Source: Blastocystis hominis
Taxonomy: Eukaryota; Sar; Bigyra; Opalinata; Blastocystidae
Assembly: GCF_000151665.1 (NCBI RefSeq)
Contig: NW_013171826.1
Span: 2,501-66,500 of the forward strand
DNA length: 64,000 nt
Direction of reading: 5' to 3'
Below, piece by piece: positions 1 through 64,000 of the stretch. Each line of letters begins with the position of its first letter. Within the stretch, counting starts at the first letter, position 1. The translations under genes and the position numbers were made by a program. The notes under the pieces are model-generated. The model did not search any database. It was not told the DNA's origin and saw only the letters and a program-made list of their open reading frames with translations.

Positions 1-983
1 AGAGACAGTACAGAAAGTGCTCAGTTCAAACCTACTCCGTTTTTATTCTTGTTTGTTCTATTTATTTATTTATCAACATGTCCTTATTAGAGATTAACTA
101 TTATTATCAAAAACCAACAACTTGTGAAACACAAGGTCAACCAATTAACATTCCATATATATATATCACCGTGTTCCATTCTATGTCCACATTACGAATA
201 TAGAATCACAATTTTGATAGGTGTCTAAATGACTTTGAAAATCAACATTCTAAAACAAGAAATGGAGTTTCTTATTCTATTTTGATTCAATTAAAGATAA
301 CAAATCACTGGATTGTCTATTATTTTATCAATTTGTATTCTATGTAGTCTATTGAATAATATTGAAAAACAAAAAGCGATAAAAGTGAAGGTGTAAAAGT
401 GGTCTGTACTTTTCCAAGAATTCTATTTATGGAAATATTGTACTCGTTGTGTACAATACGCAGATAATAGTAGAGAACGATTTGGAGATACTTGTTTCCA
501 AACTGTCTCCAATATTCATTTCATCTGTTCTCCGTGTGCCTAATAGAAGTGTTGGGTCACAGCGTACCAAGAGAAGGAACGAAGGAAGGGTATATGAAAA
601 GTACCAAGAATCTGGATAGAGGACTACGAACCAATTTACAAAGACAATAATCCATGGAGATATCGAGTATTCATGGCCTCCAAACGTGCCTGGGACCTCA
701 TCATTTTCACTTCACATAAACTACTAGTATTTCACACAACAAATATCATGAATTGAATTGAATTGAATTGATTGGATTAGTTAATCAGGTGTGGGAGTTC
801 GTTATTGTTGAGTGAAATGATAGCACCCGAAAAACTCGTATTGATGGTGTTGAAACGCCTCCAAGAGCACGTGACAAGACGAGTTGAATATTGATTGTAC
901 TTGGAGAAGAAGTATACGATTGTTGATGAAGTGTATCCACAAGGAAGACTGGTTTTCCGCAGCTTAGGAAGAATGAGAGGTTA
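1..983. other. Host DNA without a recognisable gene
   Basis: AT-rich sequence with no long open frame and no similarity I recognise. It holds a short run of the pentamer GAATT around 751-768 and simple A/T tracts. I see no hairpin element of the type found in the Polinton copies. Confidence 0.6.
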
Positions 984-2818
984 GTGAAGAGCCGAAGGAC
1001 GTCAACGAAGAGTTCGGTGGAGGTGTCTGTGAAAGAACCGGTTGAAAGTACTGAAGATAATCGGTTAAAAGAAGAAGTTGTGCAGATACAGAGAGAAGAA
1101 GAATGGAAGGGCTCTTGTAAGAAGTTGAGAGAGGACAGTGAGAGAAAACAGCCTGAGATAATCCCAATAAAGGCAGAAATGAAGAAGAAGAAGAAGAAGG
1201 AGAAAGAGAGCGAGAGCAGTATATTGATGGTAAGTTGTTTGGAGCAAAATGTTGATTCTCCCTATGGTAAACGATTTTTCGATTTTTCAATTTTGTGTGG
1301 TGTAGAGGAAATAAGAAAGAGAATGCAAAGAAGACATTGGGAAACTCAAATTCGACAGGAATATATAGTTTTGAAGCGGCTGTGAAAGAAGAATGGTGTG
1401 CAAATAAGAATGAAGCCAGCTTAAGTATGAGTGTGAAGAAGACGATGGATAGTGAATATATGAGTGAAGATAGTATGGAAAATATAGTCAGTGATGACAA
1501 AGAAGACTTGAAGGTTTTGTGTGGTGATAGGGAGAGGAAGCGAGAGTGCGATTCATCAGAGAGGACGAATACCGTCCAACAGAAGAATGTCCCACCGTAT
1601 AAGAAGGTTCATTCTGAAATGTGGGATAAGAATGCGAATTTGGATATACCACTTGATTTGGTGGATGAGGGGTCGATTTGTAGTAAATTGAGCCCAAATT
1701 GATCCGACAGTATATTTGCCTTCCCATCTGGGAAATTGAACACCGATTTATGTGCTTTGTCTTATCATAGGGAAGATAGAGGGAATGGGTGGGAGAGTTG
1801 TAGGATGCGATGGGAGTACTCGAATTCGTTGGAAATGACCACTTTTGGAGGAGATATGGTATCACACATGCTGACATGGAAGCATCCTCTAGAAGGAAGG
1901 AGGGAAAGAAGGAGTCTATAAAGGATCTGGCGCTGTTGTTTACTCCATCAAAGACAGAGATAAGGAGGCGAGGTACAGTACCATATAGAATGATTGAGAG
2001 TGGGTAGAGAAGAGTACAAGAAGCTGAAACCAATTCTGGAAGCCAAGAAAGAAGAACGAAGAACGAAGAACGAAGAACGAAGAACGAAGAACGAAGAACG
2101 AAGAACGAAGAAGAAGAAGCAAGAGGCGAGAATGAAGGAGGTTGATCTAGAAACCAAGGCATCGGAGAAGAAATCACAGACAGAGAAAAAGGGAGATAAA
2201 GGTACTTGCATTGTTTCTACGACTGCTTCGACGACTGCTAATTCGACATTTTCGACTGCGGATTCTGGTGACGCGTGTCAAGTTTCTACTCATATCGCTG
2301 TGGACAGCCCATTTCGCCCATATCTATTGTGTAAGGACCCGGTGGATTTGAGAGGCTCGCTACGTGGCTTTGGTGATTGCAGTGTTATTCCGAGAGGATC
2401 CTTGGGACGGAGGGTCATTCAAAGAATTTATTGTTCAGACTGGAGAGATATTGTTAAGGGTTCGATGAGAAATGGTTTTGGCTCTGTGTGTTCCTCGTCT
2501 GGGGAGAATCATGGTTCGGATAGCCATGGGAGGGATAATTGGGTCCCGAACACAGGAAGGAAGGACTGTGAGGAAATCCAGACACCAGGTATTGGTTGTG
2601 AGAAGTTCTTTGGGGAGAGGAGTGAGTTGGTTGTATGTGAGGAACTAGCAAAATTTTTGCAAAGCACTCACTATGATCGGCTTACTCTTTTTGGTATCTG
2701 GAGCAGAGGGATAGCAAGCAGACCCAAGAGGTCGGCTACTGGGAAGAAGTCCAAGGCCGGAAGGTACGGACGTAACAGGCGGTCAACGGCCCGCTCAAGA
2801 TCTCCTGCAGGTCAATGA
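984..2818 (+). other. Unassigned plus-strand ORF cluster, possible host gene
   Basis: Several plus-strand frames lie here: 984-1385, rich in Lys/Glu with a poly-Lys run; 1295-1702; and 1994-2818 (274 codons). The last has a charged repeat segment, a Ser/Thr-rich stretch and a basic Arg/Ser tail. A GTAAGT donor-like site at 1230 and a TAG acceptor at 1303-1305 bracket 76 bp, but joining them runs into a stop, so I could not build a spliced model. No known domain is visible. The pieces could be exons of a host gene, a decayed element or chance open frames in purine-rich DNA. Confidence 0.25.
2051..2106 (+). repeat. Heptanucleotide tandem repeat (GAAGAAC)x8
   Basis: Eight exact head-to-tail copies of GAAGAAC, followed by a GAA run. 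Because the unit is 7 bp, the open frame over it repeats every 21 bp as a seven-residue Arg/Thr/Lys/Asn/Glu motif. A length-variable microsatellite is likely. Confidence 0.9.
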
Positions 2819-2865
2819 ATTGTTTGTTTGTTTGTTTGTTTGTTAACCCTAACCCATGATCAACA

Positions 2866-3605
2866 GGCTTTTAATATGGTTGTTCAAAGCAATACCTCAA
2901 TTAAACTACTTCTTTTACCAGATCACTTGTTTTCTTCTGGAGCAGTGTTTTTTAAAAAGCATTCATACTATTGGGACAAAATCAGGAAAACTCAAATAAT
3001 GATGCATGATAATTATATCGTTGGAAGTAAAAACAAAATATACCGATTAAAAGAATTGAAGCTCTACAAATTAGATGTAGATGGGGAATATAGTAACCCA
3101 GATGCAAAGTATCTGACAATAGAGAAATGCAGTACGTGTTATTTTACCATATTATTTAGATACTGTAAATGAATTATCACTTGCTGTTGTACTGGCAAAC
3201 AGATTGAATCGATCTCTCATTATTCCTCCTTTTAAATGTGCAAAAACCAGAAAGTTTTGTACACTGTGCCAATTCATTCCAACGCATTGTGGGCATCATA
3301 TTCTCAAGAATGCACGTTTACCTTATAAGGAATCAGTAGGATTTATTATTGCATATTTATCATAGGTTTTCTTCACAAATGAGCTGGTTCCCCAACACGT
3401 AAAAATGGCAGATCAAACTGAAAATGTTGTATCTTTCTTACCGAATTGTACAAATAACGAACTACTACATAGTGACTTTCCTCCTAGAGCTAATAATACT
3501 AATCATATTGAATGCCAAAAATGTTCCATGAAAGTGATTGATTGTGCCTATAACTATTTTCGCAATAAGAAGACTTCTGTTGCCAAGTTACATTCATTTA
3601 TATAA
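2866..3605 (+). CDS. Host nucleotide-sugar glycosyltransferase, 3' part, three exons with tiny introns
   Basis: Three pieces read in phase across two GT-AG gaps: exon to 3131, intron 3132-3159 (28 bp), exon 3160-3335, intron 3336-3365 (30 bp), exon 3366-3605 with a TAA stop. The first exon holds the pattern DHLFSSGAVFFKKH and HDNYIVGSKNKIYRLKE, as in the nucleotide-diphospho-sugar transferase family (GT77-like). The second holds LAVVLANRLNRSLIIPPFKC and the third FFTNELVPQHV, as in eukaryotic fucosyltransferase-like proteins that follow such domains. The gene is probably a Golgi glycosyltransferase. The 5' end is unclear. TTAACCCTAACCC with CAACAG at 2860-2865 may be the branch region and acceptor of another intron. 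Truncation or pseudogenisation cannot be excluded. Confidence 0.55.
3132..3159 (+). other. Predicted 28-bp GT-AG intron
   Basis: It begins GTACGT and ends TTTAG. Removing it joins the two conserved parts of the glycosyltransferase frame in phase; reading through it puts the following conserved segment out of frame. Confidence 0.55.
3336..3365 (+). other. Predicted 30-bp GT-AG intron
   Basis: It begins GTAGGA and ends ATAG, and falls between codons. Without removal the frame stops at its end; with removal it continues into the FFTNELVPQHV segment. Confidence 0.5.
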
Positions 3606-4181
3606 TTTGCTTTTGATTTCTCCTGTTTCTTTTATGATTTATATAAAATTCTGGGCAGCGAAAGTGTAAATAAGATGAAGCTACTTTTCATTGAAATCTA
3701 CACTTCGTATCTCTATACGATCGTATCATCGTTGCGATTCTAAGTTTATAACATAATTTTCCATTTATCATCTTTATTCGGTCAGTTCATTACTTTTATT
3801 GTTTCTCCAACACCAATATCTTTGTAAATGACGATAATCATTATCATACTTATTCATCAAATCCCTGGTTATTTTAGCATGTAATTGAGTTTCCCTAATC
3901 TCGATAACTAGTTGCTTGTACAATGTATAGGATACTGAAAAGTATGGTTTTATTGTAACCATCAGATCTCGTATTCTAAAGAAAAATATCTCAGTAATCA
4001 TGCCATGAAGTGTACTATTAACATACACAAATACTCCAATTACTTAAGAATGTGTAAATATGAGCGGTCTAATGTTTTCAGTTCTTTTCCCCTATTGTCT
4101 TCATTTGATGCAGAACAACATAATAGTAGCTTGATATTTGTTACATTTAGTTAGTAATTCCACTCAACTGTTCAGCAGTTT
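3606..4181. other. Host intergenic DNA up to copy A
   Basis: AT-rich. A minus-strand open frame of 84 codons at 3774-4028 encodes a Tyr/Arg-rich segment. It might be a host exon, but I recognise no domain. Nothing else is supported. Confidence 0.4.
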
Positions 4182-4702
4182 AGTAGTAGGGGAATGGCGT
4201 AAAACACGCGGAACCCAAAGTCGCCCCTCCGACCTCATCTACGAGAGTGCGCGGCTCAAAGTCGCCCCTCTGACCCCATCTTTGTTTTCGCGTATTCCCG
4301 TCAGAACACAAAAAATCCCCCAAAGTCACCCCTCAGACCCCCTCAACTGGTACCTTGATTTTTGCGTTTCATAAGAATTTCAGCACTCATGAGTAAAACA
4401 CGAGTGCTGAAATGTGCGATATCCATGACTATTATGGTTGTTATTGCTGGTCAATGTGAACTTTTTTCGACCATTTTTCGACCATTTTTCGACCATTTTC
4501 GGCCATTTTCTGCCATTGTCTACCTGCTCACCTCGATGTCCATAACAAGAAACGCGCGGAAACCCATGACTGCCATTTTCTGCCATTGCCTGCCTGGCTA
4601 CCTTATTGTCCATAACAAGAAACGCGCGGAAACCCATGGCTGCCAATTTCGGCCAATGTTAACCTGACTTCCATTGTAGGCCATGGTATCCATGGGTGTG
4701 AT
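4182..4702 (+). repeat. Left terminal inverted repeat of copy A
   Basis: The outer 18 bases and the inner part (about 4466-4702) match the reverse complement of 26590-26887. The segment about 4215-4465 has no partner at the right end. It contains three copies of a CAAAGTCGCCCCTC-type sequence (near 4218, 4257 and 4322), which resembles the polymerase-side end of copy B. A tandem 70-bp subterminal repeat with the core CATAACAAGAAACGCGCGGA occurs at about 4541 and 4611. Confidence 0.85.
4377..4413 (+). repeat. 12-bp-stem hairpin in left TIR
   Basis: Arms ATTTCAGCACTC (4377-4388) and GAGTGCTGAAAT (4402-4413) are perfect reverse complements around a 13-nt loop. It lies in the left-only part of the terminal repeat. 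Function is unknown; a terminator-like or protein-binding site is possible. Confidence 0.7.
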
Positions 4703-4746
4703 GGGGCAACGTACGTTGCCCCGGGAGGAATCTTCGATTCCTCCCC
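4703..4746 (+). repeat. Double hairpin, leader of copy A
   Basis: Arm 1 GGGGCAACGTACGTTGCCCC, arm 2 GGGAGGAATC-TTC-GATTCCTCCC. The same element is in copy C at 45958, with arm-1 loop TAC. Confidence 0.85.
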
Positions 4747-4781
4747 ATTGTCTTGTTGACTAAGGTAAAGAGAGAAAGACC

Positions 4782-7700
4782 ATGCACTACTCCATGCTTA
4801 TTCAAGGCTCACCTACCAACGGCTCATTTACATGGGTTAATCCGTACAAGTACAAGAATCCCTATATCACTTCCATGACTGTCCTGTTTCATCCTAATGG
4901 TTCGATGTTTAATAACGTAGACACGACCAATGTGATTACTAACAGCAATGACGAGAAGGTGACAATCCCTGCTGGTTATTACACGATCAGTGAGATCATT
5001 GCCTTGCTCAATACCATGACCGATACTACATTTTCCATATCTACGAATGCCTCGTCGTTCGGCTGTATCTGGATTCAGTCTCCACACACCATTGACTTCA
5101 CAGATGCACCTGATATTCGTGAGATCCTCGGCTTCGATGGACGAACGGTCATTCTACCTGCTTCGTTCAGTGGATCGAACGTGATTGATATCACGCGAAA
5201 TCGACAAGTGATTCAGGTCTACTCGACGATCGTGCGATCATCGGACCTGAAGATTGCCAACCAGAACAACAACCTGCTCACCACGATGATCATTGACGAT
5301 CCAACGGCTGACTACGTGCGAACTGTGGAAGACGTGTGTATTCCAATGATCACTCGGTTTGATCAATTGATGTTCGTGTTCCGCGATATGGATGGCAAGA
5401 TGATGCGATTGAACGGCGAATTCGAACTCCAGTTGACGATTGAGGACGTGATGGAGGAAGTGCCTTCATCGATGGGGGAAGCTTCGCTTCCCCCGGGGGT
5501 GACGATGTCACCCCCAACGATTGTCTCTGCAAACCAGTTCAGTATGATGGAAGTGTTCGGTAATACCACCAAGAAGGAAGTGAAGCTGGGCAATCCTCTC
5601 TCGTTCGACCAGTGCTACATCTCGTCTGTGTCGTTGTATACGGACTTCGTGTTGCACAACGTGCCGACTGATCAAATGGTGCTAATCAATGCTGGCGCTA
5701 CGATTCAAGAGATCACGATACCACGCGGTGCATACGACATCGAAACGATCATTGCAAAGCTGAATGCAAGTGATGCCCTGTTCGAATTGGTGTATAGCGG
5801 TGAGAATGCGTTCCACATCACGGTAGATCACTTCTACATGATCGATTTCACGAATGCACCAGAGATCAGGTCGATCCTTGGTTTCGAATCGGACATCTTG
5901 GTGAAAGGAGTGGATAACCCGAAGCGCTACTACTTGTCGTCCTCATGTAATCACGTGGTTGTTACTGATGGCAGGGAATCGCACATGTTGACATTGCCTG
6001 TCGGTTACTACACGTTCAGCGAGTTCATCGAGGCTGTCGGTGCTGAAATGGTGAAAGTGCTTCCACTCACATCCATGACGATCGAGGATGATCATGTTCG
6101 CTTCAATGTCCAAGCAGACGGATGGTATTTCAATCGATCCAGCGTTGACACGACGATCGATGGTTTTGGTTGGACTCCATGGTTCAAATTGACATCAACG
6201 GTACGCAATCTGTGCATCGAACGACCAGTGGAAGCTTCGTTCAACCCTGAAAGCGATTCCCCTCCTGATATGACGAATGATCAAGGTATTGGTGGTCATG
6301 CGTACATAGGATCAAACACCTTTATTGCTTATGACTGGAAAATGCGTACGAATGATAATCGGTTCCTGCTAAAGCCTCTCGCGACATACACGATGCGCCT
6401 AGCTGATGGTTCAGTACTCGATAGTGGTGAATTCTACATAACGGAAGATACGTCTACCCCGATCAAGATGAATACTCTTACAACCACATGTTTTAATGAA
6501 CTCAATGCTCGATATGCGAGTGCTATGGAACTACCTCCATCTCACCAGAATGCGATTGCGTGGACGGTGAATGACAATAGAGAAAGCATGTCATGGACTG
6601 CGAAGGACTATGCACCAGAATTGGAATTGCATATCACATCGGAAAATACAGGTGACTTGGTGTCATCGAATGGTTCTTCGATCGGACCTTGGTATTCCAA
6701 GGATAGTATATATCACACGAAAGTGTTTATCGATACGACTCATTTTATACTTGGAATACGTGGATATGGCGAAAGACCTCTCACAATCCAACGAGGTCAT
6801 TATAGCGCTATTGATATCGTGAATATGATCGCTAATGTGATCAATAAGATATATGTAGATGCGTCTCTCGGAGGGTACTTGGTATATGTCATTGCAGATA
6901 ATGGTGGTCGAGTACGAATGGGATGTCGAAATGGTACAGAACCACGATTCATATTGTTTTGTGATAATCCATGTTTCAAGATTATACCCGGACCATACGC
7001 TGAACCAGGTGGTGTGTATTTGTCTTGTTATTTCGAGTTTTATCGCAATTACTACCTCAGGATGCCCGAGTTGACATCACCTTACGAGTTTGCGATGGCA
7101 AACATCGATGGACTGAATGTGACGAATATGATCAAAGGTAGTACGTATTCCGATCGTGCTGTGTCGATCGAATTCATACAACCGACACGTGTTACGTATG
7201 TCGGTCTTCACCCATCATTGGCTACCTTCGTTGACTGGGAACAATCTGAGTCGTACACGGCTAACACGACGATTCGCTTCCCGTACGGAATGATGACACT
7301 GGACGAAGAGGGAAGCAGTGCTTCCCCCGAGACTGATATCACGTACACAGATGACACGGTGAACCACACGTGGACCATACCATCACGATTGACACAGGCT
7401 GACATGATATGGCGCATGAATCAATGTTTTGACTCGGCTGCACTTGACATACGATGGAAAGCTGAGTCAGATGGGTACTACATTCACGCAGACCACGTGT
7501 TCTCGTTGAGTGGCAACCTGGGAACCATCGTTCCCGCTTCAGGATCGCAATCGCATACATGGCGTATCCCTTTCGACGATGGTGTGTACTATGCCAACTA
7601 TGGTCCGATGGTTGCCGAGTATCCTGTCGATATCACGAACGGTCTATCGAACATACAGCTGTATTGCAACATCGTGAAAAGCAAGACGATACCACTGCTT

Positions 7701-7886
7701 GCGAATGTGCCGATGGACAGCTTGTACAAGAATTACTTCTACAAGAATCGCATGTTGGTACCATGTTCTGAATTGCTTGATCGCATCGTGTACGAATTGA
7801 AGGACGAAAATGGTGACCCGCTATCGTTCATTGGGAACGTGTACCTGCTGATCGGCTTCACTGTTTCAGGAGGAAATAATAAATGA
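4782..7886 (+). CDS. Multi-module capsid/spike protein (1034 aa)
   Basis: A giant virion-type protein made of recurring modules. Each module starts with a pattern like TIPAGYYTISEIIALLN (residues 61-77, 312-328, 404-420, about 668-688, 865-880). Two continue with IDFTDAPDIREILGF-like segments (104-118, 354-368). Module ends look like VFRDMDGKMMRLNGEFELQL (199-218) and YELKDENGDPLSFIGNVYLL (1004-1023). The same start and end signatures occur in the next two genes, so all three are paralogues. Polintons carry similar proteins thought to be virion components; I infer a penton or spike role. Residues about 505-760 are strongly diverged from copy C while the flanks are nearly identical. A double hairpin is inserted in frame at 5474-5515 and a single hairpin at 7310-7326. 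The stop overlaps the next start as ATGA. Confidence 0.75.
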   Translation: MHYSMLIQGSPTNGSFTWVNPYKYKNPYITSMTVLFHPNGSMFNNVDTTNVITNSNDEKVTIPAGYYTISEIIALLNTMTDTTFSISTNASSFGCIWIQSPHTIDFTDAPDIREILGFDGRTVILPASFSGSNVIDITRNRQVIQVYSTIVRSSDLKIANQNNNLLTTMIIDDPTADYVRTVEDVCIPMITRFDQLMFVFRDMDGKMMRLNGEFELQLTIEDVMEEVPSSMGEASLPPGVTMSPPTIVSANQFSMMEVFGNTTKKEVKLGNPLSFDQCYISSVSLYTDFVLHNVPTDQMVLINAGATIQEITIPRGAYDIETIIAKLNASDALFELVYSGENAFHITVDHFYMIDFTNAPEIRSILGFESDILVKGVDNPKRYYLSSSCNHVVVTDGRESHMLTLPVGYYTFSEFIEAVGAEMVKVLPLTSMTIEDDHVRFNVQADGWYFNRSSVDTTIDGFGWTPWFKLTSTVRNLCIERPVEASFNPESDSPPDMTNDQGIGGHAYIGSNTFIAYDWKMRTNDNRFLLKPLATYTMRLADGSVLDSGEFYITEDTSTPIKMNTLTTTCFNELNARYASAMELPPSHQNAIAWTVNDNRESMSWTAKDYAPELELHITSENTGDLVSSNGSSIGPWYSKDSIYHTKVFIDTTHFILGIRGYGERPLTIQRGHYSAIDIVNMIANVINKIYVDASLGGYLVYVIADNGGRVRMGCRNGTEPRFILFCDNPCFKIIPGPYAEPGGVYLSCYFEFYRNYYLRMPELTSPYEFAMANIDGLNVTNMIKGSTYSDRAVSIEFIQPTRVTYVGLHPSLATFVDWEQSESYTANTTIRFPYGMMTLDEEGSSASPETDITYTDDTVNHTWTIPSRLTQADMIWRMNQCFDSAALDIRWKAESDGYYIHADHVFSLSGNLGTIVPASGSQSHTWRIPFDDGVYYANYGPMVAEYPVDITNGLSNIQLYCNIVKSKTIPLLANVPMDSLYKNYFYKNRMLVPCSELLDRIVYELKDENGDPLSFIGNVYLLIGFTVSGGNNK
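5474..5515 (+). repeat. Double hairpin inside 1034-aa gene
   Basis: Arms GGGGGAAGC-TTC-GCTTCCCCC and GGGGGTGAC-GAT-GTCACCCCC. 42 bp, in frame, flanked by ATCGAT and AACGAT. Absent from copy C. Confidence 0.88.
6294..7061 (+). other. Hypervariable segment of the 1034-aa protein
   Basis: Codons about 505-760 differ at a large share of residues from the copy C counterpart (about 47521-48250), with several small indels. Sequence on both sides is almost unchanged, for example MPELTSPYEFAMANIDGLNV just after it. This suggests exchange of a domain or diversifying selection on an exposed part. Confidence 0.7.
7310..7326 (+). repeat. Single hairpin inside 1034-aa gene
   Basis: GGGAAGCAGTGCTTCCC, read in frame as part of EEGSSASPE. 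Copy C lacks it. Confidence 0.7.
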
Positions 7887-8215
7887 ATCTAGTGTTCAAC
7901 ATTGCTCGAACGTACGAACATGAATTCACGAGTAACAATCTCATCAAAAGCGACATGGTAATCGACAGAGTGACTATGAAAGGAGAATCGCCTGGCACCT
8001 GCCTTGTCCTTGATCGAGTGAACAACATGCAAGAACGACGACAGTCTCCGTTGGTTGTATTGAACGAGGAGTACACGGAGAATGCACACATGAACGTCGT
8101 GGTACCCAAAAGTCGCAAATGGTCATTCTCGTTGACCGATAAGACCGGTGCAACGATTGCCCTGCCAATGCCGATTACAGTGTGCATTCACTTTCATGTT
8201 CTACACAATAAATGA
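7883..8215 (+). CDS. Small jelly-roll-like capsid module protein (110 aa)
   Basis: A short beta-rich protein whose C-terminal end, SLTDKTGATIALPMPITVCI, has the same pattern as the module ends of the 1034-aa and 232-aa neighbours (Asp, Gly, then alternating hydrophobics). I infer a reduced virion module. It starts at ATG 7883, inside the stop of the upstream gene (ATGA), and its own stop overlaps the next start in the same way, implying coupled expression. The copy C version at 49081 is nearly identical. No enzymatic motif is present. Confidence 0.7.
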   Translation: MNLVFNIARTYEHEFTSNNLIKSDMVIDRVTMKGESPGTCLVLDRVNNMQERRQSPLVVLNEEYTENAHMNVVVPKSRKWSFSLTDKTGATIALPMPITVCIHFHVLHNK

Positions 8216-8910
8216 GTCATAATCGTGCACTACCGGTAAGTGTTATTAACCACAATACAGTAATTCCGAAGAACAACGAACGATACCATGAAACGTTCAA
8301 CACAGTGATCATGCCTCGTGACCTTGTGTACAAGATCACTTCGATTACGTGCAAGATCGATACAACGTCTCTATGGAACATTCGTGCAATGAATGTGGTG
8401 AAGGTTCAAATGTTGTCAGGGTTTGAAATGGTGTACAACGTCGGTCCTGGCTACTACTCGATTACCGAGTTATGCCGTGCGATCGCCGATTCCATCCAGG
8501 TAGACGATGTTAACCGAGCATACTTGAACAGTGACGTGGCGACCGCTGTTGACCTTAGTGGCGCACCTGATTATACGAGTATTCTCAAGTTGGAAGGTAT
8601 CGTTGAGGCAGGCATGGTAGCGAGTGAACCCTACGACATCACGAATGGCATGAGTGTGATCCGAGTCTACAGTAGTATCAATGCTCAAACATTCGGTCTG
8701 AAGAGTCCGCTGATTGATAACCTGATTCACGTATCGATGGGACTGAACAACATGATCACCTGGGACAACCTATCGATCGATGTGATTGAACAATCGAACC
8801 TGGACTACATTGATTGGGTACTGACGGACGCGAATGACCGTCCGATCTCATTAAATTCGAATGTGTACATCTCATTCACGATTTCGTGTTATTCGAAAGA
8901 GACAAAGTAA
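8212..8910 (+). CDS. Single-module capsid paralogue (232 aa)
   Basis: It contains one full copy of the module found repeatedly in the 1034-aa protein: GPGYYSITELCRAIADSI, then AVDLSGAPDYTSILKL, then VLTDANDRPISLNSNVYISF near the end. Module content points to a minor capsid or penton-like component; no experiment supports this here. A short loop around residue 125 differs between the three copies (IVEAGMVASE in A). The stop codon forms part of CAAAGTAAAG, a version of the boundary motif. Copy C is inserted into the copy B homologue of this gene. Confidence 0.72.
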   Translation: MSHNRALPVSVINHNTVIPKNNERYHETFNTVIMPRDLVYKITSITCKIDTTSLWNIRAMNVVKVQMLSGFEMVYNVGPGYYSITELCRAIADSIQVDDVNRAYLNSDVATAVDLSGAPDYTSILKLEGIVEAGMVASEPYDITNGMSVIRVYSSINAQTFGLKSPLIDNLIHVSMGLNNMITWDNLSIDVIEQSNLDYIDWVLTDANDRPISLNSNVYISFTISCYSKETK

Positions 8911-8914
8911 AGAA

Positions 8915-8936
8915 GGGGAGACGGCAAAGTCGCCCC
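8915..8936 (+). repeat. Degenerate single hairpin
   Basis: GGGGAGACGGCAAAGTCGCC followed by CC is an imperfect hairpin in the 47-bp spacer before the coiled-coil gene. Copies B and C lack the spacer altogether and have the stop directly followed by the start (TAAATG). Confidence 0.55.
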
Positions 8937-8957
8937 ACATTGTTCCTCCCATAGTAA

Positions 8958-11360
8958 ATGGATGAATACGTTGCTACAATTCCAATCATTCGATTCAAAC
9001 CACACAAAGTGAAATCGAGAAACATGATGGACAAGATGTTGAATCGATATTTCGATAAAGTCGTTGAAAGTGAATTCAATCAACAGCGAATGAGGAGCGA
9101 ACAATGGCGACAGAAGCGAACCTTGTTTGATTCGTACATGAATCTCTCACCTGCTGAACGTCGTCGTGTATCCGTCTCTGACATGCGTGGATATCAAATG
9201 CAGCGAATTGATAATGAGAACGTACTGTTGTACTCATTCGAGGACAATGTGGTCTACAATGCCAAAATTGAGAAACGATTCAAGAAGATCATTGTTCAGG
9301 CTGTGAATCACGAGTTATCTGATATGGAGAAACGAGCTATCTTTGATAATCCATTTGGATATGAGCCAGTATCACCCTATCGTATCAAGTACAAGAGAAC
9401 ACAGGTTGGCGATGCACAAATCGTGAATATAACTGGTGATCTTGGAACTAGCATCAACGAAATGAAGAATGCTGCTGATGCCATAACGGTTGCAGCTCAA
9501 CAGATGGGAGATAGTATCAACACATTTACTCATCAGAATGCAACGATTATCAATGATTTTGCTCACTTGCAAGACGATGTGGAAGAACAAGGTGAACCAT
9601 TAACAAAATCGCTAAAATATAATGATGATGGTACTATGAGAGAAACCATTCTTACACAACGTGTGAGACGAGGTAGTAGGAATTATAAGTTATTGTTGGC
9701 TCGAGGTTATGTAGAACGAGGAGACTGGTCTAGTCATGTACCAGAACCAGAACCTGTGAATGTGACGAATCAGATCGTACAACAGATGGATGTGACGTCC
9801 ATTATCACCAAGTTGGATGAAGTGATTGCTGTGATGAACAGCTTTGATATCCAGGTGAACCTTGTTAACATTCATGGAGCAATCAACAAAGTAGCACAAC
9901 GAATCAACTTCTTAGAAGATGCGCAGAAGGGTTATCCTAAGATGTTGAACTTGTTGAAGGATGTTAATACCAAACTGCAAAATACGAACCAAGGAATCAG
10001 GTTGTTAAGCAATCAATATGCTGAAGTGGCAAAAAGCATTGCGACAGGAGACGACAAGTTGATTAAGAATGTTAGTAACTTGATAAATCAGCAGAAAGCT
10101 GTGATTCAGGAGAGTAATCGATATCTGCAAAGAATCGAAACTCGTCTCCAAGGAATTGAAAACAAACCCGATCCTCCTGCGATTGCTGATATCGTAGCAA
10201 TGATTCCAAGACAAAGTGAAATGCGAATCGATGGATTGACAGAGTTCATGAAGGCGCAGTACAATGATTTCTTGAAACAATGGCTAGAGCGAAACAGCTT
10301 CATCCAGCAATTTGTATCTGCTGAGTTGGCAAAAGCATATGATGAAATCAACAAACGGTTGGTTGAATCATTCAATACATTCACACCTTTGATTCAAAAC
10401 GTGTCCAATGAATTGCAGACTACGAATCAGAATCTGATAGCTCTTGGTAATGCGGTTGCAGAAGAGGGAAAGGCAACTAGGAAACAACTATTGGATGGTA
10501 CGAATGCTCTGGGCAACCAATATGAACAAGGACAAGCTCAAACAACCAAGTTAATCAAAGATTCTACGGGTGCAATTGTTAATCAACTTGCTGACAATCA
10601 GACTAAAACTGGTAACCTGTTGACAAATGGATTCAATTCCATGAGTAGCCAACTCACTGACAATCAGACTCAAACTAACAACCTGTTGACAAATGTTGGT
10701 AATGCAGTTGTTGATGGACATGCTCAAACTGGTCAGCTGATTACTACAATGAGTAATCATTTTGCTGATACTCAGCTGTCCCGGGAACAATTATATCAAC
10801 AATTGTATCAGCAGAATATGAGAGGAATCCAGAACTTAATGGATGCCATTTGGCAATCATATGAATATTTCCGGAATCAGCCACAAATTCAACCTGTGAT
10901 TGTACTGGACGGTCGTCAATCTGAAAGTGTAAATGCTAGTTTCACACCTCAAGCAATCGATCAAGTGAATCGAGCTGCAGCCTTGATTGACGCGTATGAA
11001 AGTAAAGATTCTAATGACACCAAGGAAAGTTGGGAAAGCGATGATACTCGCGAAGATTTCATTGCTTTCTCAAGTTTGCTTGCTCGCAATTTCAACAATC
11101 CTGTTTTCGCTCAATTTGCAAATGACCTTGGATTCTCACGTCTCTTCAGGGCTTATCGTGATCGAAATGAAGACCCCGAACTGATGAGTTTCTTCATACG
11201 AGTAGCTAATAGTAAGGATCTAACTCCTGATTATTTGGACTACATGAAAAACAAGATCAAACGGTTTGCTGTCAATGTAGATCAACAATTCGAGCAATAT
11301 CTGCAAAATACGTACAACACGATCAAGGATATGTTCATTACACAGGGTTTCAATGGCTAA
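8958..11360 (+). CDS. Long coiled-coil protein (800 aa), virion-associated candidate
   Basis: A mostly helical, Gln/Asn-rich protein. The N-terminal 130 residues are basic and strongly conserved between copies. Residues about 190-260 vary. A long heptad-like coiled coil follows, with near-repeats such as ADNQTKTGNLLTNGFNSMSS and TDNQTQTNNLLTNVGNAV at about 560-620. The C-terminal third is conserved and ends ITQGFNG. Number and type of the short repeats differ among copies (835 aa in C). There is no catalytic motif. Its place between capsid modules and the pVI-like gene suggests a structural role comparable to scaffold, peripentonal or length-ruler proteins, but this is inference. The ATG follows TAA in the TAAATG context. 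Confidence 0.6.
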   Translation: MDEYVATIPIIRFKPHKVKSRNMMDKMLNRYFDKVVESEFNQQRMRSEQWRQKRTLFDSYMNLSPAERRRVSVSDMRGYQMQRIDNENVLLYSFEDNVVYNAKIEKRFKKIIVQAVNHELSDMEKRAIFDNPFGYEPVSPYRIKYKRTQVGDAQIVNITGDLGTSINEMKNAADAITVAAQQMGDSINTFTHQNATIINDFAHLQDDVEEQGEPLTKSLKYNDDGTMRETILTQRVRRGSRNYKLLLARGYVERGDWSSHVPEPEPVNVTNQIVQQMDVTSIITKLDEVIAVMNSFDIQVNLVNIHGAINKVAQRINFLEDAQKGYPKMLNLLKDVNTKLQNTNQGIRLLSNQYAEVAKSIATGDDKLIKNVSNLINQQKAVIQESNRYLQRIETRLQGIENKPDPPAIADIVAMIPRQSEMRIDGLTEFMKAQYNDFLKQWLERNSFIQQFVSAELAKAYDEINKRLVESFNTFTPLIQNVSNELQTTNQNLIALGNAVAEEGKATRKQLLDGTNALGNQYEQGQAQTTKLIKDSTGAIVNQLADNQTKTGNLLTNGFNSMSSQLTDNQTQTNNLLTNVGNAVVDGHAQTGQLITTMSNHFADTQLSREQLYQQLYQQNMRGIQNLMDAIWQSYEYFRNQPQIQPVIVLDGRQSESVNASFTPQAIDQVNRAAALIDAYESKDSNDTKESWESDDTREDFIAFSSLLARNFNNPVFAQFANDLGFSRLFRAYRDRNEDPELMSFFIRVANSKDLTPDYLDYMKNKIKRFAVNVDQQFEQYLQNTYNTIKDMFITQGFNG

Positions 11361-11398
11361 TGAATATATCTTTGATCTTCTTTTCACTTTGTAGGCAT

Positions 11399-11437
11399 GG
11401 GGCACGAAGTGCCCCCGGGGAGAATGAAATTCTCCCC
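11399..11437 (+). repeat. Double hairpin before pX/pVI-like gene
   Basis: Arms GGGGCAC-GAA-GTGCCCC and GGGGAGAAT-GAA-ATTCTCCCC. Copy B has the uninterrupted TAGGCATAAATGG at this place. Confidence 0.85.
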
Positions 11438-11445
11438 ATACATAA

Positions 11446-12540
11446 ATGGCAATTCCATTCACTGTTGATATATCTGCCTTTTATGGCGAACCCGATTTCC
11501 GAGAACAGGATAGTGGAACGATTGTGGATCGACGCAAGACATTGAATCTACACAAGGAACTCGAAGCACCAGTGCAATCAAAGCGATCACGAAAGCGAAC
11601 ACCAAAACGAGCTAGTAAGACGAAGGGGGCGATGTACATCGCCCCGGGAGACCATCGGTCTCCCACGAAAACAGCTGGTGCTATTGCTTTCAATGGGGCG
11701 ACCAAGGACACCGGTGGAGCCATTGCTTTCAAGGAAGGTGGTGCAACAGGGGGAAGCACAGCTTCCCCCTCGGCGGAACGAAGTTCCGCCGGAGCATGTC
11801 AGACAGACTCTAAATCCGCTGGAGCACTGGCATTCAATGAAGCGCAATTGATGAACGAGCTGACTGGTCTCAAGAAGGGCGGAGCACTTGGTACTCTCGC
11901 AGCCACGATCATCCCAGCGCTCATTCAGATGGCTCCACAGATCATCTCGAGTCTCAAAAGTTTGATTAGTGGTAAGGAGGGAGGTGCACTCAAATTCGGC
12001 GGAGCTTCTGCTGTGTTCCTCAATGGAATCAACCCTAGCGATTACGACGACGTGTTGAAGACCATGAAAGCCATCGAACGACAAAGTAAAAACATCGAAG
12101 TCCGAGGTGGAGCAATGTACGCTGGTTCCAGTCGTGTTGGCACGTTCTTCAAGAATGCATGGAACAAGATCAAAGGTTGGTACGACAACAATGCCGATAA
12201 GTTGAAACCCATCACTGATATCCTGGTGAATGCTGGCACGAATGCTGCGAATAACGCGATCAACAAGGGTGTGAACTATGTGAACCAGAAGACAGGATCG
12301 GATACCGTGAAACAGCTCGCGAATGTGATAGGTGACATGGCGAAGGGTACGGTGAGCGATGTGGCAAACCAGATTCAGGGCAAGGAAAGCAAAGCTGGTG
12401 CTGGCTACGATATTTCTGACCTGGATAACGAGACACAAGCAATTGAAGTCCAGACGAAAAAAAAGAATCGAATCCTCACAGCCCTTCCACAGAACGAGAA
12501 CAAGATGCACGAGTCAGTAATTCGAAGGAGAGTGTATTGA
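11446..12540 (+). CDS. pX/pVI-like minor capsid protein (364 aa)
   Basis: Layout: a short N-terminal domain, a basic patch (residues 44-60, KRSRKRTPKRASK), a Gly/Ala linker, a hydrophobic helix (about 148-170, TLAATIIPALIQMAPQI), then an amphipathic segment FFKNAWNKIKGWYDNNADKL (234-253) and a charged tail. GG-Ala sites recur at 145-147, 179-181, 185-187 and 221-223 and could be cut by the protease encoded next; they fit the adenain-type consensus only loosely. Hydrophobic-plus-amphipathic order recalls core protein X and membrane-active protein VI of adenovirus-like capsids, here apparently fused. Two double hairpins (11626, 11749) sit in frame in the linker. It starts at CATAAATGG. Confidence 0.65.
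   Translation: MAIPFTVDISAFYGEPDFREQDSGTIVDRRKTLNLHKELEAPVQSKRSRKRTPKRASKTKGAMYIAPGDHRSPTKTAGAIAFNGATKDTGGAIAFKEGGATGGSTASPSAERSSAGACQTDSKSAGALAFNEAQLMNELTGLKKGGALGTLAATIIPALIQMAPQIISSLKSLISGKEGGALKFGGASAVFLNGINPSDYDDVLKTMKAIERQSKNIEVRGGAMYAGSSRVGTFFKNAWNKIKGWYDNNADKLKPITDILVNAGTNAANNAINKGVNYVNQKTGSDTVKQLANVIGDMAKGTVSDVANQIQGKESKAGAGYDISDLDNETQAIEVQTKKKNRILTALPQNENKMHESVIRRRVY
11626..11664 (+). repeat. Double hairpin in pX/pVI-like linker
   Basis: Arms GGGGCGATGTACATCGCCCC and GGGAGACC-ATC-GGTCTCCC; flanks ACGAAG and ACGAAA. Also in C at 52840, absent from B. Confidence 0.87.
11749..11791 (+). repeat. Second double hairpin in pX/pVI-like linker
   Basis: Arms GGGGGAAGC-ACA-GCTTCCCCC and CGGCGGAAC-GAA-GTTCCGCCG. 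Also in C at 52987, with arm-2 loop TTC; absent from B. Confidence 0.87.
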
Positions 12541-12563
12541 AGAAATTGTATATGCACGGCTAC

Positions 12564-12953
12564 ATGAATATGGATGCTGAACCAATGACTTTCGATGAAG
12601 TTCGAAAACTGGCCAAGCAACTCGAGATACCCGACTTCGATGTGATGGAATTGGGCAAGTACAAGTCCTTGGCAAAGAAGTACAAAGAACCGGCGAATTG
12701 CATCATCTGGATACCATTCGAGGATAATGGTAAGCTCGGTCATTTCGTTTCTTGCTTCCGTGAAGACGATGGCACACTGAACTACCAGGACAGCTTTGGC
12801 GAGATGAATGACTTCCCATTAGCAGATACGAACCGTGTGTTCCGTGTGAACAAAGTGAAATACCAGTCGATCTTTGCCAATAACTGTGGCTACTTGGCAC
12901 TCCTTCACTTGTACACGCACGACGCTGTTGACCCGGCGATCCAAAGGGTGTGA
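12564..12953 (+). CDS. PRO: Adenain-like cysteine protease (129 aa)
   Basis: Maturation protease of the Ulp1/adenain fold. The catalytic set is visible in order: His60 in KLGHFVSCF, Asp76 in NYQDSFGE, Gln101 in KYQSIF and Cys108 in ANNCGYLALLHL. It is expected to cut virion precursors, and the GG-Ala-rich protein upstream is the likely substrate. An in-frame TTG lies at 12537, overlapping the previous stop, but I chose ATG 12564 because copies B and C share only this start (MNVDAEPMTFDEV). At 129 residues it is shorter than adenovirus proteases yet keeps the core. A double hairpin begins right after its TGA stop. Confidence 0.9.
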   Translation: MNMDAEPMTFDEVRKLAKQLEIPDFDVMELGKYKSLAKKYKEPANCIIWIPFEDNGKLGHFVSCFREDDGTLNYQDSFGEMNDFPLADTNRVFRVNKVKYQSIFANNCGYLALLHLYTHDAVDPAIQRV

Positions 12954-12991
12954 GGGGAAGCGAAGCTTCCCCGGGGGCACGTTGTGTCCCC
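12954..12991 (+). repeat. Double hairpin after protease gene
   Basis: Arm 1 GGGGAAGC-GAA-GCTTCCCC, arm 2 an imperfect GGGGGCACG/TGTGTCCCC. Copy C has the same element with another hairpin inserted in arm 1. Confidence 0.85.
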
Positions 12992-13041
12992 TACTGTAAC
13001 TATTGTACTTAAAAGAGTTCAATACATAAATACAAATAGAA

Positions 13042-13938
13042 ATGAAATTCGAAGAGATTGACTTCTACGACTACAAGATTCGTATGTGCCTTGATAATGG
13101 TATTCGAATGTACCTTGTCTCTGATCTGTTGAGACAGTACAACGAGAAGCACGGTACAAACAAGCGTTTTGCCGATTACTTACAGAACAAGCAAGCTCAA
13201 GAACTGCTTCACCATATGGCAAAAACAGGTGAAAATAGTGCCAAAAACGGTCAATCTACAGTAGGTCGGAATTCCCACCCCCTGTCAAACGAGGGGGAAA
13301 ATGGTAAGTTTGACATTTGCGACGTGATTCAGTATGTTACATTCTCTGATTTTGGTGGTGCTAATCAGGGTTACATCATCTGCGAAGAGTTGCTTCACGC
13401 ATGCCTCATGTGGGCCGATCCTGCATTTGCCTGCGATGTGCTTAGATTCCTAACACGTCTTCGACAGGAGGACAATGACTACCTTCGAAAGGCAAACGAA
13501 GAGCTGAGACGTGCGAATGAAGAGCTGACCCATGAGAACAAGAAATTGAAGGATCGCCGTGTGCCAAATAAAGTAGGTCAACAATGGTACTTTTTCATAA
13601 CGTACATTATCGTTGAAAATGATGATAATGTGCACATCTATTCACAACATGTTAAATCAGATAAATGGAAAAGTACATGTTCCAAAATGGATAGAGAGGG
13701 ACGTGTATGTGTGTATAGAGTGAAAGACATACCAAATGGTTTCACGTTCAAAGACGAGATCGATAAAATCCTTTTAGACTTGTGTAAGAAGTATGGTGGG
13801 AAAAAGGTACGTAAGACTCATTATACGATTCCAATGGATGTATGGGAAAAAGAGAGATTTGACATTATTCCAGAAATAGAGAAAGAAGCAAAGCAGGCTC
13901 GTGTTGGCCTTGGTTGGCGAAGTGACTTGGATGGTTAG
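13042..13938 (+). CDS. KilA-N domain protein with coiled coil (298 aa)
   Basis: Residues about 15-140 match the KilA-N DNA-binding domain: IRMYLVSDLLRQYNEKHG, a variable linker (62-88), then GYIICEELLHACLMWADPAF and DVLRFLTRLRQ. A short coiled coil (140-172, ANEELRRANEELTHENK) follows, then a conserved C-terminal domain of about 125 residues that I do not recognise. KilA-N proteins are common in large DNA viruses and phages and are thought to bind DNA or regulate genes. The linker holds a decayed palindrome (about 13262-13290), where copy C has an array of perfect palindromes. Copy B lacks the gene, so it is dispensable or recently lost. Upstream is the A-rich run ATAAATACAAATAGAAATG. Confidence 0.8.
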   Translation: MKFEEIDFYDYKIRMCLDNGIRMYLVSDLLRQYNEKHGTNKRFADYLQNKQAQELLHHMAKTGENSAKNGQSTVGRNSHPLSNEGENGKFDICDVIQYVTFSDFGGANQGYIICEELLHACLMWADPAFACDVLRFLTRLRQEDNDYLRKANEELRRANEELTHENKKLKDRRVPNKVGQQWYFFITYIIVENDDNVHIYSQHVKSDKWKSTCSKMDREGRVCVYRVKDIPNGFTFKDEIDKILLDLCKKYGGKKVRKTHYTIPMDVWEKERFDIIPEIEKEAKQARVGLGWRSDLDG

Positions 13939-13974
13939 CCCAAAGTAAACATGATCGATCCTTTTTCACTTTGG

Positions 13975-14030
13975 GGAGACCAACGTGGGGAAGCGAAGCT
14001 TCCCCGGGAGAGAAACATAGTTTCGCCCCT
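13975..14030 (+). repeat. Composite hairpin element between KilA-N and ATPase genes
   Basis: Flanked by CTTTGG (13969-13974 and 14031-14036). Arm 2 (GGGAGAGAAACATAGTTTCG) is shared with B and C. Arm 1 is broken after CAACGT by GGGGAAGCGAAGCTTCCCC. Confidence 0.85.
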
Positions 14031-14045
14031 CTTTGGCCATCACGG

Positions 14046-15482
14046 TTATGTCAAATCGTACTTGGAACGCAGTCCCTTACCTCGGGACGACTTCGTCGTC
14101 CTGGCGGGACTTTGTCCCGCCATGCCTTTCTTCTGCTTTGGAGCGACTCTATCACTCGGAGCCTTGGGAAGCGTAGCTTCCCTGGGGAGCTTCGCTCCCC
14201 CTACCTCCCAGTTCTGTGTTCCATCTCTCGGTTTCTGTACGAACTGGAATTCCTTGGTGTTGATGGATTTGCTATAGTCCTGTGGTTTGATTTCAACGGC
14301 CTCTTTGATGTCCAAGAGATTGTAAGTGCGTGCCTTATTCACTTTGGTTTGCGTGGTCTGCTTTGCACGCCCCAATTCTTGTTCAAGTTGCTGTACTTGT
14401 CGTTGCTTCTCTTCCACTTCTTTGCGTTTTCGTTCATCACTCAATGCCTTCGGTAACTTCGATCGCATCTTGTTGATCGCTTGTTGTTTGCTACTCAGCT
14501 CGTATGGGACGTACTCGACCAGTGAATCGTCATCCAAGTAGTACCATCGTGTGTGCATGCCCATCTGGATATCACGAAGTACCTCGGATAGATTACTCGG
14601 TGGTGGTATCTTCATTTTGCGCCACAAATCCTCTCGTCCAAGGATGTCGTAGAAGAGAAAGATTCGAGTGGCGTTATCCAGAATCTTGTTGCTCAATCGA
14701 GAGAATCCTTGGAATGCAATGAAACAACTGGTCTTTCGATGTCGACTCATGCAAGCCATGGTGTCCATGAAGTTCACCACCCAATGATCGTTCGGTTTCG
14801 TGTACAGGTCGTCGAAGATGTAGATGGACGGATATGTGGTGTCGTTGTAGATCGCCACACTTGATCCGTCCTCATTCAATTGTTTGTACGCGACGTCCTC
14901 GCTATCCGTGAAAGGGGGAATCTCCGATCCCCCTCCGTCCGTGTTGATCCATTGTGTCTTGATGCCTGCTTTGTTGGCGACATGTTTGAGCACTTGTGGA
15001 CACTTGTTTTCATAGCTTGCCTTTCCCATGAAGAAGCAGATCTTGTCGAACGAATGAGGTATCTCGTAGCACAACTGGTTGATGAGGAACGACTTGCCCG
15101 ACTTGGAAGGAGCAATGATGAGTGTGAATTGATTGAGGAATGTGTCCTGACAATCGAGTTCCCAATCGAACTTCATAATGCCCATGCTCTCCTTGTTCTG
15201 TCGAAGATCCTGCAATTGCTCGTCAATGGTCTGCTCTGGTTGGATGTAGTCGGCTAGTTCTCGCAGTATTTTGGCATATTGCTTGCTCTTCTCTTCATCG
15301 GTCTCATTCTCCATCCGTTGTTTGATGGTATCCTGCATTACTTCGGCTTGATTGAGCGTATTTTCTGTTCTTCTTGTCAATCGTTTGTTGTTATACGGAC
15401 ATCGATGGTTGAGTCGTCTTATTCGATTCTTAATGGCGAGCAATGTTGTATCAATGTTTGGAATGTATGGGGATTCTTCCAT
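14046..15482 (-). CDS. ATP: A32/FtsK-like genome-packaging ATPase (478 aa)
   Basis: P-loop NTPase expected to pump DNA into capsids. Walker A is APSKSGKS (124-131), Walker B is SIYIFDDL (219-226), and a sensor-like CFIAFQGFSRL lies at 253-263. The N-terminal 100 residues are basic and helical; a coiled-coil stretch after about 330 leads to a variable tail. Three hairpin insertions are in frame: 14914-14933 near residue 185 (Gly-rich, absent in B and C), and two double hairpins in the tail (14084-14121, 14166-14200). The core matches copies B and C closely. The start is in AATAAATGG, inside the small membrane-protein gene that overlaps it. Confidence 0.9.
   Translation of the reverse strand: MEESPYIPNIDTTLLAIKNRIRRLNHRCPYNNKRLTRRTENTLNQAEVMQDTIKQRMENETDEEKSKQYAKILRELADYIQPEQTIDEQLQDLRQNKESMGIMKFDWELDCQDTFLNQFTLIIAPSKSGKSFLINQLCYEIPHSFDKICFFMGKASYENKCPQVLKHVANKAGIKTQWINTDGGGSEIPPFTDSEDVAYKQLNEDGSSVAIYNDTTYPSIYIFDDLYTKPNDHWVVNFMDTMACMSRHRKTSCFIAFQGFSRLSNKILDNATRIFLFYDILGREDLWRKMKIPPPSNLSEVLRDIQMGMHTRWYYLDDDSLVEYVPYELSSKQQAINKMRSKLPKALSDERKRKEVEEKQRQVQQLEQELGRAKQTTQTKVNKARTYNLLDIKEAVEIKPQDYSKSINTKEFQFVQKPRDGTQNWEVGGAKLPREATLPKAPSDRVAPKQKKGMAGQSPARTTKSSRGKGLRSKYDLT
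14084..14121 (+). repeat. Double hairpin in ATPase tail
   Basis: Arms GGGACGAC-TTC-GTCGTCC and GGCGGGAC-TTT-GTCCCGCC. The second arm is the empty form of the arm that holds a nested element at 60519-60580. Confidence 0.85.
14166..14200 (+). repeat. Second double hairpin in ATPase tail
   Basis: Arms GGGAAGC-GTA-GCTTCCC and GGGGAGC-TTC-GCTCCCC, in frame; absent from B and C. Confidence 0.85.
14914..14933 (+). repeat. Single hairpin in ATPase core
   Basis: GGGGGAATCTCCGATCCCCC, encoding the Gly-rich loop GGGSEIPP in the ATPase; B and C have unrelated sequence of similar length here. Confidence 0.65.
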
Positions 15483-15571
15483 TTATTCATGGCAACCACG
15501 GCAATCACGACAGCCACAGTAGCCACGATAGCCAAAGTGAAAAAGGTAGTCACAGCAACCACGGTAGCCAT
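15419..15571 (-). CDS. Small single-pass membrane protein (50 aa) overlapping the ATPase
   Basis: The ATG lies directly after the TAA of the 181-aa gene (TAAATGG). The frame encodes a long hydrophobic helix, residues 2-27, rich in Val/Ala/Thr/Ile (MATVVAVTTFFTLAIV onward), then a short basic tail beginning MNKWKNPHT. Its last 63 bases overlap the ATPase start in another frame. The same ORF is open in copies B (39561-39713, 50 aa) and C (56800-56955, 51 aa), with mainly conservative changes in the helix, which argues that it is real. Internal membrane, entry or lysis-type functions are possible; none is shown. Confidence 0.65.
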   Translation of the reverse strand: MATVVAVTTFFTLAIVATVAVVIAVVAMNKWKNPHTFQTLIQHCSPLRIE

Positions 15572-16117
15572 TTACAGGAAATCGCAATCGAAGACACTAT
15601 TCTTATCCTTGATCTTGATTTGCGTTGCTGTGAGAGTTGTGTACGAGAACTCGGTGATACTGCCATCCTTGTCTTCCTTCATGAACTCCTTGCTCTCTCC
15701 GGTTACCACAAGATCAATCGTTGCGTCCTTGTATTCGCGAAGATCGGTACAGGGCACATTTCGCAGGTCAATCTTAATGGGTTTCTTGTCGTTATTCACG
15801 ATCTTCGTGTTCGGACTCAATTTCACTTTGAACTGGATCTCGCCATCGTATTCGCTGTATGGGTGATTCTCTCTCTTCGTTTCATCGAGGATTCTTTTGA
15901 ACTCTTCCGATTGCTCATTGGGCAGTGTGATGGAGAAAGTGTTGAACAGTTTCTTCTTGTCTGTTTCGAACTTCGAGTTGTCACCCACGAAAACAATGGT
16001 AGCATCGGTGATCTTGCAGACATACTTAGCCGATTCGCCATCTCTCTTGAATCCAGTCGAGGTGAGAGAAATGTTAGAAGTGTTGAAAAGATCGAAAACC
16101 TGAATCTTGTTGCTCAT
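15572..16117 (-). CDS. Possible ssDNA-binding protein (181 aa)
   Basis: I recognise no family with certainty. The protein is beta-rich with many Lys and Asp, and ends in a short acidic, aromatic tail (NSVFDCDFL). An acidic tail ending in aromatic residues is typical of several viral and phage single-strand DNA-binding proteins, and a replication SSB would fit a protein-primed polymerase system; this is inference. The upstream sequence AAATATAAATAGATATG is AT-rich. The homologue in C is intact and in B is frameshifted near its start. Confidence 0.4.
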   Translation of the reverse strand: MSNKIQVFDLFNTSNISLTSTGFKRDGESAKYVCKITDATIVFVGDNSKFETDKKKLFNTFSITLPNEQSEEFKRILDETKRENHPYSEYDGEIQFKVKLSPNTKIVNNDKKPIKIDLRNVPCTDLREYKDATIDLVVTGESKEFMKEDKDGSITEFSYTTLTATQIKIKDKNSVFDCDFL

Positions 16118-16164
16118 ATCTATTTATATTTATGTTTTGAAATCTTTAAGAGCGTTTTACGCGT

Positions 16165-16202
16165 GGGGAAGCTACGCTTCCCCGGGGAGCCTGCGGCTCC
16201 CC
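16165..16202 (+). repeat. Double hairpin at capsid gene stop, copy A
   Basis: Arms GGGGAAGC-TAC-GCTTCCCC and GGGGAGCC-TGC-GGCTCCCC; TTACGC at 16157-16162 and 16203-16208. Copy B is empty here. Confidence 0.92.
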
Positions 16203-17492
16203 TTACGCTCCCACCGTGTTGGCACGGATCATGATGAGGTGCATCTGGGTCGTCGCTGCAACATCCTCTTCCAACTCGATTTCAAACTGGATCTGATTCG
16301 CTGCTCGCATCGGGAACCACTCGGCTAACGGGAAGGCAAAGATTCGGAACTGATTCAACCACGTCTTGTATGTCAACAGTGTGTCGTACTCATCGGAACG
16401 ACTATTGCAAAGATAGTCCATCCATTCGAAGAACGTGTGATCAATTCCATCAGGTGTGTTCGTGTTGTCCACATTGATGATGCGTTTCTGTTCACCAGCG
16501 ATGTTCAATGAGATCCGTTTGAATCGAATGTCCTTGAGAGTCGAGAAATCGCCATTGTCGTCCGTGAACATCATGAACATCATCTTGACGGGGAAGTTGA
16601 CCAGCACACGATCATCGATGAAGTTCTGGCCAGAAGGAATACGGAACGTCTTGGTCATGATCTGGTTCTTCACCAACTGAGTGTCTTCAGGATCGAAGGT
16701 CGAATCATCGCTCGTCTTGTAACTGTGATACCAAAGCGTGCACGTGTCGAAATACACACCGGTGAAAGCCGTGGCTGATGGAACAGCGTCCGGACTTGTA
16801 GCGGTATTGATTTTGCCAGCATCGATGTAGAAGTATGCATCGTCGTTCGTGGGATAGATCTGAGCATCCATCTGCGTGAGATTGATGAATCGTTCCTGAG
16901 AACAACCTTCGAAGATGTCTGCAAAGTTCACATTGATCGTCGTGTACGCCGTGGTCGATCCAGGTGGCTGTACGAACTTGAGCATGTTGTAGAATAACTT
17001 CCCGCCATAAGGTCGACCCAGGATGGCCGCAGTTCGTGCGGTTTTATCGGTTGTATCGTAGTCACGGTCATCGTAGTAGATGTAGGACAGTTCCTTCAGT
17101 CCTTCGTTCACCACATTGTTGTGCTTGTTGTCCGTGAGTGCATTCAAGAGTGACCGGATCTGACCGATGTTCTCATTGTCTGCACTCAGAGGCAAGGATG
17201 CCAAGTTCTCACCATTCCAATAGGTGTACGTGACCTTCGTGTTGTTCACAATGCCCGACATGTTCTTCTTCACCGGAACATAGATATCCTTCGACGAACT
17301 GCCTGCATTATTTGCCAACCCGGTGATCTTGAGCTTGAAAGTCATTCGAGACTTGTAGAGATTGAAGTACACGTCATCACCGGATGGAGCGATCGTCCAA
17401 TTGATCACATCGGTCGATTTGATGTTATTGGACTGATTGCTGAACACAATCTGCGATTCGTAGTTATGCACAGGAGGAATTGTAGTAGCCAT
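16203..17492 (-). CDS. Major capsid protein candidate (429 aa)
   Basis: This is the best-conserved structural gene: intact and almost identical in all three copies. It is beta-rich with two similar halves, and ends NQIQFEIELEEDVAATTQMH and IMIRANTV, a pattern seen at the end of double jelly-roll capsid proteins of Polinton-like and adintovirus elements. The length suits a small double jelly-roll subunit forming pseudo-hexameric capsomers. The family call is from pattern, not from a structure. A double hairpin (16165-16202) has been inserted at the stop codon, with TTACGC repeated on both sides, restoring the TAA. The gene is divergent from the fibre-like gene, with an 86-bp spacer. Confidence 0.65.
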   Translation of the reverse strand: MATTIPPVHNYESQIVFSNQSNNIKSTDVINWTIAPSGDDVYFNLYKSRMTFKLKITGLANNAGSSSKDIYVPVKKNMSGIVNNTKVTYTYWNGENLASLPLSADNENIGQIRSLLNALTDNKHNNVVNEGLKELSYIYYDDRDYDTTDKTARTAAILGRPYGGKLFYNMLKFVQPPGSTTAYTTINVNFADIFEGCSQERFINLTQMDAQIYPTNDDAYFYIDAGKINTATSPDAVPSATAFTGVYFDTCTLWYHSYKTSDDSTFDPEDTQLVKNQIMTKTFRIPSGQNFIDDRVLVNFPVKMMFMMFTDDNGDFSTLKDIRFKRISLNIAGEQKRIINVDNTNTPDGIDHTFFEWMDYLCNSRSDEYDTLLTYKTWLNQFRIFAFPLAEWFPMRAANQIQFEIELEEDVAATTQMHLIMIRANTVGA

Positions 17493-17528
17493 TTATTGTA
17501 GGGTAAAATTTTCTCTCTGCCATAGCAA

Positions 17529-17570
17529 GGGACAGCGAAGCTGTCCCGGGGAAAAACAAAGTTTTTCCCC
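17529..17570 (+). repeat. Double hairpin before fibre-like gene
   Basis: Arms GGGACAGC-GAA-GCTGTCCC and GGGGAAAAAC-AAA-GTTTTTCCCC. Identical element at 58979 in C; B has only a short remnant-like stretch. Confidence 0.87.
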
Positions 17571-17578
17571 AGTAGTAA

Positions 17579-18847
17579 ATGGCAACACCAACACAACCTG
17601 AGAAACTTGTATATCTTCAGAACGGAGTGTTCAAGCGCAAAGAGATGACCGAGGGTATCCAGTACTACTCGGACAACTCTTTCGACACGTTCGCATTTCC
17701 GTCGACCAATGGCAACTATGTGCTCACCAAGACTGACGATGTGTACACATGGTCTGTCGCAGGTGAAGATTTCACTTCCTTGGATAACTCGTATTTCAAG
17801 GGCAGCGATGGACAATCGATTACCATTCCAGCCAACGGAGCTATTCCCTTCTTCAAGAATAACTCGGCGTTCGGAGCGATCAATCTGCCAGAAAGTGGTT
17901 CTTTCATTCTCACGACTGACCGGGATAGTGGTCCTTCATTGGAAGCGTTGACGAAGCCCGTGATTTTCGAGGCTCTCGAACTTACGAGCACATCGGACTG
18001 GTATGCGATACCGAACTGGAATTCGACCAAGAGTGATTCGAAGGATCTATTATTACCAAGTAAGCCGGGAACGTTCTTCCTTTCAGCCGATTCGAACAAT
18101 GACTACCACTTCAACAAGGTCACACCAAGAAGTCTTTTCCATGAATCTCTAGGAATCGGATCTGATGGACAGAGAATCGTCACCTACTGGAACGATGCTG
18201 TCTATGGTCTATCATTGCCAACCACGGCAGGCTATGCGACATTCAAGGTCGAGAGTAGCAATGAGAGTCCAATTCTTACTAATCTCACGCCTCAGATTGT
18301 CTACAAAGACATCCTCGGGTGTACTAGCAATGAAAAGTGTCTCGTGTACAACAATGGGACCAACGTGTCCAAGCTAACAATCCCATCCACTGCTGGCAAG
18401 TACGTCATGGAAGTCAAAGAAAACGGCACAGTCTCGTTATCACCCACATCGGCTAAGTTGAGTAAGACATTCGAGTACACCTCCTGGACAAGTGGACACC
18501 AGGTTGTTAGCGAGGCACTCACGTCGGAAGGTTCAGACCTTTCTGCACCGATCAAATTGGAACCCAATAAGACGTACATGATCACCATTGATGCCGTACT
18601 TCGTTGTGACAACTATGAACAGGCACTTGTAGGATTCACGAGCGTGCCAACTCTCGTAATGGGTGTCGAGACAGCTACAATTATTAAAGCAAGCTTGAAT
18701 AATCCAGTGCCAACAACGACATTGAGTAGCACGAACATATTCACATCAGTACGCCCTGTAGATATGAAAATTCAAGTCATACGTTCTGGAGACACCACGA
18801 TCGAACATTACTTCACTCGACTGAAGGTAAGCATCATGGAACTCTAA
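17579..18847 (+). CDS. Fibre-like beta-repeat protein (422 aa)
   Basis: It contains at least five degenerate repeats, each opening with a hydrophobic-Pro-x-x-x-Gly-x-hydrophobic pattern: FAFPSTNGNYVLT (38-50), INLPESGSFILTT (101-113), LLLPSKPGTFFLSA (157-170), LSLPTTAGYATFKV (211-224), LTIPSTAGKYVMEV (266-279). Spacing is 53-63 residues. A distinct C-terminal domain starts near 295. Repeated beta blocks with a terminal globular domain are typical of trimeric fibres and spikes that bind a cell surface, so an attachment role is inferred. It is present and intact in all three copies. No signal peptide is seen. Confidence 0.6.
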   Translation: MATPTQPEKLVYLQNGVFKRKEMTEGIQYYSDNSFDTFAFPSTNGNYVLTKTDDVYTWSVAGEDFTSLDNSYFKGSDGQSITIPANGAIPFFKNNSAFGAINLPESGSFILTTDRDSGPSLEALTKPVIFEALELTSTSDWYAIPNWNSTKSDSKDLLLPSKPGTFFLSADSNNDYHFNKVTPRSLFHESLGIGSDGQRIVTYWNDAVYGLSLPTTAGYATFKVESSNESPILTNLTPQIVYKDILGCTSNEKCLVYNNGTNVSKLTIPSTAGKYVMEVKENGTVSLSPTSAKLSKTFEYTSWTSGHQVVSEALTSEGSDLSAPIKLEPNKTYMITIDAVLRCDNYEQALVGFTSVPTLVMGVETATIIKASLNNPVPTTTLSSTNIFTSVRPVDMKIQVIRSGDTTIEHYFTRLKVSIMEL

Positions 18848-18891
18848 AGTCAAAGTGAAAAAAGGAAGCCCCCATTTTACTTTGGAGGCAT

Positions 18892-18929
18892 GGGGAGACT
18901 ATGTCTCCCCGAGGCAGCTTCGCTGCCTC
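18892..18929 (+). repeat. Double hairpin between fibre-like and 129-aa genes
   Basis: Arms GGGGAGAC-TAT-GTCTCCCC and GAGGCAGC-TTC-GCTGCCTC; CATGG occurs on both sides. Copy B is empty. Confidence 0.88.
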
Positions 18930-19317
18930 ATGGTAACCGTACATGGAACTTGTTAGCCTTGGCAGCCTTGGCAGCTTCCATACGCCACTTGGTCAACTCG
19001 TTCTGGTCATAGGCAACACCATCGATATAAATATCAATCGTGCCATTAATTACACACACACGATGTCCCTCGATATCATAGATCTCATTGTGAGGATCGT
19101 GCAATACATCAAACTGGGGATGACATTTGGAGTACTTGTCCTCATGGCATGCTTTCTCGAGAAGTCGTTCAATGTCAGGTGAGTAGAACGACACATATGG
19201 AGGATCATAGTTCTCATAGTAATTTCCACTGTTAGGATCTTCGACGAATGAGTTGATCATGTCATGCACGTATCGCCGCGCAATCTCTCTTCGCTCTTCA
19301 GTCATCCAGCTGTTCAT
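18928..19317 (-). CDS. Unknown small protein (129 aa)
   Basis: No family recognised. The N-terminus is helical and acidic (MTEERREIARRYVHDMINSF), the middle Tyr-rich, and a beta-type segment HRVCVINGTIDIYIDGVAYD is the best-conserved part. Its start overlaps the stop of the 63-aa gene as ATGA, so the two are probably coexpressed. A double hairpin (18892-18929) reaches the final codons and changes the C-terminus relative to copy B. The homologue is broken by a frameshift in B and carries a nested hairpin insertion in C. Confidence 0.6.
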   Translation of the reverse strand: MNSWMTEERREIARRYVHDMINSFVEDPNSGNYYENYDPPYVSFYSPDIERLLEKACHEDKYSKCHPQFDVLHDPHNEIYDIEGHRVCVINGTIDIYIDGVAYDQNELTKWRMEAAKAAKANKFHVRLP

Positions 19318-19505
19318 TTCACTTTAATCTCTGTTGGACTGATCGATATGTCGCTTCCACTGTCGTCACTACTCTCGTTCTTCTCGTTGTACACGCACAA
19401 GCAGTGACATCTGTCCTTGCATTTCGAATCAACCACCAGTTTGTGGTTCTTCCTTCCACTCATCCATTTCCATGCACTTTTCAGCCATTGAATAAAGCGG
19501 TTCAT
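19314..19505 (-). CDS. Small Trp/Cys protein (63 aa)
   Basis: The N-terminus MNRFIQWLKSAWKWMSGRK is an amphipathic, Trp-rich basic helix that could bind membrane. A Cys/His group follows (CKDRCHCLCVY), then an acidic Ser-rich tail. It is conserved in all copies, with a double-hairpin insertion in C. Its ATG and the integrase ATG are back to back on opposite strands, two bases apart (CATTTATG). Confidence 0.6.
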   Translation of the reverse strand: MNRFIQWLKSAWKWMSGRKNHKLVVDSKCKDRCHCLCVYNEKNESSDDSGSDISISPTEIKVK

Positions 19506-19510
19506 TTATG
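19503..19510. promoter_or_regulatory. Back-to-back start codons of integrase and 63-aa gene
   Basis: CATTTATG holds the ATG of the leftward 63-aa gene (19503-19505) and of the integrase (19508-19510), two bases apart, within the near-palindrome TTCATTTATGAA. Transcripts of the two genes must overlap or be nearly leaderless. The same arrangement is kept at 35738/35741 and 61067/61070. Confidence 0.7.
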
Positions 19511-20482
19511 AACGAGATCAAGGAACTACGGAAACCAGCCAAGCGAAAAGGTGCAACTCGAGTGATCATCAGTTCATTCAAGAGAAACATATACTTCATC
19601 GATCTCATCGATTTCTCTTCCAAACAAGACAAATGGATTCAGGAAGTGTTGGGCAGCCAGAAGTCCACCGGATTCCACAAGAATCGTGGATACAAGTATG
19701 TCCTTGTATGCATTGATGGATATTCGAAATACCTGATGGCTCGGCGACTGAAAAGCAAGAGTGCCACAGAAGTCACGCATGCGATGAAGGACATCATTCA
19801 AACATACGGAGCACCAAAGCATATTTGCTCTGATCGAGGCACCGAGTTCACCAATGCCATCTTTCGTACCAACATCTTGGACAAGTATCACATCACCATG
19901 TATCACATGGATTCAGCGAATAAGGCAGTACTAGCCGAACGAGCAATTCGAGATATCAAGGAAGACATCATGGTTCCATTCAATCAATCGAAAGGTGTGT
20001 GGTTCGACTTGATCGATGGTGCCGTTCGTAGACACAATGCAAGGAAGAACAGAGACACCGGATATGCGCCTGATGACATTTGGAACAACAACATCTTGTA
20101 CACGGAGAAGACAGAACCATCCAACATGACAGCGAAGGACACGACGCCTCAATTCGATGTGGGTGATTATGTTCGAGTGACACGAAGACCTCGCGTTCTG
20201 GAAAAGCGATCATTGACGAGCAAATGGTCTCAGGACTTGTATCAAGTTGTTGACATTGACGATCGATTCATGCCATTGATGTACGAAGTGAAGAATATGG
20301 AAAGCGGTAGCAAGCAAAAGTGCTATCATTGGGAACTCCTGGCAAGCAAATGCAAACCACAGCCAGCACCACCAGTCACGCGATCCAAGAGTCGAAAAGA
20401 ACCCAATGCATTGCGAGATGCAGCAAGGTCACATCGACCCATTACGAGGAGTCAGAAGAAAGGTGTTCGAAAACGATCGTGA
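19508..20482 (+). CDS. INT: Retroviral-type (RVE) integrase (324 aa)
   Basis: Inserts the element into new sites. The DDE core is visible: Asp in YFIDLIDFSS (about residue 32 or 35), Asp109 in HICSDRGTEFTN and Glu144 in AVLAERAIRDIK, 35 residues apart. A C-terminal SH3/chromo-like segment follows (FDVGDYVRVTRRPRVLEKRS, then WELLASKCKP) and a basic tail. No N-terminal zinc finger is present. The last 41 bases overlap the convergent 202-aa gene. Copies in B and C are intact, differing mainly in the tail, where C carries a nested double hairpin. Confidence 0.93.
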   Translation: MNEIKELRKPAKRKGATRVIISSFKRNIYFIDLIDFSSKQDKWIQEVLGSQKSTGFHKNRGYKYVLVCIDGYSKYLMARRLKSKSATEVTHAMKDIIQTYGAPKHICSDRGTEFTNAIFRTNILDKYHITMYHMDSANKAVLAERAIRDIKEDIMVPFNQSKGVWFDLIDGAVRRHNARKNRDTGYAPDDIWNNNILYTEKTEPSNMTAKDTTPQFDVGDYVRVTRRPRVLEKRSLTSKWSQDLYQVVDIDDRFMPLMYEVKNMESGSKQKCYHWELLASKCKPQPAPPVTRSKSRKEPNALRDAARSHRPITRSQKKGVRKRS

Positions 20483-21050
20483 TGCTCTTCACACCACCTA
20501 GAAGCATGAGAGGGAGATTCGAATACGTACGAAGGACAGGAGAGTTACTGACATTCACAACAGCATAACCAGTATGAGATACAAGACTATTCAATGTATC
20601 GATGTAGGGTCTGTCTAGAATAGGCGTATTGTCAAACGTGACTAGCACTCGATAACCCTTTTCAACCACCGATTCGATTGACGTGCAATCGTTGAACACG
20701 TCGTAGGGGGAGGCATGGCCTCCCCCGGGGGAAGCAGAGCTTCCCCCATTGTCAGGAAGGTACGTTATGACAGTCGTGGTTATCAGGTATGATCCGGACG
20801 GCATAGGCGGCATACCATCACCACCCCACTCGCCATTGAATGATTCGGTAGCTTCTGGTGTGTACTCGAAGACAAATGCTTCATTCGCTTTCACGATACA
20901 TGAAGCACTGCCCCACGAATACTGAGGAACGCCATCCACTGTCTCTCGAATTAGCACATGATGACCATCCTTCTCTGGCATGTTGATGAGCATGTTATCG
21001 AGCTTCTTGAACGTGTAATTGTTTCCATTGCTGCTGAAGATGTACGACAT
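20442..21050 (-). CDS. Unknown beta-rich protein (202 aa)
   Basis: No family recognised. It begins MSYIFSSNGNNYTFKKLDNM and has alternating hydrophobic segments such as GVKSITIVFEHL at the end. A double hairpin (20706-20747) adds a Gly/Ser/Ala/Pro loop in the middle that is absent from B and C. The 3' end overlaps the integrase tail in antiparallel orientation. Placed just downstream of the 169-aa gene on the same strand, with TAAATG at its start. A virion or accessory role is possible. Confidence 0.6.
   Translation of the reverse strand: MSYIFSSNGNNYTFKKLDNMLINMPEKDGHHVLIRETVDGVPQYSWGSASCIVKANEAFVFEYTPEATESFNGEWGGDGMPPMPSGSYLITTTVITYLPDNGGSSASPGGGHASPYDVFNDCTSIESVVEKGYRVLVTFDNTPILDRPYIDTLNSLVSHTGYAVVNVSNSPVLRTYSNLPLMLLGGVKSITIVFEHLSSDSS
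20706..20747 (+). repeat. Double hairpin inside 202-aa gene
   Basis: Arms GGGGGAGGC-ATG-GCCTCCCCC and GGGGGAAGC-AGA-GCTTCCCCC, in frame. B and C are empty (LPDDMFNDC). Confidence 0.88.
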
Positions 21051-21054
21051 TTAC

Positions 21055-21564
21055 TTATTTACTTTGGCGCTGATATGCACGAACGTACACACCCTTCAGA
21101 CACGCACCATCATCGATGAACAGATCGGACAACTCGGGAGGCACTTCATCATCCACAACTTTGAAGACCACGCGAACATAGTAGTTGGAGAAGAAGTAAA
21201 CAGCACGATTCTCGGTCATTACACCGATTATGTGAGTGGGTAGTGAGTTGCCCCTCCAAAACACGTTCAAAGGCACACCGAGCAGACCATTGGATTTCAA
21301 TTGAGGCAATAGATACTCCCATTCATCCTCGGTAAACAAAGGTGGACGAGTTTCATCCAATGTCATCTCGATGCAATCATAGTCGTGCAAGATCAAACCA
21401 CAGTTCACATTTGCTTGCGGAGTGCAAACACTGAAACCGAATAGACGCTCGGAATTGATCGGATACTTGGTGTGAATGATGATGTCGGCGAGTTCGATAT
21501 TCTCGTCCTCACAAGTGCGTACCAGGGAAGACCATGTGTTGTTTTCTGTTTTCTTGTACTTCAT
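21055..21564 (-). CDS. Unknown protein (169 aa)
   Basis: No family recognised. It is a mixed alpha/beta protein with conserved segments RLFGFSVCTPQANVNCGLIL, NRAVYFFSNYYVRVVFKVVD and DDGACLKGVYVRAY. The stop falls in CCAAAGTAAATAA, the boundary motif. The homologue is intact in C (with an in-frame double hairpin) and has two nonsense codons in B. Confidence 0.6.
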   Translation of the reverse strand: MKYKKTENNTWSSLVRTCEDENIELADIIIHTKYPINSERLFGFSVCTPQANVNCGLILHDYDCIEMTLDETRPPLFTEDEWEYLLPQLKSNGLLGVPLNVFWRGNSLPTHIIGVMTENRAVYFFSNYYVRVVFKVVDDEVPPELSDLFIDDGACLKGVYVRAYQRQSK

Positions 21565-21622
21565 TTTTTATCATGATCTTAACTAGGGTTAAAAGAGAAA
21601 ATATAAAAATATAAATATATAA

Positions 21623-22051
21623 ATGAATAAGCCTACTCACACATTGAACCCAAATACAGGACGAGAAATTCAAATCAACGGAGTTCGCTTCTGGAACCTT
21701 CTCAAACGTGGATTCAAGTACGACGAGAAATTGAATCGCTTGTACGATACACCTTTACCACCAGATACGACGAAATATGTTCCCAAGTCGAGAATGCTTT
21801 CTCCCAGCAATCGCTCCATGATTATTGGTGGCACAGCATACTACGAGTTACTCCATGACAACTACAGACGCGTAAAAGGACAATGGGTGAAAATGAGCAA
21901 AGAAGAAGCTGAGGCGTACGATAATGATCCAGACATTAGCATTGCATTCGCTGACCCCAATTCTAGTGATTCTGATTCATCGGAATCCGAGTTCTACGAC
22001 ATCGATGAGTTCGAGTACGATGCGGATGGCCATGCCATTTTCCCATTCTAG
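21623..22051 (+). CDS. Small protein with two adapter-like modules (142 aa)
   Basis: The N-terminus reads TLNPNTGREIQINGVRFWNL. This matches the start of PolB in the same element (INPETGKQINIGGPTWKRLA). A second, related block NRSMIIGGTAYYELL (63-77) mirrors ERKYLVVGSETWNE in PolB. The tail is acidic (SSDSDSSESEFYDIDEFEYD) and ends AIFPF. The shared modules suggest a common partner, perhaps a replication or terminal-protein function, but this is inference. It is preceded by a strongly A/T-rich stretch ending TATAAATG. Intact in all three copies. Confidence 0.65.
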   Translation: MNKPTHTLNPNTGREIQINGVRFWNLLKRGFKYDEKLNRLYDTPLPPDTTKYVPKSRMLSPSNRSMIIGGTAYYELLHDNYRRVKGQWVKMSKEEAEAYDNDPDISIAFADPNSSDSDSSESEFYDIDEFEYDADGHAIFPF

Positions 22052-22134
22052 GGATGCCTTCGGTAGCTCAAGGAGGAAGCCAAGCTCCTAACTATTTCAC
22101 TTTGACCACACGTGTATCACCACTTAAAGATTTT

Positions 22135-22152
22135 GTGACCCTTATATAAATG
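22135..22152 (+). promoter_or_regulatory. TATA-like promoter element before PolB
   Basis: CTTATATAAATG directly at the PolB start, repeated at 63841 in C. Preceded by ACTTAAAGATTTTGTGACC, also conserved in both. A TATA or initiator role is inferred. Confidence 0.4.
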
Positions 22153-25100
22153 AGTTCACAACGCGTAGGATATACTATCAACCCTGAGACTGGAAAACAA
22201 ATCAATATCGGTGGACCGACCTGGAAACGATTGGCCGCCAAGTACTACATGATCGGCGATACGTTCACCGATCAGACCATGCCTGACACGAGAGCCTATC
22301 TGTCGAACAAGGTACTCGGAGTGAAACAAGCAACACCTAAAAGACGAGTGACACATAGACGCGTCAGTGATCCCAAAGGCGAGCGCAAGTATCTCGTCGT
22401 GGGAAGCGAGACATGGAACGAGCGATTTCTTGAGTACGAGTGGGATGGGCACAAGTTCGGTGAGAAGCGACAACGTCACTTACCCGGTTACCTGAACACC
22501 GTGGAGAAGAGACGTGAAATGAGACGCAATAAGGCATATGAACGATTCGATCGCAAGGTATCACAGGGACGATTGAGTGATGTGATCGACTCGTCACTCG
22601 GGTATGCACTCACGTATTATCACACCGTACAAGGAGACATGTACAAGGAGTGGGTGAAGGAGAAGCGCACCAAGAAGGACTTCCGTCTCAACAACGATTT
22701 TGACAACAGACTGTGGGTTCGACTACCGGGTGAGAAGAGCGATGAGGAAGTGGAACCGATCAATCTCATATTCGATGAGACAAATGAATTCAATGAAGTC
22801 TTGAAGAAGTTCATCCTCAATGGTATGCGTGAATACAATCAATGTTTCATCACCATCATGGCATACAACCTCATGTTGACACATGATGGAGACTCCAAGA
22901 TCCTCAACCTCACAGATGATCGATTGGGACACCTCCGCATCGTTCGTCGAGATCGCATCGATGAGTGGATCGAGGAGTACCTGAAGTGGTACCGAAATGC
23001 CGTAGAGGAACAAAAGACAGAGGGAAGTGGTTTTGTATACGCTGGTTGGATCGGCTTCCATATCGAGATGTTCCCACTACGCTCATTCGTGGGGTACAAG
23101 CAGCACACACCGTTCGTCATCGGACGCACAGCGCTCAATCCGGATTTCGATGACAACCGATGCCTACAACGGTGCCTCATTCTGGCCAGTGAAGGCGGGC
23201 ATAAGATCGTCGCGAATCGCAAGATTGGCGATGCAACCGTGTACAACAAGTGGTGGAAGCAACCCGACAAGTACAAGGTATTTGGAGTGACCATTCATGA
23301 GGTGGAGGAGGCGATGGGCATTCGCGACAATACACCCTTCGATGCGAGTGAAGAGAAATTCGCCGCATTGGAGGCATTGTTGAAAGTATCGCTCAATGTA
23401 TTCGAGGTCACACTCTTACCTGGGTACATCGATAAGTCGAAGGAACAATTCGATTTATTCACATGCGATGTCGTGTACAAAGGTAAGGGAACGAAGCTTC
23501 CTCTCTCCCTCTGCATCTTGAACGATCTGAATCTACCTGAGGGAACGCCCAAACACTTCTTGTACATCAAGGATGTGAATGATTTCAAGCATCGTGTGAC
23601 ACGACAGAACGATGCAAAGAATAGACATCTCTCAAGAAACGCGAAGTGCAGATTCTGTAACGACTTCTTCGGATCTCGCAAAGCCGTTCATGATCACGAA
23701 GTACAAACACATCGTGAACTTGTCGATGAGAGTGATCAGTACGATTTGTCGAACGAGGAGACTCGGTTACGATTCACCAACCAGCGATATGAAATGCCAG
23801 CACCGGTTGTCGTGTACGCTGACTTCGAGTCAGCCATTGACGACAAGAACAAACACAAGCCCATCATGTTATCCTGTCTAGCCGTGTCTCGCATTCCAGC
23901 CATTGACAGCCAACTGCGAGTCTTCCATGCACCACATGAGAGCGAAGAGGATCTTCGCCCTTTCATGGACTATCTCACACAATTGCAGAGCAGAGTGAAA
24001 GAGTATCTCTTCGATGAATTACCACTCGAGAACTCTCCGAGTATCGAGAGGGACTTTCGTGCAACAACCGTGTGTCCCTTCTGTCACAAGAAACTGGATA
24101 ACGACAAAGTACGTCATCACGCACATGTGGCAGGTGAATACACCACAGGAAAGGGAGAAGTACGCCACTTCGAAGCCGGACAGTACATCTGCACCTGTTG
24201 TACCAAGTGTAACCTACAACTCTCATTCAACAAGAAGAACTATCGTCTGCCAGTTTACTTCCACAATGGATCGCACTACGACTTCACATTCATCATGAAG
24301 CTCATCGCGACGATACCTGGTGGGAATCTCGAAGTCATTCCAACCACTGAAGACAAGGAGATGCAGATCGAGTACAATGGCATTCAATTCAAGGACTCGT
24401 TGAAGCTCATCAGCAGTCCACTGCGTTCCATTGTGTGCACTAGACACTTGGAGGCAACTTGGACCTCTATGTGCACACCAAACAACAACTACGCAAGTAC
24501 TGTGAGTCTCGAGGCAAGCAATGGGATGATGAATACATCGATTTGTTGACACGGAAAGAACCCATGTTCTACAGTCTCATCAAGTCGTACGAGTCATTGA
24601 ACAATACCGTCATTCCTTCTCGCGAGCAATGCATTGATGATATGAAGGGAGAGATGATGCCACAAGACGAATATGATCACATGGTGAAGCTGTGGAAGAC
24701 CTTCGATATCAAGACATGGGGTGAATACTACGAATTGTACAATGTACTCGATGTGACTCTCATGGCTGATGCATTCGAACACTTCCGAAACACCACACTG
24801 AAGGCATTCGGTGTTGATCCCATGCATTACATCACAGCACCACAAATGGCCTATTCGCTATTCTTGAAGGTGACAATGGAGGGCGATCATAGTGAGAGTA
24901 GCCTCATGACCCTCGCAAGGAAATGGGCTCAGTACATCATGCGCATCAACGCAAATGAGGGACTTGAGGAGAAACAACTCGTGAAAGTGTTCTTGAACCG
25001 CATGGGTGAGTTCTATGATAGCAAGGGCATTCGATTGATGGAGACAAATGATATCGATGACTTCATGCGATTGTTGAAGAACTTGCGAGGAGGTATCACA

Positions 25101-26567
25101 CAAATCGTGAAACGGCATGCCAAGGTTGACATTGACAACAAGGAGCAAGCAACGTCGTCCCAAGGCATCTACTACCTGGACGCCAACAACCTGTATGGTG
25201 GAGCCATGCACAGAATGATGCCTTACGAATTAGTGGGTGTACCCGAGCGACGAGAAGTAATGGAAAGGATCAACCGTGATCCAAATGAATGGGTGCAATC
25301 ACTTAAGACGTTCGGCAAGTATGGATTCTTCGTCGAGTGTGACATCGAGGCACCAGTGGAACTCCATGATAAATTCAATGACTTGCCATTCTTCCCCGTA
25401 CAGAAGGCGGGCATGTACTCTGATGGAATCAAGAAGTACGCAGAGAAGAACGACATTGTGGACAAAGTGAAAGAGGTGAATACACCGAAGCTCATCTGCG
25501 ATCTTGTACCTCGACGCAAATATCTCGTGCACTACTCTCTGCTGCAATTGGGTCTTCAACAGGGATATCGCGTCACGCACATCCACCACCTCATTCGATT
25601 CAAGCAGGCACCATTTATCTTCGAGTACGTGAACATGCTGAGTGAGAAACGAGCCAAGTCCAAGACCACTGTGGAGAAGAACCTGTATAAGCTGTTAGCA
25701 AACTCAACCTATGGAAAATTCGTTGAGACTGGGTTGAAACGGATGAAAGTGAAGTTCGCTAACACATGGAATGAACGTGAAGCCATCATTCAGAAGCACG
25801 GATACGACATGATTGCTGGAACAACCATGTATTCCGAGAATCTGATTGGCATCAAGCTAAACACACCGGTGCGCAGGGTGGAGAAGCCATTCTTCATCGG
25901 ATTCGCCATTCTCGACATGTCCAAACACATCATCTACGATTTCTACTACAACGTGCTCAAGAACACATTCGACACCGTGGAGCTGTTGGGACAGGACACG
26001 GATTCGCTCATCGTGCAACTGCACGATCGCGCTAACATCGTTCACAAGATGTGTGACATGTACAAATCATTCGACTTCTCGGAATTGGATAACACGAGCT
26101 ACTTCTATGGAGAACTCGTGAAGTATTACGAGCATGAAGTGGACAAGAGCAAGTTCCCTTCATTGGACTCGTTCCTCAACTTCAACAAGAAGTTGCCTGG
26201 TCCCATCTTCAAGGACGAGCACAACGGACATCGCATCACGGAGTTCGTGGGACTTAGACCGAAGATGTATTGCTTGGTTGATGAGAAGCATGTGATACAC
26301 AACGCAGCGAAGGGAGTACCTCGCAACGTCGTGATTGACGGTGAGAGGATGAGCGTGAAGAACATCGAACTATACAAGCGTGTCCTCGAGGCCGAGAAGA
26401 AGGAAGATGCAGTGATCGAAGGCAGCTTCAAGCGTATCAACAATCAAGCATTCAACATCAGCACGAAGGAGCAAACCAAGACACTCATGACTTGCACAGA
26501 TAACAAACGTTGGATCTTGGACGACAACATACACACACTTGCATTCGGGCATTATAGACTGAAGTAA
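22150..26567 (+). pseudogene. PolB: Family B DNA polymerase, frameshifted
   Basis: Protein-primed-type PolB of Polintons. In order: adapter-like N-terminus, a C2H2 finger (KCRFCNDFFGSRKAVHDHE, about 23645), Exo I VVYADFESA (23809), a CPFCHKKL/RHHAHVAG/CTCCTKCN zinc segment (about 24073-24215), Exo II HNGSHYDFTF (24261), Exo III YNVLDVT (24738), motif A LDANNLYGG (about 25177), motif B LLANSTYGKF (about 25690) and motif C GQDTDSLI (about 25990). The frame breaks at about 24436-24452: relative to copy B the bases between ATTGTG and ACACTTGG differ by two, so codons up to 24549 and from 24459 are in different frames. The break separates part of the exonuclease from the polymerase domain, so the gene is probably inactive. 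A TATATAAATG precedes it. Confidence 0.92.
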
Positions 26568-26589
26568 AGGAAGCAATCTTTCACTTTGG

Positions 26590-26887
26590 GCATCCATGCA
26601 TACCATGGCCTACAATGGAAGTCAGGTTAACATTGCAGGAATTGGCCGAAATTGGCAGTCATGGGTTTCCGCGCGTTTCTTGTTATGGACAACGAGGTGA
26701 GCAGGTAGACAATGGCAGAAAATGGCAGTCATGGGTTTCCGCGCGTTTCTTGTTATGGACAACGAGGTGAGCAGGTAGACAATGGCAGAAAATGGTCGAA
26801 AATGGTCGAAAATGGTCGAAAATTGATTTCCGCGGTTATTTGGTAGGAAATGGATTTTCGCGCATCTATCGCCATTCCCCTACTACT
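26590..26887 (+). repeat. Right terminal inverted repeat of copy A
   Basis: Reverse complement of the outer and inner parts of the left repeat, ending CGCCATTCCCCTACTACT. It holds two 70-bp tandem units, each with TTTCCGCGCGTTTCTTGTTA (about 26665 and 26735), then three GGTCGAAAAT units. It is about 220 bp shorter than the left repeat. Confidence 0.85.
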
Positions 26888-28213
26888 TGTAATGTTTAAT
26901 TCTTCATATGGCTATATATGCAATTCATCGATTCTTGTATTTCTTAACCTTATTATCTTACTTATTATTAACATATTTCTTTGATTTCTATTGTCTCCGT
27001 TTTCTATGTGTAATACAATCATATATTTAAATACACTTGCTATTATTTCAATAATAACGTTTTCAATTCTATGATACAAAACTTAATTTGTTTTAATCCT
27101 TTTATTCTTGTTATTATAAAGGATTGATAAATCATCGAAAGGAAAAATGACTTGCTCTTGACCATTTCTTTCTTTTAAATTGATATATCATTTTTAAATT
27201 ATTATAACTAATTCTTTTTTCATTATTTTTTTCTTAATCAATGACTAATGTGATGGAGTTTGGACGTATTGAAACGATATAGATATGAGGGTTTTCCAAC
27301 TTTCGAAAGATTTGTATGTATCTATATTGTTACCACTTATGATACTAATACCTTCATCATTCTAAGTACTATTATTTACAGTAATTTCAGTTTGATTCAT
27401 TCAAATGATTGACGATATGTAACGAAAATATGTATTAGACTAACTGATACTAGTATGGAACACACTAGTCGTAATATAAGAGTTTCAAAAGCGAACCACG
27501 TATATTAGGCTTCTTCTATATTCAGTGGCCAAGAGATACAAGGCATGGTAAGTATTCTAAAAATGGCTTCAAAACAATGACATGAAAAAGAGGAAAATCC
27601 CAAATTGTGCTCACAGGGTAAGACATTTATGATGAACCAGAAAAAAGGAAAAAACAATCAGCATAATTCGCGCGTGCAATACAATAGCATATAATTCCAT
27701 CACAAAATGATTTTATACCTATGTACAATTATGATGAGTATGTCTGGAATATTTCAAGTTGCTTATAATATGCCATGAATAGGTTGATACTATATGTGCT
27801 TTGTTAATATGATGATTTACATAAAAAATAAACAAATAGTTATGTTTACTTTATATTGCTTGAGAAGGTATCATACTGATATATAAGTAATAATAATGAT
27901 CGAAAGAGCTTTTTGTTAGAGTGAAAATAGGATCATTTTTGTTATGTGACATGTATCAAATATGGATGAACTTATCAATAGAAATAGGAAGGATGAATCA
28001 CTCGTCTATTAAAAGCATTATTGTATTTTTATTAATACTGACTAACAACACGACATACTCACGCGCTATATAGAATCAGTACATGGGTCATAAAATCTAA
28101 AAACTGAAAGTAATAAATGCGTATTGCATCATTATTGGCTAAATAACTGATGTGAATTGCATAGAAGTCAAAATAGGATTAGCATTTCATTTTTAACATA
28201 TATCAATCCTGCT
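26888..28213. other. AT-rich host DNA between copies A and B
   Basis: No open frame of note and no hairpin element. The sequence is very AT-rich, clearly unlike the Polinton copies on both sides. It is the spacer between two separate insertions facing each other with their polymerase ends. Confidence 0.75.
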
Positions 28214-28560
28214 AGTAGTAGGGAATTGACGCATAACGCGCGGAAATTATTTCGGCTCTTTTTCGGCCAAAGTTGCCCTTCAGACCCCCTCAACTACAAA
28301 CCGCGCGTCCAAAGTCACCCCTCAGACCCCATCTACCATTGCTCATCATGACTCACTTTGGTCAACCTGTAATTTTTGGCTTTCATAAGAAACAAGGGTC
28401 GAAAAAATGACCTTAGCCTACTTGCCCACCTCAGAGACCACGACGCATAAAGCGCGAAAACCTTCTCGACCCTTTTTCTGCCAATGTGGTAATTGTCTGC
28501 CCTTTATATACTATTTGATAAAAAACAAAGTGAAAACGACTTTTCATTTGCATGTCCTTC
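28214..28560 (+). repeat. Terminal repeat of copy B (polymerase end)
   Basis: It starts AGTAGTAGGGAATTGACGCA and contains two CCAAAGT(C/T)(A/G)CCC(C/T)TCAGACCCC units, like those in the left end of copy A. It resembles A's left end more than A's polymerase end, so the ends have been shuffled between elements. Confidence 0.75.
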
Positions 28561-28593
28561 AATCGGTAATGTCCAAACGCAAGTGTGTGTACG

Positions 28594-31500
28594 TTATAGT
28601 CCAAGATCCATCGTTTGTTGTCCGTGCAAGTCATGAGTGTCTTGGTCTGTTCCTTCCTGATAATATCGAAGGCCGGTTGTAAATGCGTTTGAAACTGCAT
28701 CTCCCTTCTTATCAGCCTCGAGGACACGCTTGTACAAGTCGATGTTCTTCACGCTCATTCTCTCTCCATCGATCACAACATTGCGAGGAACTCCCTTTGC
28801 TGCATTGTGCACTACATGCTTCTCATCAACCAAGCAGTACATCTTCGGTCTCAGTCCAACGAATTCTGTGATGCGATGTCCGTTGTGCTCGTCCTTGAAG
28901 ATGGGACCAGGCAACTTCTTGTTGAAGTTGAGGAACGAGTCCAATGAAGGGAACTTATTCTTATCCTTTTCATGCTCATAGTACTTCACGAGTTCACCAT
29001 AGAAGTAGCTCGTGTTATCCAATTCCGAGAAGTCGAACGACTTGTACATGTCACACATCTTGTGAACGATGTTAGCGCGATCGTGCAGTTGTACGATGAG
29101 TGAATCTGTGTCCTGACCCAACAGCTCCACGTTATCGAATGTCGTCTTGAGCACATTGTAGTAGAAATCGTATATGATGTGTTTGGACATGTCCAGAATG
29201 GCGAATCCGATGAAGAACGGCTTCTCCACCCTGCGCACCGGTGTATTCAACTTGATGCCGATGAGATTCTCGGAATACATGGTAGTCCCAGCAATCATGT
29301 CGTACCCATGCTTCTGAATGATGGCTTCACGTTCATTCCATGTGTTAGCGAACTTCACTTTCATCCGTTTCAACCCAGTCTCCACGAATTTGCCATAGGT
29401 GGAGTTTGCCAACAGCTTGTACAGGTTCTTCTCCACGGTGGTCTTAGACTTCGCTCGTTTCTCACTCAGCATGTTCACGTACTCGAAGATGAATGGTGCC
29501 TGCTTGAATCGAATGATGTGATGAATGTGAGTGATGCGATAACTCTGTTGAATGCCCAGTTTCAACAGTGAGTAATGTACGAGATACTTGCGACGAGGCA
29601 CAAGATCGCAGATGAGTTTCGGTGTATTCACCTCTTTCACTTTGTCCACAATGTCGTTCTTCTCAGCGTACTTCTTGATTCCATCGGAGTACATGCTTGC
29701 CTTCTGTACGGGGAAGAATGGCAAGTCATTGAACTTGTCGTGCAGCTCCACTGGTGCCTCGATGTCACACTCGACGAAGAATCCATACTTACCGAACGTC
29801 TTGAGTGATTGCACCCACCCATTCGGGTCACGATTGATCCTCTCCATCACTTCTTGACGCTCAGGTACACCCACCAACTCATAAGGCATCATTCGATGCA
29901 TGGCTCCACCATACAGGTTGTTGGCGTCCAGGTAGTAGATGCCTTCACTGCTCACAGTTGCTTGCTCCTTGTTGTCAATGTTGACCTTGGCATGTCGTTT
30001 CACGATCTGTGTGATGCCTCCTCGCAGGTTCTTCAACAATCGCATGAAGTCATCGATATCATTTGTCTCCATCAATCGAATGCCCTTGCTCTCATAGAAT
30101 TCACCCATGCGATTCAAGAACACTTTCACCAGTTGTTTCTCGGCGAGTCCCTCATTCGCGTTGATGCGCATGATGTACTGAGCCCATTTCCTTGCGAGGG
30201 TCATGAGGCTACTCTCACTATGATCGCCCTCCATTGTCACCTTCAAGAATAGCGAATATGCCATTTGTGGTGCTGTGATGTAATGCATTGGATCAACACC
30301 GAATGCATTCAGTGTGGTAACGCGGAAGTGTTCGAATGCATCAGCCATGAGAGTCACATCGAGTACATTGTACAATTCGTAGTATTCACCCCATGTCTTG
30401 ATATCGAAGGTCTTCCACAGCTTCACCATGTGATCATATTCGTCTTGTGGCATCATCTCTCCCTTCATATCATCAATGCATTGCTCGCGAGAAGGAATGA
30501 CGGTATTGTTCAATGACTCGTACGACTTGATGAGGCTGTAGAACATGGGTTCTTTCCGTGTCAACAAATCGATGTACTCGTCACTCCATTGCTTACCTCG
30601 AGACTCACAGTACTTGCGTAGTTGTTGTTTGGTGTGCACATAGAGGTCCAAGTTGCCTCCAAGTGTCTGAGCCACAATGGAACGCAGTGGACTACTGATG
30701 AGCTTCAACGAGTCCTTGAATTGTATGCCATTGTACTCGATCTGCATCTCCTTGTCTTCAGTGGTTGGAATGACTTCGAGATTCCCGCCAGGCATCGTCG
30801 CGATGAGCTTCATGATGAATGTGAAGTCGTAGTGCGATCCATTGTGGAAGTAAACTGGTAGACGATAGTTCTTCTTGTTGAATGAGAGTTGTAGGTTACA
30901 CTTGGTGCAACAGGTGCAGATGTACTGTCCGGCTTCGAAGTGGCGTACTTCTCCCTTCCCTGTGGTGTATACACCTGCCACATGTGCGTGATGTCTAACC
31001 TTGTCGTCCTCCAGTTTCTTGTGGCAGAAGGGACACACGGTTGTTGCACGAAAGTCCTTCTCGATGCTCGGAGAGTTCTCGAGGGGCAATTCATCGAAGA
31101 GGTATTCTTTCACTCTCTCGTGCAATTGTGTGAAATAGTCCATGAAAGGACGAAGATCTTCTTCGCTCTCATGTGGTGCATGGAAGACTCTCAGTTGGCT
31201 GTCAATGGCTGGAATGCGTGACACGGTTAGACAGGATAACATGATTGGCTTGTGTCTGTTCTTGTCATCAATGGCTGACTCGAAGTCGGCGTATACGACG
31301 ACCAGTGCTGGCATTTCGTATCGCTGGTTTGTGAATCGCAACCGAGTTTCCTCGTTCGACAACTCGTACTGATCGCTCTCATCGACAAGTTCTCGATGTG
31401 CTTGTACTTCGTGAGCATGAACAGCTTTGCAAGATCCGAAGAAGTCGTCACAGAATCTGCACTTCACGTTTCTTGCTGTATGTCTATTCTTCACATCACT

Positions 31501-33045
31501 CTGACGAAAGATACGATGTTTGAAATCGCTCAAGTCCTTGATGTACAAGAAGTGCTTGGGAGTATCCTCAGGTTGATTCAAGTCGTTCAAGATGCAGAGG
31601 GATAGAGGGGAACGTGATTTCTCCTTGCTTTTGTACACGACATCGTATGTGAATAAATCGAATTGCTCCTTCGTCTTATCGGTGTGTCCAGGCAAGAGTG
31701 TGACCTCGAATACATTGAGTGATACTTTCAATCCCTCCAATGCGGCGAATTTCTCTTCACTTGCATCAAAAGGTACATTGTCGCGAATGCCCATTGCTTC
31801 CTCCACCTCGTGAATGGCCACTCCGAATACCTTGTTCTTGTCGGGTTGTTTCCACCACTTGTTGTACACGGTTGCATCACCTATCTTCCGATTTGCGATG
31901 ATTTTGTGTCCGCCTTCACTCGCTAGGATGAGACACCTCTGCAGGCACTTGTTGTCATTGATATTGAGATTGTATGCCATGCGTCCAATGACAGCAGGTG
32001 TATGATACTGGTATCCAATGAATGTGCGAAGAGGGAACATTTCGACATGGAATCCGATCCATCCATGGTAGACAAAACCACTTCCTTCGGTTTCTTGTTC
32101 TTCCACGGAGTTTTTGTACCATCTGAGGTAGTCCTTGATCCATTCGTCAATACGATCTCGGCGAACGATGCGGAGGTGTCTCAATCGATCATCGGTGAGG
32201 TTGAGGATCTTGGACTCTCCATCATGTGTCAACATGAGGTTGTATGCCATGATGGTGACGAAACACTGGCTGTACTCGCGCATACCATTCAGGATTTTTT
32301 TCATGATCTCATTGAACTCACCGCTTTCATCGAATACGAGGTTAATTGGTTCCACTTCCTCCTCGCTCTTCTCACCCGGTAGTCGAACCAACAGTCTATT
32401 CTCATCCTCGTTATTGAGACGAAAGTATTTCTTCGTATTTTTCTCATGTTCCCATTCCTTGTACATGTCTCCTTCCACGGTGTGATAGTATGTGAGTGCA
32501 TACCCGAGTGACGAGTTGATCACATCACTCAAGCGTCCTTTGGCCACTTTGCGATCGAACCGAGCGAATGCCTTATTGCGTCTCATTTCACGCCTCTTCT
32601 CCACGGTGTTCAGGTAAGCGGGTAGGTGACGTTGTCGCTTCTCACCGAACTCATGTCCGTTCCACTCGTACTCGAGGTACCGCTCGTTCCATGCCTTACT
32701 TCCCACGACGAGATACTTACGCTCTCCTGCAGGGTCACTCACTCGTTTACGTGACGCGCGTTTCGGAGGCTCAGGGATACTATCACTGTCATCATAGTGT
32801 TTCTCAACTTCACGTTTACGCAACCCACGTTTTGAGGGTGCGAAAAAGGCGATATATTCATCGGGTATATTTACTCCAAACACCTTTCTCGAGAGATAGG
32901 CTCTCGAGTCAGGAATGGTCTGATCGGTGAACTTCCCGTCGATCATGTAGTACTTGGCAGCCAATCGCTTCCAGGTTGGTCCACCGATCTTGATTTGTTT
33001 GCCAGTTTCAGAGTTGATAGTATATTCGTCGCAATGTGAACTCAT
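28594..33045 (-). CDS. PolB: Family B DNA polymerase of copy B, altered C-terminus (1483 aa)
   Basis: The longest uninterrupted polymerase frame in the window. It keeps the exonuclease motifs (YADFESA, HNGSHYDFTF, YNVLDVT), both zinc-binding segments, and polymerase motifs A (DANNLYGG), B (LLANSTYGKF) and C (GQDTDSLI). About 25 extra residues near position 60-85 (DEYIAFFAPSKRGLRKREVE region) are absent from A. The final 40 or so residues are out of register with A: a deletion/frameshift near 28680-28700 moves the conserved end (ending LAFGHYRLK in A) into another frame. All catalytic motifs remain, so activity is possible but uncertain. Confidence 0.88.
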   Translation of the reverse strand: MSSHCDEYTINSETGKQIKIGGPTWKRLAAKYYMIDGKFTDQTIPDSRAYLSRKVFGVNIPDEYIAFFAPSKRGLRKREVEKHYDDSDSIPEPPKRASRKRVSDPAGERKYLVVGSKAWNERYLEYEWNGHEFGEKRQRHLPAYLNTVEKRREMRRNKAFARFDRKVAKGRLSDVINSSLGYALTYYHTVEGDMYKEWEHEKNTKKYFRLNNEDENRLLVRLPGEKSEEEVEPINLVFDESGEFNEIMKKILNGMREYSQCFVTIMAYNLMLTHDGESKILNLTDDRLRHLRIVRRDRIDEWIKDYLRWYKNSVEEQETEGSGFVYHGWIGFHVEMFPLRTFIGYQYHTPAVIGRMAYNLNINDNKCLQRCLILASEGGHKIIANRKIGDATVYNKWWKQPDKNKVFGVAIHEVEEAMGIRDNVPFDASEEKFAALEGLKVSLNVFEVTLLPGHTDKTKEQFDLFTYDVVYKSKEKSRSPLSLCILNDLNQPEDTPKHFLYIKDLSDFKHRIFRQSDVKNRHTARNVKCRFCDDFFGSCKAVHAHEVQAHRELVDESDQYELSNEETRLRFTNQRYEMPALVVVYADFESAIDDKNRHKPIMLSCLTVSRIPAIDSQLRVFHAPHESEEDLRPFMDYFTQLHERVKEYLFDELPLENSPSIEKDFRATTVCPFCHKKLEDDKVRHHAHVAGVYTTGKGEVRHFEAGQYICTCCTKCNLQLSFNKKNYRLPVYFHNGSHYDFTFIMKLIATMPGGNLEVIPTTEDKEMQIEYNGIQFKDSLKLISSPLRSIVAQTLGGNLDLYVHTKQQLRKYCESRGKQWSDEYIDLLTRKEPMFYSLIKSYESLNNTVIPSREQCIDDMKGEMMPQDEYDHMVKLWKTFDIKTWGEYYELYNVLDVTLMADAFEHFRVTTLNAFGVDPMHYITAPQMAYSLFLKVTMEGDHSESSLMTLARKWAQYIMRINANEGLAEKQLVKVFLNRMGEFYESKGIRLMETNDIDDFMRLLKNLRGGITQIVKRHAKVNIDNKEQATVSSEGIYYLDANNLYGGAMHRMMPYELVGVPERQEVMERINRDPNGWVQSLKTFGKYGFFVECDIEAPVELHDKFNDLPFFPVQKASMYSDGIKKYAEKNDIVDKVKEVNTPKLICDLVPRRKYLVHYSLLKLGIQQSYRITHIHHIIRFKQAPFIFEYVNMLSEKRAKSKTTVEKNLYKLLANSTYGKFVETGLKRMKVKFANTWNEREAIIQKHGYDMIAGTTMYSENLIGIKLNTPVRRVEKPFFIGFAILDMSKHIIYDFYYNVLKTTFDNVELLGQDTDSLIVQLHDRANIVHKMCDMYKSFDFSELDNTSYFYGELVKYYEHEKDKNKFPSLDSFLNFNKKLPGPIFKDEHNGHRITEFVGLRPKMYCLVDEKHVVHNAAKGVPRNVVIDGERMSVKNIDLYKRVLEADKKGDAVSNAFTTGLRYYQEGTDQDTHDLHGQQTMDLGL

Positions 33046-33158
33046 TTATATTAGGGTCACAGAGTTTTTAAGTACCCAAAGTGAAAATGGTATGACTTGG
33101 GAATAGTTAGGGAATTTCCAGTCTAGAAGAGGGGCAACGAGGGACGCCGAAGGCATTC

Positions 33159-33584
33159 CTAGAATGGGAAAATGGCATGGCCATCTTCGTCGTACTCGAA
33201 TTCATCGATATCGACGTACTCACTGGACGACGAGTCGTCGTCACTGTTGCTATCGGCAAACATCATGTCAATATTCGGATCCTTGTCGTATGCTTTGGCT
33301 TCTTCTTTGCTCATTTTCACCCATTGTCCTTTCTCACGTCTGTAATTGTCTCGGATCAACTCATTGAATGCAGTGCCACCAATGATAATACGTTTATTGG
33401 TGGGTGATAACATTCTCGACTTGGGAACGTACTTCGTCGTACCCTCCGGCAATGGTTTGTCGTACAAGCGATTCAATTTCTCGTCGTACTTGAATCCATG
33501 CTTGAGAAGGTTCCAGAAGCGAACTCCGTTGATTTGAATTTCGCGTCCTGTATTGGGGTTCAATGTGTGAGTAGGTCTATTCAT
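33159..33584 (-). CDS. Adapter-like small protein, copy B (141 aa)
   Basis: Homologue of the 142-aa protein at 21623, intact. It keeps LNPNTGREIQINGVRFWNLL, the second block KRIIIGGTAFNELI and the acidic tail ending AIFPF. Upstream on its coding strand is a long alternating TA tract (33586-33608), which may act as a promoter or simply be a microsatellite. Confidence 0.65.
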   Translation of the reverse strand: MNRPTHTLNPNTGREIQINGVRFWNLLKHGFKYDEKLNRLYDKPLPEGTTKYVPKSRMLSPTNKRIIIGGTAFNELIRDNYRREKGQWVKMSKEEAKAYDKDPNIDMMFADSNSDDDSSSSEYVDIDEFEYDEDGHAIFPF

Positions 33585-33640
33585 TTATATATATATATAT
33601 ATATATATTTCCCTTTTAATCCTCGTTATCCCCTTCCTAA

Positions 33641-34192
33641 ATGAAGTACAAGAAAACAGAAAACAACACATGGTCATCCCTGGTACGCACCTGTGAGGAC
33701 GAGAATATCGAACTTGCCGATATCATCATCCATACCAAGTATCCGATCAATTGTGAGCGTCTATTCGGATTCAGTGTTCGCACCCCGTAATCGAATGTGA
33801 ACTGTGGTTTGATCTTGCACGACTATGATTGCATTGAAACGACACTGGATGATAATTGTCCACCATGGTTGTCTGAGGATGAATAGGAGTATCTATTGCC
33901 TCATTTGGCTAGCAATGGTCTGCTCGGTGTGCCTTTGAATGTCTTTGGAAGGATGACGAATACGAATCCTCCTCCATATATCGTGTCTGTCGAGACCGAG
34001 AATCGTGCTGTTTACTTCTTCTCCAACTACTATGTTCGCGTGGTCTACAAGGTGGCAGATGATGAAGTGCCTCCCGAGTTGTCCGATCTGTTTATCGATG
34101 AAGGCGCGTGTTTGAAGGGTGTGTACGTCAAACCATACGAACGAATGGGAGGAAGCATCGCTTCCTCCCGGCGAAACTTCGTTTCGCCATGA
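33641..34192 (+). pseudogene. 169-aa protein homologue with two nonsense codons
   Basis: Same reading frame as the copy A gene at 21055-21564, but a Gln codon has become TAA near 33788 and a Trp codon TAG near 33884. The 3' end is replaced by a double hairpin (34147-34188), which supplies the last codons. Confidence 0.85.
34147..34188 (+). repeat. Double hairpin at end of 169-aa pseudogene, copy B
   Basis: Arm 1 stem GGGAGGAAGC with loop ATC; arm 2 GGCGAAAC-TTC-GTTTCGCC. Found only in B. Confidence 0.85.
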
Positions 34193-34215
34193 AGTCAACC
34201 AAAGTAAATAAGTAA

Positions 34216-34752
34216 ATGTCGTACATCTTCAGCAGCAATGGAAACAATTACACGTTCAAGAAGCTCGACAACATGCTCATCAACATGCCCGAGAAGGACG
34301 GTCATCATGTGCTAATTCGAGAGACAGTGGATGGCGTTCCTCAGTATTCGTGGGGCAGTGCTTCATGCATCGTGAAAGCGAACGAAGCATTTGTCTTCGA
34401 GTACACACCAGAAGCTACCGAATCATTCAATGGCGAGTGGGGTGGTGATAGTATTCCACCTATGCCGTCCGGATCGTACCTGGTGACCACGAATGTCATA
34501 ACGTACCTTCCCGATGACATGTTCAACGATTGCGACTCAATCGAATCGGTGGTTGAAAAGGGTTATCGAGTGTTAGTCACGTTTGACAATACGCCTATCC
34601 TAGACAGACCGTACATCGATACATTGAATAGTCTTGTATCTCATACTGGTTATGCTGTTGTACAATGTTGGTACCTCTCCTGTCCTTCGTACGTATTCGA
34701 ATCTTCCCATCATGCTTCTAGGTGGCGTGAAGAGCATCACGATCGTTTTTGA
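34216..34752 (+). CDS. 202-aa protein homologue with shifted C-terminus (178 aa)
   Basis: Closely follows the A protein from MSYIFSSNGNNYTFKKLDNM to about residue 148, then a frameshift near 34662 replaces the conserved end, so the gene is probably damaged. It lacks the double-hairpin insertion seen in A, so LPDDMFNDC represents the empty site. It overlaps the convergent integrase by 16 bp. Confidence 0.6.
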   Translation: MSYIFSSNGNNYTFKKLDNMLINMPEKDGHHVLIRETVDGVPQYSWGSASCIVKANEAFVFEYTPEATESFNGEWGGDSIPPMPSGSYLVTTNVITYLPDDMFNDCDSIESVVEKGYRVLVTFDNTPILDRPYIDTLNSLVSHTGYAVVQCWYLSCPSYVFESSHHASRWREEHHDRF

Positions 34753-35738
34753 ACACCTGGGACAGGTCCCTGCTTCCCCTTCTGCTTCTTCTGGCTCCTC
34801 GTAATGGGTCGATGTGATCTTGCTGCCTCTCTCAATGCATTGGGTTCCTTTCGACTCTTGGATCGAGTGACAGGCGGTGCTGGTTGTGGTTTACATTTGC
34901 TAGCCAGCAGTTCCCAGTGATAGCACTTTTGGGTGCGATTGTTTCCATCTTTCACTTCGTACATCAATGGCATGATGTGATCGTCAATATCAACCACTTC
35001 AACCAAGTCCTGAGACCATTTGCTCGTCAATGATCGCTTTTCCAGAATGCGAGGTCTTCGTGTCACTCGAACATAATCACCAACATCGAATTGAGGTGTT
35101 GTGTCCTTTGCTGCCATGTTGGATGGTTCTGTCTTCTCCTTGTACAAGATATCGTTGTTGTTCCAAATGTCATTGGGTGTATATCCGGTGTCTCTGATCT
35201 TCCTTCCATTGTGTCTACGAACTGTACCATCGATCAAGTCGAACCATACACCTTTCGATTGATTGAATGGAACCATGATGTGTTCCTTGATATCTCGAAT
35301 TGCTCGTTCGGCTAGTACTGCTTTATTCGCTGAATCCATGTGATACATGGTAATATCATACTTGTTCAAGATGTTTGTACGAAAGATGGCATTGGTGAAC
35401 TCGGTGCCTCGATCCGAGCAAATATGCTTTGGTGGTCCGTATGTCTGAATGATATCCTTCATTGCATGCGTGACTTCTATAGCACTCTTGCTTTTCAATC
35501 GCCGAGCCATCAGGTATTTCGAATATCCATCAATACATACAAGGACATACTTGTATCCACGATTCTTGTGGAATCCTGTGGACTTCTGACTGCCCAACAC
35601 TTCCTGTATCCATTTGTCTTGTTTGGAAGAGAAATCGATGAGATCGATGAAGTATATGTTTCGTTTGAATCCACTGATGATCATTCGAGTGGCACCTCTT
35701 CGTTTTGCTGGCTTGCGTAGTTCCTTGATCTCGTTCAT
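34737..35738 (-). CDS. INT: RVE integrase, copy B (333 aa)
   Basis: Intact. It keeps IDLIDFSS, CSDRGTEFTN and VLAERAIRDIK with the same spacing as in A, plus the C-terminal SH3/chromo-like part. The tail differs (KKQKGKQGPVPGVQKRS). Its start codon faces the start of the 63-aa gene two bases away. Confidence 0.92.
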   Translation of the reverse strand: MNEIKELRKPAKRRGATRMIISGFKRNIYFIDLIDFSSKQDKWIQEVLGSQKSTGFHKNRGYKYVLVCIDGYSKYLMARRLKSKSAIEVTHAMKDIIQTYGPPKHICSDRGTEFTNAIFRTNILNKYDITMYHMDSANKAVLAERAIRDIKEHIMVPFNQSKGVWFDLIDGTVRRHNGRKIRDTGYTPNDIWNNNDILYKEKTEPSNMAAKDTTPQFDVGDYVRVTRRPRILEKRSLTSKWSQDLVEVVDIDDHIMPLMYEVKDGNNRTQKCYHWELLASKCKPQPAPPVTRSKSRKEPNALREAARSHRPITRSQKKQKGKQGPVPGVQKRS

Positions 35739-35740
35739 AA

Positions 35741-35932
35741 ATGAACCGCTTTATTCAATGGTTGAAAGGGATATGGAAATGGATGAGTAAGAGGAAGAAC
35801 CACAAACTGGTGGTGGACTCGAAATGCAAGGACAGATGTCACTGCCTGTGCGTGTATAACGAAAAGAATGAATCAAGTGACGACAGTGGAAGTGATATTT
35901 CCATTAGTCCAACAGAGATTAAAGTGAAATAA
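35741..35932 (+). CDS. Small Trp/Cys protein, copy B (63 aa)
   Basis: Intact homologue of 19314-19505, with the amphipathic N-terminus MNRFIQWLKGIWKWMSKRK and identical Cys/His group and acidic tail. Here the stop is a TAA, followed after 17 bp by the next gene, instead of the ATGA overlap in A. Confidence 0.6.
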   Translation: MNRFIQWLKGIWKWMSKRKNHKLVVDSKCKDRCHCLCVYNEKNESSDDSGSDISISPTEIKVK

Positions 35933-35949
35933 TGTATTCATAAATAGAA

Positions 35950-36344
35950 ATGAATTACTGGATGACTGAAGAGCGAAGAGAGATTGCACGACAATACGTG
36001 CATGACATGATCAACTCGTTCGTCGAAGATCCACAGGGTGCAGGTTATCACGAGGAGTATGATCCCCTTATGTGTCGTTCTACTCACCTGACATTGAACG
36101 ACTTCTCGAGAAAGCATGCCATGAAAACAAGTACTCCAAATGTCATCCTCAGTTTGACGTATTGCACAATCCTAACAATGAGATCTATGATATCGAGGGA
36201 CATCGTGTGTGTGTAATTAATGGCACGATTGATATTTATATCGATGGTGTTGCCTATGACCAGAACGAGTTGACCAAGTGGAACATGGAGGTTGCCAAGG
36301 CTAGCAAGGCTAACAAGTTCCATGTACGGTTGCCTCCAAAGTAA
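35950..36344 (+). pseudogene. 129-aa protein homologue, frameshifted
   Basis: Matches the A protein, but a one-base loss near 36064 (GATCCCCTTATG against GATCCTCCATATG) shifts the frame after about 39 codons. The rest is readable from 36072 in another frame and ends at 36344. Confidence 0.8.
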
Positions 36345-36371
36345 AATGGGGGCTTCCTTTTCACTTTGGCT

Positions 36372-37640
36372 TTAGAGTTCCATGATGCTTACCTTCAGTC
36401 GAGTGAAGTAATGTTCGATCGTGGTGTCTCCAGAACGTATGACTTGAATTTTCATATCTACAGGGCGTACTGATGTGAATATGTTCGTGCTACTCAATGT
36501 CGTTGTTGGCACTGGATTATTCAAGCTTGCTTTAATGATTGTAGCTGTCTCGACACCCATTACGAGAGTTGGCACGCTCGTGAATCCTACAAGTGCCTGT
36601 TCATAGTTGTCACAACGAAGTACGGCATCGATGGTGATCATGTACGTCTTATTGGGTTCCAATTTGATGGGTGCAGAAAGGTCCGAACCTTCCGACGTGA
36701 GTGCCTCGCTAACAACCTGGTGTCCACTTGTCCAGGAGGTGTACTCGAATGTCTTACTCAACTTAGCCGATGTGGGTGATAACGAGATTGTGCTGTTTTC
36801 TTTGACTTCCATGACGTACTTGCCAGCAGTGGATGGGATTGTTAGCTTGGACACGTTGGTCCCATTGTTGTACACGAGACACTTTTCATTGCTAGTACAC
36901 CCGAGGATGTCTTTGTAGACAATCTGAGGCGTGAGATTGGCAAGAGCAGGACTCTCATTGCTACTCTCGACCTTGAATGTCGCATAGCCTGCCGTGGTTG
37001 GCAATGATAGACCATAGACAGCATCGTTCCAGTAGGTGACGATTCTCTGTCCATCAGATCCGATTCCTAGAGCTTCATGGAAAAGACTTCTTGGTGTGAC
37101 CTTGTTGAACAGGAAGTCATTGTTCGAATCGGCTGAAAGGAAGAACGTTCCCGACTTACTTGGTAATAATAGATCCTTCGAATCACTCTTGTCCGAATTC
37201 CAGTTCGGTACCGCATACCAGTCCGACGTGCTCGTAAGTTCGAGTGCCTCGAAAATCACGGGCTTCGTCAACGCTTCCAATGAAGGACCACTATCCGGGT
37301 CAGTCGTGAGAATGAAAGAACCACTTTCTGGCAGATTGATCGCTCCGAACGCCGAGTTATTCTTGAAGAAGGGAATAGCTCCATTGGTTGGAATGGTAAT
37401 CGATTGTCCATCGCTATCTTTGAAATACGAGTTATCCAAGGAAGTGAAATCTTCACCTGCGACGGACCATGTGTACACATCGTCAGTCTTGGTGAGCACG
37501 TCGTTGCCATTGGTCGACGGAAATGCGAACGTGTCGAAAGAGTTGTCCGAGTAGTACTGGATACCCTCAGTCATCTCTTTGCGCTTGAACACTCCGTTCT
37601 GAAGATATACAAGTTTCTCAGGTTGTGTTGGTGTTGCCAT
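36372..37640 (-). CDS. Fibre-like beta-repeat protein, copy B (422 aa)
   Basis: Intact and very close to the A and C proteins, with the same five Pro/Gly repeat openings and C-terminal domain. Conservation of length in all three copies contrasts with the damage in neighbouring genes of B. Confidence 0.6.
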   Translation of the reverse strand: MATPTQPEKLVYLQNGVFKRKEMTEGIQYYSDNSFDTFAFPSTNGNDVLTKTDDVYTWSVAGEDFTSLDNSYFKDSDGQSITIPTNGAIPFFKNNSAFGAINLPESGSFILTTDPDSGPSLEALTKPVIFEALELTSTSDWYAVPNWNSDKSDSKDLLLPSKSGTFFLSADSNNDFLFNKVTPRSLFHEALGIGSDGQRIVTYWNDAVYGLSLPTTAGYATFKVESSNESPALANLTPQIVYKDILGCTSNEKCLVYNNGTNVSKLTIPSTAGKYVMEVKENSTISLSPTSAKLSKTFEYTSWTSGHQVVSEALTSEGSDLSAPIKLEPNKTYMITIDAVLRCDNYEQALVGFTSVPTLVMGVETATIIKASLNNPVPTTTLSSTNIFTSVRPVDMKIQVIRSGDTTIEHYFTRLKVSIMEL

Positions 37641-37680
37641 TTACTACAGGGATGAAAAAATAGTTTTTCCTCTACAATAA

Positions 37681-38970
37681 ATGGCTACTACAATTCCTCC
37701 TGTGCATAACTACGAATCGCAGATTGTGTTCAGCAATCAGTCCAATAACATCAAGTCAACCGATGTGATCAATTGGACGATCGCTCCATCCGGTGATGAC
37801 GTGTACTTCAATCTTTACAAGTCACGAATGACTTTCAAGCTCAAGATCACCGGGTTGGCAAATAATGCAGGCAGTTCGTCGAAGGATATCTATGTTCCGG
37901 TGAAGAAGAACATGTCAGGCATTGTGAACAACACGAAGGTCACGTACACCTATTGGAATGGTGAGAACTTGGCATCCTTGCCTCTGAGTGCAGACAATGA
38001 GAACATCGGTCAGATCCGGTCACTCTTGAATGCGCTCATGGACAACAAGCACAACAATGTGGTGAACGAAGGACTGAAGGAACTGTCCTACATCTACTAC
38101 GATGACCGTGACTACGATACAACCGATAAAACCGCACGAACTGCGGCCATCCTGGGTCGACCTTATGGCGGGAAGTTATTCTACAACATGCTCAAGTTCG
38201 TACAGCCACCTGGTAAGACTGAGGCGTACACGACGATCAATGTGAACTTTGCAGACATCTTCGAAGGCTGCTCTCAGGAACGATTCATCAATCTCACGCA
38301 GATGGATGCTCAGATCTATCCCACGAACGACGATGCATACTTCTACATCGATGCTGGCAAAATCAATACCGCTACAAGTCCGGACGCTGTTCCATCAGCC
38401 ACGGCTTTCACCGGTGTGTACTTCGATACATGCACGCTTTGGTATCACAGTTACAAGACGAGCGATGATTCGACCTTCGATCCTGAAGACACTCAGTTGG
38501 TGAAGAACCAGATCATGACCAAGACGTTCCGTATTCCTACTGGCCAGAACTTCATCGATGATCGTGTGCTGGTCAACTTCCCCGTCAAGATGATGTTCAT
38601 GATGTTCACGGACGACAATGGTGATTTCTCGACTCTCAAGGACATTCGATTCAAACGTATCTCATTGAACATCGCTGGTGAACAGAAGCGTATCATCAAT
38701 GTGGACAACACGAACACACCTGATGGAATTGATCACACGTTTTTCGAATGGATGGACTATCTTTGCAATAGTCATTCCGATGAGTACGACACGCTGTTGA
38801 CGTACAAGACGTGGTTGAATCAGTTCCGAATCTTCGCCTTCCCATTAGCCGAGTGGTTCCCGATGCAAGCATCGAATCAGATCCAATTCGAAATCGAGTT
38901 GGAAGACGAGGTTGCAGCGACGACCCAGATGCACCTCATCATGATCCGTGCTAACACGGTGGGAGCGTAA
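37681..38970 (+). CDS. Major capsid protein candidate, copy B (429 aa)
   Basis: Intact and nearly identical to the A protein. Its stop region reads GGGAGCGTAAAACGCTC with no hairpin, giving the empty state of the site occupied by double hairpins in A and C. Confidence 0.65.
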   Translation: MATTIPPVHNYESQIVFSNQSNNIKSTDVINWTIAPSGDDVYFNLYKSRMTFKLKITGLANNAGSSSKDIYVPVKKNMSGIVNNTKVTYTYWNGENLASLPLSADNENIGQIRSLLNALMDNKHNNVVNEGLKELSYIYYDDRDYDTTDKTARTAAILGRPYGGKLFYNMLKFVQPPGKTEAYTTINVNFADIFEGCSQERFINLTQMDAQIYPTNDDAYFYIDAGKINTATSPDAVPSATAFTGVYFDTCTLWYHSYKTSDDSTFDPEDTQLVKNQIMTKTFRIPTGQNFIDDRVLVNFPVKMMFMMFTDDNGDFSTLKDIRFKRISLNIAGEQKRIINVDNTNTPDGIDHTFFEWMDYLCNSHSDEYDTLLTYKTWLNQFRIFAFPLAEWFPMQASNQIQFEIELEDEVAATTQMHLIMIRANTVGA

Positions 38971-39009
38971 AACGCTCTTAAAGATTTCAAAACATAAATA
39001 TAAATAGAT

Positions 39010-39560
39010 ATGAGCAACAAGATTCAGGTTTTCGATCTTTCCAACACTTCTAACATTTCTCAATCACCTACGACTGGATTCAACGAGAGAGAGGCGAATC
39101 GGCTAAGTATGTCTGCAAGATCACCGATGCTACCATTGTTTTCGTGGGTGACAACTCGAAGTTCGAAACAGACAAGAAGAAGCAATTCAACACTATCACC
39201 ATCACACTGCCCAAGGAGCAATCGGAAGAGTTCAAAAGAATTCTTGATGAGACGAAGAGAGATAGTCGATCGTACAGTGAATACGAAGGTGAGATCCAGT
39301 TCAAAGTGAAATTGAGTCCGAACACGAAGATCGTGAATAACGACAAGAAGCCTATCAAGATCGATCTACGAAATGTGCCCTGTACGGATCTTCGCGAATA
39401 CAAGGACGCAACGATCGATCTTGTGGTGACCGGGGAGAGCAAGGAGTTCATGAAGGAAGACAAGGACGGCAGTATCACCGAGTTCTCGTACACAACTCTC
39501 ACAGCAACGCAAATCAAAATCAAGGATAAGAATAGTGTCTTCGATTGCGATTTCCTGTAA
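39010..39560 (+). pseudogene. 181-aa protein homologue, frameshifted near start
   Basis: Extra bases around 39065-39090 (TCACCTACGACTGG and GAGAGAGAGGCG) put the first 25 or so codons out of frame with the rest. From 39144 the frame matches the A protein to its acidic C-terminus VFDCDFL. Confidence 0.75.
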
Positions 39561-39713
39561 ATGGCTACCGTGGTTGCTGTGACTACCTTTTTCACTTTGG
39601 CTATCGTGGTTGTCGTGGCTATCGTGGTTGCCGTAATTGCCATGAATAAATGGAAGAATCCCCATACATTCCCAACATTGATACAACATTGCTCGCCATT
39701 AAGAATCGAATAA
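39561..39713 (+). CDS. Small membrane protein, copy B (50 aa)
   Basis: The start directly follows the TAA of the preceding gene. It has the same hydrophobic helix with Val/Ile/Ala exchanges relative to A and the same MNKWKNPHT tail, and overlaps the ATPase start. It remains open although the gene before it is frameshifted. Confidence 0.62.
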   Translation: MATVVAVTTFFTLAIVVVVAIVVAVIAMNKWKNPHTFPTLIQHCSPLRIE

Positions 39714-40987
39714 GACGACTCAACCATCGATGTCCGTATAACAACAAACGATTGACAAGAAGAACAGAGAATACGCTCAATCAAGCCGAAGTAATGCAGG
39801 ATACCATCAAACAACGGATGGAGAATGAAACCGATGAAGAGAAGAGCAAGCAATATGCCAAAATACTGCGAGAACTAGCCGACTACATCCAACCAGAGCA
39901 AACCATTGATGAGCAATTGCAGGATCTTCGACAGAACAAGGAAAGCATGGGTATTATGAAGTTCGACTGGGAACTCGATTGCCAGGACACATTCCTCAAT
40001 CAATTCACGCTCATCATTGCTCCTTCCAAGTCGGGTAAGTCGTTCCTCATCAATCAGTTGTGCTACGAGATACCTCACTCGTTCGACAAGATCTGCTTCT
40101 TCATGGGAAAGGTCAGCTATGAAAACAAGTGTCCACAAGTGCTCAAACATGTCGCCAACAAAGCAGGCATCAAGACACAATGGATCAACACTGACAACGA
40201 AGTACGTCCTGACTTTACCGATAGTGAGGACGTCGCGTACAAACAATTGAATGACGATGGATCAAGTGTGGCCATCTACAACGACACCACATATCCATCC
40301 ATCTACATCTTCGACGACTTGTACACGAAGCCGAACGATCACTGGGTGGTGAACTTCATGGACACCATGGCTTGCATGAGTCGACATCGAAAGACCAGTT
40401 GTTTCATTGCATTCCAAGGATTCTCTCGATTGAGCAACAAGATTCTGGATAACGCCACTCGAATCTTCTTGTACTACGACATCCTTGGACGCGAGGATTT
40501 ATGGCGCAAAATGAAAATACCTCCGCCATCCAATCTGTCCGAGGTACTTCGTGATATCCAGATGGGCATGCACACACGATGGTACTACCTGGACGACGAC
40601 TCGTTGGTCGAGTATGTTCCATACGAGCTGAGTAGCAAACAACAAGCAATCAACAAGATGCGATCGAAGTTACCGAAGGCATTGAGTGATGAACGAAAAC
40701 GCAAAGAAGTGGAAGAGAAACAACGACAAGTACAACAACTCGAGCAGGAACTGGGACGACAGGGAGGAACGAGAAGGGAGGAAAAGAGAGACAAGAGCCG
40801 CACGTACAATCTCTTGGACATCAAAGAGGCCGTTGAAATCAAACCACAGGACTATAGCAAATCCATCAACACGAAGGAATTCCAGTTCGTACAGAAACCG
40901 AGGGATGGCATGGCAAACTACACACCTCCAGAACCAACCAAGCACAAGAAAGGCAAAGGATTGCGTTCTAAGTACGACTTGACATAG
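39650..40987 (+). CDS. ATP: Packaging ATPase, copy B (445 aa)
   Basis: Intact. Walker A APSKSGKS, Walker B IYIFDDL and FIAFQGFSRL are present. It lacks the hairpin-derived loop of A (here TDNEVRPDF follows WIN) and both tail insertions, so it shows the likely ancestral length. A double hairpin follows the stop at 40987. Confidence 0.9.
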   Translation: MEESPYIPNIDTTLLAIKNRIRRLNHRCPYNNKRLTRRTENTLNQAEVMQDTIKQRMENETDEEKSKQYAKILRELADYIQPEQTIDEQLQDLRQNKESMGIMKFDWELDCQDTFLNQFTLIIAPSKSGKSFLINQLCYEIPHSFDKICFFMGKVSYENKCPQVLKHVANKAGIKTQWINTDNEVRPDFTDSEDVAYKQLNDDGSSVAIYNDTTYPSIYIFDDLYTKPNDHWVVNFMDTMACMSRHRKTSCFIAFQGFSRLSNKILDNATRIFLYYDILGREDLWRKMKIPPPSNLSEVLRDIQMGMHTRWYYLDDDSLVEYVPYELSSKQQAINKMRSKLPKALSDERKRKEVEEKQRQVQQLEQELGRQGGTRREEKRDKSRTYNLLDIKEAVEIKPQDYSKSINTKEFQFVQKPRDGMANYTPPEPTKHKKGKGLRSKYDLT

Positions 40988-41028
40988 GGAGGAGACTACG
41001 CTTCCTCCCGGGGACACGCAGTGTCCCC
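40987..41028 (+). repeat. Double hairpin after ATPase gene, copy B
   Basis: Arm 1 imperfect (GGGAGGAGAC/GCTTCCTCCC), arm 2 GGGGACAC-GCA-GTGTCCCC. It begins in the ATPase stop codon. Confidence 0.8.
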
Positions 41029-41050
41029 TCCTTAATCGGGATGACCAAAG

Positions 41051-41093
41051 AGGGGCGAAACTATGTTTCTCTCCCGAGGCGACATTGTCGCCT
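41051..41093 (+). repeat. Double hairpin with perfect CCAAAG duplication, copy B
   Basis: Arms AGGGGCGAAACTATGTTTCT (imperfect pairing with the bases after it) and GAGGCGAC-ATT-GTCGCCT. CCAAAG lies at 41045-41050 and 41094-41099. Same locus as 13975 in A and 55417 in C. Confidence 0.88.
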
Positions 41094-41127
41094 CCAAAGT
41101 GAAAATGGGTTTATTATTCATTTACTT

Positions 41128-41517
41128 CTACAACCTCTGGATAGCAAAGTCAACAGCGTCGTGCGTGTACAAGTGAAGGAGTGCCAGGTAGCCACAGTTG
41201 TTGGCAAAGATCGACTGGTATTTCACTTTGTTCACACGGAATACACGGTTCGTACCTGCCAGCGGGAAGTCATTCATCTCGCCAAAGCTGTCCTGGTAGT
41301 TCAGTGTGCCATCGGGTTCGTGGAAGCAAGACATGAAGTGCCCGAGGTTGCCACCGTCTTCAAAGGGTATCCAGATGATGCAATTCGCTGGTTCTTTGCA
41401 CTTCTTTGCCAAGGACTTGTACTTGTCCAATTCCATCACATCGAAGTCAGGTATCTCGAGTTGTTTGGCCAAGGAACGGACTTCATCGAAAGTCATTGGT
41501 TCAGCATCCACATTCAT
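41128..41517 (-). CDS. PRO: Adenain-like protease, copy B (129 aa)
   Basis: Intact, with LGHFMSCF, NYQDSFGE, YQSIFANNCGYLALL. It begins at MNVDAEPMTF, which fixes the start for all copies because no upstream in-frame start is shared. A double hairpin (41548-41588) separates it from the upstream pX/pVI-like gene, which it overlaps or abuts in A and C. Confidence 0.88.
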   Translation of the reverse strand: MNVDAEPMTFDEVRSLAKQLEIPDFDVMELDKYKSLAKKCKEPANCIIWIPFEDGGNLGHFMSCFHEPDGTLNYQDSFGEMNDFPLAGTNRVFRVNKVKYQSIFANNCGYLALLHLYTHDAVDFAIQRL

Positions 41518-41547
41518 GTAGCCGTGCTTGTATAGCCTACCTAATAC

Positions 41548-41588
41548 GGAGGAAGCATAGCTTCCTCCCGGGGCAGCTTTGCTGCCCC
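41548..41588 (+). repeat. Double hairpin between protease and pX/pVI-like genes, copy B
   Basis: Arms GGAGGAAGC-ATA-GCTTCCTCC and GGGGCAGC-TTT-GCTGCCCC. Absent from A and C, where the two genes abut. Confidence 0.86.
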
Positions 41589-42581
41589 TCAGTACACTCT
41601 CCTTCGGATCACTGACTTCTCTATCTTGTTCTCGTTCTGTGGAAGGGCTGTGAAGATGCGATTCTTTTTTTTCGCCGGGACTGCCATTGCGTTCACCTCG
41701 TCCGAGAGGTCCGAAATGTCGTACCCAGTGCCGGCTTTGCTTTGCTTTCCCTGAATCTGGTTTGCCACATCGCTCACCGTACCCTTTGCCATGTCACCCA
41801 CCACGTTCGCGATCTGTTTCACAGTGTCCGATCCTGTCTTCTGGGATACATAGTTCACACCCTTGTTGATCGCGTTATTCGCGGCATTCGTGCCAGCATT
41901 CACCAGGATATCGGTGATGGGTTTCAACTTGTCGGCATTGTTGTCGTATCAACCTTTGATCTTGTTCCAGGCATTCTTGAAGAACGTGCCAACACGACTA
42001 GAACCAGCGTACATTGCTCCACCTCGGACTTCGATGTTTTTACTTTGTCGTTCAATGGCTTTCATGGTCTTCAACACGTCGTCGTAATCGCTAGGGTTGA
42101 TTCCATTGAGAAACACAGCAGAAGCACCACCGAATTTCAGCGCGCCACCCTCCTTACCCTTCACTAGCTCTTTGAGGCTCGAGATGATCTGTGGAGCCAT
42201 CTGAATAAGCGCCGAGATGATCGTGGCAGCAAGAGTACCAAGTGCTCCACCTTTCTTGAGTCCGGTTAGCTCGTTCATCGATTGCGCTTCATTGAATGCC
42301 AGGGCTCCTCCGGGTTTACAACTTCCCCCTGTTGCACCGCCTTTCTTGAAGCCAATGGCACCACCGGTGTCCTTGAAGCCAATGGCACCAGCACTTTTCG
42401 CTGGAGCTCGCTTCGTCGCCCCTCGTTTCTTGGCTCTCTTTGGTGTGTTGTTTACTGGTGTTTCGAGTTCCTTGTGTAGATTCAATGTCTTGCGTCGGTC
42501 CACAATCGTTCCACTATCCTGTTCTCGAAAATCGGGTTCGCCATAGAAGGCAGATATATCAACAGTGAATGGAATTGCCAT
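41589..42581 (-). pseudogene. pX/pVI-like protein homologue with nonsense codon
   Basis: Homologue of 11446-12540. A Trp codon (in KIKGW of A) has become TGA near 41946, in the middle of the amphipathic segment. The linker is shorter, without the two in-frame double hairpins. Confidence 0.85.
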
Positions 42582-42620
42582 TTATGCCTACAAAGTGAAA
42601 AGAATATTGTCCGTCTTCAT

Positions 42621-45095
42621 TTAGTCATTGAAACCTTGTGTAATAAACATATCCTTGATCGTGTTGTACGTATTTTGCAGATATTGCTCGAATTGTTGAT
42701 CTACATTGACAGCAAACCGTTTGATCTTGTTTCTCATATAGTTCAAATAATCAGGAGTTAGGTCCTTACTATTAGCTACTCGTATGAAGAAACTCATCAG
42801 TTCGGGGTCTTCATTTCGATCACGATAAGCCCTGAAAAGACGTGAGAATCCAAGGTCATTTGCAAATTGAGCGAAAACAGGATTGTTGAAATTGCGAGCA
42901 AGCAAACTTGAGAAAGCAATGAAATCTTCGCGAGTATCATCGCTTTCCCAACTTTCCTTGGTGGAATTAGAATCTTTACTTTCATACGCGTCAATCAAGG
43001 CTGCAACTCGATTCACTTGATCGATTGCTTGAGGTGTGAAACTGGTATTTACACTTTCAGATTGACGACCGTCCAGTACAATCACAGGTTGAATTTGTGG
43101 CTGATTCCGGAAATATTCATATGATTGCCAAATGGCATCCATTAAGTTCTGGATTCCTCTCATATTCTGCTGATACAATTGTTGATATAATTGTTCCCGG
43201 GACAGCTGAGTATCAGCAAAATGATTACTCATTGTAGTAATCAGCTGACCAGTTTGAGCATGTCCATCAACAACTGCATTACCAACATTTGTCAACAGGT
43301 TGTTAGTTTGAGTCTGATTGTCAGTGAGTTGGCTACTCATGGAATTGAATCCATTTGTCAACATGTTAGCCGTCTGAGTCTGATTGTCAGTGAGTTGTTT
43401 ACCAACTGCATTAATACCTTCTGTCAACAGGTCAGTAGTTTTAGTCTGATTATCAGCAAGTTGGCTACTCATGGAATTGAATCCATTTGTTATCAGGTCA
43501 GTAGTTTTACCCATAGCATTCATACCATCCAATAGTTGTTTCCTAGTTGCCTTTCCCTCTTCTGCAACAACTTTACCAAGAGTTACCAATTTCATATTCA
43601 TAAGCGCTATTCTATTAGAAATACCTCTAAACAAAGGTGCAAATCAATTGAATGATTCAACCAACCGTTTGTTAATTGCTTCATACGATTTTGCCAACTC
43701 AGCAGATACGAATTTCTGAATGAAGCTGTTTCGCTCTATCCACTGTTGCAAGAAATGATTGTATTGCTTCGTCATGAACTCTGTCAATCCATCGATTCGC
43801 ATTTCACTTTGCGTTGGAATCAATGCTTGGATATCAGCAATTATAAAATGATCAGATTTGATTTCAATTCCTTGGAGAGGATTAGGTTTGTCTTCAATAC
43901 CTTTCAGACGAGTTTCGACTCCTTGCAGATATCTATTACTCTCCTCAATCACAGACTTCTGTTGATTTACCAAGTCACCAATTTTCTGTAACAACTTGTC
44001 GTCTCCTGTTGCAATGCTTCTTGCCACTTCCGCATATTGATTGCTCAACAACTTGATTCCATCGTTTGCATTTGTCAATTTAGAATTAACCTCTGCCAAC
44101 AAGTACATCATCATAGGATAACCTGTCTTCTTATCTTCTAAGAAGTTGATTCGTTGTGCTACTTGGTTGATTGCTCCATGAATGTTAGCAAGGTTCACCT
44201 GGATATCGAAGCTGTTCATCACAGCAATCACTTCATTCAACTTGGCGATAATGGGCGACACATCCATCTGTTGTACGATTTCACTCGTTACATTCACAGG
44301 TTGTTGTTCGGGTTTGACCATCCATCGACCACGTTCAACACGACCTGCAGATACCAAATCATTGTATGCCTGACTACCTCGCTTTACTTTGTGTGTCTCA
44401 TCACGAATGTATACCATACTGTTGTCGTCATTCCATAATAGATATGTTCGCTCTGGATCACCATGTTCTGTCACATCTTCCTGCAGACCAGCAAAATCAT
44501 TGATAACCGCTGCATTCTGTTGAGTAACTGTGTTGATACTATCTCCCATTCGCTGAGCTGCATTCGATATGGCATCAGCAGCATTCTTCATTTCGTTGAT
44601 GCTGACTCCAACATCACCAGTTATATTCACGATTTTTGCATCGCCAACCTGTGCTCTCTGGTAGTGGATACGATAGGGCGATACTGGCTCATATCCAAAT
44701 GGATTATCAAAGATAGCTCGTTTCTCCATATCAGATAACTTGTGATTCACAGACTGGACAACGATCTTGTTGAATTGTTTGTCAATTTTAGCATTGTACA
44801 CCACGTTGTCCTCGAATGAATACAATAGCACGTTCTCATTATCAATTCGCTGCATTTGATATCCACGCATGTCAGAGACGGATACACGACGACGTTCAGC
44901 AGGTGAGAGATTCATGTACGAATCAAACAAGGTTCGCTTCTGTCGCCATTGTTCGCTCCTCATTCGTTGTTGATTGAATTCACTTTCAACGACTTTATCG
45001 AAATATCGATTCAACATCTTGTCCATCATGTTTCTCGATTTCACTTTGTGTGGTTTGAATCGAATGATTGGAATTGTAGCAATGTATTCATCCAT
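42621..45095 (-). pseudogene. Coiled-coil protein homologue with nonsense codon
   Basis: Homologue of 8958-11360, split by a TGA at about 43641-43643 where copy C has an Arg codon (SFNRFAP). It contains four variants of the LxDNQTxTxxLLTxG repeat, more than in A. Confidence 0.85.
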
Positions 45096-45676
45096 TTACT
45101 TTGGCTTTTTTGAATAGCACGAAATCGTGAATGAGATGTACACATTCGAATTCAAGGAGATCGGACGGTCATTCGCATCTCTCAGTACCCAATCAATGGA
45201 ATCCAAGTTCGATTGTTCAATCACATCGATCGATAGGTTGTCCCAGGTGATCATGTTGTTCAGTCCCATCGATACATGAATCAGGTTATCGATCAGCGGA
45301 CTCTTCAGACCGAATGTTTGAGCATTGATACTACTGTAGACTCAGATCACACTCATGCCATTCGTGATGTCGTAGGGTTCCTTAGCAACCGTGGAAGCAC
45401 TTATCACACTGTCCAACTTGAGGATACTCGTGTAATCAGGTGCGCCACTAAGGTCAACAGCGGTCGCCACGTCACTGTTCAGGTATGCTCGGTTAACATC
45501 GTCTACCTGGATGGAATCGGCTATCGCACGGCATAACTCGGTAATCGAGTAGTAGCCAGGACCGACGTTGTACACCATTTCAAACCCTGACAACATTTGA
45601 ACCTTCACCACATTCATTGCACGAATGTTCCAGAGAGACGTTGTATCGATCTTACACGTAATCGAAGTGATCTTGT
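45096..45676 (-). pseudogene. 232-aa capsid paralogue, nonsense codon and truncated by copy C
   Basis: It matches the A gene from its stop (TAA 45096-45098) back to YKITSITCKID, where the terminal repeat of copy C begins at 45677. A CGA codon has become TGA after GMSVI (near 45340). The first 40 or so codons are displaced beyond copy C. Confidence 0.85.
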
Positions 45677-45957
45677 AGTAGTAGGGAAAAGACGGGAAAC
45701 ACGCGGAAATCCATTTTCTACCAAATAACCGCGGCAACCCATTTTCGACCATTTTGACCATTGTCTACAGGACCACCTCGATGGCCATGACGGGAAACAC
45801 GCGGCAACCCATTTTCGGCCATTTCCTGCCATTACCTGCCTGGCTACCTTATTGTCCATAACAAGAAACGCGCGGAAACCCATGACTGCCAATTTCGGCC
45901 AATTCCTGCAATGTTAACCTGACTTCCATTGTAGGCCATGGTATGCATGGATGTGAT
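45677..45957 (+). repeat. Left terminal repeat of copy C
   Basis: Outer AGTAGTAGGG, then CCAAATAACCGCGG, CGACCATTTTGACCATT and one full CATAACAAGAAACGCGCGGA unit. It matches the reverse complement of the right end of copy A better than the left end of A, since the CAAAGTCGCCCC-type block is absent. Confidence 0.8.
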
Positions 45958-46000
45958 GGGGCAACTACGTTGCCCCGGGAGGAATCTTCGATTCCTCCCC
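45958..46000 (+). repeat. Double hairpin, leader of copy C
   Basis: Arms GGGGCAAC-TAC-GTTGCCCC and GGGAGGAATC-TTC-GATTCCTCCC. Same site as 4703 in A. Confidence 0.85.
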
Positions 46001-46035
46001 ATTGTCTTGTTGACTAAGGTAAAGAGAGAAAGACC

Positions 46036-49000
46036 ATGCACTACTCCATGCTTATTCAAGGCTCACCCACCAACGGCTCATTCACTTGGATCAACCCCTA
46101 CAAGTACAAGAATCCTTACATCACTTCTATGACTGTCCTGTTTCGACCCAAGGATGCCCAAGCTATGTTCAACAACGTTGACACGACGAATGTGATTACT
46201 AACAGCAATAACGAGACTGTGACAATCCCTGGGCGTTAATAACGAAAGTCGGGTGATCAGTGAGATCATTGCCTTGCTCAATACCATGACCGATACTACA
46301 TTCTCGATATCTACTAACGCCTCGTCGTTCGGTTGTATCTGGATTCAATCTCCACACACAATTGATTTCACAGATGCACCTGACATTCGTGAGATCCTCG
46401 GCTTAGATGGACGAACGGTCATTCTACCTGCTTCGTTCAGTGGATCGAACGTGATTGATATCACGCGAAATCGCCAAGTGATCCAGGTCTACTCGACGAT
46501 CGTGCGATCATCGGACTTGAAGATTGCCAACCAGAACAACAACCTGCTCACCACGATGATCATTGACGATCCAACGGCTGACTACGTGCGAACTGTGGAA
46601 GACGTGTGCATTCCAATGATCACTCGGTTTGATCAATTGATGTTCGTCTTCCGCGATATGGATGGCAAGATGATGCGATTGAACGGCGAATTCGAACTCC
46701 AGTTGACGATTGAGGATGTGTACGAGCAAAGTGAAAATAGCGTCACTTCCGCTAATCAGTTCTCCATGATCGAAGTGTTCGGTAATACCACCAAGAAGGA
46801 AGTGAAGCTGGACAATCCTCTCTCGTTCGATCAATGCTACATCTCGTCTGTGTCGTTGTATACGGATTTCGTGTTGCACAACGTGCCGACTGATCAAGTG
46901 GTGCTAATCAATGCTGGCGCTACGATTCAAGAGATCGCGATACCACGCGGTGCATACGACATCGAAACGATCATTGCAAAGCTGAATGCAAGTGATGCCC
47001 TGTTCGAATTGGTGTATAGCGGTGAGAATGCGTTCCACATCACGGTAGATCACTTCTACATGATCGATTTCACGAATGCACCAGAGATCAGGTCGATCCT
47101 TGGATTCGAATCGGACATCTTGGTGAAAGGAGTGGACAACCCGAAGCGCTACTACCTGTCTTCCTCGTGTAATCAAGTGGTTGTTACTGATGACAGGGAA
47201 TCGCACATGTTGATATTGCCTGTCGGTTATTACACGTTCAGCGAGTTCATCGAGGCTGTCGGTGCTGAAATGGTGAAAGTGCTTCCACTCACATCCATGA
47301 CGATCGAGGATGATCATGTTCGCTTCAATGTCCAAGCAGACGGGTGGTATTTCGATCGATCCAGTGTTGACACGACGATCAATGGTTTTGGTTGGACTCC
47401 ATGGTTCAAATTGGCATCAACGGTACGCAATCTGTGCATCGAACGACCAGTGGAAACTTCGTTCAACCCTGAAAGCGATTTACCACCTGATATGACGAAT
47501 GATCAAGGTATTGGTGGTCATGCATACCTCGATCCATGCTATGTCGAGTATGACTGGCAATTGCGCACGAATACATCCTTCTTCATACTGAAGCCACAAG
47601 TGACGTACACGATGACGAATAGTGATGGTTCATTGTTCGATTCTGGCACATTCTACTTAACGGAAGACACGGAAACACTGATGTCATTGGAAACACTCAG
47701 GAACTCGTGCTTATCACAGTTGAATGCGAAATATCAACAGGCACGTGATATCACATCATCGCACCAGGAAGCCATTGCATGGACTGGTGGCAAAGCAGAC
47801 GATAGAGTAACATGGACTGCGAAAGCTTACGCGCCTGATCTCGAGTTTGACATGACAGCTGAGAACATGAATGTGCCCATAACGATTAACGAGGATAAGC
47901 GAGGTGGCTCATTCGGACCATTGTACTCCAAGGACAGTGTGTACAACGATAGTGTCTGGGTTGATACCACACATCTCGTCCTTGGACTCGAAGGTTACGA
48001 CAAGACAGTGGATGTAACAATCGCACGAGGATCATACAGTGCTTTGAAGATCGCGCAGATGGTTGCTAATGGTTTCAATGCAATCGATGGATATCGGATA
48101 TTTGAACGAGTGGTGAATGGTGGTCTGGTATACATAGGTCCTCGAAGTAATGATCATCCTTCGATGCTAGTCATATCCAATGACAACCCATACTTGCCAT
48201 TGAAACCAGGATTGACTCGTAGAATCGATTTCACCTTTCATCGCAATTACTACATCAGGATGCCCGAGTTGACATCACCATACGAGTTTGCGATGGCAAA
48301 CATCGATGGTCTGAATGTGACGAATATGATCAAAGGTAGTACATATTCCGATCGTGCTGTGTCGATCGAATTCATACAACCGACACGTGTTACGTATGTG
48401 AGGAATGATGAAGTTGTTGTTCCATCATTGGCTACCTTCGTTGACTGGGAACAATCTGAGTCGTACACGGCTAACACGACGATACGCTTCCCGTATGGCG
48501 TGATGACACTGGACGATAGTGCTGCTGAGACTGATATCACGTACACGGATGACGTTCAGACATTCACGTGGACCATACCATCACGGTTGACACAGGCTGA
48601 CATGATATGGCACATGAACCAATGTTTTGACTCGGCTGTACTTGACATACGATGGAAAGCTGAGTCAGATGGGTACTACATTCACGCGGACTACGTGTTC
48701 TCGTTGAGTGGCAACCTTGGCACGATCATTCCCGCTTCAGGATCGCAATCGCATACATGGCGTATCCCTTTCGACGATGGTGTGTACTATGCCAACTATG
48801 GTCCAATGGTTGCCGAGTATCCTGTCGATATCACGAACGGTCTATCGAACATACAGCTGTATTGCAACATCGTGAAAAGCAAGACGATACCACTGCTTGC
48901 GAATGTCCCGATGGACAGCTTGTACAAGAATTACTTCTACAAGAATCGCATGTTGGTACCATGTTCTGAATTGCTTGATCGCATCGTGTACGAATTGAAG

Positions 49001-49084
49001 GACGAAAATGGTGACCCGCTATCGTTCATTGGGAACGTGTACCTGCTGATCGGCTTCACTGTTTCAGGAGGAAATAATAAATGA
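46036..49084 (+). pseudogene. Multi-module capsid/spike protein homologue, disrupted near start
   Basis: Homologue of the 1034-aa protein. After 67 codons a replacement at about 46231-46254 introduces TAA and a shift: 24 bases including CGTTAATAACG stand where A has 14. The frame resumes at 46253 and is open to 49084. The rest keeps the module signatures. Residues corresponding to 505-760 of A (about 47521-48250) are strongly diverged. It lacks both hairpin insertions of A. Confidence 0.82.
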
Positions 49085-49413
49085 ATCTAGTGTTCAACAT
49101 TGCTCGAACATACGAACATGAATTCACAAGTAACAATCTCATCAAAAGCGACATGGTGATCGACAGAGTGACTATGAAAGGAGAATCGCCTGGCACCTGC
49201 CTTGTCCTTGATCGAGTGAACAACATGCAAGAACGACGACAGTCTCCGTTGGTTGTATTGAACCAACAGTACACGGAGAATGCACACATGAACGTCGTGG
49301 TACCCAAAAGTCGCAAATGGTCATTCTCGTTGACCGATAAGACCGGTGCAACGATTGCCTTACCAATGCCGATTACAGTGTGCATTCACTTCCATGTTCT
49401 ACACAATAAATGA
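49081..49413 (+). CDS. Small capsid module protein, copy C (110 aa)
   Basis: Intact, nearly identical to 7883-8215, with the same ATGA overlaps at both ends. One visible change is NQQY for NEEY near residue 62. Confidence 0.7.
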   Translation: MNLVFNIARTYEHEFTSNNLIKSDMVIDRVTMKGESPGTCLVLDRVNNMQERRQSPLVVLNQQYTENAHMNVVVPKSRKWSFSLTDKTGATIALPMPITVCIHFHVLHNK

Positions 49414-50111
49414 GTCATAATCGTGCACTACCGGTGAGTGTTATTAACCACAATACAGTAATTCCGAAGAACAACGAACGATACCATGAAACGTTCAATA
49501 CAGTGATCATGCCTCGTGACCTTGTGTACAAGATCACTTCGATTACGTGCAAGATCGATACGACATCTCTCTGGAACATTCGTGCAATGAATGTGGTGAA
49601 GGTTCAGATGTTGTCAGGGTATGAAATGGTCTACAACGTCGGTCCTGGCTACTACTCGATCACCGAGTTGTGCCGTGCGATAGCCGATTCCATCCAGGTA
49701 GACGATGTCAACCGAGCATACTTGAACAGTGACGTGGCGACCGCTGTTGACCTTAGTGGCGCACCTGATTACACGAGTATCCTCAAGTTGGAAGGTGTGG
49801 TAGGAGGTAGCAACGTTGCTGCCTCAGAGCCATACGACATCACGAATGGCATGAGTGTGATCCAAGTGTACAGTAGTATCAATGCGCAGACATTCGGCCT
49901 GAAGAGTCCGCTGATCGATAACCTGATTCATGTATCGATGGGACTGAACAACATGATCACCTGGGACAACCTATCGATCGATGTGATTGAACAATCGAAC
50001 CTGGACTACATTGATTGGGTACTGACGGACGCGAATGACCGTCCGATCTCATTGAATTCGAATGTCTACATCTCATTCACGATTTCGTGCTATTCAAAAG
50101 AGCCAAAGTAA
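49410..50111 (+). CDS. Single-module capsid paralogue, copy C (233 aa)
   Basis: Intact. It keeps GPGYYSITELCRAIADSI and the NDRPISLNSNVYISF end; the short variable loop reads VVGGSNVAASE. The stop TAA abuts the next ATG (TAAATGG) with no spacer. Confidence 0.72.
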   Translation: MSHNRALPVSVINHNTVIPKNNERYHETFNTVIMPRDLVYKITSITCKIDTTSLWNIRAMNVVKVQMLSGYEMVYNVGPGYYSITELCRAIADSIQVDDVNRAYLNSDVATAVDLSGAPDYTSILKLEGVVGGSNVAASEPYDITNGMSVIQVYSSINAQTFGLKSPLIDNLIHVSMGLNNMITWDNLSIDVIEQSNLDYIDWVLTDANDRPISLNSNVYISFTISCYSKEPK

Positions 50112-52619
50112 ATGGATGAATACGTTGCTACAATTCCGATCATTCGATTCAAACCACACAAAGTGAAGTCGAGAAACATGATGGACAAGATGTTGAATCG
50201 ATATTTCGATAAAGTCGTTGAAAGTGAATTCAATCAACAGCGAATGAGGAGCGAACAATGGCGACAGAAGCGAACCTTGTTTGATTCGTACATGAATCTT
50301 TCACCTGCTGAACGTCGTCGTGTATCCGTCTCTGACATGCGTGGATATCAAATGCAGCGAATTGACGATGAGAACGTGCTGTTGTACTCATTCGAGGACA
50401 ACGTGGTCTACAATGCTAAAATTGGCAATAAGTTCAACAAGATCGTTGTTCAGTCTGTGAATCACAAGTTATCTGATATGGAGAAACGAGCTATCTTTGA
50501 TAATCCATTTGGATATGAGCCAGTATCACCCTATCGTATCCGCTACCAGAGATCACAGGTTGGCGATGCACAAATCGTGAATATAACTGGTGATCTTGGA
50601 GCCAGCATCAACGAAATGAAGAATGCTGCTGAAACCATATCGAATGCAGCTCAACAGATGGGAGAAAGTATCAACACATTTACTCAACAGACTGCAATAA
50701 TTCATAATGATTTTTCTGGCTTGCGAGACGATGTGACAGCACAAGGTGATCCAGAGCGAACATTCATGTTGTGGAATGAAGATAATACTACGGTATATGT
50801 TCCTGGTAAGACGCACAAAGTGAAACGAGGTAAACAGCCATACGATGATTTGGTATCTGCAGGTTATGTTGAACGTGGTCGATGGATGGTCAAACCCGAA
50901 GTACAACCTGTGAATGTGACGAATCAGATCGTACAAAAGATGGATGTGAAGCCCATTATCGCCAAGTTGAATCAAGTGATTAGAGTGATGAACAGCTTTG
51001 ATATCCAGGTGAACCTTGTCAATATTTATAATGCAATAGCTTATGTAGCACAACGAATCAATTTCCTGGAAGAAGATAAGGACAAGGGTTATCCTAAGAT
51101 GTTAGAATTGTTGGAAGGTGTACAAACAAAATTGACAAATACGAACGATGGAATCAAGTTGTTAAGTGAGAATTATGCTAAAGTGGTAGAAAGCATTGCT
51201 ACAGGAGATGAAAAGTTGTCGAAGGAAATTGGTGACTTGGTAAATCAACAGAAAGCGGTGATTGAGGAGAGTAATAGATATCTGCAAGGAGTCGAAGCTC
51301 GTCTCCAAGGAATTGAAAACAAACCTGATCCTCCTGCAATTGCTGATATCCAAGCATTGATTCCAACCCAAAGTGAAATGCGAATCGATGATTTGATGGA
51401 CTTCATGAAGAATCAGTACGATGATTTCTTGAAACAGTGGCTTGAGCGAAATAGCTTCATTCAGAAATTCGTATCTGGTGAGTTGGCAAAAGCATATGAC
51501 GAAATCAACAAACGGTTGGTTGAATCATTCAATCGTTTCGCACCTATGTTTAGAAATATTTCTAATAGAATAGCGCTTATGAATATGAAACTGGTAACTC
51601 TTGGTAAAGTTGTTAAAGAAGAGGGAAAGACAACTAGGCAGCAATTATTGGATGACACGAATGCTCTGGGTGAAGATATAGATACTGCGAATAAACATTT
51701 GTTAGCTCTTGAAAACGGACAGACTCAAACTAACAACCTATTAACAAATGTTGGTAATACAGTTGTTCAAACTGATCAGAAGCTTACTGCATTGGGTAAT
51801 CAACTTGAAAACGGACAGACTCAAACTAACAACCTATTAACAAATGTTGGTAATGCAGTTGTTGATGGACATGCTCAAACTGATCAAAAGCTTACTGCAT
51901 TGGGTAATCAACTTGAAAACGGACAGACTCAAACTAACAACCTGTTGACAGATGTTGGTAATGCAGTTGTTGATGGACATGCTCAAACTGGTCAGCTGAT
52001 TACTACAATGAGTAATCAATTTGCTGATACTCAGCTGTCCCGGGAACAATTATATCAACAATTGTATCAGCAGAATATGAGAGGAATCCAGAACTTAATG
52101 GATGCCATTTGGCAATCATATGAATATTTCCGGAATCAGCCACAAATTCAACCTGTGATTGTACTGAACGACCGTCAACCTGAAAGTGTAAATGCTAGTT
52201 TCACACCTCAAGCAATCGATCAAGTGAATCGAGCTGCAGCCTTGATTGACGCGTATGAAAGTAAAGATTCTAATGACACCAAGGAAAGTTGGGAAAACGA
52301 TGATACTCGAGAAGATTTCATTGCTTTCTCAAGTTTGCTTGCTCGCAATTTCAACAATCCTGTTTTCGCTCAATTTGCAAATGACCTTGGATTCTCACGT
52401 CTCTTCAGGGCTTATCGTGATCGAAATGAAGACTCCGAACTGATGAGTTTCTTCATACGAGTAGCTAATAGTAAGGATCTAACTCCTGATTATTTGGACT
52501 ACATGAAAAACAAGATCAAACGGTTTGCCGTCAATGTAGATCAACAATTCGAGCAATATCTGCAAAATACGTACAACACGATCAAGGATATGTTCATTAC
52601 ACAGGGTTTCAATGGCTAA
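50112..52619 (+). CDS. Coiled-coil protein, copy C (835 aa)
   Basis: Intact and longer than in A because of extra short repeats: LENGQTQTNNLLTNVGN occurs three times with TDQKLTALGNQ linkers around residues 540-640. The N-terminal 130 and C-terminal 200 residues are almost the same as in A; residues about 190-260 and 335-380 vary. Confidence 0.62.
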   Translation: MDEYVATIPIIRFKPHKVKSRNMMDKMLNRYFDKVVESEFNQQRMRSEQWRQKRTLFDSYMNLSPAERRRVSVSDMRGYQMQRIDDENVLLYSFEDNVVYNAKIGNKFNKIVVQSVNHKLSDMEKRAIFDNPFGYEPVSPYRIRYQRSQVGDAQIVNITGDLGASINEMKNAAETISNAAQQMGESINTFTQQTAIIHNDFSGLRDDVTAQGDPERTFMLWNEDNTTVYVPGKTHKVKRGKQPYDDLVSAGYVERGRWMVKPEVQPVNVTNQIVQKMDVKPIIAKLNQVIRVMNSFDIQVNLVNIYNAIAYVAQRINFLEEDKDKGYPKMLELLEGVQTKLTNTNDGIKLLSENYAKVVESIATGDEKLSKEIGDLVNQQKAVIEESNRYLQGVEARLQGIENKPDPPAIADIQALIPTQSEMRIDDLMDFMKNQYDDFLKQWLERNSFIQKFVSGELAKAYDEINKRLVESFNRFAPMFRNISNRIALMNMKLVTLGKVVKEEGKTTRQQLLDDTNALGEDIDTANKHLLALENGQTQTNNLLTNVGNTVVQTDQKLTALGNQLENGQTQTNNLLTNVGNAVVDGHAQTDQKLTALGNQLENGQTQTNNLLTDVGNAVVDGHAQTGQLITTMSNQFADTQLSREQLYQQLYQQNMRGIQNLMDAIWQSYEYFRNQPQIQPVIVLNDRQPESVNASFTPQAIDQVNRAAALIDAYESKDSNDTKESWENDDTREDFIAFSSLLARNFNNPVFAQFANDLGFSRLFRAYRDRNEDSELMSFFIRVANSKDLTPDYLDYMKNKIKRFAVNVDQQFEQYLQNTYNTIKDMFITQGFNG

Positions 52620-52659
52620 TGAATATATCTTTGATCTTCTTTTCACTTTGATCTCATAA

Positions 52660-53805
52660 ATGGCAATTCCATTCACTGTTGATATATCTGCTTTCTATGG
52701 CGAACCCGATTTCCGAGAACAGGATAGTGGAACGATTGTGGATCGACGCAAGACATTGAATCTACACAAGGAACTCGAAGCACCAGTGCAATCAAAGCGA
52801 TCACGAAAGCGAACACCAAAACGAGCTAGTAAGACGAAGGGGGCGATGTACATCGCCCCGGGAGACCATCGGTCTCCCACGAAAACAGCTGGTGCTATTG
52901 CTTTCAATGGGGCGAGCAAGGACACCGGTGGAGCCATTGCTTTCAATGGGGCGACCAAGGACATTAACTCAGGAGGAGGTGCGGCAGGGGGAAGCACAGC
53001 TTCCCCCTCGGCGGAACTTCGTTCCGTCGGTGCATGTAAATCTAATGCTTCTGGTGGTGCCATTGGCTTCTCTTCGGACACAGGTGGCGCACTGGCATTC
53101 AATGAAGCGCAATTGATGAACGAGCTGACTGGTCTCAAGAAGGGCGGAGCACTTGGTACTCTTGCTGCCACGATCATCCCAGCACTCATTCAGATGGCTC
53201 CACAGATCATCTCGAGTCTCAAAGAGCTAGTGAAGGGTAAGGAGGGAGGTGCACTCAAATTCGGAGGAGCTTCTGCTGTGTTCCTCAATGGAATCAACCC
53301 TGGCGATTACGACGACGTGTTGAAGACCATGAAAGCCATCGAACGACAAAGTAAAAACATCGAAGTCCGAGGTGGAGCCTTGTACGCCGGTTCAAGTCGT
53401 GTTGGCACGTTCTTCAAGAATGCCTGGAACAAGATCAAAGGATGGTACGACAACAATGCCGACAAGTTGAAACCCATCACCGATATCCTGGTGAATGCTG
53501 GCACGAATGCCGCGAACAACGCGATCAACAAGGGTGTGAACTATGTATCCCAGAAGACAGGATCGGATACTGTGAAACAGATCGCGAACGTGGTGGGTGA
53601 CATGGCAAAGGGTACGGTGAGCGATATGGCAAACCAGATTCAGGGAAAGGAAAGCAAAGCCGGCACTGGGTACGACATTTCGGACCTCTCGGACGAGGTG
53701 AACGCAATGGCAGTCCCGGCGAAAAAAAAGAATCGCATCCTCACAGCCCTTCCACAGAACGAGAACAAGATAGAGAAGTCAGTGATCCGAAGGAGAGTCT
53801 ATTGA
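52660..53805 (+). CDS. pX/pVI-like minor capsid protein, copy C (381 aa)
   Basis: Intact. It has the same basic patch, hydrophobic helix and FFKNAWNKIKGWYDNNADKL segment. The linker carries the same two double hairpins as A (52840, 52987) plus an extra Gly/Ala unit (NGATKDINSGGGA), so it is longer. GG-Ala sites are retained. Confidence 0.65.
   Translation: MAIPFTVDISAFYGEPDFREQDSGTIVDRRKTLNLHKELEAPVQSKRSRKRTPKRASKTKGAMYIAPGDHRSPTKTAGAIAFNGASKDTGGAIAFNGATKDINSGGGAAGGSTASPSAELRSVGACKSNASGGAIGFSSDTGGALAFNEAQLMNELTGLKKGGALGTLAATIIPALIQMAPQIISSLKELVKGKEGGALKFGGASAVFLNGINPGDYDDVLKTMKAIERQSKNIEVRGGALYAGSSRVGTFFKNAWNKIKGWYDNNADKLKPITDILVNAGTNAANNAINKGVNYVSQKTGSDTVKQIANVVGDMAKGTVSDMANQIQGKESKAGTGYDISDLSDEVNAMAVPAKKKNRILTALPQNENKIEKSVIRRRVY
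52840..52878 (+). repeat. Double hairpin in pX/pVI-like linker, copy C
   Basis: Identical to 11626-11664. Confidence 0.87.
52987..53029 (+). repeat. Second double hairpin in pX/pVI-like linker, copy C
   Basis: As 11749-11791, but arm 2 has loop TTC and one stem mismatch. Confidence 0.85.
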
Positions 53806-53825
53806 GCCTCTACACCCACGGCTAC

Positions 53826-54215
53826 ATGAATGTGGATGCTGAACCAATGACTTTCGATGAAGTCCGTTCCTTGGCCAAGCAACTCGAGATACCCGACTTC
53901 GATGTGATGGAATTGGACAAGTACAAGAGACTGGTCAAAGAGTACAAAGAACCAGCGAATTGCATCATCTGGATACCCTTTGAAGACGGTGGTAAGCTCG
54001 GTCACTTTGTTTCTTGCTTCCGTGAAGACGATGGCACACTGAACTACCAGGACAGCTTTGGCGAGATGAATGACTTCCCGTTGACAGGTACGAACCGTGT
54101 GTTCCGTGTGAACAAAGTGAAATACCAGTCGATCTTTGCCAACAACTGTGGCTACTTGGCACTCCTTCACTTGTACACGCACGACGCTGTTGACCCAGCT
54201 ATCCAGAGGGTGTAA
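53826..54215 (+). CDS. PRO: Adenain-like protease, copy C (129 aa)
   Basis: Intact. LGHFVSCF, NYQDSFGE and YQSIFANNCGYLALL are present. A TTG-started extension to 53802 is possible, but ATG 53826 is common to all copies. It is followed by a nested hairpin element. Confidence 0.9.
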   Translation: MNVDAEPMTFDEVRSLAKQLEIPDFDVMELDKYKRLVKEYKEPANCIIWIPFEDGGKLGHFVSCFREDDGTLNYQDSFGEMNDFPLTGTNRVFRVNKVKYQSIFANNCGYLALLHLYTHDAVDPAIQRV

Positions 54216-54276
54216 GGGGAAGCGAAGCTTGGGAGGCAAAGCCTCCCAAGCTTCCCCGGGGGCACTACGTGTCCCC
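54216..54276 (+). repeat. Double hairpin with nested hairpin after protease, copy C
   Basis: Compared with 12954-12991, a 17-bp hairpin GGGAGGCAAAGCCTCCC (54231-54247) sits in arm 1 between two copies of AAGCTT (54225-54230 and 54248-54253). Confidence 0.9.
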
Positions 54277-54326
54277 TTCTGTAACTATTGTACTTAAAAG
54301 AGTTCAATACATAAATACAAATAGAA

Positions 54327-55382
54327 ATGAAATTCGAAGAGATTGATTTTTATGATTATAAGATTCGTATGTGCCTTGATAATGGTATTCGCATGTACCT
54401 TGTCTCTGATCTGCTTCGGCAGTACAACGAGAAGCACGGTACAAACAAGCGATTCAAGAAATATCTTGAGAATAAGCAAACCCAAGAACTGATCGAACAC
54501 ATGGCAAAAAGCGTAGGCTGGAATTCCAGCCTACGGTCTGAAGGTGAAAATAGTGCCAAAAACGGACAATCTACAGTAGGCTCAGATCTGAGCCTACTGT
54601 CAAACGAGGGTCTAGAGGGGCAATCTACGGTAGGCCCGAATTCGGGCCTACTGTCAAACGAGGGTCTAGAGGGGCAATCTACAGTAGGTCGGAATTCCGA
54701 CCTACCGTCAAATGGTACCCAAAACGGCAAGTTTGATATTTGCGACGTGATTCAGTATGTTACAACCCCTGAATTCAATGGTACAAACAAGGGTTACATA
54801 GTATGCGAAGAGTTACTTCACGCATGCCTCATGTGGACCGATCCTGCATTTGCCTGCGATGTGCTTAGATTCCTAACACGTCTTCGACAGGAGGACAATG
54901 ACTACCTTCGAAAGGTGAACGAAGAGCTGAGACGTGCGAATGAAGAGCTGACCCATGAGAACGAAGAGATGACCCATGCGAACAAGGAATTGAAGAATCG
55001 CCGTGTGCCAAATAAAGTAGGTCAACAATGGTACTTTTTCATAACGTACATTATCGTTGAAAATGATGATAATGTGCACATCTATTCACAACATGTTAAA
55101 TCAGATAAATGGAAGAGTACATGTTCCAAAATGGATAGAGAGGGACGTGTATGTGTGTATAGAGTGAAAGACATACCAAATGGTTTCACGTTCAAAGACG
55201 AGATCGATAAAATCCTTTTAGACTTGTGTAAGAAGTATGGTGGGAAAAAGGTACGTAAGACTCATTATACGATTCCAATGGATGTATGGGAAAAAGAGAG
55301 ATTTGACATTATTCCAGAAATAGAGAAAGAAGCAAAGCAGACTCGTGTTGGCCTTGGTTGGCGAAGTGACTTGGATGGTTAG
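54327..55382 (+). CDS. KilA-N protein with palindrome-array linker, copy C (351 aa)
   Basis: Same KilA-N domain and C-terminal domain as in A. The linker (residues about 62-135) is expanded by four perfect palindromes with GAATTC or AGATCT centres (54513-54705), all read through in frame as QSTVG/LLSNEGLEG-type units. The coiled coil also has one extra heptad-like unit (HENEEMTHANKEL). Absent from copy B. Confidence 0.8.
   Translation: MKFEEIDFYDYKIRMCLDNGIRMYLVSDLLRQYNEKHGTNKRFKKYLENKQTQELIEHMAKSVGWNSSLRSEGENSAKNGQSTVGSDLSLLSNEGLEGQSTVGPNSGLLSNEGLEGQSTVGRNSDLPSNGTQNGKFDICDVIQYVTTPEFNGTNKGYIVCEELLHACLMWTDPAFACDVLRFLTRLRQEDNDYLRKVNEELRRANEELTHENEEMTHANKELKNRRVPNKVGQQWYFFITYIIVENDDNVHIYSQHVKSDKWKSTCSKMDREGRVCVYRVKDIPNGFTFKDEIDKILLDLCKKYGGKKVRKTHYTIPMDVWEKERFDIIPEIEKEAKQTRVGLGWRSDLDG
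54513..54705 (+). repeat. Array of four perfect palindromes in KilA-N linker
   Basis: 54513-54534 (half site GTAGGCTGGAA), 54573-54600 (half site ACAGTAGGCTCAGA), 54630-54651 (half site GTAGGCCCGAA) and 54684-54705 (half site GTAGGTCGGAA). Each is its own reverse complement. The last two lie in a 54-bp tandem unit with TCAAACGAGGGTCTAGAGGG between them. Stem bases differ but remain paired, which points to compensated change or repeated insertion. Confidence 0.85.
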
Positions 55383-55416
55383 CCCAAAGTAAACATGGCG
55401 ACCTTTTTTACTTTGG

Positions 55417-55459
55417 AGGCGACAACGTCGCCTCGGGAGAGAAACATAGTTTCGCCCCT
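55417..55459 (+). repeat. Double hairpin with perfect CTTTGG duplication, copy C
   Basis: Arms AGGCGAC-AAC-GTCGCCT and GGGAGAGAAACATAGTTTCG; CTTTGG at 55411-55416 and 55460-55465. Confidence 0.9.
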
Positions 55460-55465
55460 CTTTGG

Positions 55466-56863
55466 CTATGCCAGTCCATACCTCGATCGTAGTCCTTTCT
55501 TTTTACTTTGTCGTACATTGCTATCTTTAGGTTGATCCACGTTTGCCATGCCATCACGTGGCTTCTGTACGAACTGGAATTCCTTGGTGTTGATGGCTTT
55601 GCTATAGTCCTGTGGTTTGATTTCAACGGCTTCTTTGATGTCCAAGAGATTGTACGTGCGACTCTTGTCTCTCTTGTTTCTCTTGTCATCGGGACAACGA
55701 AGTTGTCCCGGGACGCACGAAGTGCGTCCCTGTCCCTCACTTCTCGCTATACCCTTGCCTAGTTCCTCTTCGAGTTGCTGTACTTGTCGTTGCTTCTCTT
55801 CCACTTCTTTGCGTTTTCGTTCATCACTCAATGCCTTCGGTAACTTCGAACGCATCTTGTTGATCGCTTGTTGTTTGCTACTCAGCTCGTATGGGACGTA
55901 CTCGACTAGCGAATCGTCATCCAAGTAGTACCATCGTGTGTGCATGCCCATCTGGATATCACGAAGTACCTCGCTCAAATTGGACGGTGGTGGTATCTTC
56001 ATTTTGCGCCACAAATCCTCGCGTCCAAGGATGTCATAGTACAAGAAGATTCGAGTGGCGTTATCCAGAATCTTGTTGCTCAATCGAGAGAATCCTTGGA
56101 AGGCAATGAAGCAACTGGTCTTCCGATGTCGACTCATGCAAGCCATGGTGTCCATGAAGTTCACCACCCAGTGATCGTTCGGCTTCGTGTACAGGTCGTC
56201 GAAGATGTAGATGGACGGATACGTGGTGTCGTTGTAGATCGCCACACTTGATCCATCGTCATTCAATTGTTTGTACGCGACGTCCTCGCTATCCGTAAAG
56301 TCAGGACGCACTTCGTTGTCAGTGTTGATCCATTGCGTCTTAATGCCTGCTTTGTTGGCGACATGTTTGAGCACTTGTGGACACTTGTTTTCATAGCTGA
56401 CCTTTCCCATGAAGAAGCAGATCTTGTCGAACGAGTGAGGTATCTCGTAGCACAACTGATTGATGAGGAACGACTTACCCGACTTGGAAGGAGCAATGAT
56501 GAGCGTGAATTGATTGAGGAATGTGTCCTGGCAATCAAGTTCCCAGTCGAACTTCATAATGCCCATGCTTTCCTTGTTCTGTCGAAGATCCTGCAATTGC
56601 TCGTCAATGGTTTGCTCTGGTTGTATGTAGTCGGCTAGTTCTCGCAGTATTTTGGCATATTGCTTGCTCTTCTCTTCATCGGTCTCATTCTCCATCCGTT
56701 GTTTGATGGTATCCTGCATTACTTCGGCTTGATTGAGCGTATTTTCTGTTCTTCTCGTCAATCGTTTGTTGTTGTACGGACATCGATGGTTAAATCGTCT
56801 TATTCGGTTCTTGATAGCGAGCAATGTTGTATCAATGTTGGGAATGTACGGACTATCTTCCAT
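55466..56863 (-). CDS. ATP: Packaging ATPase, copy C (465 aa)
   Basis: Intact, with Walker A APSKSGKS, Walker B IYIFDDL and FIAFQGFSRL. There is no hairpin loop after WIN (as in B). A different double hairpin (55691-55730) sits in the tail, at a position unlike those in A. Confidence 0.9.
   Translation of the reverse strand: MEDSPYIPNIDTTLLAIKNRIRRFNHRCPYNNKRLTRRTENTLNQAEVMQDTIKQRMENETDEEKSKQYAKILRELADYIQPEQTIDEQLQDLRQNKESMGIMKFDWELDCQDTFLNQFTLIIAPSKSGKSFLINQLCYEIPHSFDKICFFMGKVSYENKCPQVLKHVANKAGIKTQWINTDNEVRPDFTDSEDVAYKQLNDDGSSVAIYNDTTYPSIYIFDDLYTKPNDHWVVNFMDTMACMSRHRKTSCFIAFQGFSRLSNKILDNATRIFLYYDILGREDLWRKMKIPPPSNLSEVLRDIQMGMHTRWYYLDDDSLVEYVPYELSSKQQAINKMRSKLPKALSDERKRKEVEEKQRQVQQLEEELGKGIARSEGQGRTSCVPGQLRCPDDKRNKRDKSRTYNLLDIKEAVEIKPQDYSKAINTKEFQFVQKPRDGMANVDQPKDSNVRQSKKKGLRSRYGLA
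55691..55730 (+). repeat. Double hairpin in ATPase tail, copy C
   Basis: Arms GGGACAAC-GAA-GTTGTCCC and GGGACGCAC-GAA-GTGCGTCCC, in frame; only in C. Confidence 0.87.
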
Positions 56864-56955
56864 TTATTCATGGAGGCAACCACGGCAATCACGACAGCCA
56901 CGGTGACCATGATAGCCAAAGTGAAAAAGGTAGTCACAGCAACCACGGTAGCCAT
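56800..56955 (-). CDS. Small membrane protein, copy C (51 aa)
   Basis: Start directly after the TAA of the 181-aa gene. Hydrophobic helix MATVVAVTTFFTLAIMVTVA onward, with one extra Ser before MNKWK. Open for its whole length and overlapping the ATPase start, as in A and B. Confidence 0.62.
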   Translation of the reverse strand: MATVVAVTTFFTLAIMVTVAVVIAVVASMNKWKIVRTFPTLIQHCSLSRTE

Positions 56956-57501
56956 TTACAGGAAATCGCAATCGAAGACACTATTCTTATCCTTGATTTT
57001 GATTTGCGTTGCTGTGAGAGTTGTGTACGAGAACTCGGTGTTTTTGCCGTCCTTATCTTCCTTCATGAACTCCTTGCTCTCCCCGGTTACCACAAGATCG
57101 ATCGTTGCATCCTTGTATTCGCGAAGATCAGTACATGGCACATTTCGTAGATCGATTTTGATCGGTTTCTTGTCGTTATTCACGATCTTCGTGTTCGGAC
57201 TCAATTTCACTTTGAACTGGATCTCGCCATCGTATTCGCTGTACGGCTGATTCTCTCTCTTCGTCTTATCGAGGATTCTTTTGAACACTTCCGATTGCTC
57301 CTTGGGCAGTGTGATGGAGAAAGTGTTGAACAGTTTCTTCTTGTCTGTTTCGAACTTCGAGTTGTCACCCACGAAAACAATGGTAGCATCGGTGATCTTG
57401 CAGACATACTTAGCCGATTCGCCTTCTTTCTTGAATCCATTCGAAGTGAGAGAAATGTTAGAAGCATTGGAAAGATCGAAAACCTGAATCTTGTTGCTCA
57501 T
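56956..57501 (-). CDS. Possible ssDNA-binding protein, copy C (181 aa)
   Basis: Intact homologue of 15572-16117 with the same acidic aromatic end NSVFDCDFL. Upstream sequence on its strand is AT-rich (AAATATAAATAGATATG). The SSB idea rests only on composition and context. Confidence 0.4.
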   Translation of the reverse strand: MSNKIQVFDLSNASNISLTSNGFKKEGESAKYVCKITDATIVFVGDNSKFETDKKKLFNTFSITLPKEQSEVFKRILDKTKRENQPYSEYDGEIQFKVKLSPNTKIVNNDKKPIKIDLRNVPCTDLREYKDATIDLVVTGESKEFMKEDKDGKNTEFSYTTLTATQIKIKDKNSVFDCDFL

Positions 57502-57557
57502 ATCTATTTATATTTATTTATTGAAATCTTTAAGTGATATTAGTTAGCCTTACGCTT

Positions 57558-57595
57558 GGGGAAGCGTAGCTTCCCCGGGGAGCCTGCGGCTCCCC
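57558..57595 (+). repeat. Double hairpin at capsid gene stop, copy C
   Basis: Arms GGGGAAGC-GTA-GCTTCCCC and GGGGAGCC-TGC-GGCTCCCC. TTACGCT at 57550-57556 and 57596-57602. Confidence 0.92.
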
Positions 57596-58885
57596 TTACG
57601 CTCCCACCGTATTGGCACGGATCATGATGAGGTGCATCTGGGTCGTCGCTGCAACATCCTCTTCCAACTCGATTTCAAACTGGATCTGATTCGCTGCTCG
57701 CATCGGGAACCACTCGGCTAACGGGAAGGCAAAGATTCGGAACTGATTCAACCACGTCTTGTACGTCAACAGCGTGTCGTACTCGTCGGAACGACTATTG
57801 CAAAGATAGTCCATCCATTCGAAGAACGTGTGATCAATTCCATCAGGTGTGTTCGTGTTGTCCACATTGATGATACGCTTCTGTTCACCAGCGATGTTCA
57901 ATGAGATACGCTTGAATCGAATGTCCTTGAGAGTCGAGAAATCGCCATTGTCGTCCGTGAACATCATGAACATCATCTTGACGGGGAAGTTGACCAGCAC
58001 ACGATCATCGATGAAGTTCTGGCCAGAAGGAATGCGGAACGTCTTGGTCATGATCTGGTTCTTCACCAACTGAGTGTCCTCAGGATCGAAGGTCGAATCA
58101 TCGCTCGTCTTGTAACTGTGGTACCAAAGCGTACACGTGTCGAAATACACACCGGTGAAAGCCGTGGCTGATGGAACAGCGTCCGGACTTGTAGCGGTAT
58201 TGATTTTGCCAGCATCGATGTAGAAGTATGCATCGTCGTTCGTGGGATAGATCTGAGCATCCATCTGCGTGAGATTGATGAATCGTTCCTGAGAACAACC
58301 TTCGAAGATGTCTGCAAAGTTCACATTGATCGTCGTGTACGCCGTGGTCGAATTGTTGGGCTGTACGAACTTGAGCATGTTGTAGAACAACTTCCCACCA
58401 TAAGGTCGACCCAGGATGGCCGCAGCTCTCTCGGTTTCATCGTCAGTATCGTAGTCCAATGCATCGTAGTAGATGTAGGACAGTTCCTTCAATCCTTCAT
58501 TCACCACATTGTTGTGCTTGTTGTCCGTGAGCGCATTCAAGAGTGACCGGATCTGGCCGATGTTTTCATTGTCAGCACTCAGAGGCAAGGACGCCAAGTT
58601 CTCACCATTCCAATAGGTGTACGTGACCTTCGTGTTGTTCACAATGCCCGACATGTTCTTCTTCACCGGAACATAGAATACCTTGGGTGAACCTGTTGCG
58701 TTATTTGCCAATCCGGTGATCTTGAGCTTGAACGTCATTCGAGACTTGTACAGATTGAAGTACACGTCATCACCGGATGGAGCGATCGTCCAATTGATCA
58801 CATCGGTCGACTTGATGTTATTGGACTGATTGCTGAACACAATCTGCGATTCGTAGTTATGCACAGGAGGAATTGTAGTAGCCAT
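57596..58885 (-). CDS. Major capsid protein candidate, copy C (429 aa)
   Basis: Intact. It differs from A mainly in small surface-type stretches (NATGSPKVFYV; DALDYDTDDETERA). A double hairpin lies at the stop codon, with TTACGCT on both sides. Confidence 0.65.
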   Translation of the reverse strand: MATTIPPVHNYESQIVFSNQSNNIKSTDVINWTIAPSGDDVYFNLYKSRMTFKLKITGLANNATGSPKVFYVPVKKNMSGIVNNTKVTYTYWNGENLASLPLSADNENIGQIRSLLNALTDNKHNNVVNEGLKELSYIYYDALDYDTDDETERAAAILGRPYGGKLFYNMLKFVQPNNSTTAYTTINVNFADIFEGCSQERFINLTQMDAQIYPTNDDAYFYIDAGKINTATSPDAVPSATAFTGVYFDTCTLWYHSYKTSDDSTFDPEDTQLVKNQIMTKTFRIPSGQNFIDDRVLVNFPVKMMFMMFTDDNGDFSTLKDIRFKRISLNIAGEQKRIINVDNTNTPDGIDHTFFEWMDYLCNSRSDEYDTLLTYKTWLNQFRIFAFPLAEWFPMRAANQIQFEIELEEDVAATTQMHLIMIRANTVGA

Positions 58886-58893
58886 TTATTATA

Positions 58894-58936
58894 GGGCGAG
58901 AATTAAAATTCTCGCCCGGGGAATCGTAGATTCCCC
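58894..58936 (+). repeat. Double hairpin in capsid/fibre spacer, copy C only
   Basis: Arm 1 stem GGGCGAGAATT around AA, arm 2 GGGGAATC-GTA-GATTCCCC. Absent from A and B; 42 bp from the next element. Confidence 0.86.
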
Positions 58937-58978
58937 AATTACTACGAGGAAAAAACTGTTTTCTCTCCTCCATAGCAA

Positions 58979-59020
58979 GGGACAGCGAAGCTGTCCCGGG
59001 GAAAAACAAAGTTTTTCCCC
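58979..59020 (+). repeat. Double hairpin before fibre-like gene, copy C
   Basis: Identical to 17529-17570. Confidence 0.87.
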
Positions 59021-59028
59021 TGTAGTAA

Positions 59029-60297
59029 ATGGCAACACCAACACAACCTGAGAAACTTGTATATCTCCAGAATGGAGTATTCAAACGCAAGGAGATGACC
59101 GAGGGTATCCAGTACTACTCGGACAACTCTTTCGACACGTTCGCATTTCCGTCGACCAATGGCAACTACGTGCTTACCAAGACTGACGATGTGTACACAT
59201 GGTCGGTCGCAGGTGAAGATTTCACTTCCTTGGATAACTCGTATTTCAAGGGTAGCGATGGACAATCGATTATCATTCCAGCCAATGGAGCTATTCCCTT
59301 CTTCAAGAATAACTCGGCGTTCGGAGCGATCAATCTGCCAGAAAGTGGTTCTTTCATTCTCACGACTGACCCGGATAGTGGTCCTTCATTGGAAGCGTTG
59401 ACGAAGCCCGTAATTTTCGAGGCACTCGAACTTACGAGCACGTCGGACTGGTATGCGATACCGAACTGGAATTCGACCAAGAGTGATTCGAAGGATCTAT
59501 TTTTACCAAGTAAGTCGGGAACGTTCTTCCTTTCAGCCGATTCGAACAATGACTTCCTGTTCAACAAGGTCACACCAAGAAGTCTTTTCCATGAAGCTCT
59601 AGGAATCGGATCTGATGGGCAGAGAATCGTCACCTACTGGAACGATGGAGCCCATGGTCTACCATTGCCAACCACGGCAGGCTATGCGACATTCAAGGTC
59701 GAGAGTAGCAATGAGAGTCCAATTCTTACTAATCTCACGCCTGAGATCGTCTACAAAGACATCCTCGGGTGTACTAGCAATGAAAAGTGTCTCGTGTACA
59801 ACAATGGGGCCAACGTGTCCAAGCTAACAATCCCATCCACTGCTGACAAGTACGTCATGGAAGTCAAAGAAAACGGCACAGTCTCGTTATCACCCACATC
59901 GGCTAAATTGAGTAAGACATTCGAGTACACCTCCTGGACAAGTGGACACCAGGTTGTTAGCGAGGCACTCACGTCGGAAGGTTCAGACCTTTCTGCACCC
60001 ATCAAATTGGAACCCAACAAGACGTACATGATCACCATCGATGCCGTACTTCGTTGTGACAACTATGAACAGGCACTTGTAGGATTCACGAGCGTGCCAA
60101 CTCTCGTAATGGGTGTCGAGACAGCTACAATCATTAAAGCAAGCTTGAATAATCCAGTGCCAACAACGACATTGAGTGGCACGAACATATTCACATCAGT
60201 ACGTCCTGTAGATATGAAAATTCAAATCTTACGTTCTGGAGACACCACGATCGAACATTACTTCACTCGACTGAAGGTAAGCATCATGGAAGTGTAG
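59029..60297 (+). CDS. Fibre-like beta-repeat protein, copy C (422 aa)
   Basis: Intact, with the same repeat openings as A and few substitutions. Two tandem double hairpins (58894, 58979) fill the spacer between it and the divergent capsid gene. Confidence 0.6.
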   Translation: MATPTQPEKLVYLQNGVFKRKEMTEGIQYYSDNSFDTFAFPSTNGNYVLTKTDDVYTWSVAGEDFTSLDNSYFKGSDGQSIIIPANGAIPFFKNNSAFGAINLPESGSFILTTDPDSGPSLEALTKPVIFEALELTSTSDWYAIPNWNSTKSDSKDLFLPSKSGTFFLSADSNNDFLFNKVTPRSLFHEALGIGSDGQRIVTYWNDGAHGLPLPTTAGYATFKVESSNESPILTNLTPEIVYKDILGCTSNEKCLVYNNGANVSKLTIPSTADKYVMEVKENGTVSLSPTSAKLSKTFEYTSWTSGHQVVSEALTSEGSDLSAPIKLEPNKTYMITIDAVLRCDNYEQALVGFTSVPTLVMGVETATIIKASLNNPVPTTTLSGTNIFTSVRPVDMKIQILRSGDTTIEHYFTRLKVSIMEV

Positions 60298-60323
60298 GGG
60301 GAGGAGACAAAGTGAAAAAGGAA

Positions 60324-60339
60324 GCCGTGGCTTCCAGTC
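60324..60339 (+). repeat. Single short hairpin
   Basis: GGAAGCCGTGGCTTCC in the spacer between two convergent genes, flanked by CAAAGTGAAA on one side and TTTTACTTTG on the other. Confidence 0.6.
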
Positions 60340-60341
60340 TT

Positions 60342-60779
60342 TTACTTTGGCGGTAATCGTTTACCCGATACACATTCGAGTTGATCAAATGCAACACCAT
60401 CGATATCAATGATAATTATATCACCACCTAATGTCATCACACGATGACCTTCGATATCATAGATATTCTCATTGAAAGCACGGAGTTCAGCAATGTTTCG
60501 GGGAAGCTTCGCTTCCCCGGCGGGACTTTGTGGGAAGTCTTCGGCTTCCCGGGGCGACAAAGTCGCCCCACTTTGTCCCCCATACTTCACTATGTATTTA
60601 TCATCATAACATGATTTCACAAGAAGATGTTGAAGATCGGGTGAATTTATCATCATATAAGGAGGATTATACTCATTATGATAATTTGTACCTTTTGGGT
60701 CCTCAACAAATGAATTAATCATATCATGCACATATTTACGTGTGATATCAAGACGTTCATCATTCATCCAACAGTTCAT
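60342..60779 (-). CDS. 129-aa protein homologue with nested insertion, copy C (145 aa)
   Basis: Same family as 18928-19317, but more diverged at the ends. A nested double hairpin (60500-60580) is read in frame and adds about 27 residues rich in Gly/Ala/Pro/Arg before NENIYDIEGHRV. The C-terminus is shorter. Upstream on its strand: AATGTAAACATAAATAGAAATACAAATG shows the A-rich leader in two parts, AACATAAATAGAAATACAAA then ATG. Confidence 0.55.
   Translation of the reverse strand: MNCWMNDERLDITRKYVHDMINSFVEDPKGTNYHNEYNPPYMMINSPDLQHLLVKSCYDDKYIVKYGGQSGATLSPREAEDFPQSPAGEAKLPRNIAELRAFNENIYDIEGHRVMTLGGDIIIIDIDGVAFDQLECVSGKRLPPK
60500..60580 (+). repeat. Double hairpin nested in a double hairpin, in 129-aa-type gene
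   Basis: Outer arm 1 GGGGAAGC-TTC-GCTTCCCC (60500-60518). Outer arm 2 is split after CGGGACTTTGT by a 38-bp double hairpin (60532-60569), with ACTTTGT at 60525-60531 and 60570-60576. Read in frame. Confidence 0.92.
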
Positions 60780-60827
60780 TTGTATTTCTATTTATGTTTA
60801 CATTATTTAAATCTATTTAGGCATCCC

Positions 60828-61067
60828 TCATTTCACTTTAATCTCTGTCGGACTGATCGATATATCACTCCCACTATCATCACTACTCTCGTTCTTCTCG
60901 TTGTACACGCACAAGCAGTGACATCTGTCCTTGCATTTCGAATCAATGGGGAGAGCTTCGCTCTCCCCGGGACAGCTTCGCTGTCCCATCACAACCACCA
61001 GTTTGTGGTTCTTCCTTCCACTCATCCATTTCCATGCACTTTTCAGCCATTGAATAAAGCGGTTCAT
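60828..61067 (-). CDS. Small Trp/Cys protein with hairpin insertion, copy C (79 aa)
   Basis: N-terminus and Cys/His tail as in A, separated by 16 extra residues (MGQRSCPGESEALPID) encoded by a double hairpin at 60948-60987. A and B have no insertion here. Start codon back to back with integrase. Confidence 0.6.
   Translation of the reverse strand: MNRFIQWLKSAWKWMSGRKNHKLVVVMGQRSCPGESEALPIDSKCKDRCHCLCVYNEKNESSDDSGSDISISPTEIKVK
60948..60987 (+). repeat. Double hairpin in 63-aa-type gene, copy C
   Basis: Arms GGGGAGAGC-TTC-GCTCTCCCC and GGGACAGC-TTC-GCTGTCCC; near-repeat ATCAA/ATCACAA on the two sides. Empty in A and B. Confidence 0.88.
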
Positions 61068-61069
61068 TT

Positions 61070-62143
61070 ATGAACGAGATCAAGGAACTACGGAAACCAG
61101 CCAAGCGAAAAGGTGCAACTCGAGTGATCATCAGTTCATTCAAGAGAAACATATACTTCATCGATCTCATCGATTTCTCTTCCAAACAAGACAAATGGAT
61201 TCAGGAAGTGTTGGGCAGACAGAAGAGTACAGGATTCCACAAGAATCGTGGATACAAGTATGTCCTTGTGTGCATTGATGGATATTCGAAATACCTGATG
61301 GCTCGGCGACTGAAAAGCAAGAGTGCCACAGAAGTCACGCATGCGATGAAGGACATCATTCAGACATACGGACCACCAAAGCATATTTGCTCTGATCGAG
61401 GTACCGAGTTCACCAATGCCATCTTTCGTACCAACATCTTGGACAAGTATGACATCACCATGTATCACATGGATTCAGCGAATAAGGCAGTACTAGCCGA
61501 ACGAACAATTCGAGATATCAAGGAAGACATCATGGTTCCATTCAATCAATCGAAAGGTGTGTGGTTCGACTTGATCGATGGTGCCGTTCGTAGACACAAT
61601 GCAAGGAAGAACAGAGACACCGGATATGCACCCACTGACATTTGGAACAACAACATCTTGTACACGGAGAAGACAGAACCATCCAACATGACAGCGAAGG
61701 ACACAACACCTCAATTCAATGTGGGTGATTATGTTCGAGTGACACGAAGACCTCGCGTTCTGGAAAAGCGATCATTGACGAGCAAATGGTCTCAGGACTT
61801 GTATCAAGTTGTTGACATTGACGATCGATTCATGCCATTGATGTACGAAGTGAAGAATATGGAAAGCGGTAGCAAGCAGAAGTGCTATCATTGGGAACTC
61901 CTGGCTAGCAAATGCAAACCACAGCCAGCACCACCAGTCACGCGATCCAAGAGTCGAAAGGAACCCAATGCATTGAGAGAGGTAGCAAGGTCACATCGAC
62001 CCATTACGAGGAGCCAGAATGGGACGACTTTGTCGTCCCGGCGGAACTTCGTGGGAAGCCGAAGGCTTCCCGGGGCGACAAAGTCGTCCCACTTTGTTCC
62101 GCCACAGAAACAACGTCGCCTAAATGTTCGAAAACGATCGTGA
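61070..62143 (+). CDS. INT: RVE integrase, copy C (357 aa)
   Basis: Intact catalytic core (IDLIDFSS, CSDRGTEFTN, VLAERTIRDIK). The basic tail is lengthened by a nested double hairpin (62021-62103) read in frame. The last 140 bases overlap the convergent 202-aa-type gene, and both frames cross the insertion. Confidence 0.92.
   Translation: MNEIKELRKPAKRKGATRVIISSFKRNIYFIDLIDFSSKQDKWIQEVLGRQKSTGFHKNRGYKYVLVCIDGYSKYLMARRLKSKSATEVTHAMKDIIQTYGPPKHICSDRGTEFTNAIFRTNILDKYDITMYHMDSANKAVLAERTIRDIKEDIMVPFNQSKGVWFDLIDGAVRRHNARKNRDTGYAPTDIWNNNILYTEKTEPSNMTAKDTTPQFNVGDYVRVTRRPRVLEKRSLTSKWSQDLYQVVDIDDRFMPLMYEVKNMESGSKQKCYHWELLASKCKPQPAPPVTRSKSRKEPNALREVARSHRPITRSQNGTTLSSRRNFVGSRRLPGATKSSHFVPPQKQRRLNVRKRS
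62021..62103 (+). repeat. Nested double hairpin in integrase tail
   Basis: Outer arm 1 GGGACGAC-TTT-GTCGTCCC. Outer arm 2 is split by a 38-bp double hairpin (62053-62090) almost identical to the inner one at 60532, flanked by ACTTCGT (62046-62052) and ACTTTGT (62091-62097). Confidence 0.92.
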
Positions 62144-62212
62144 TGCTCTTCACACCACCTAGAAGCATGAGAGGAAGATTCGAATACGTACGAAGGACAG
62201 GAGAGTTGTAGG

Positions 62213-62229
62213 GGGAAGCGTTGCTTCCC
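62213..62229 (+). repeat. Single hairpin in 202-aa-type gene, copy C
   Basis: GGGAAGC-GTT-GCTTCCC; A and B lack it. Confidence 0.65.
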
Positions 62230-62693
62230 ACAATATTCACAACAGCATAACCAGTATGAGACACAAGACTATTCAATGTATCGATGTACGGTCTGTCTAG
62301 GATAGGCGTGTTGTCAAACGTGACTAGCACTCGATAACCCTTTTCAACCACCGATTCGATTGACATGCAATCGTTGAACATGTCATCGGGAAGGTACGTT
62401 ATGACAGTCGTGGTTATCAGGTACGATCCGGACGGCATAGGCGGCATACCATCACCACCCCATTCGCTATTGAATGATTCGGTAGTTTCTGGTGTGTATT
62501 CGAAGACAAATGCTTCATTCGCTCTTCACGATACAAGCCGCACTCCCCCACGAGTATTGAGGAACACCATCCACTGTCTCTCGAATTAGCACATGATGAC
62601 CGTCCTTCTCTGGCATGTTGATGAGCATGTTGTCGAGCTTCTTGAACGTGTAGTTGTTTCCATTGCTGCTGAAAATGTACGACATTTACTTTT

Positions 62694-63251
62694 TTACTTT
62701 GGATGATTTCGTTGATATGCACGAACGTACACACCCTTCAGACACGCACCATCATCGATGAACAAATCGGACAACTCGGGAGGCACTTCATCATCCACCA
62801 CCTTGAAGACCACGCGAACATAGTAGTTGGAGAAGAAGTAAACAGCACGATTCTCGGTCGTTACACCGATTATGTGAGTGGGTAGTGAATTGGGGGCACT
62901 ACGTGCCCCGGGAGCAACTTCGTTGCTCCCTGCATCGCCTCTCCAAAACACGTTCAGAGGCACACCGAGCAGACCATTGGATTTCAATTGAGGTAATAGA
63001 TACTCCCATTCATCCTCGGTAAACAAAGGTGGGCGAGTTTCGTCCAACGTCATCTCCATGCAATCATAGTCGTGCAAGATCAAACCACAGTTCACATTTG
63101 CTTGCGGAGTGCAAACACTGAAGCCGAATAGACGCTCGGAATTGATCGGATACTTGGTGTGAATGATGATGTCGGCGAGTTCGATATTCTCGTCCTCACA
63201 AGTGCGTACCAGGGAAGACCATGTGTTGTTTTCTGTTTTCTTGTACTTCAT
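62694..63251 (-). CDS. 169-aa protein homologue with hairpin insertion, copy C
   Basis: I take the start at ATG 63251 (MKYKKTENN), shared with A and B, although the frame is open further upstream. Intact; a double hairpin (62893-62930) adds GDAGSNEVAPGARSAPN after VFWR. The rest is nearly identical to A. Confidence 0.62.
   Translation of the reverse strand: MKYKKTENNTWSSLVRTCEDENIELADIIIHTKYPINSERLFGFSVCTPQANVNCGLILHDYDCMEMTLDETRPPLFTEDEWEYLLPQLKSNGLLGVPLNVFWRGDAGSNEVAPGARSAPNSLPTHIIGVTTENRAVYFFSNYYVRVVFKVVDDEVPPELSDLFIDDGACLKGVYVRAYQRNHPK
62893..62930 (+). repeat. Double hairpin in 169-aa-type gene, copy C
   Basis: Arms GGGGCAC-TAC-GTGCCCC and GGGAGCAAC-TTC-GTTGCTCCC, in frame; empty in A. 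Confidence 0.88.
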
Positions 63252-63319
63252 TTTTATCATGATCTTAACTAGGGTTAAAAGAGAAAATATAAATATCATA
63301 AATACTACTAAATATATAA

Positions 63320-63748
63320 ATGAATAGACCTACTCACACTTTGAATCCCAATACTGGCCGAGAAATCCAAATCAACGGAGTTCGCTTCTGGAACCTTCTC
63401 AAACGTGGATTCAAGTACGACGAGAAATTGAATCGCTTGTACGACAAACCATTACCACCGGATACGACGAAGTACGTTCCCAAGTCGAGAATGCTTTCTC
63501 CCAGCAATCGCTCCATGATTATTGGTGGCACAGCATACTACGAGTTACTCCATGACAACTACAGACGCGTAAAAGGACAATGGGTGAAAATGAGCAAAGA
63601 AGAAGCCGAGGCGTACGATAACGACCCAGACATTAGCCTTGCATTCGCTGACCCCAATTCTAGTGATTCTGATTCATCGGAATCCGAGTTCTACGACATC
63701 GATGAATTCGAGTACGATGCGGATGGTCATGCCATTTTCCCATTCTAG
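63320..63748 (+). CDS. Adapter-like small protein, copy C (142 aa)
   Basis: Intact and nearly identical to 21623-22051, with both modules and the acidic tail. Confidence 0.65.
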   Translation: MNRPTHTLNPNTGREIQINGVRFWNLLKRGFKYDEKLNRLYDKPLPPDTTKYVPKSRMLSPSNRSMIIGGTAYYELLHDNYRRVKGQWVKMSKEEAEAYDNDPDISLAFADPNSSDSDSSESEFYDIDEFEYDADGHAIFPF

Positions 63749-63846
63749 GGATGCCTTCGGTAGCTCAAGGAGGAAGCCAAGCTCCTAACTATTTCACTTT
63801 GGTCACACGTGTATCACCACTTAAAGATTTTGTGACCCTTATATAA

Positions 63847-64000
63847 ATGAGTTCACAACGCGTAGGATATACTATCAACCCTGAGACTGGAAAACAAATC
63901 AAAATCGGTGGACCGACCTGGAAACGATTGGCCGCCAAGTACTACATGATCGGCGATACGTTCACCGATCAGACCATGCCTGACACGAGAGCCTATCTCT
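63847..64000 (+). CDS. PolB: Family B DNA polymerase, copy C, 5' part
   Basis: First 51 codons of PolB, beginning MSSQRVGYTINPETGKQI and matching copy A; cut by the window end. TATATAAATG precedes the start as in A. Confidence 0.85.
   Translation, partial: MSSQRVGYTINPETGKQIKIGGPTWKRLAAKYYMIGDTFTDQTMPDTRAYL

Follow-up and report, generated by a model that had tools for sequence, protein, structure and literature searches.

The window, a 64-kb stretch of Blastocystis DNA, holds three Polinton copies and the short hairpin units that lie within them (Table 1). With HSP90 as the marker, the source genome most likely belongs to Blastocystis subtype 7. These Polintons are about 22.7 kb long with TIR ends AGTAGTAG/CTACTACT, and copy A encodes both a PolB (DNA_pol_B_2, E=1.4e-15) and an rve integrase (E=7.8e-12). 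A conserved 429-aa protein is a candidate double jelly-roll capsid, with a best PDB sequence match of E=0.19. The Polinton polymerase matches 66 places in the genome, and a search of IMG/VR with the PolB and integrase of this Polinton returned no relative. A 6-bp TSD (TAATGT) was seen at one Polinton only, copy E (C10); copies A, F and G lack a matching 6 bp at their ends, and for copy D no left end was found. Copy C sits inside copy B. The border between them had also been considered as a rearrangement lacking both ends, a reading we rejected because C's own TIR begins at 45677. The missing part of B appears to lie beyond C, with a first-ORF match at C12:72910-74667 on the minus strand.

Architecture of the double-hairpin units

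A two-hairpin covariance model (E<=0.005) places 32 units in the window, all of them within its three Polinton copies, in line with the roughly 30 of the first-pass annotation; two of these places (60500 and 62021) are partial matches adjoining a nested unit. Three weaker matches (E 0.046-0.25) also fall within Polintons. The model found none in the host stretches 1-4181 and 26888-28213, which had already been described as free of units. A strict pattern, GGGGN{9,15}CCCCGGGGN{9,15}CCCC, has 8 matches at 6 distinct places in the window, against 0.00 expected from 100 shuffles.

Table 1. Polinton copies and double-hairpin units in the 64-kb window
Feature	Position	Strand	Remarks
Polinton copy A	4182..26887	+	complete; TIR ends AGTAGTAGGGG / CCCCTACTACT
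Double hairpin, A	4703..4745		upstream of A's first ORF; site also filled in C
Double hairpin, A	5474..5515		in ORF 4782-7886; net 48 bp; C, D, E and F empty
Double hairpin, A	11399..11437		intergenic; B and C empty
Double hairpin, A	11626..11664		in ORF 11446-12540; L030 empty
Double hairpin, A	11748..11791		in ORF 11446-12540; net 51 bp; L030 empty
Double hairpin, A	12954..12991		intergenic; flipped loop or swapped stem in other copies
Double hairpin, A	13987..14028		between convergent ORFs
Double hairpin, A	14084..14121		in ORF 14046-15482
Double hairpin, A	14165..14201		in ORF 14046-15482
Double hairpin, A	16165..16202		intergenic; repeat TTACGC; B empty
Double hairpin, A	17529..17570		between divergent ORFs; B and D empty
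Double hairpin, A	18892..18929		between convergent ORFs; B empty
Double hairpin, A	20706..20747		in ORF 20442-21050; net 48 bp; B and C empty
Polinton copy B	28214..45676	-	broken at 45676 by copy C
Double hairpin, B	34147..34188		apparently empty in other copies (flanks 81-93% alike)
Double hairpin, B	40987..41028		covariance model
Double hairpin, B	41053..41094		covariance model
Double hairpin, B	41548..41588		covariance model
Polinton copy C	45677..64000	+	left TIR at 45677; right end beyond window
Double hairpin, C	45958..45999		orthologous to 4703-4745
Double hairpin, C	52840..52878		in ORF 52660-53805; orthologous to 11626-11664
Double hairpin, C	52986..53028		in ORF 52660-53805
Double hairpin with third hairpin inserted in one arm, C	54216..54276		AAGCTT repeated
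Double hairpin, C	55416..55457		intergenic
Double hairpin, C	55690..55730		in ORF 55466-56863
Double hairpin, C	57558..57595		orthologous to 16165-16202; loop GTA, not TAC
Double hairpin, C	58894..58936		A empty
Double hairpin, C	58979..59020		orthologous to 17529-17570
Hairpin, then partly decayed hairpin with double hairpin (60532-60569) in loop, C	60499..60569		ACTTTGT repeated
Double hairpin, C	60948..60987		net 48 bp; A and B empty
Nest: hairpin and hairpin with double hairpin 62053-62090 in loop, C	62021..62103		repeat ACTTCGT/ACTTTGT
Double hairpin, C	62893..62930		in ORF 62694-63299; net 45 bp; A empty

Across all DNA examined the double units are 35-45 bp long. Each has two GC-rich hairpins arranged head to tail, and the usual hairpin form is GGG...C-NNN-G...CCC; of 148 detected units, 82 consist of two hairpins joined end to end. 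A C-G pair closes 207 of 211 perfect hairpins with a 3-nt loop, and GAA/TTC is the commonest loop among them (94/211). A count of loop classes gave 108 of 111 with the C-G closing pair and 72 of 111 with GNA/TNC loops, against a background of 12.3% for C-NNN-G. DNA mini-hairpins with GNA-type loops are described as extraordinarily stable (PMC4686876). Pairing is kept while stems vary, with 98.8% of cells paired versus 80.1% in shuffles, a count based on 16 rows, one half of which repeats the other as reverse complements.

Some stems recur: 21 of 55 are found in at least two site clusters, GGGGAAGC in 11 of them, and the stem pair GGGAAGCC/GGGGCGAC is present at two sites within one copy. Whole stem pairs are rarely found again at clearly separate sites (2 of 35 types). 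Most units are therefore not recent duplicates of one another, and hairpin shuffling or de novo making must also happen. Apart from GG/CC runs and a weak T...A preference the units have no ends in common, and no Rfam family matched at the gathering threshold.

Insertion into Polinton DNA

A comparison of seven Polinton copies and shorter loci revealed both filled and empty copies at 33 of 73 site clusters, as had been reported for many sites. These 33 represent at most 29 distinct sites, since in at least four cases a pair of clusters describes a single site. One or two of the clusters, moreover, are not genuine units. Imperfect direct repeats flank the filled sites: 115 of 184 positions match at 27 sites, compared with 29% in shuffles, and 0 of 20,000 shuffles reached the observed value. 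The target duplication is mostly 4-8 nt, several repeats being 5-7 nt, and the length of the overlap varies from 4 to 10 nt. At 15 of the 27 sites no perfect repeat exceeds 3 nt, which counts against a clean transposase. Some units are nested within the loops of older ones. A perfect 7-nt repeat (ACTTCGT) surrounds a unit that was inserted into the loop of a hairpin in the PolB frame. This frame is 1503 aa in the three filled copies versus 1488 in many others, a difference of 15 codons. Loops also change orientation: of 56 site-hairpin rows seen in at least two copies, 16 have an inverted loop and 4 a loop changed in another way; most rows (37 of 56) show no inversion. The inverted rows represent 12 distinct hairpins, and for 10 of them the inversion would require three point changes. 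Insertion of the units into Polinton DNA is well supported.

The units' near-exclusive location in Polintons is likewise well supported. Polinton spans make up at most 12.5% of the genome, and among the matches listed from four pattern searches 107 of 108 distinct hairpin places fall within them; the remaining place, C9:24411, is outside Polinton marker spans. Flanking host DNA (16,436 bp) and four other loci contain no hairpins. Judged from the places listed and about 35 kb of host DNA, the density in Polintons and in the rest of the genome is not equal, and the confinement first proposed thus holds. As a single hairpin, GGGGAAGCNNNGCTTCCCC is present in 30 stretches of IMG/VR, whose 281,681 bp contain no double units; single hairpins of this kind are therefore not diagnostic. 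A second specific hairpin had no IMG/VR matches. A search for cox1, a gene that Blastocystis is not known to carry, gave 0 matches.

Net inserts of double units measure 41-51 bp (33 rows). They are multiples of three in 18 of 19 rows called coding (17 of 18 distinct sites) and also in 10 of 14 rows not called coding; frame selection is thus not the sole cause, or some of the latter lie in missed ORFs. Blastocystis introns are given as about 32 nt (PMC3129679), and an intron reading of the units is unlikely because the coding inserts keep the frame. The 12.6% outside ORFs holds 18 of the 32 window units, and the other 14 are inside ORFs. This avoidance of ORFs suggests harm to the Polinton. The original description of a mobile miniature parasite of a transposon is supported: orthologous presence and absence, target-like repeats, nesting and the near-exclusive Polinton location all fit a mobile mini-element, while the harm implied by "parasite" is only suggested by ORF avoidance.

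Pentapeptides encoded by the hairpins were compared with the best 120 of 406 homologues. They match 13 of the 46 closest homologues listed (reversed control, 0) and 3 of the 74 more distant ones listed, versus 21 for the reversed control and a mean of 20.4 (largest 67) for a stem-shuffled control run on the 74 distant homologues only. Both controls scored above the real pentapeptides, so a spread to distant Blastocystis lineages was dropped and we make no claim for them. Some inserts in distant homologues looked suggestive.

Candidate routes of movement and known relatives

We think it probable that the units, about 35-45 bp long, are mobile mini-elements that fold and move as DNA during Polinton replication. 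A unit would fold and move, probably as a single strand, while the Polinton polymerase copies the Polinton extrachromosomally. Cuts would be staggered, at times within an older hairpin's loop, and would be filled in around the folded unit, and the unit would insert into Polinton DNA leaving an imperfect target duplication of mostly 4-8 nt. Arm-to-arm copying would keep stems perfect and flip loops, and confinement would arise because only replicating Polinton DNA supplies the needed single strands or enzyme. The carrier enzyme and the intermediate are inferred; the genome has 0 matches to the HUH Y1 transposase (PF01797), and no mobilising enzyme was identified. More tentatively, and with the balance slightly against it, the units may constitute a hyperparasite, defined by its shape, that lives on a virus-like transposon. 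It would be copied and inserted in the form of folded ssDNA only during Polinton replication and would land in hairpin loops, its own among them, while copying between arms would let the sequence drift and preserve the fold.

Movement through RNA, with transcribed double hairpins reverse-transcribed or templated into Polinton breaks as proposed for Allomyces mitochondria, seems unlikely to us. The imprecise junctions and hairpin shuffling do resemble what is described for Allomyces elements and yeast GC clusters (PMC2800124, PMC4478555), and the 14 window units in ORFs are presumably transcribed. However, the favoured loops are of the DNA-stable GNA type, and RNA copying should reach host DNA too, where the examined stretches have no units. 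Somewhat less credible still is that replication or break-repair errors write palindromes at random breaks with no existing unit copied. Such errors could give the imprecise duplications and the 33 of 35 stem-pair types without recurrence at clearly separate sites, and the loop flips suggest arm-to-arm copying; yet the stems follow a strict grammar (closing pair, 108/111) and recur across site clusters, and 82 of 148 units are two joined hairpins, a pattern that chance errors would not produce.

The Polinton rve integrase could instead act in trans, inserting double-hairpin DNA as it does the Polinton itself with duplications of about 6 bp. The several 5-7-nt repeats and the TSD at C10 are consistent with this, but the overlap length is variable, the units lack a common AGTAGTA-type end, host DNA should be hit too and confinement is not explained by such activity itself; we consider it very improbable. 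Hardly any weight falls on the reading that the units are signals with a function for the Polinton, conserved and lost, for example packaging signals or transcript-end hairpins of the mimivirus kind. Mimivirus transcripts are described as ending at hairpins without sequence conservation (PMC4402537), and 18 of the 32 units do lie between ORFs. Six of these 18 are between divergent ORFs, however (one spanning the B/C junction), 14 units are inside ORFs, and several gene borders carrying units are empty in other copies, which disfavours signals. A mimivirus-type transcript-end hairpin was rejected as a class because the units are neither restricted to gene 3' ends nor constant per gene, and a MITE because the repeats are variable and no ends are shared beyond those noted above.

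REP/REPIN elements with RAYT transposases are bacterial short palindromes with many copies and tagged ends, which rely on a Y1 transposase and are thought to move by structure. The Polinton units are likewise short multi-copy palindromes, but the absence of PF01797 matches from this genome led us to reject this class. In the accounts cited here, Rickettsia palindromic elements are similarly inserted in frame within genes but are bacterial and about 150 bp long (PMC10969869). Volvox also has short palindromes judged selfish, the plastid ones with 3-5 nt loops, but they are organellar, have nuclear copies judged inert and carry mainly TAAA loops or the complement (PMC2670323). Yeast mitochondrial GC clusters such as GC42 share a length of about 42 nt, GC-rich palindromes, optional sites, and merging and shuffling, but are mitochondrial, have AG or ACT repeats at their flanks and form a sequence family (90% identity), whereas stems here differ between units (PMC4478555). 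AG or ACT duplications of this kind were not found at Polinton units.

The closest parallel is with the double-hairpin elements of fungal mitochondria, including Allomyces (Paquin et al. 2000, via PMC2800124, PMC10085805). As described there, these too have two adjacent hairpins (GC-rich in fission yeast), optional sites and insertions tolerated in genes. The Allomyces elements are mitochondrial and reportedly without flanking duplications; ours reside in Polintons on nuclear contigs and have imperfect duplications above chance, GNA loops and loop flips. The Polinton units are double-hairpin elements in a new host replicon, with target repeats, and by analogy may work like the fungal ones.

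Double-hairpin elements have so far been an organelle curiosity of unknown mobility. Here they occupy a nuclear replicon with dozens of near-identical copies, in which filled and empty sites, nests, target repeats and loop flips occur together and make the mechanism testable. Short in-frame peptide insertions thereby arise repeatedly in virus-like genes. That the units stay within Polintons hints at a phase in the life of Polinton DNA (extrachromosomal, single-stranded or packaged) that host DNA does not share, and such a phase bears on whether Polintons act as viruses.

Confinement of the double-hairpin units to Polintons

The double-hairpin units, in which two GC-rich hairpins adjoin within about 35-45 bp, were sought in the window with a scan for perfect hairpins (loops of 3-5 nt) and with a covariance model for two stems of 8 bp, each closed by a 3-nt loop. 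The model identified 32 unit places at E<=0.005, every one within the three Polinton copies A (4182-26887, plus strand), B (28214-45676, minus strand) and C (from 45677, plus strand), and neither method found a unit in the host stretches (1-4181 and 26888-28213). The first-pass annotation had described about 30 units in the Polintons and host stretches free of them; its units are recovered and both statements hold. A strict GGGG...CCCC sequence pattern for two joined hairpins gave eight matches at six distinct places in the window (shuffling expectation 0.00), and five units folded as single-stranded DNA formed exactly two hairpins each (z -5.4 to -7.5).

The host elements encode a family B polymerase (PolB), an rve integrase and a KilA-N protein and possess terminal inverted repeats (TIRs). 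A 6-bp duplication is present at one copy and absent from three others examined, and no left end was located for a fifth. The genome is most likely that of Blastocystis subtype 7 (assembly of 18.8 Mb; PMC3129679), and two NCBI proteins labelled Blastocystis hominis share 99% and 98% identity with one of its HSP90 genes. Across the genome, PolB matches at least 66 places (66 scored among 247 candidates), a 429-aa conserved protein matches 83 rows and residues 1-600 of the first ORF product match 74 rows. That genome paper's text nowhere mentions Polinton, Maverick, transposable or hairpin. Copy B is interrupted by an insertion, copy C, one Polinton sitting inside another; the TIR of copy C starts at 45677, inside copy B, a minus-strand first-ORF match was found past the end of copy C, and the remainder of copy B seems to lie beyond copy C, outside the window.

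Several other features of this DNA were observed. In copy A the polymerase frame is broken into two ORFs (22150-26567), and in many other copies it is a single frame of about 1488-1503 aa. Tandem repeats within a corresponding ORF vary between copies (66 bp in copy B, 43286-43507; 54-108 bp in copy C, 51708-52023). In host DNA, AAGAACG is repeated about 10.7 times (2045-2118), close to the beginning of a pair of overlapping ORFs that lack a Pfam match. An HSP90-family sequence has seven genome matches, several equal in score on different contigs, which fits the reported presence of duplicated blocks in this genome.

The first-pass annotation had proposed comparing structural pattern matches inside and outside Polintons across the genome, and this comparison places the units almost entirely inside. 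Genome-wide, the strict pattern has 267 forward matches (overlapping placements included), the single hairpin GGGGAAGCNNNGCTTCCCC has 191 and two further hairpin patterns have 69 and 155, versus 0 in each reversed control. With Polinton spans drawn around three protein markers and covering at most 12.5% of the genome, 107 of 108 distinct hairpin places among the matches listed (contigs C1-C13) fall in the spans, the sole exception being C9:24411. When PolB is the only marker, 29/31 and 43/50 rows among the matches listed are inside, and direct examination of the remaining nine places all of them in Polinton-like DNA. Right-hand host flanks at 15 of 19 loci (16,436 bp) contain no units, a TIR not being found in four of the 19, and four further non-Polinton loci (13.6 kb) contain none. 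On the 19 loci, the covariance model finds units solely on the Polinton side, as judged by TIR positions.

Insertion, target duplication and nesting

When orthologous flanks were compared across seven copies and a set of shorter loci, 73 site clusters emerged. In 33 of them some copies are filled and others empty (with at least four pairs of the 33 representing a single site counted twice), in line with the earlier report of sites filled in one copy and empty in another. In 30 clean filled/empty pairs, left and right flanks are identical at 119 of 195 aligned positions. A repeat test on 27 sites (25 of these pairs plus two further sites, after five pairs had been set aside, three as repeats of the same site, one as a single hairpin and one as a one-base case) found matches at 115 of 184 positions versus 29% after redealing right flanks, with 0 of 20,000 redeals as high. 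Flank repeats include ACTTCGT, CAAAGT, TTACGC and CAGAA, and a perfect repeat of at least 4 nt is present at 12 of the 27 sites and not at 15; elsewhere agreement is merely 1-3 nt, often with 1-3 foreign bases adjoining the unit. Because repeats exceed those of redealt flanks while many sites agree at only 1-3 nt, target duplication is real on average yet imprecise.

Three units lie within the loop of an older hairpin, the repeat comprising the loop plus two bases per side, and another hairpin interrupts a unit's arm (see table). In copy D, a further Polinton, and locus L028, a unit lies in a loop with a shifted, imperfect repeat. Selection may favour harmless sites such as loops, and nesting alone therefore does not prove loop targeting.

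Nested and interrupted units (numerical positions are those of the window)
Location	Arrangement
L008/L010/L016 (three filled copies), PolB frame	unit in older hairpin's loop
62053-62090	unit in older hairpin's loop
60532-60569	unit in loop of older hairpin with partly decayed right arm
54216-54276	unit's arm interrupted by another hairpin, AAGCTT repeated

Only 14 of the 32 units in the window lie inside ORFs, versus an ORF share of 87.4% of Polinton DNA (binomial P 5e-9, treating orthologous units in two copies as independent and calling ORFs mechanically). Nineteen of 33 polymorphic double-unit rows were called coding (two of them one site), and 18 of these alter length by a multiple of three; the one row that does not belongs to a doubtful ORF close to a TIR. 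A multiple of three is likewise seen in 10 of the 14 rows not called coding. The peptides inserted in ORF 11446-12540 recur in its close homologues from other public contigs (13/46 versus 0 in a reversed control), and the inserts are thus not artefacts of one assembly.

Hairpin turnover and probable mode of movement

GNA or its complement forms the loop in 72 of 111 site-hairpins (77 of 118 in an oriented set), versus a background of 12.3%; C-GNA-G is described as a very stable DNA mini-hairpin (PMC4686876). Of 56 site-hairpin rows present in at least two copies, 37 keep the same loop, 16 have it inverted and 4 show some other change, one row being counted in both of the latter classes. Once four repeated rows are removed, 12 inversions remain, of which AGT/ACT and GAC/GTC could reflect single point changes and the other ten would need three. 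A single arm-to-arm switch is enough to explain each inversion, and the stems must then come together in hairpin form or one be copied from the other. Such a process would turn a one-arm change into a matched change in both arms, and could explain the varied but perfect stems without selection for RNA function.

Only 2 of 35 stem-pair types are found again at a clearly different site, a rarity that speaks against simple copy-and-paste, while 21 of 55 single stems are present in at least two site clusters. Hairpins therefore seem to be shuffled, as described for yeast GC clusters (PMC4478555). The units insert with partial target duplication, are confined to Polintons, survive in frame and undergo loop inversion. 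The responsible agent may work on Polinton DNA during the Polinton's own replication or packaging, with the unit presumably moving as folded DNA. A profile search of the genome found no Y1 HUH transposase.

Judged by titles, the literature on double-hairpin elements is for the most part organellar. A search on Blastocystis and Polintons found Blastocystis named only in a reference list, and none of the matches listed for Polintons with a hairpin or palindromic element, from literature mostly outside subscription journals, describes one. The Blastocystis units work like double-hairpin elements and GC clusters but differ from them in location and duplication features. They are best called a variant of the double-hairpin/GC-cluster kind, new in these two respects.
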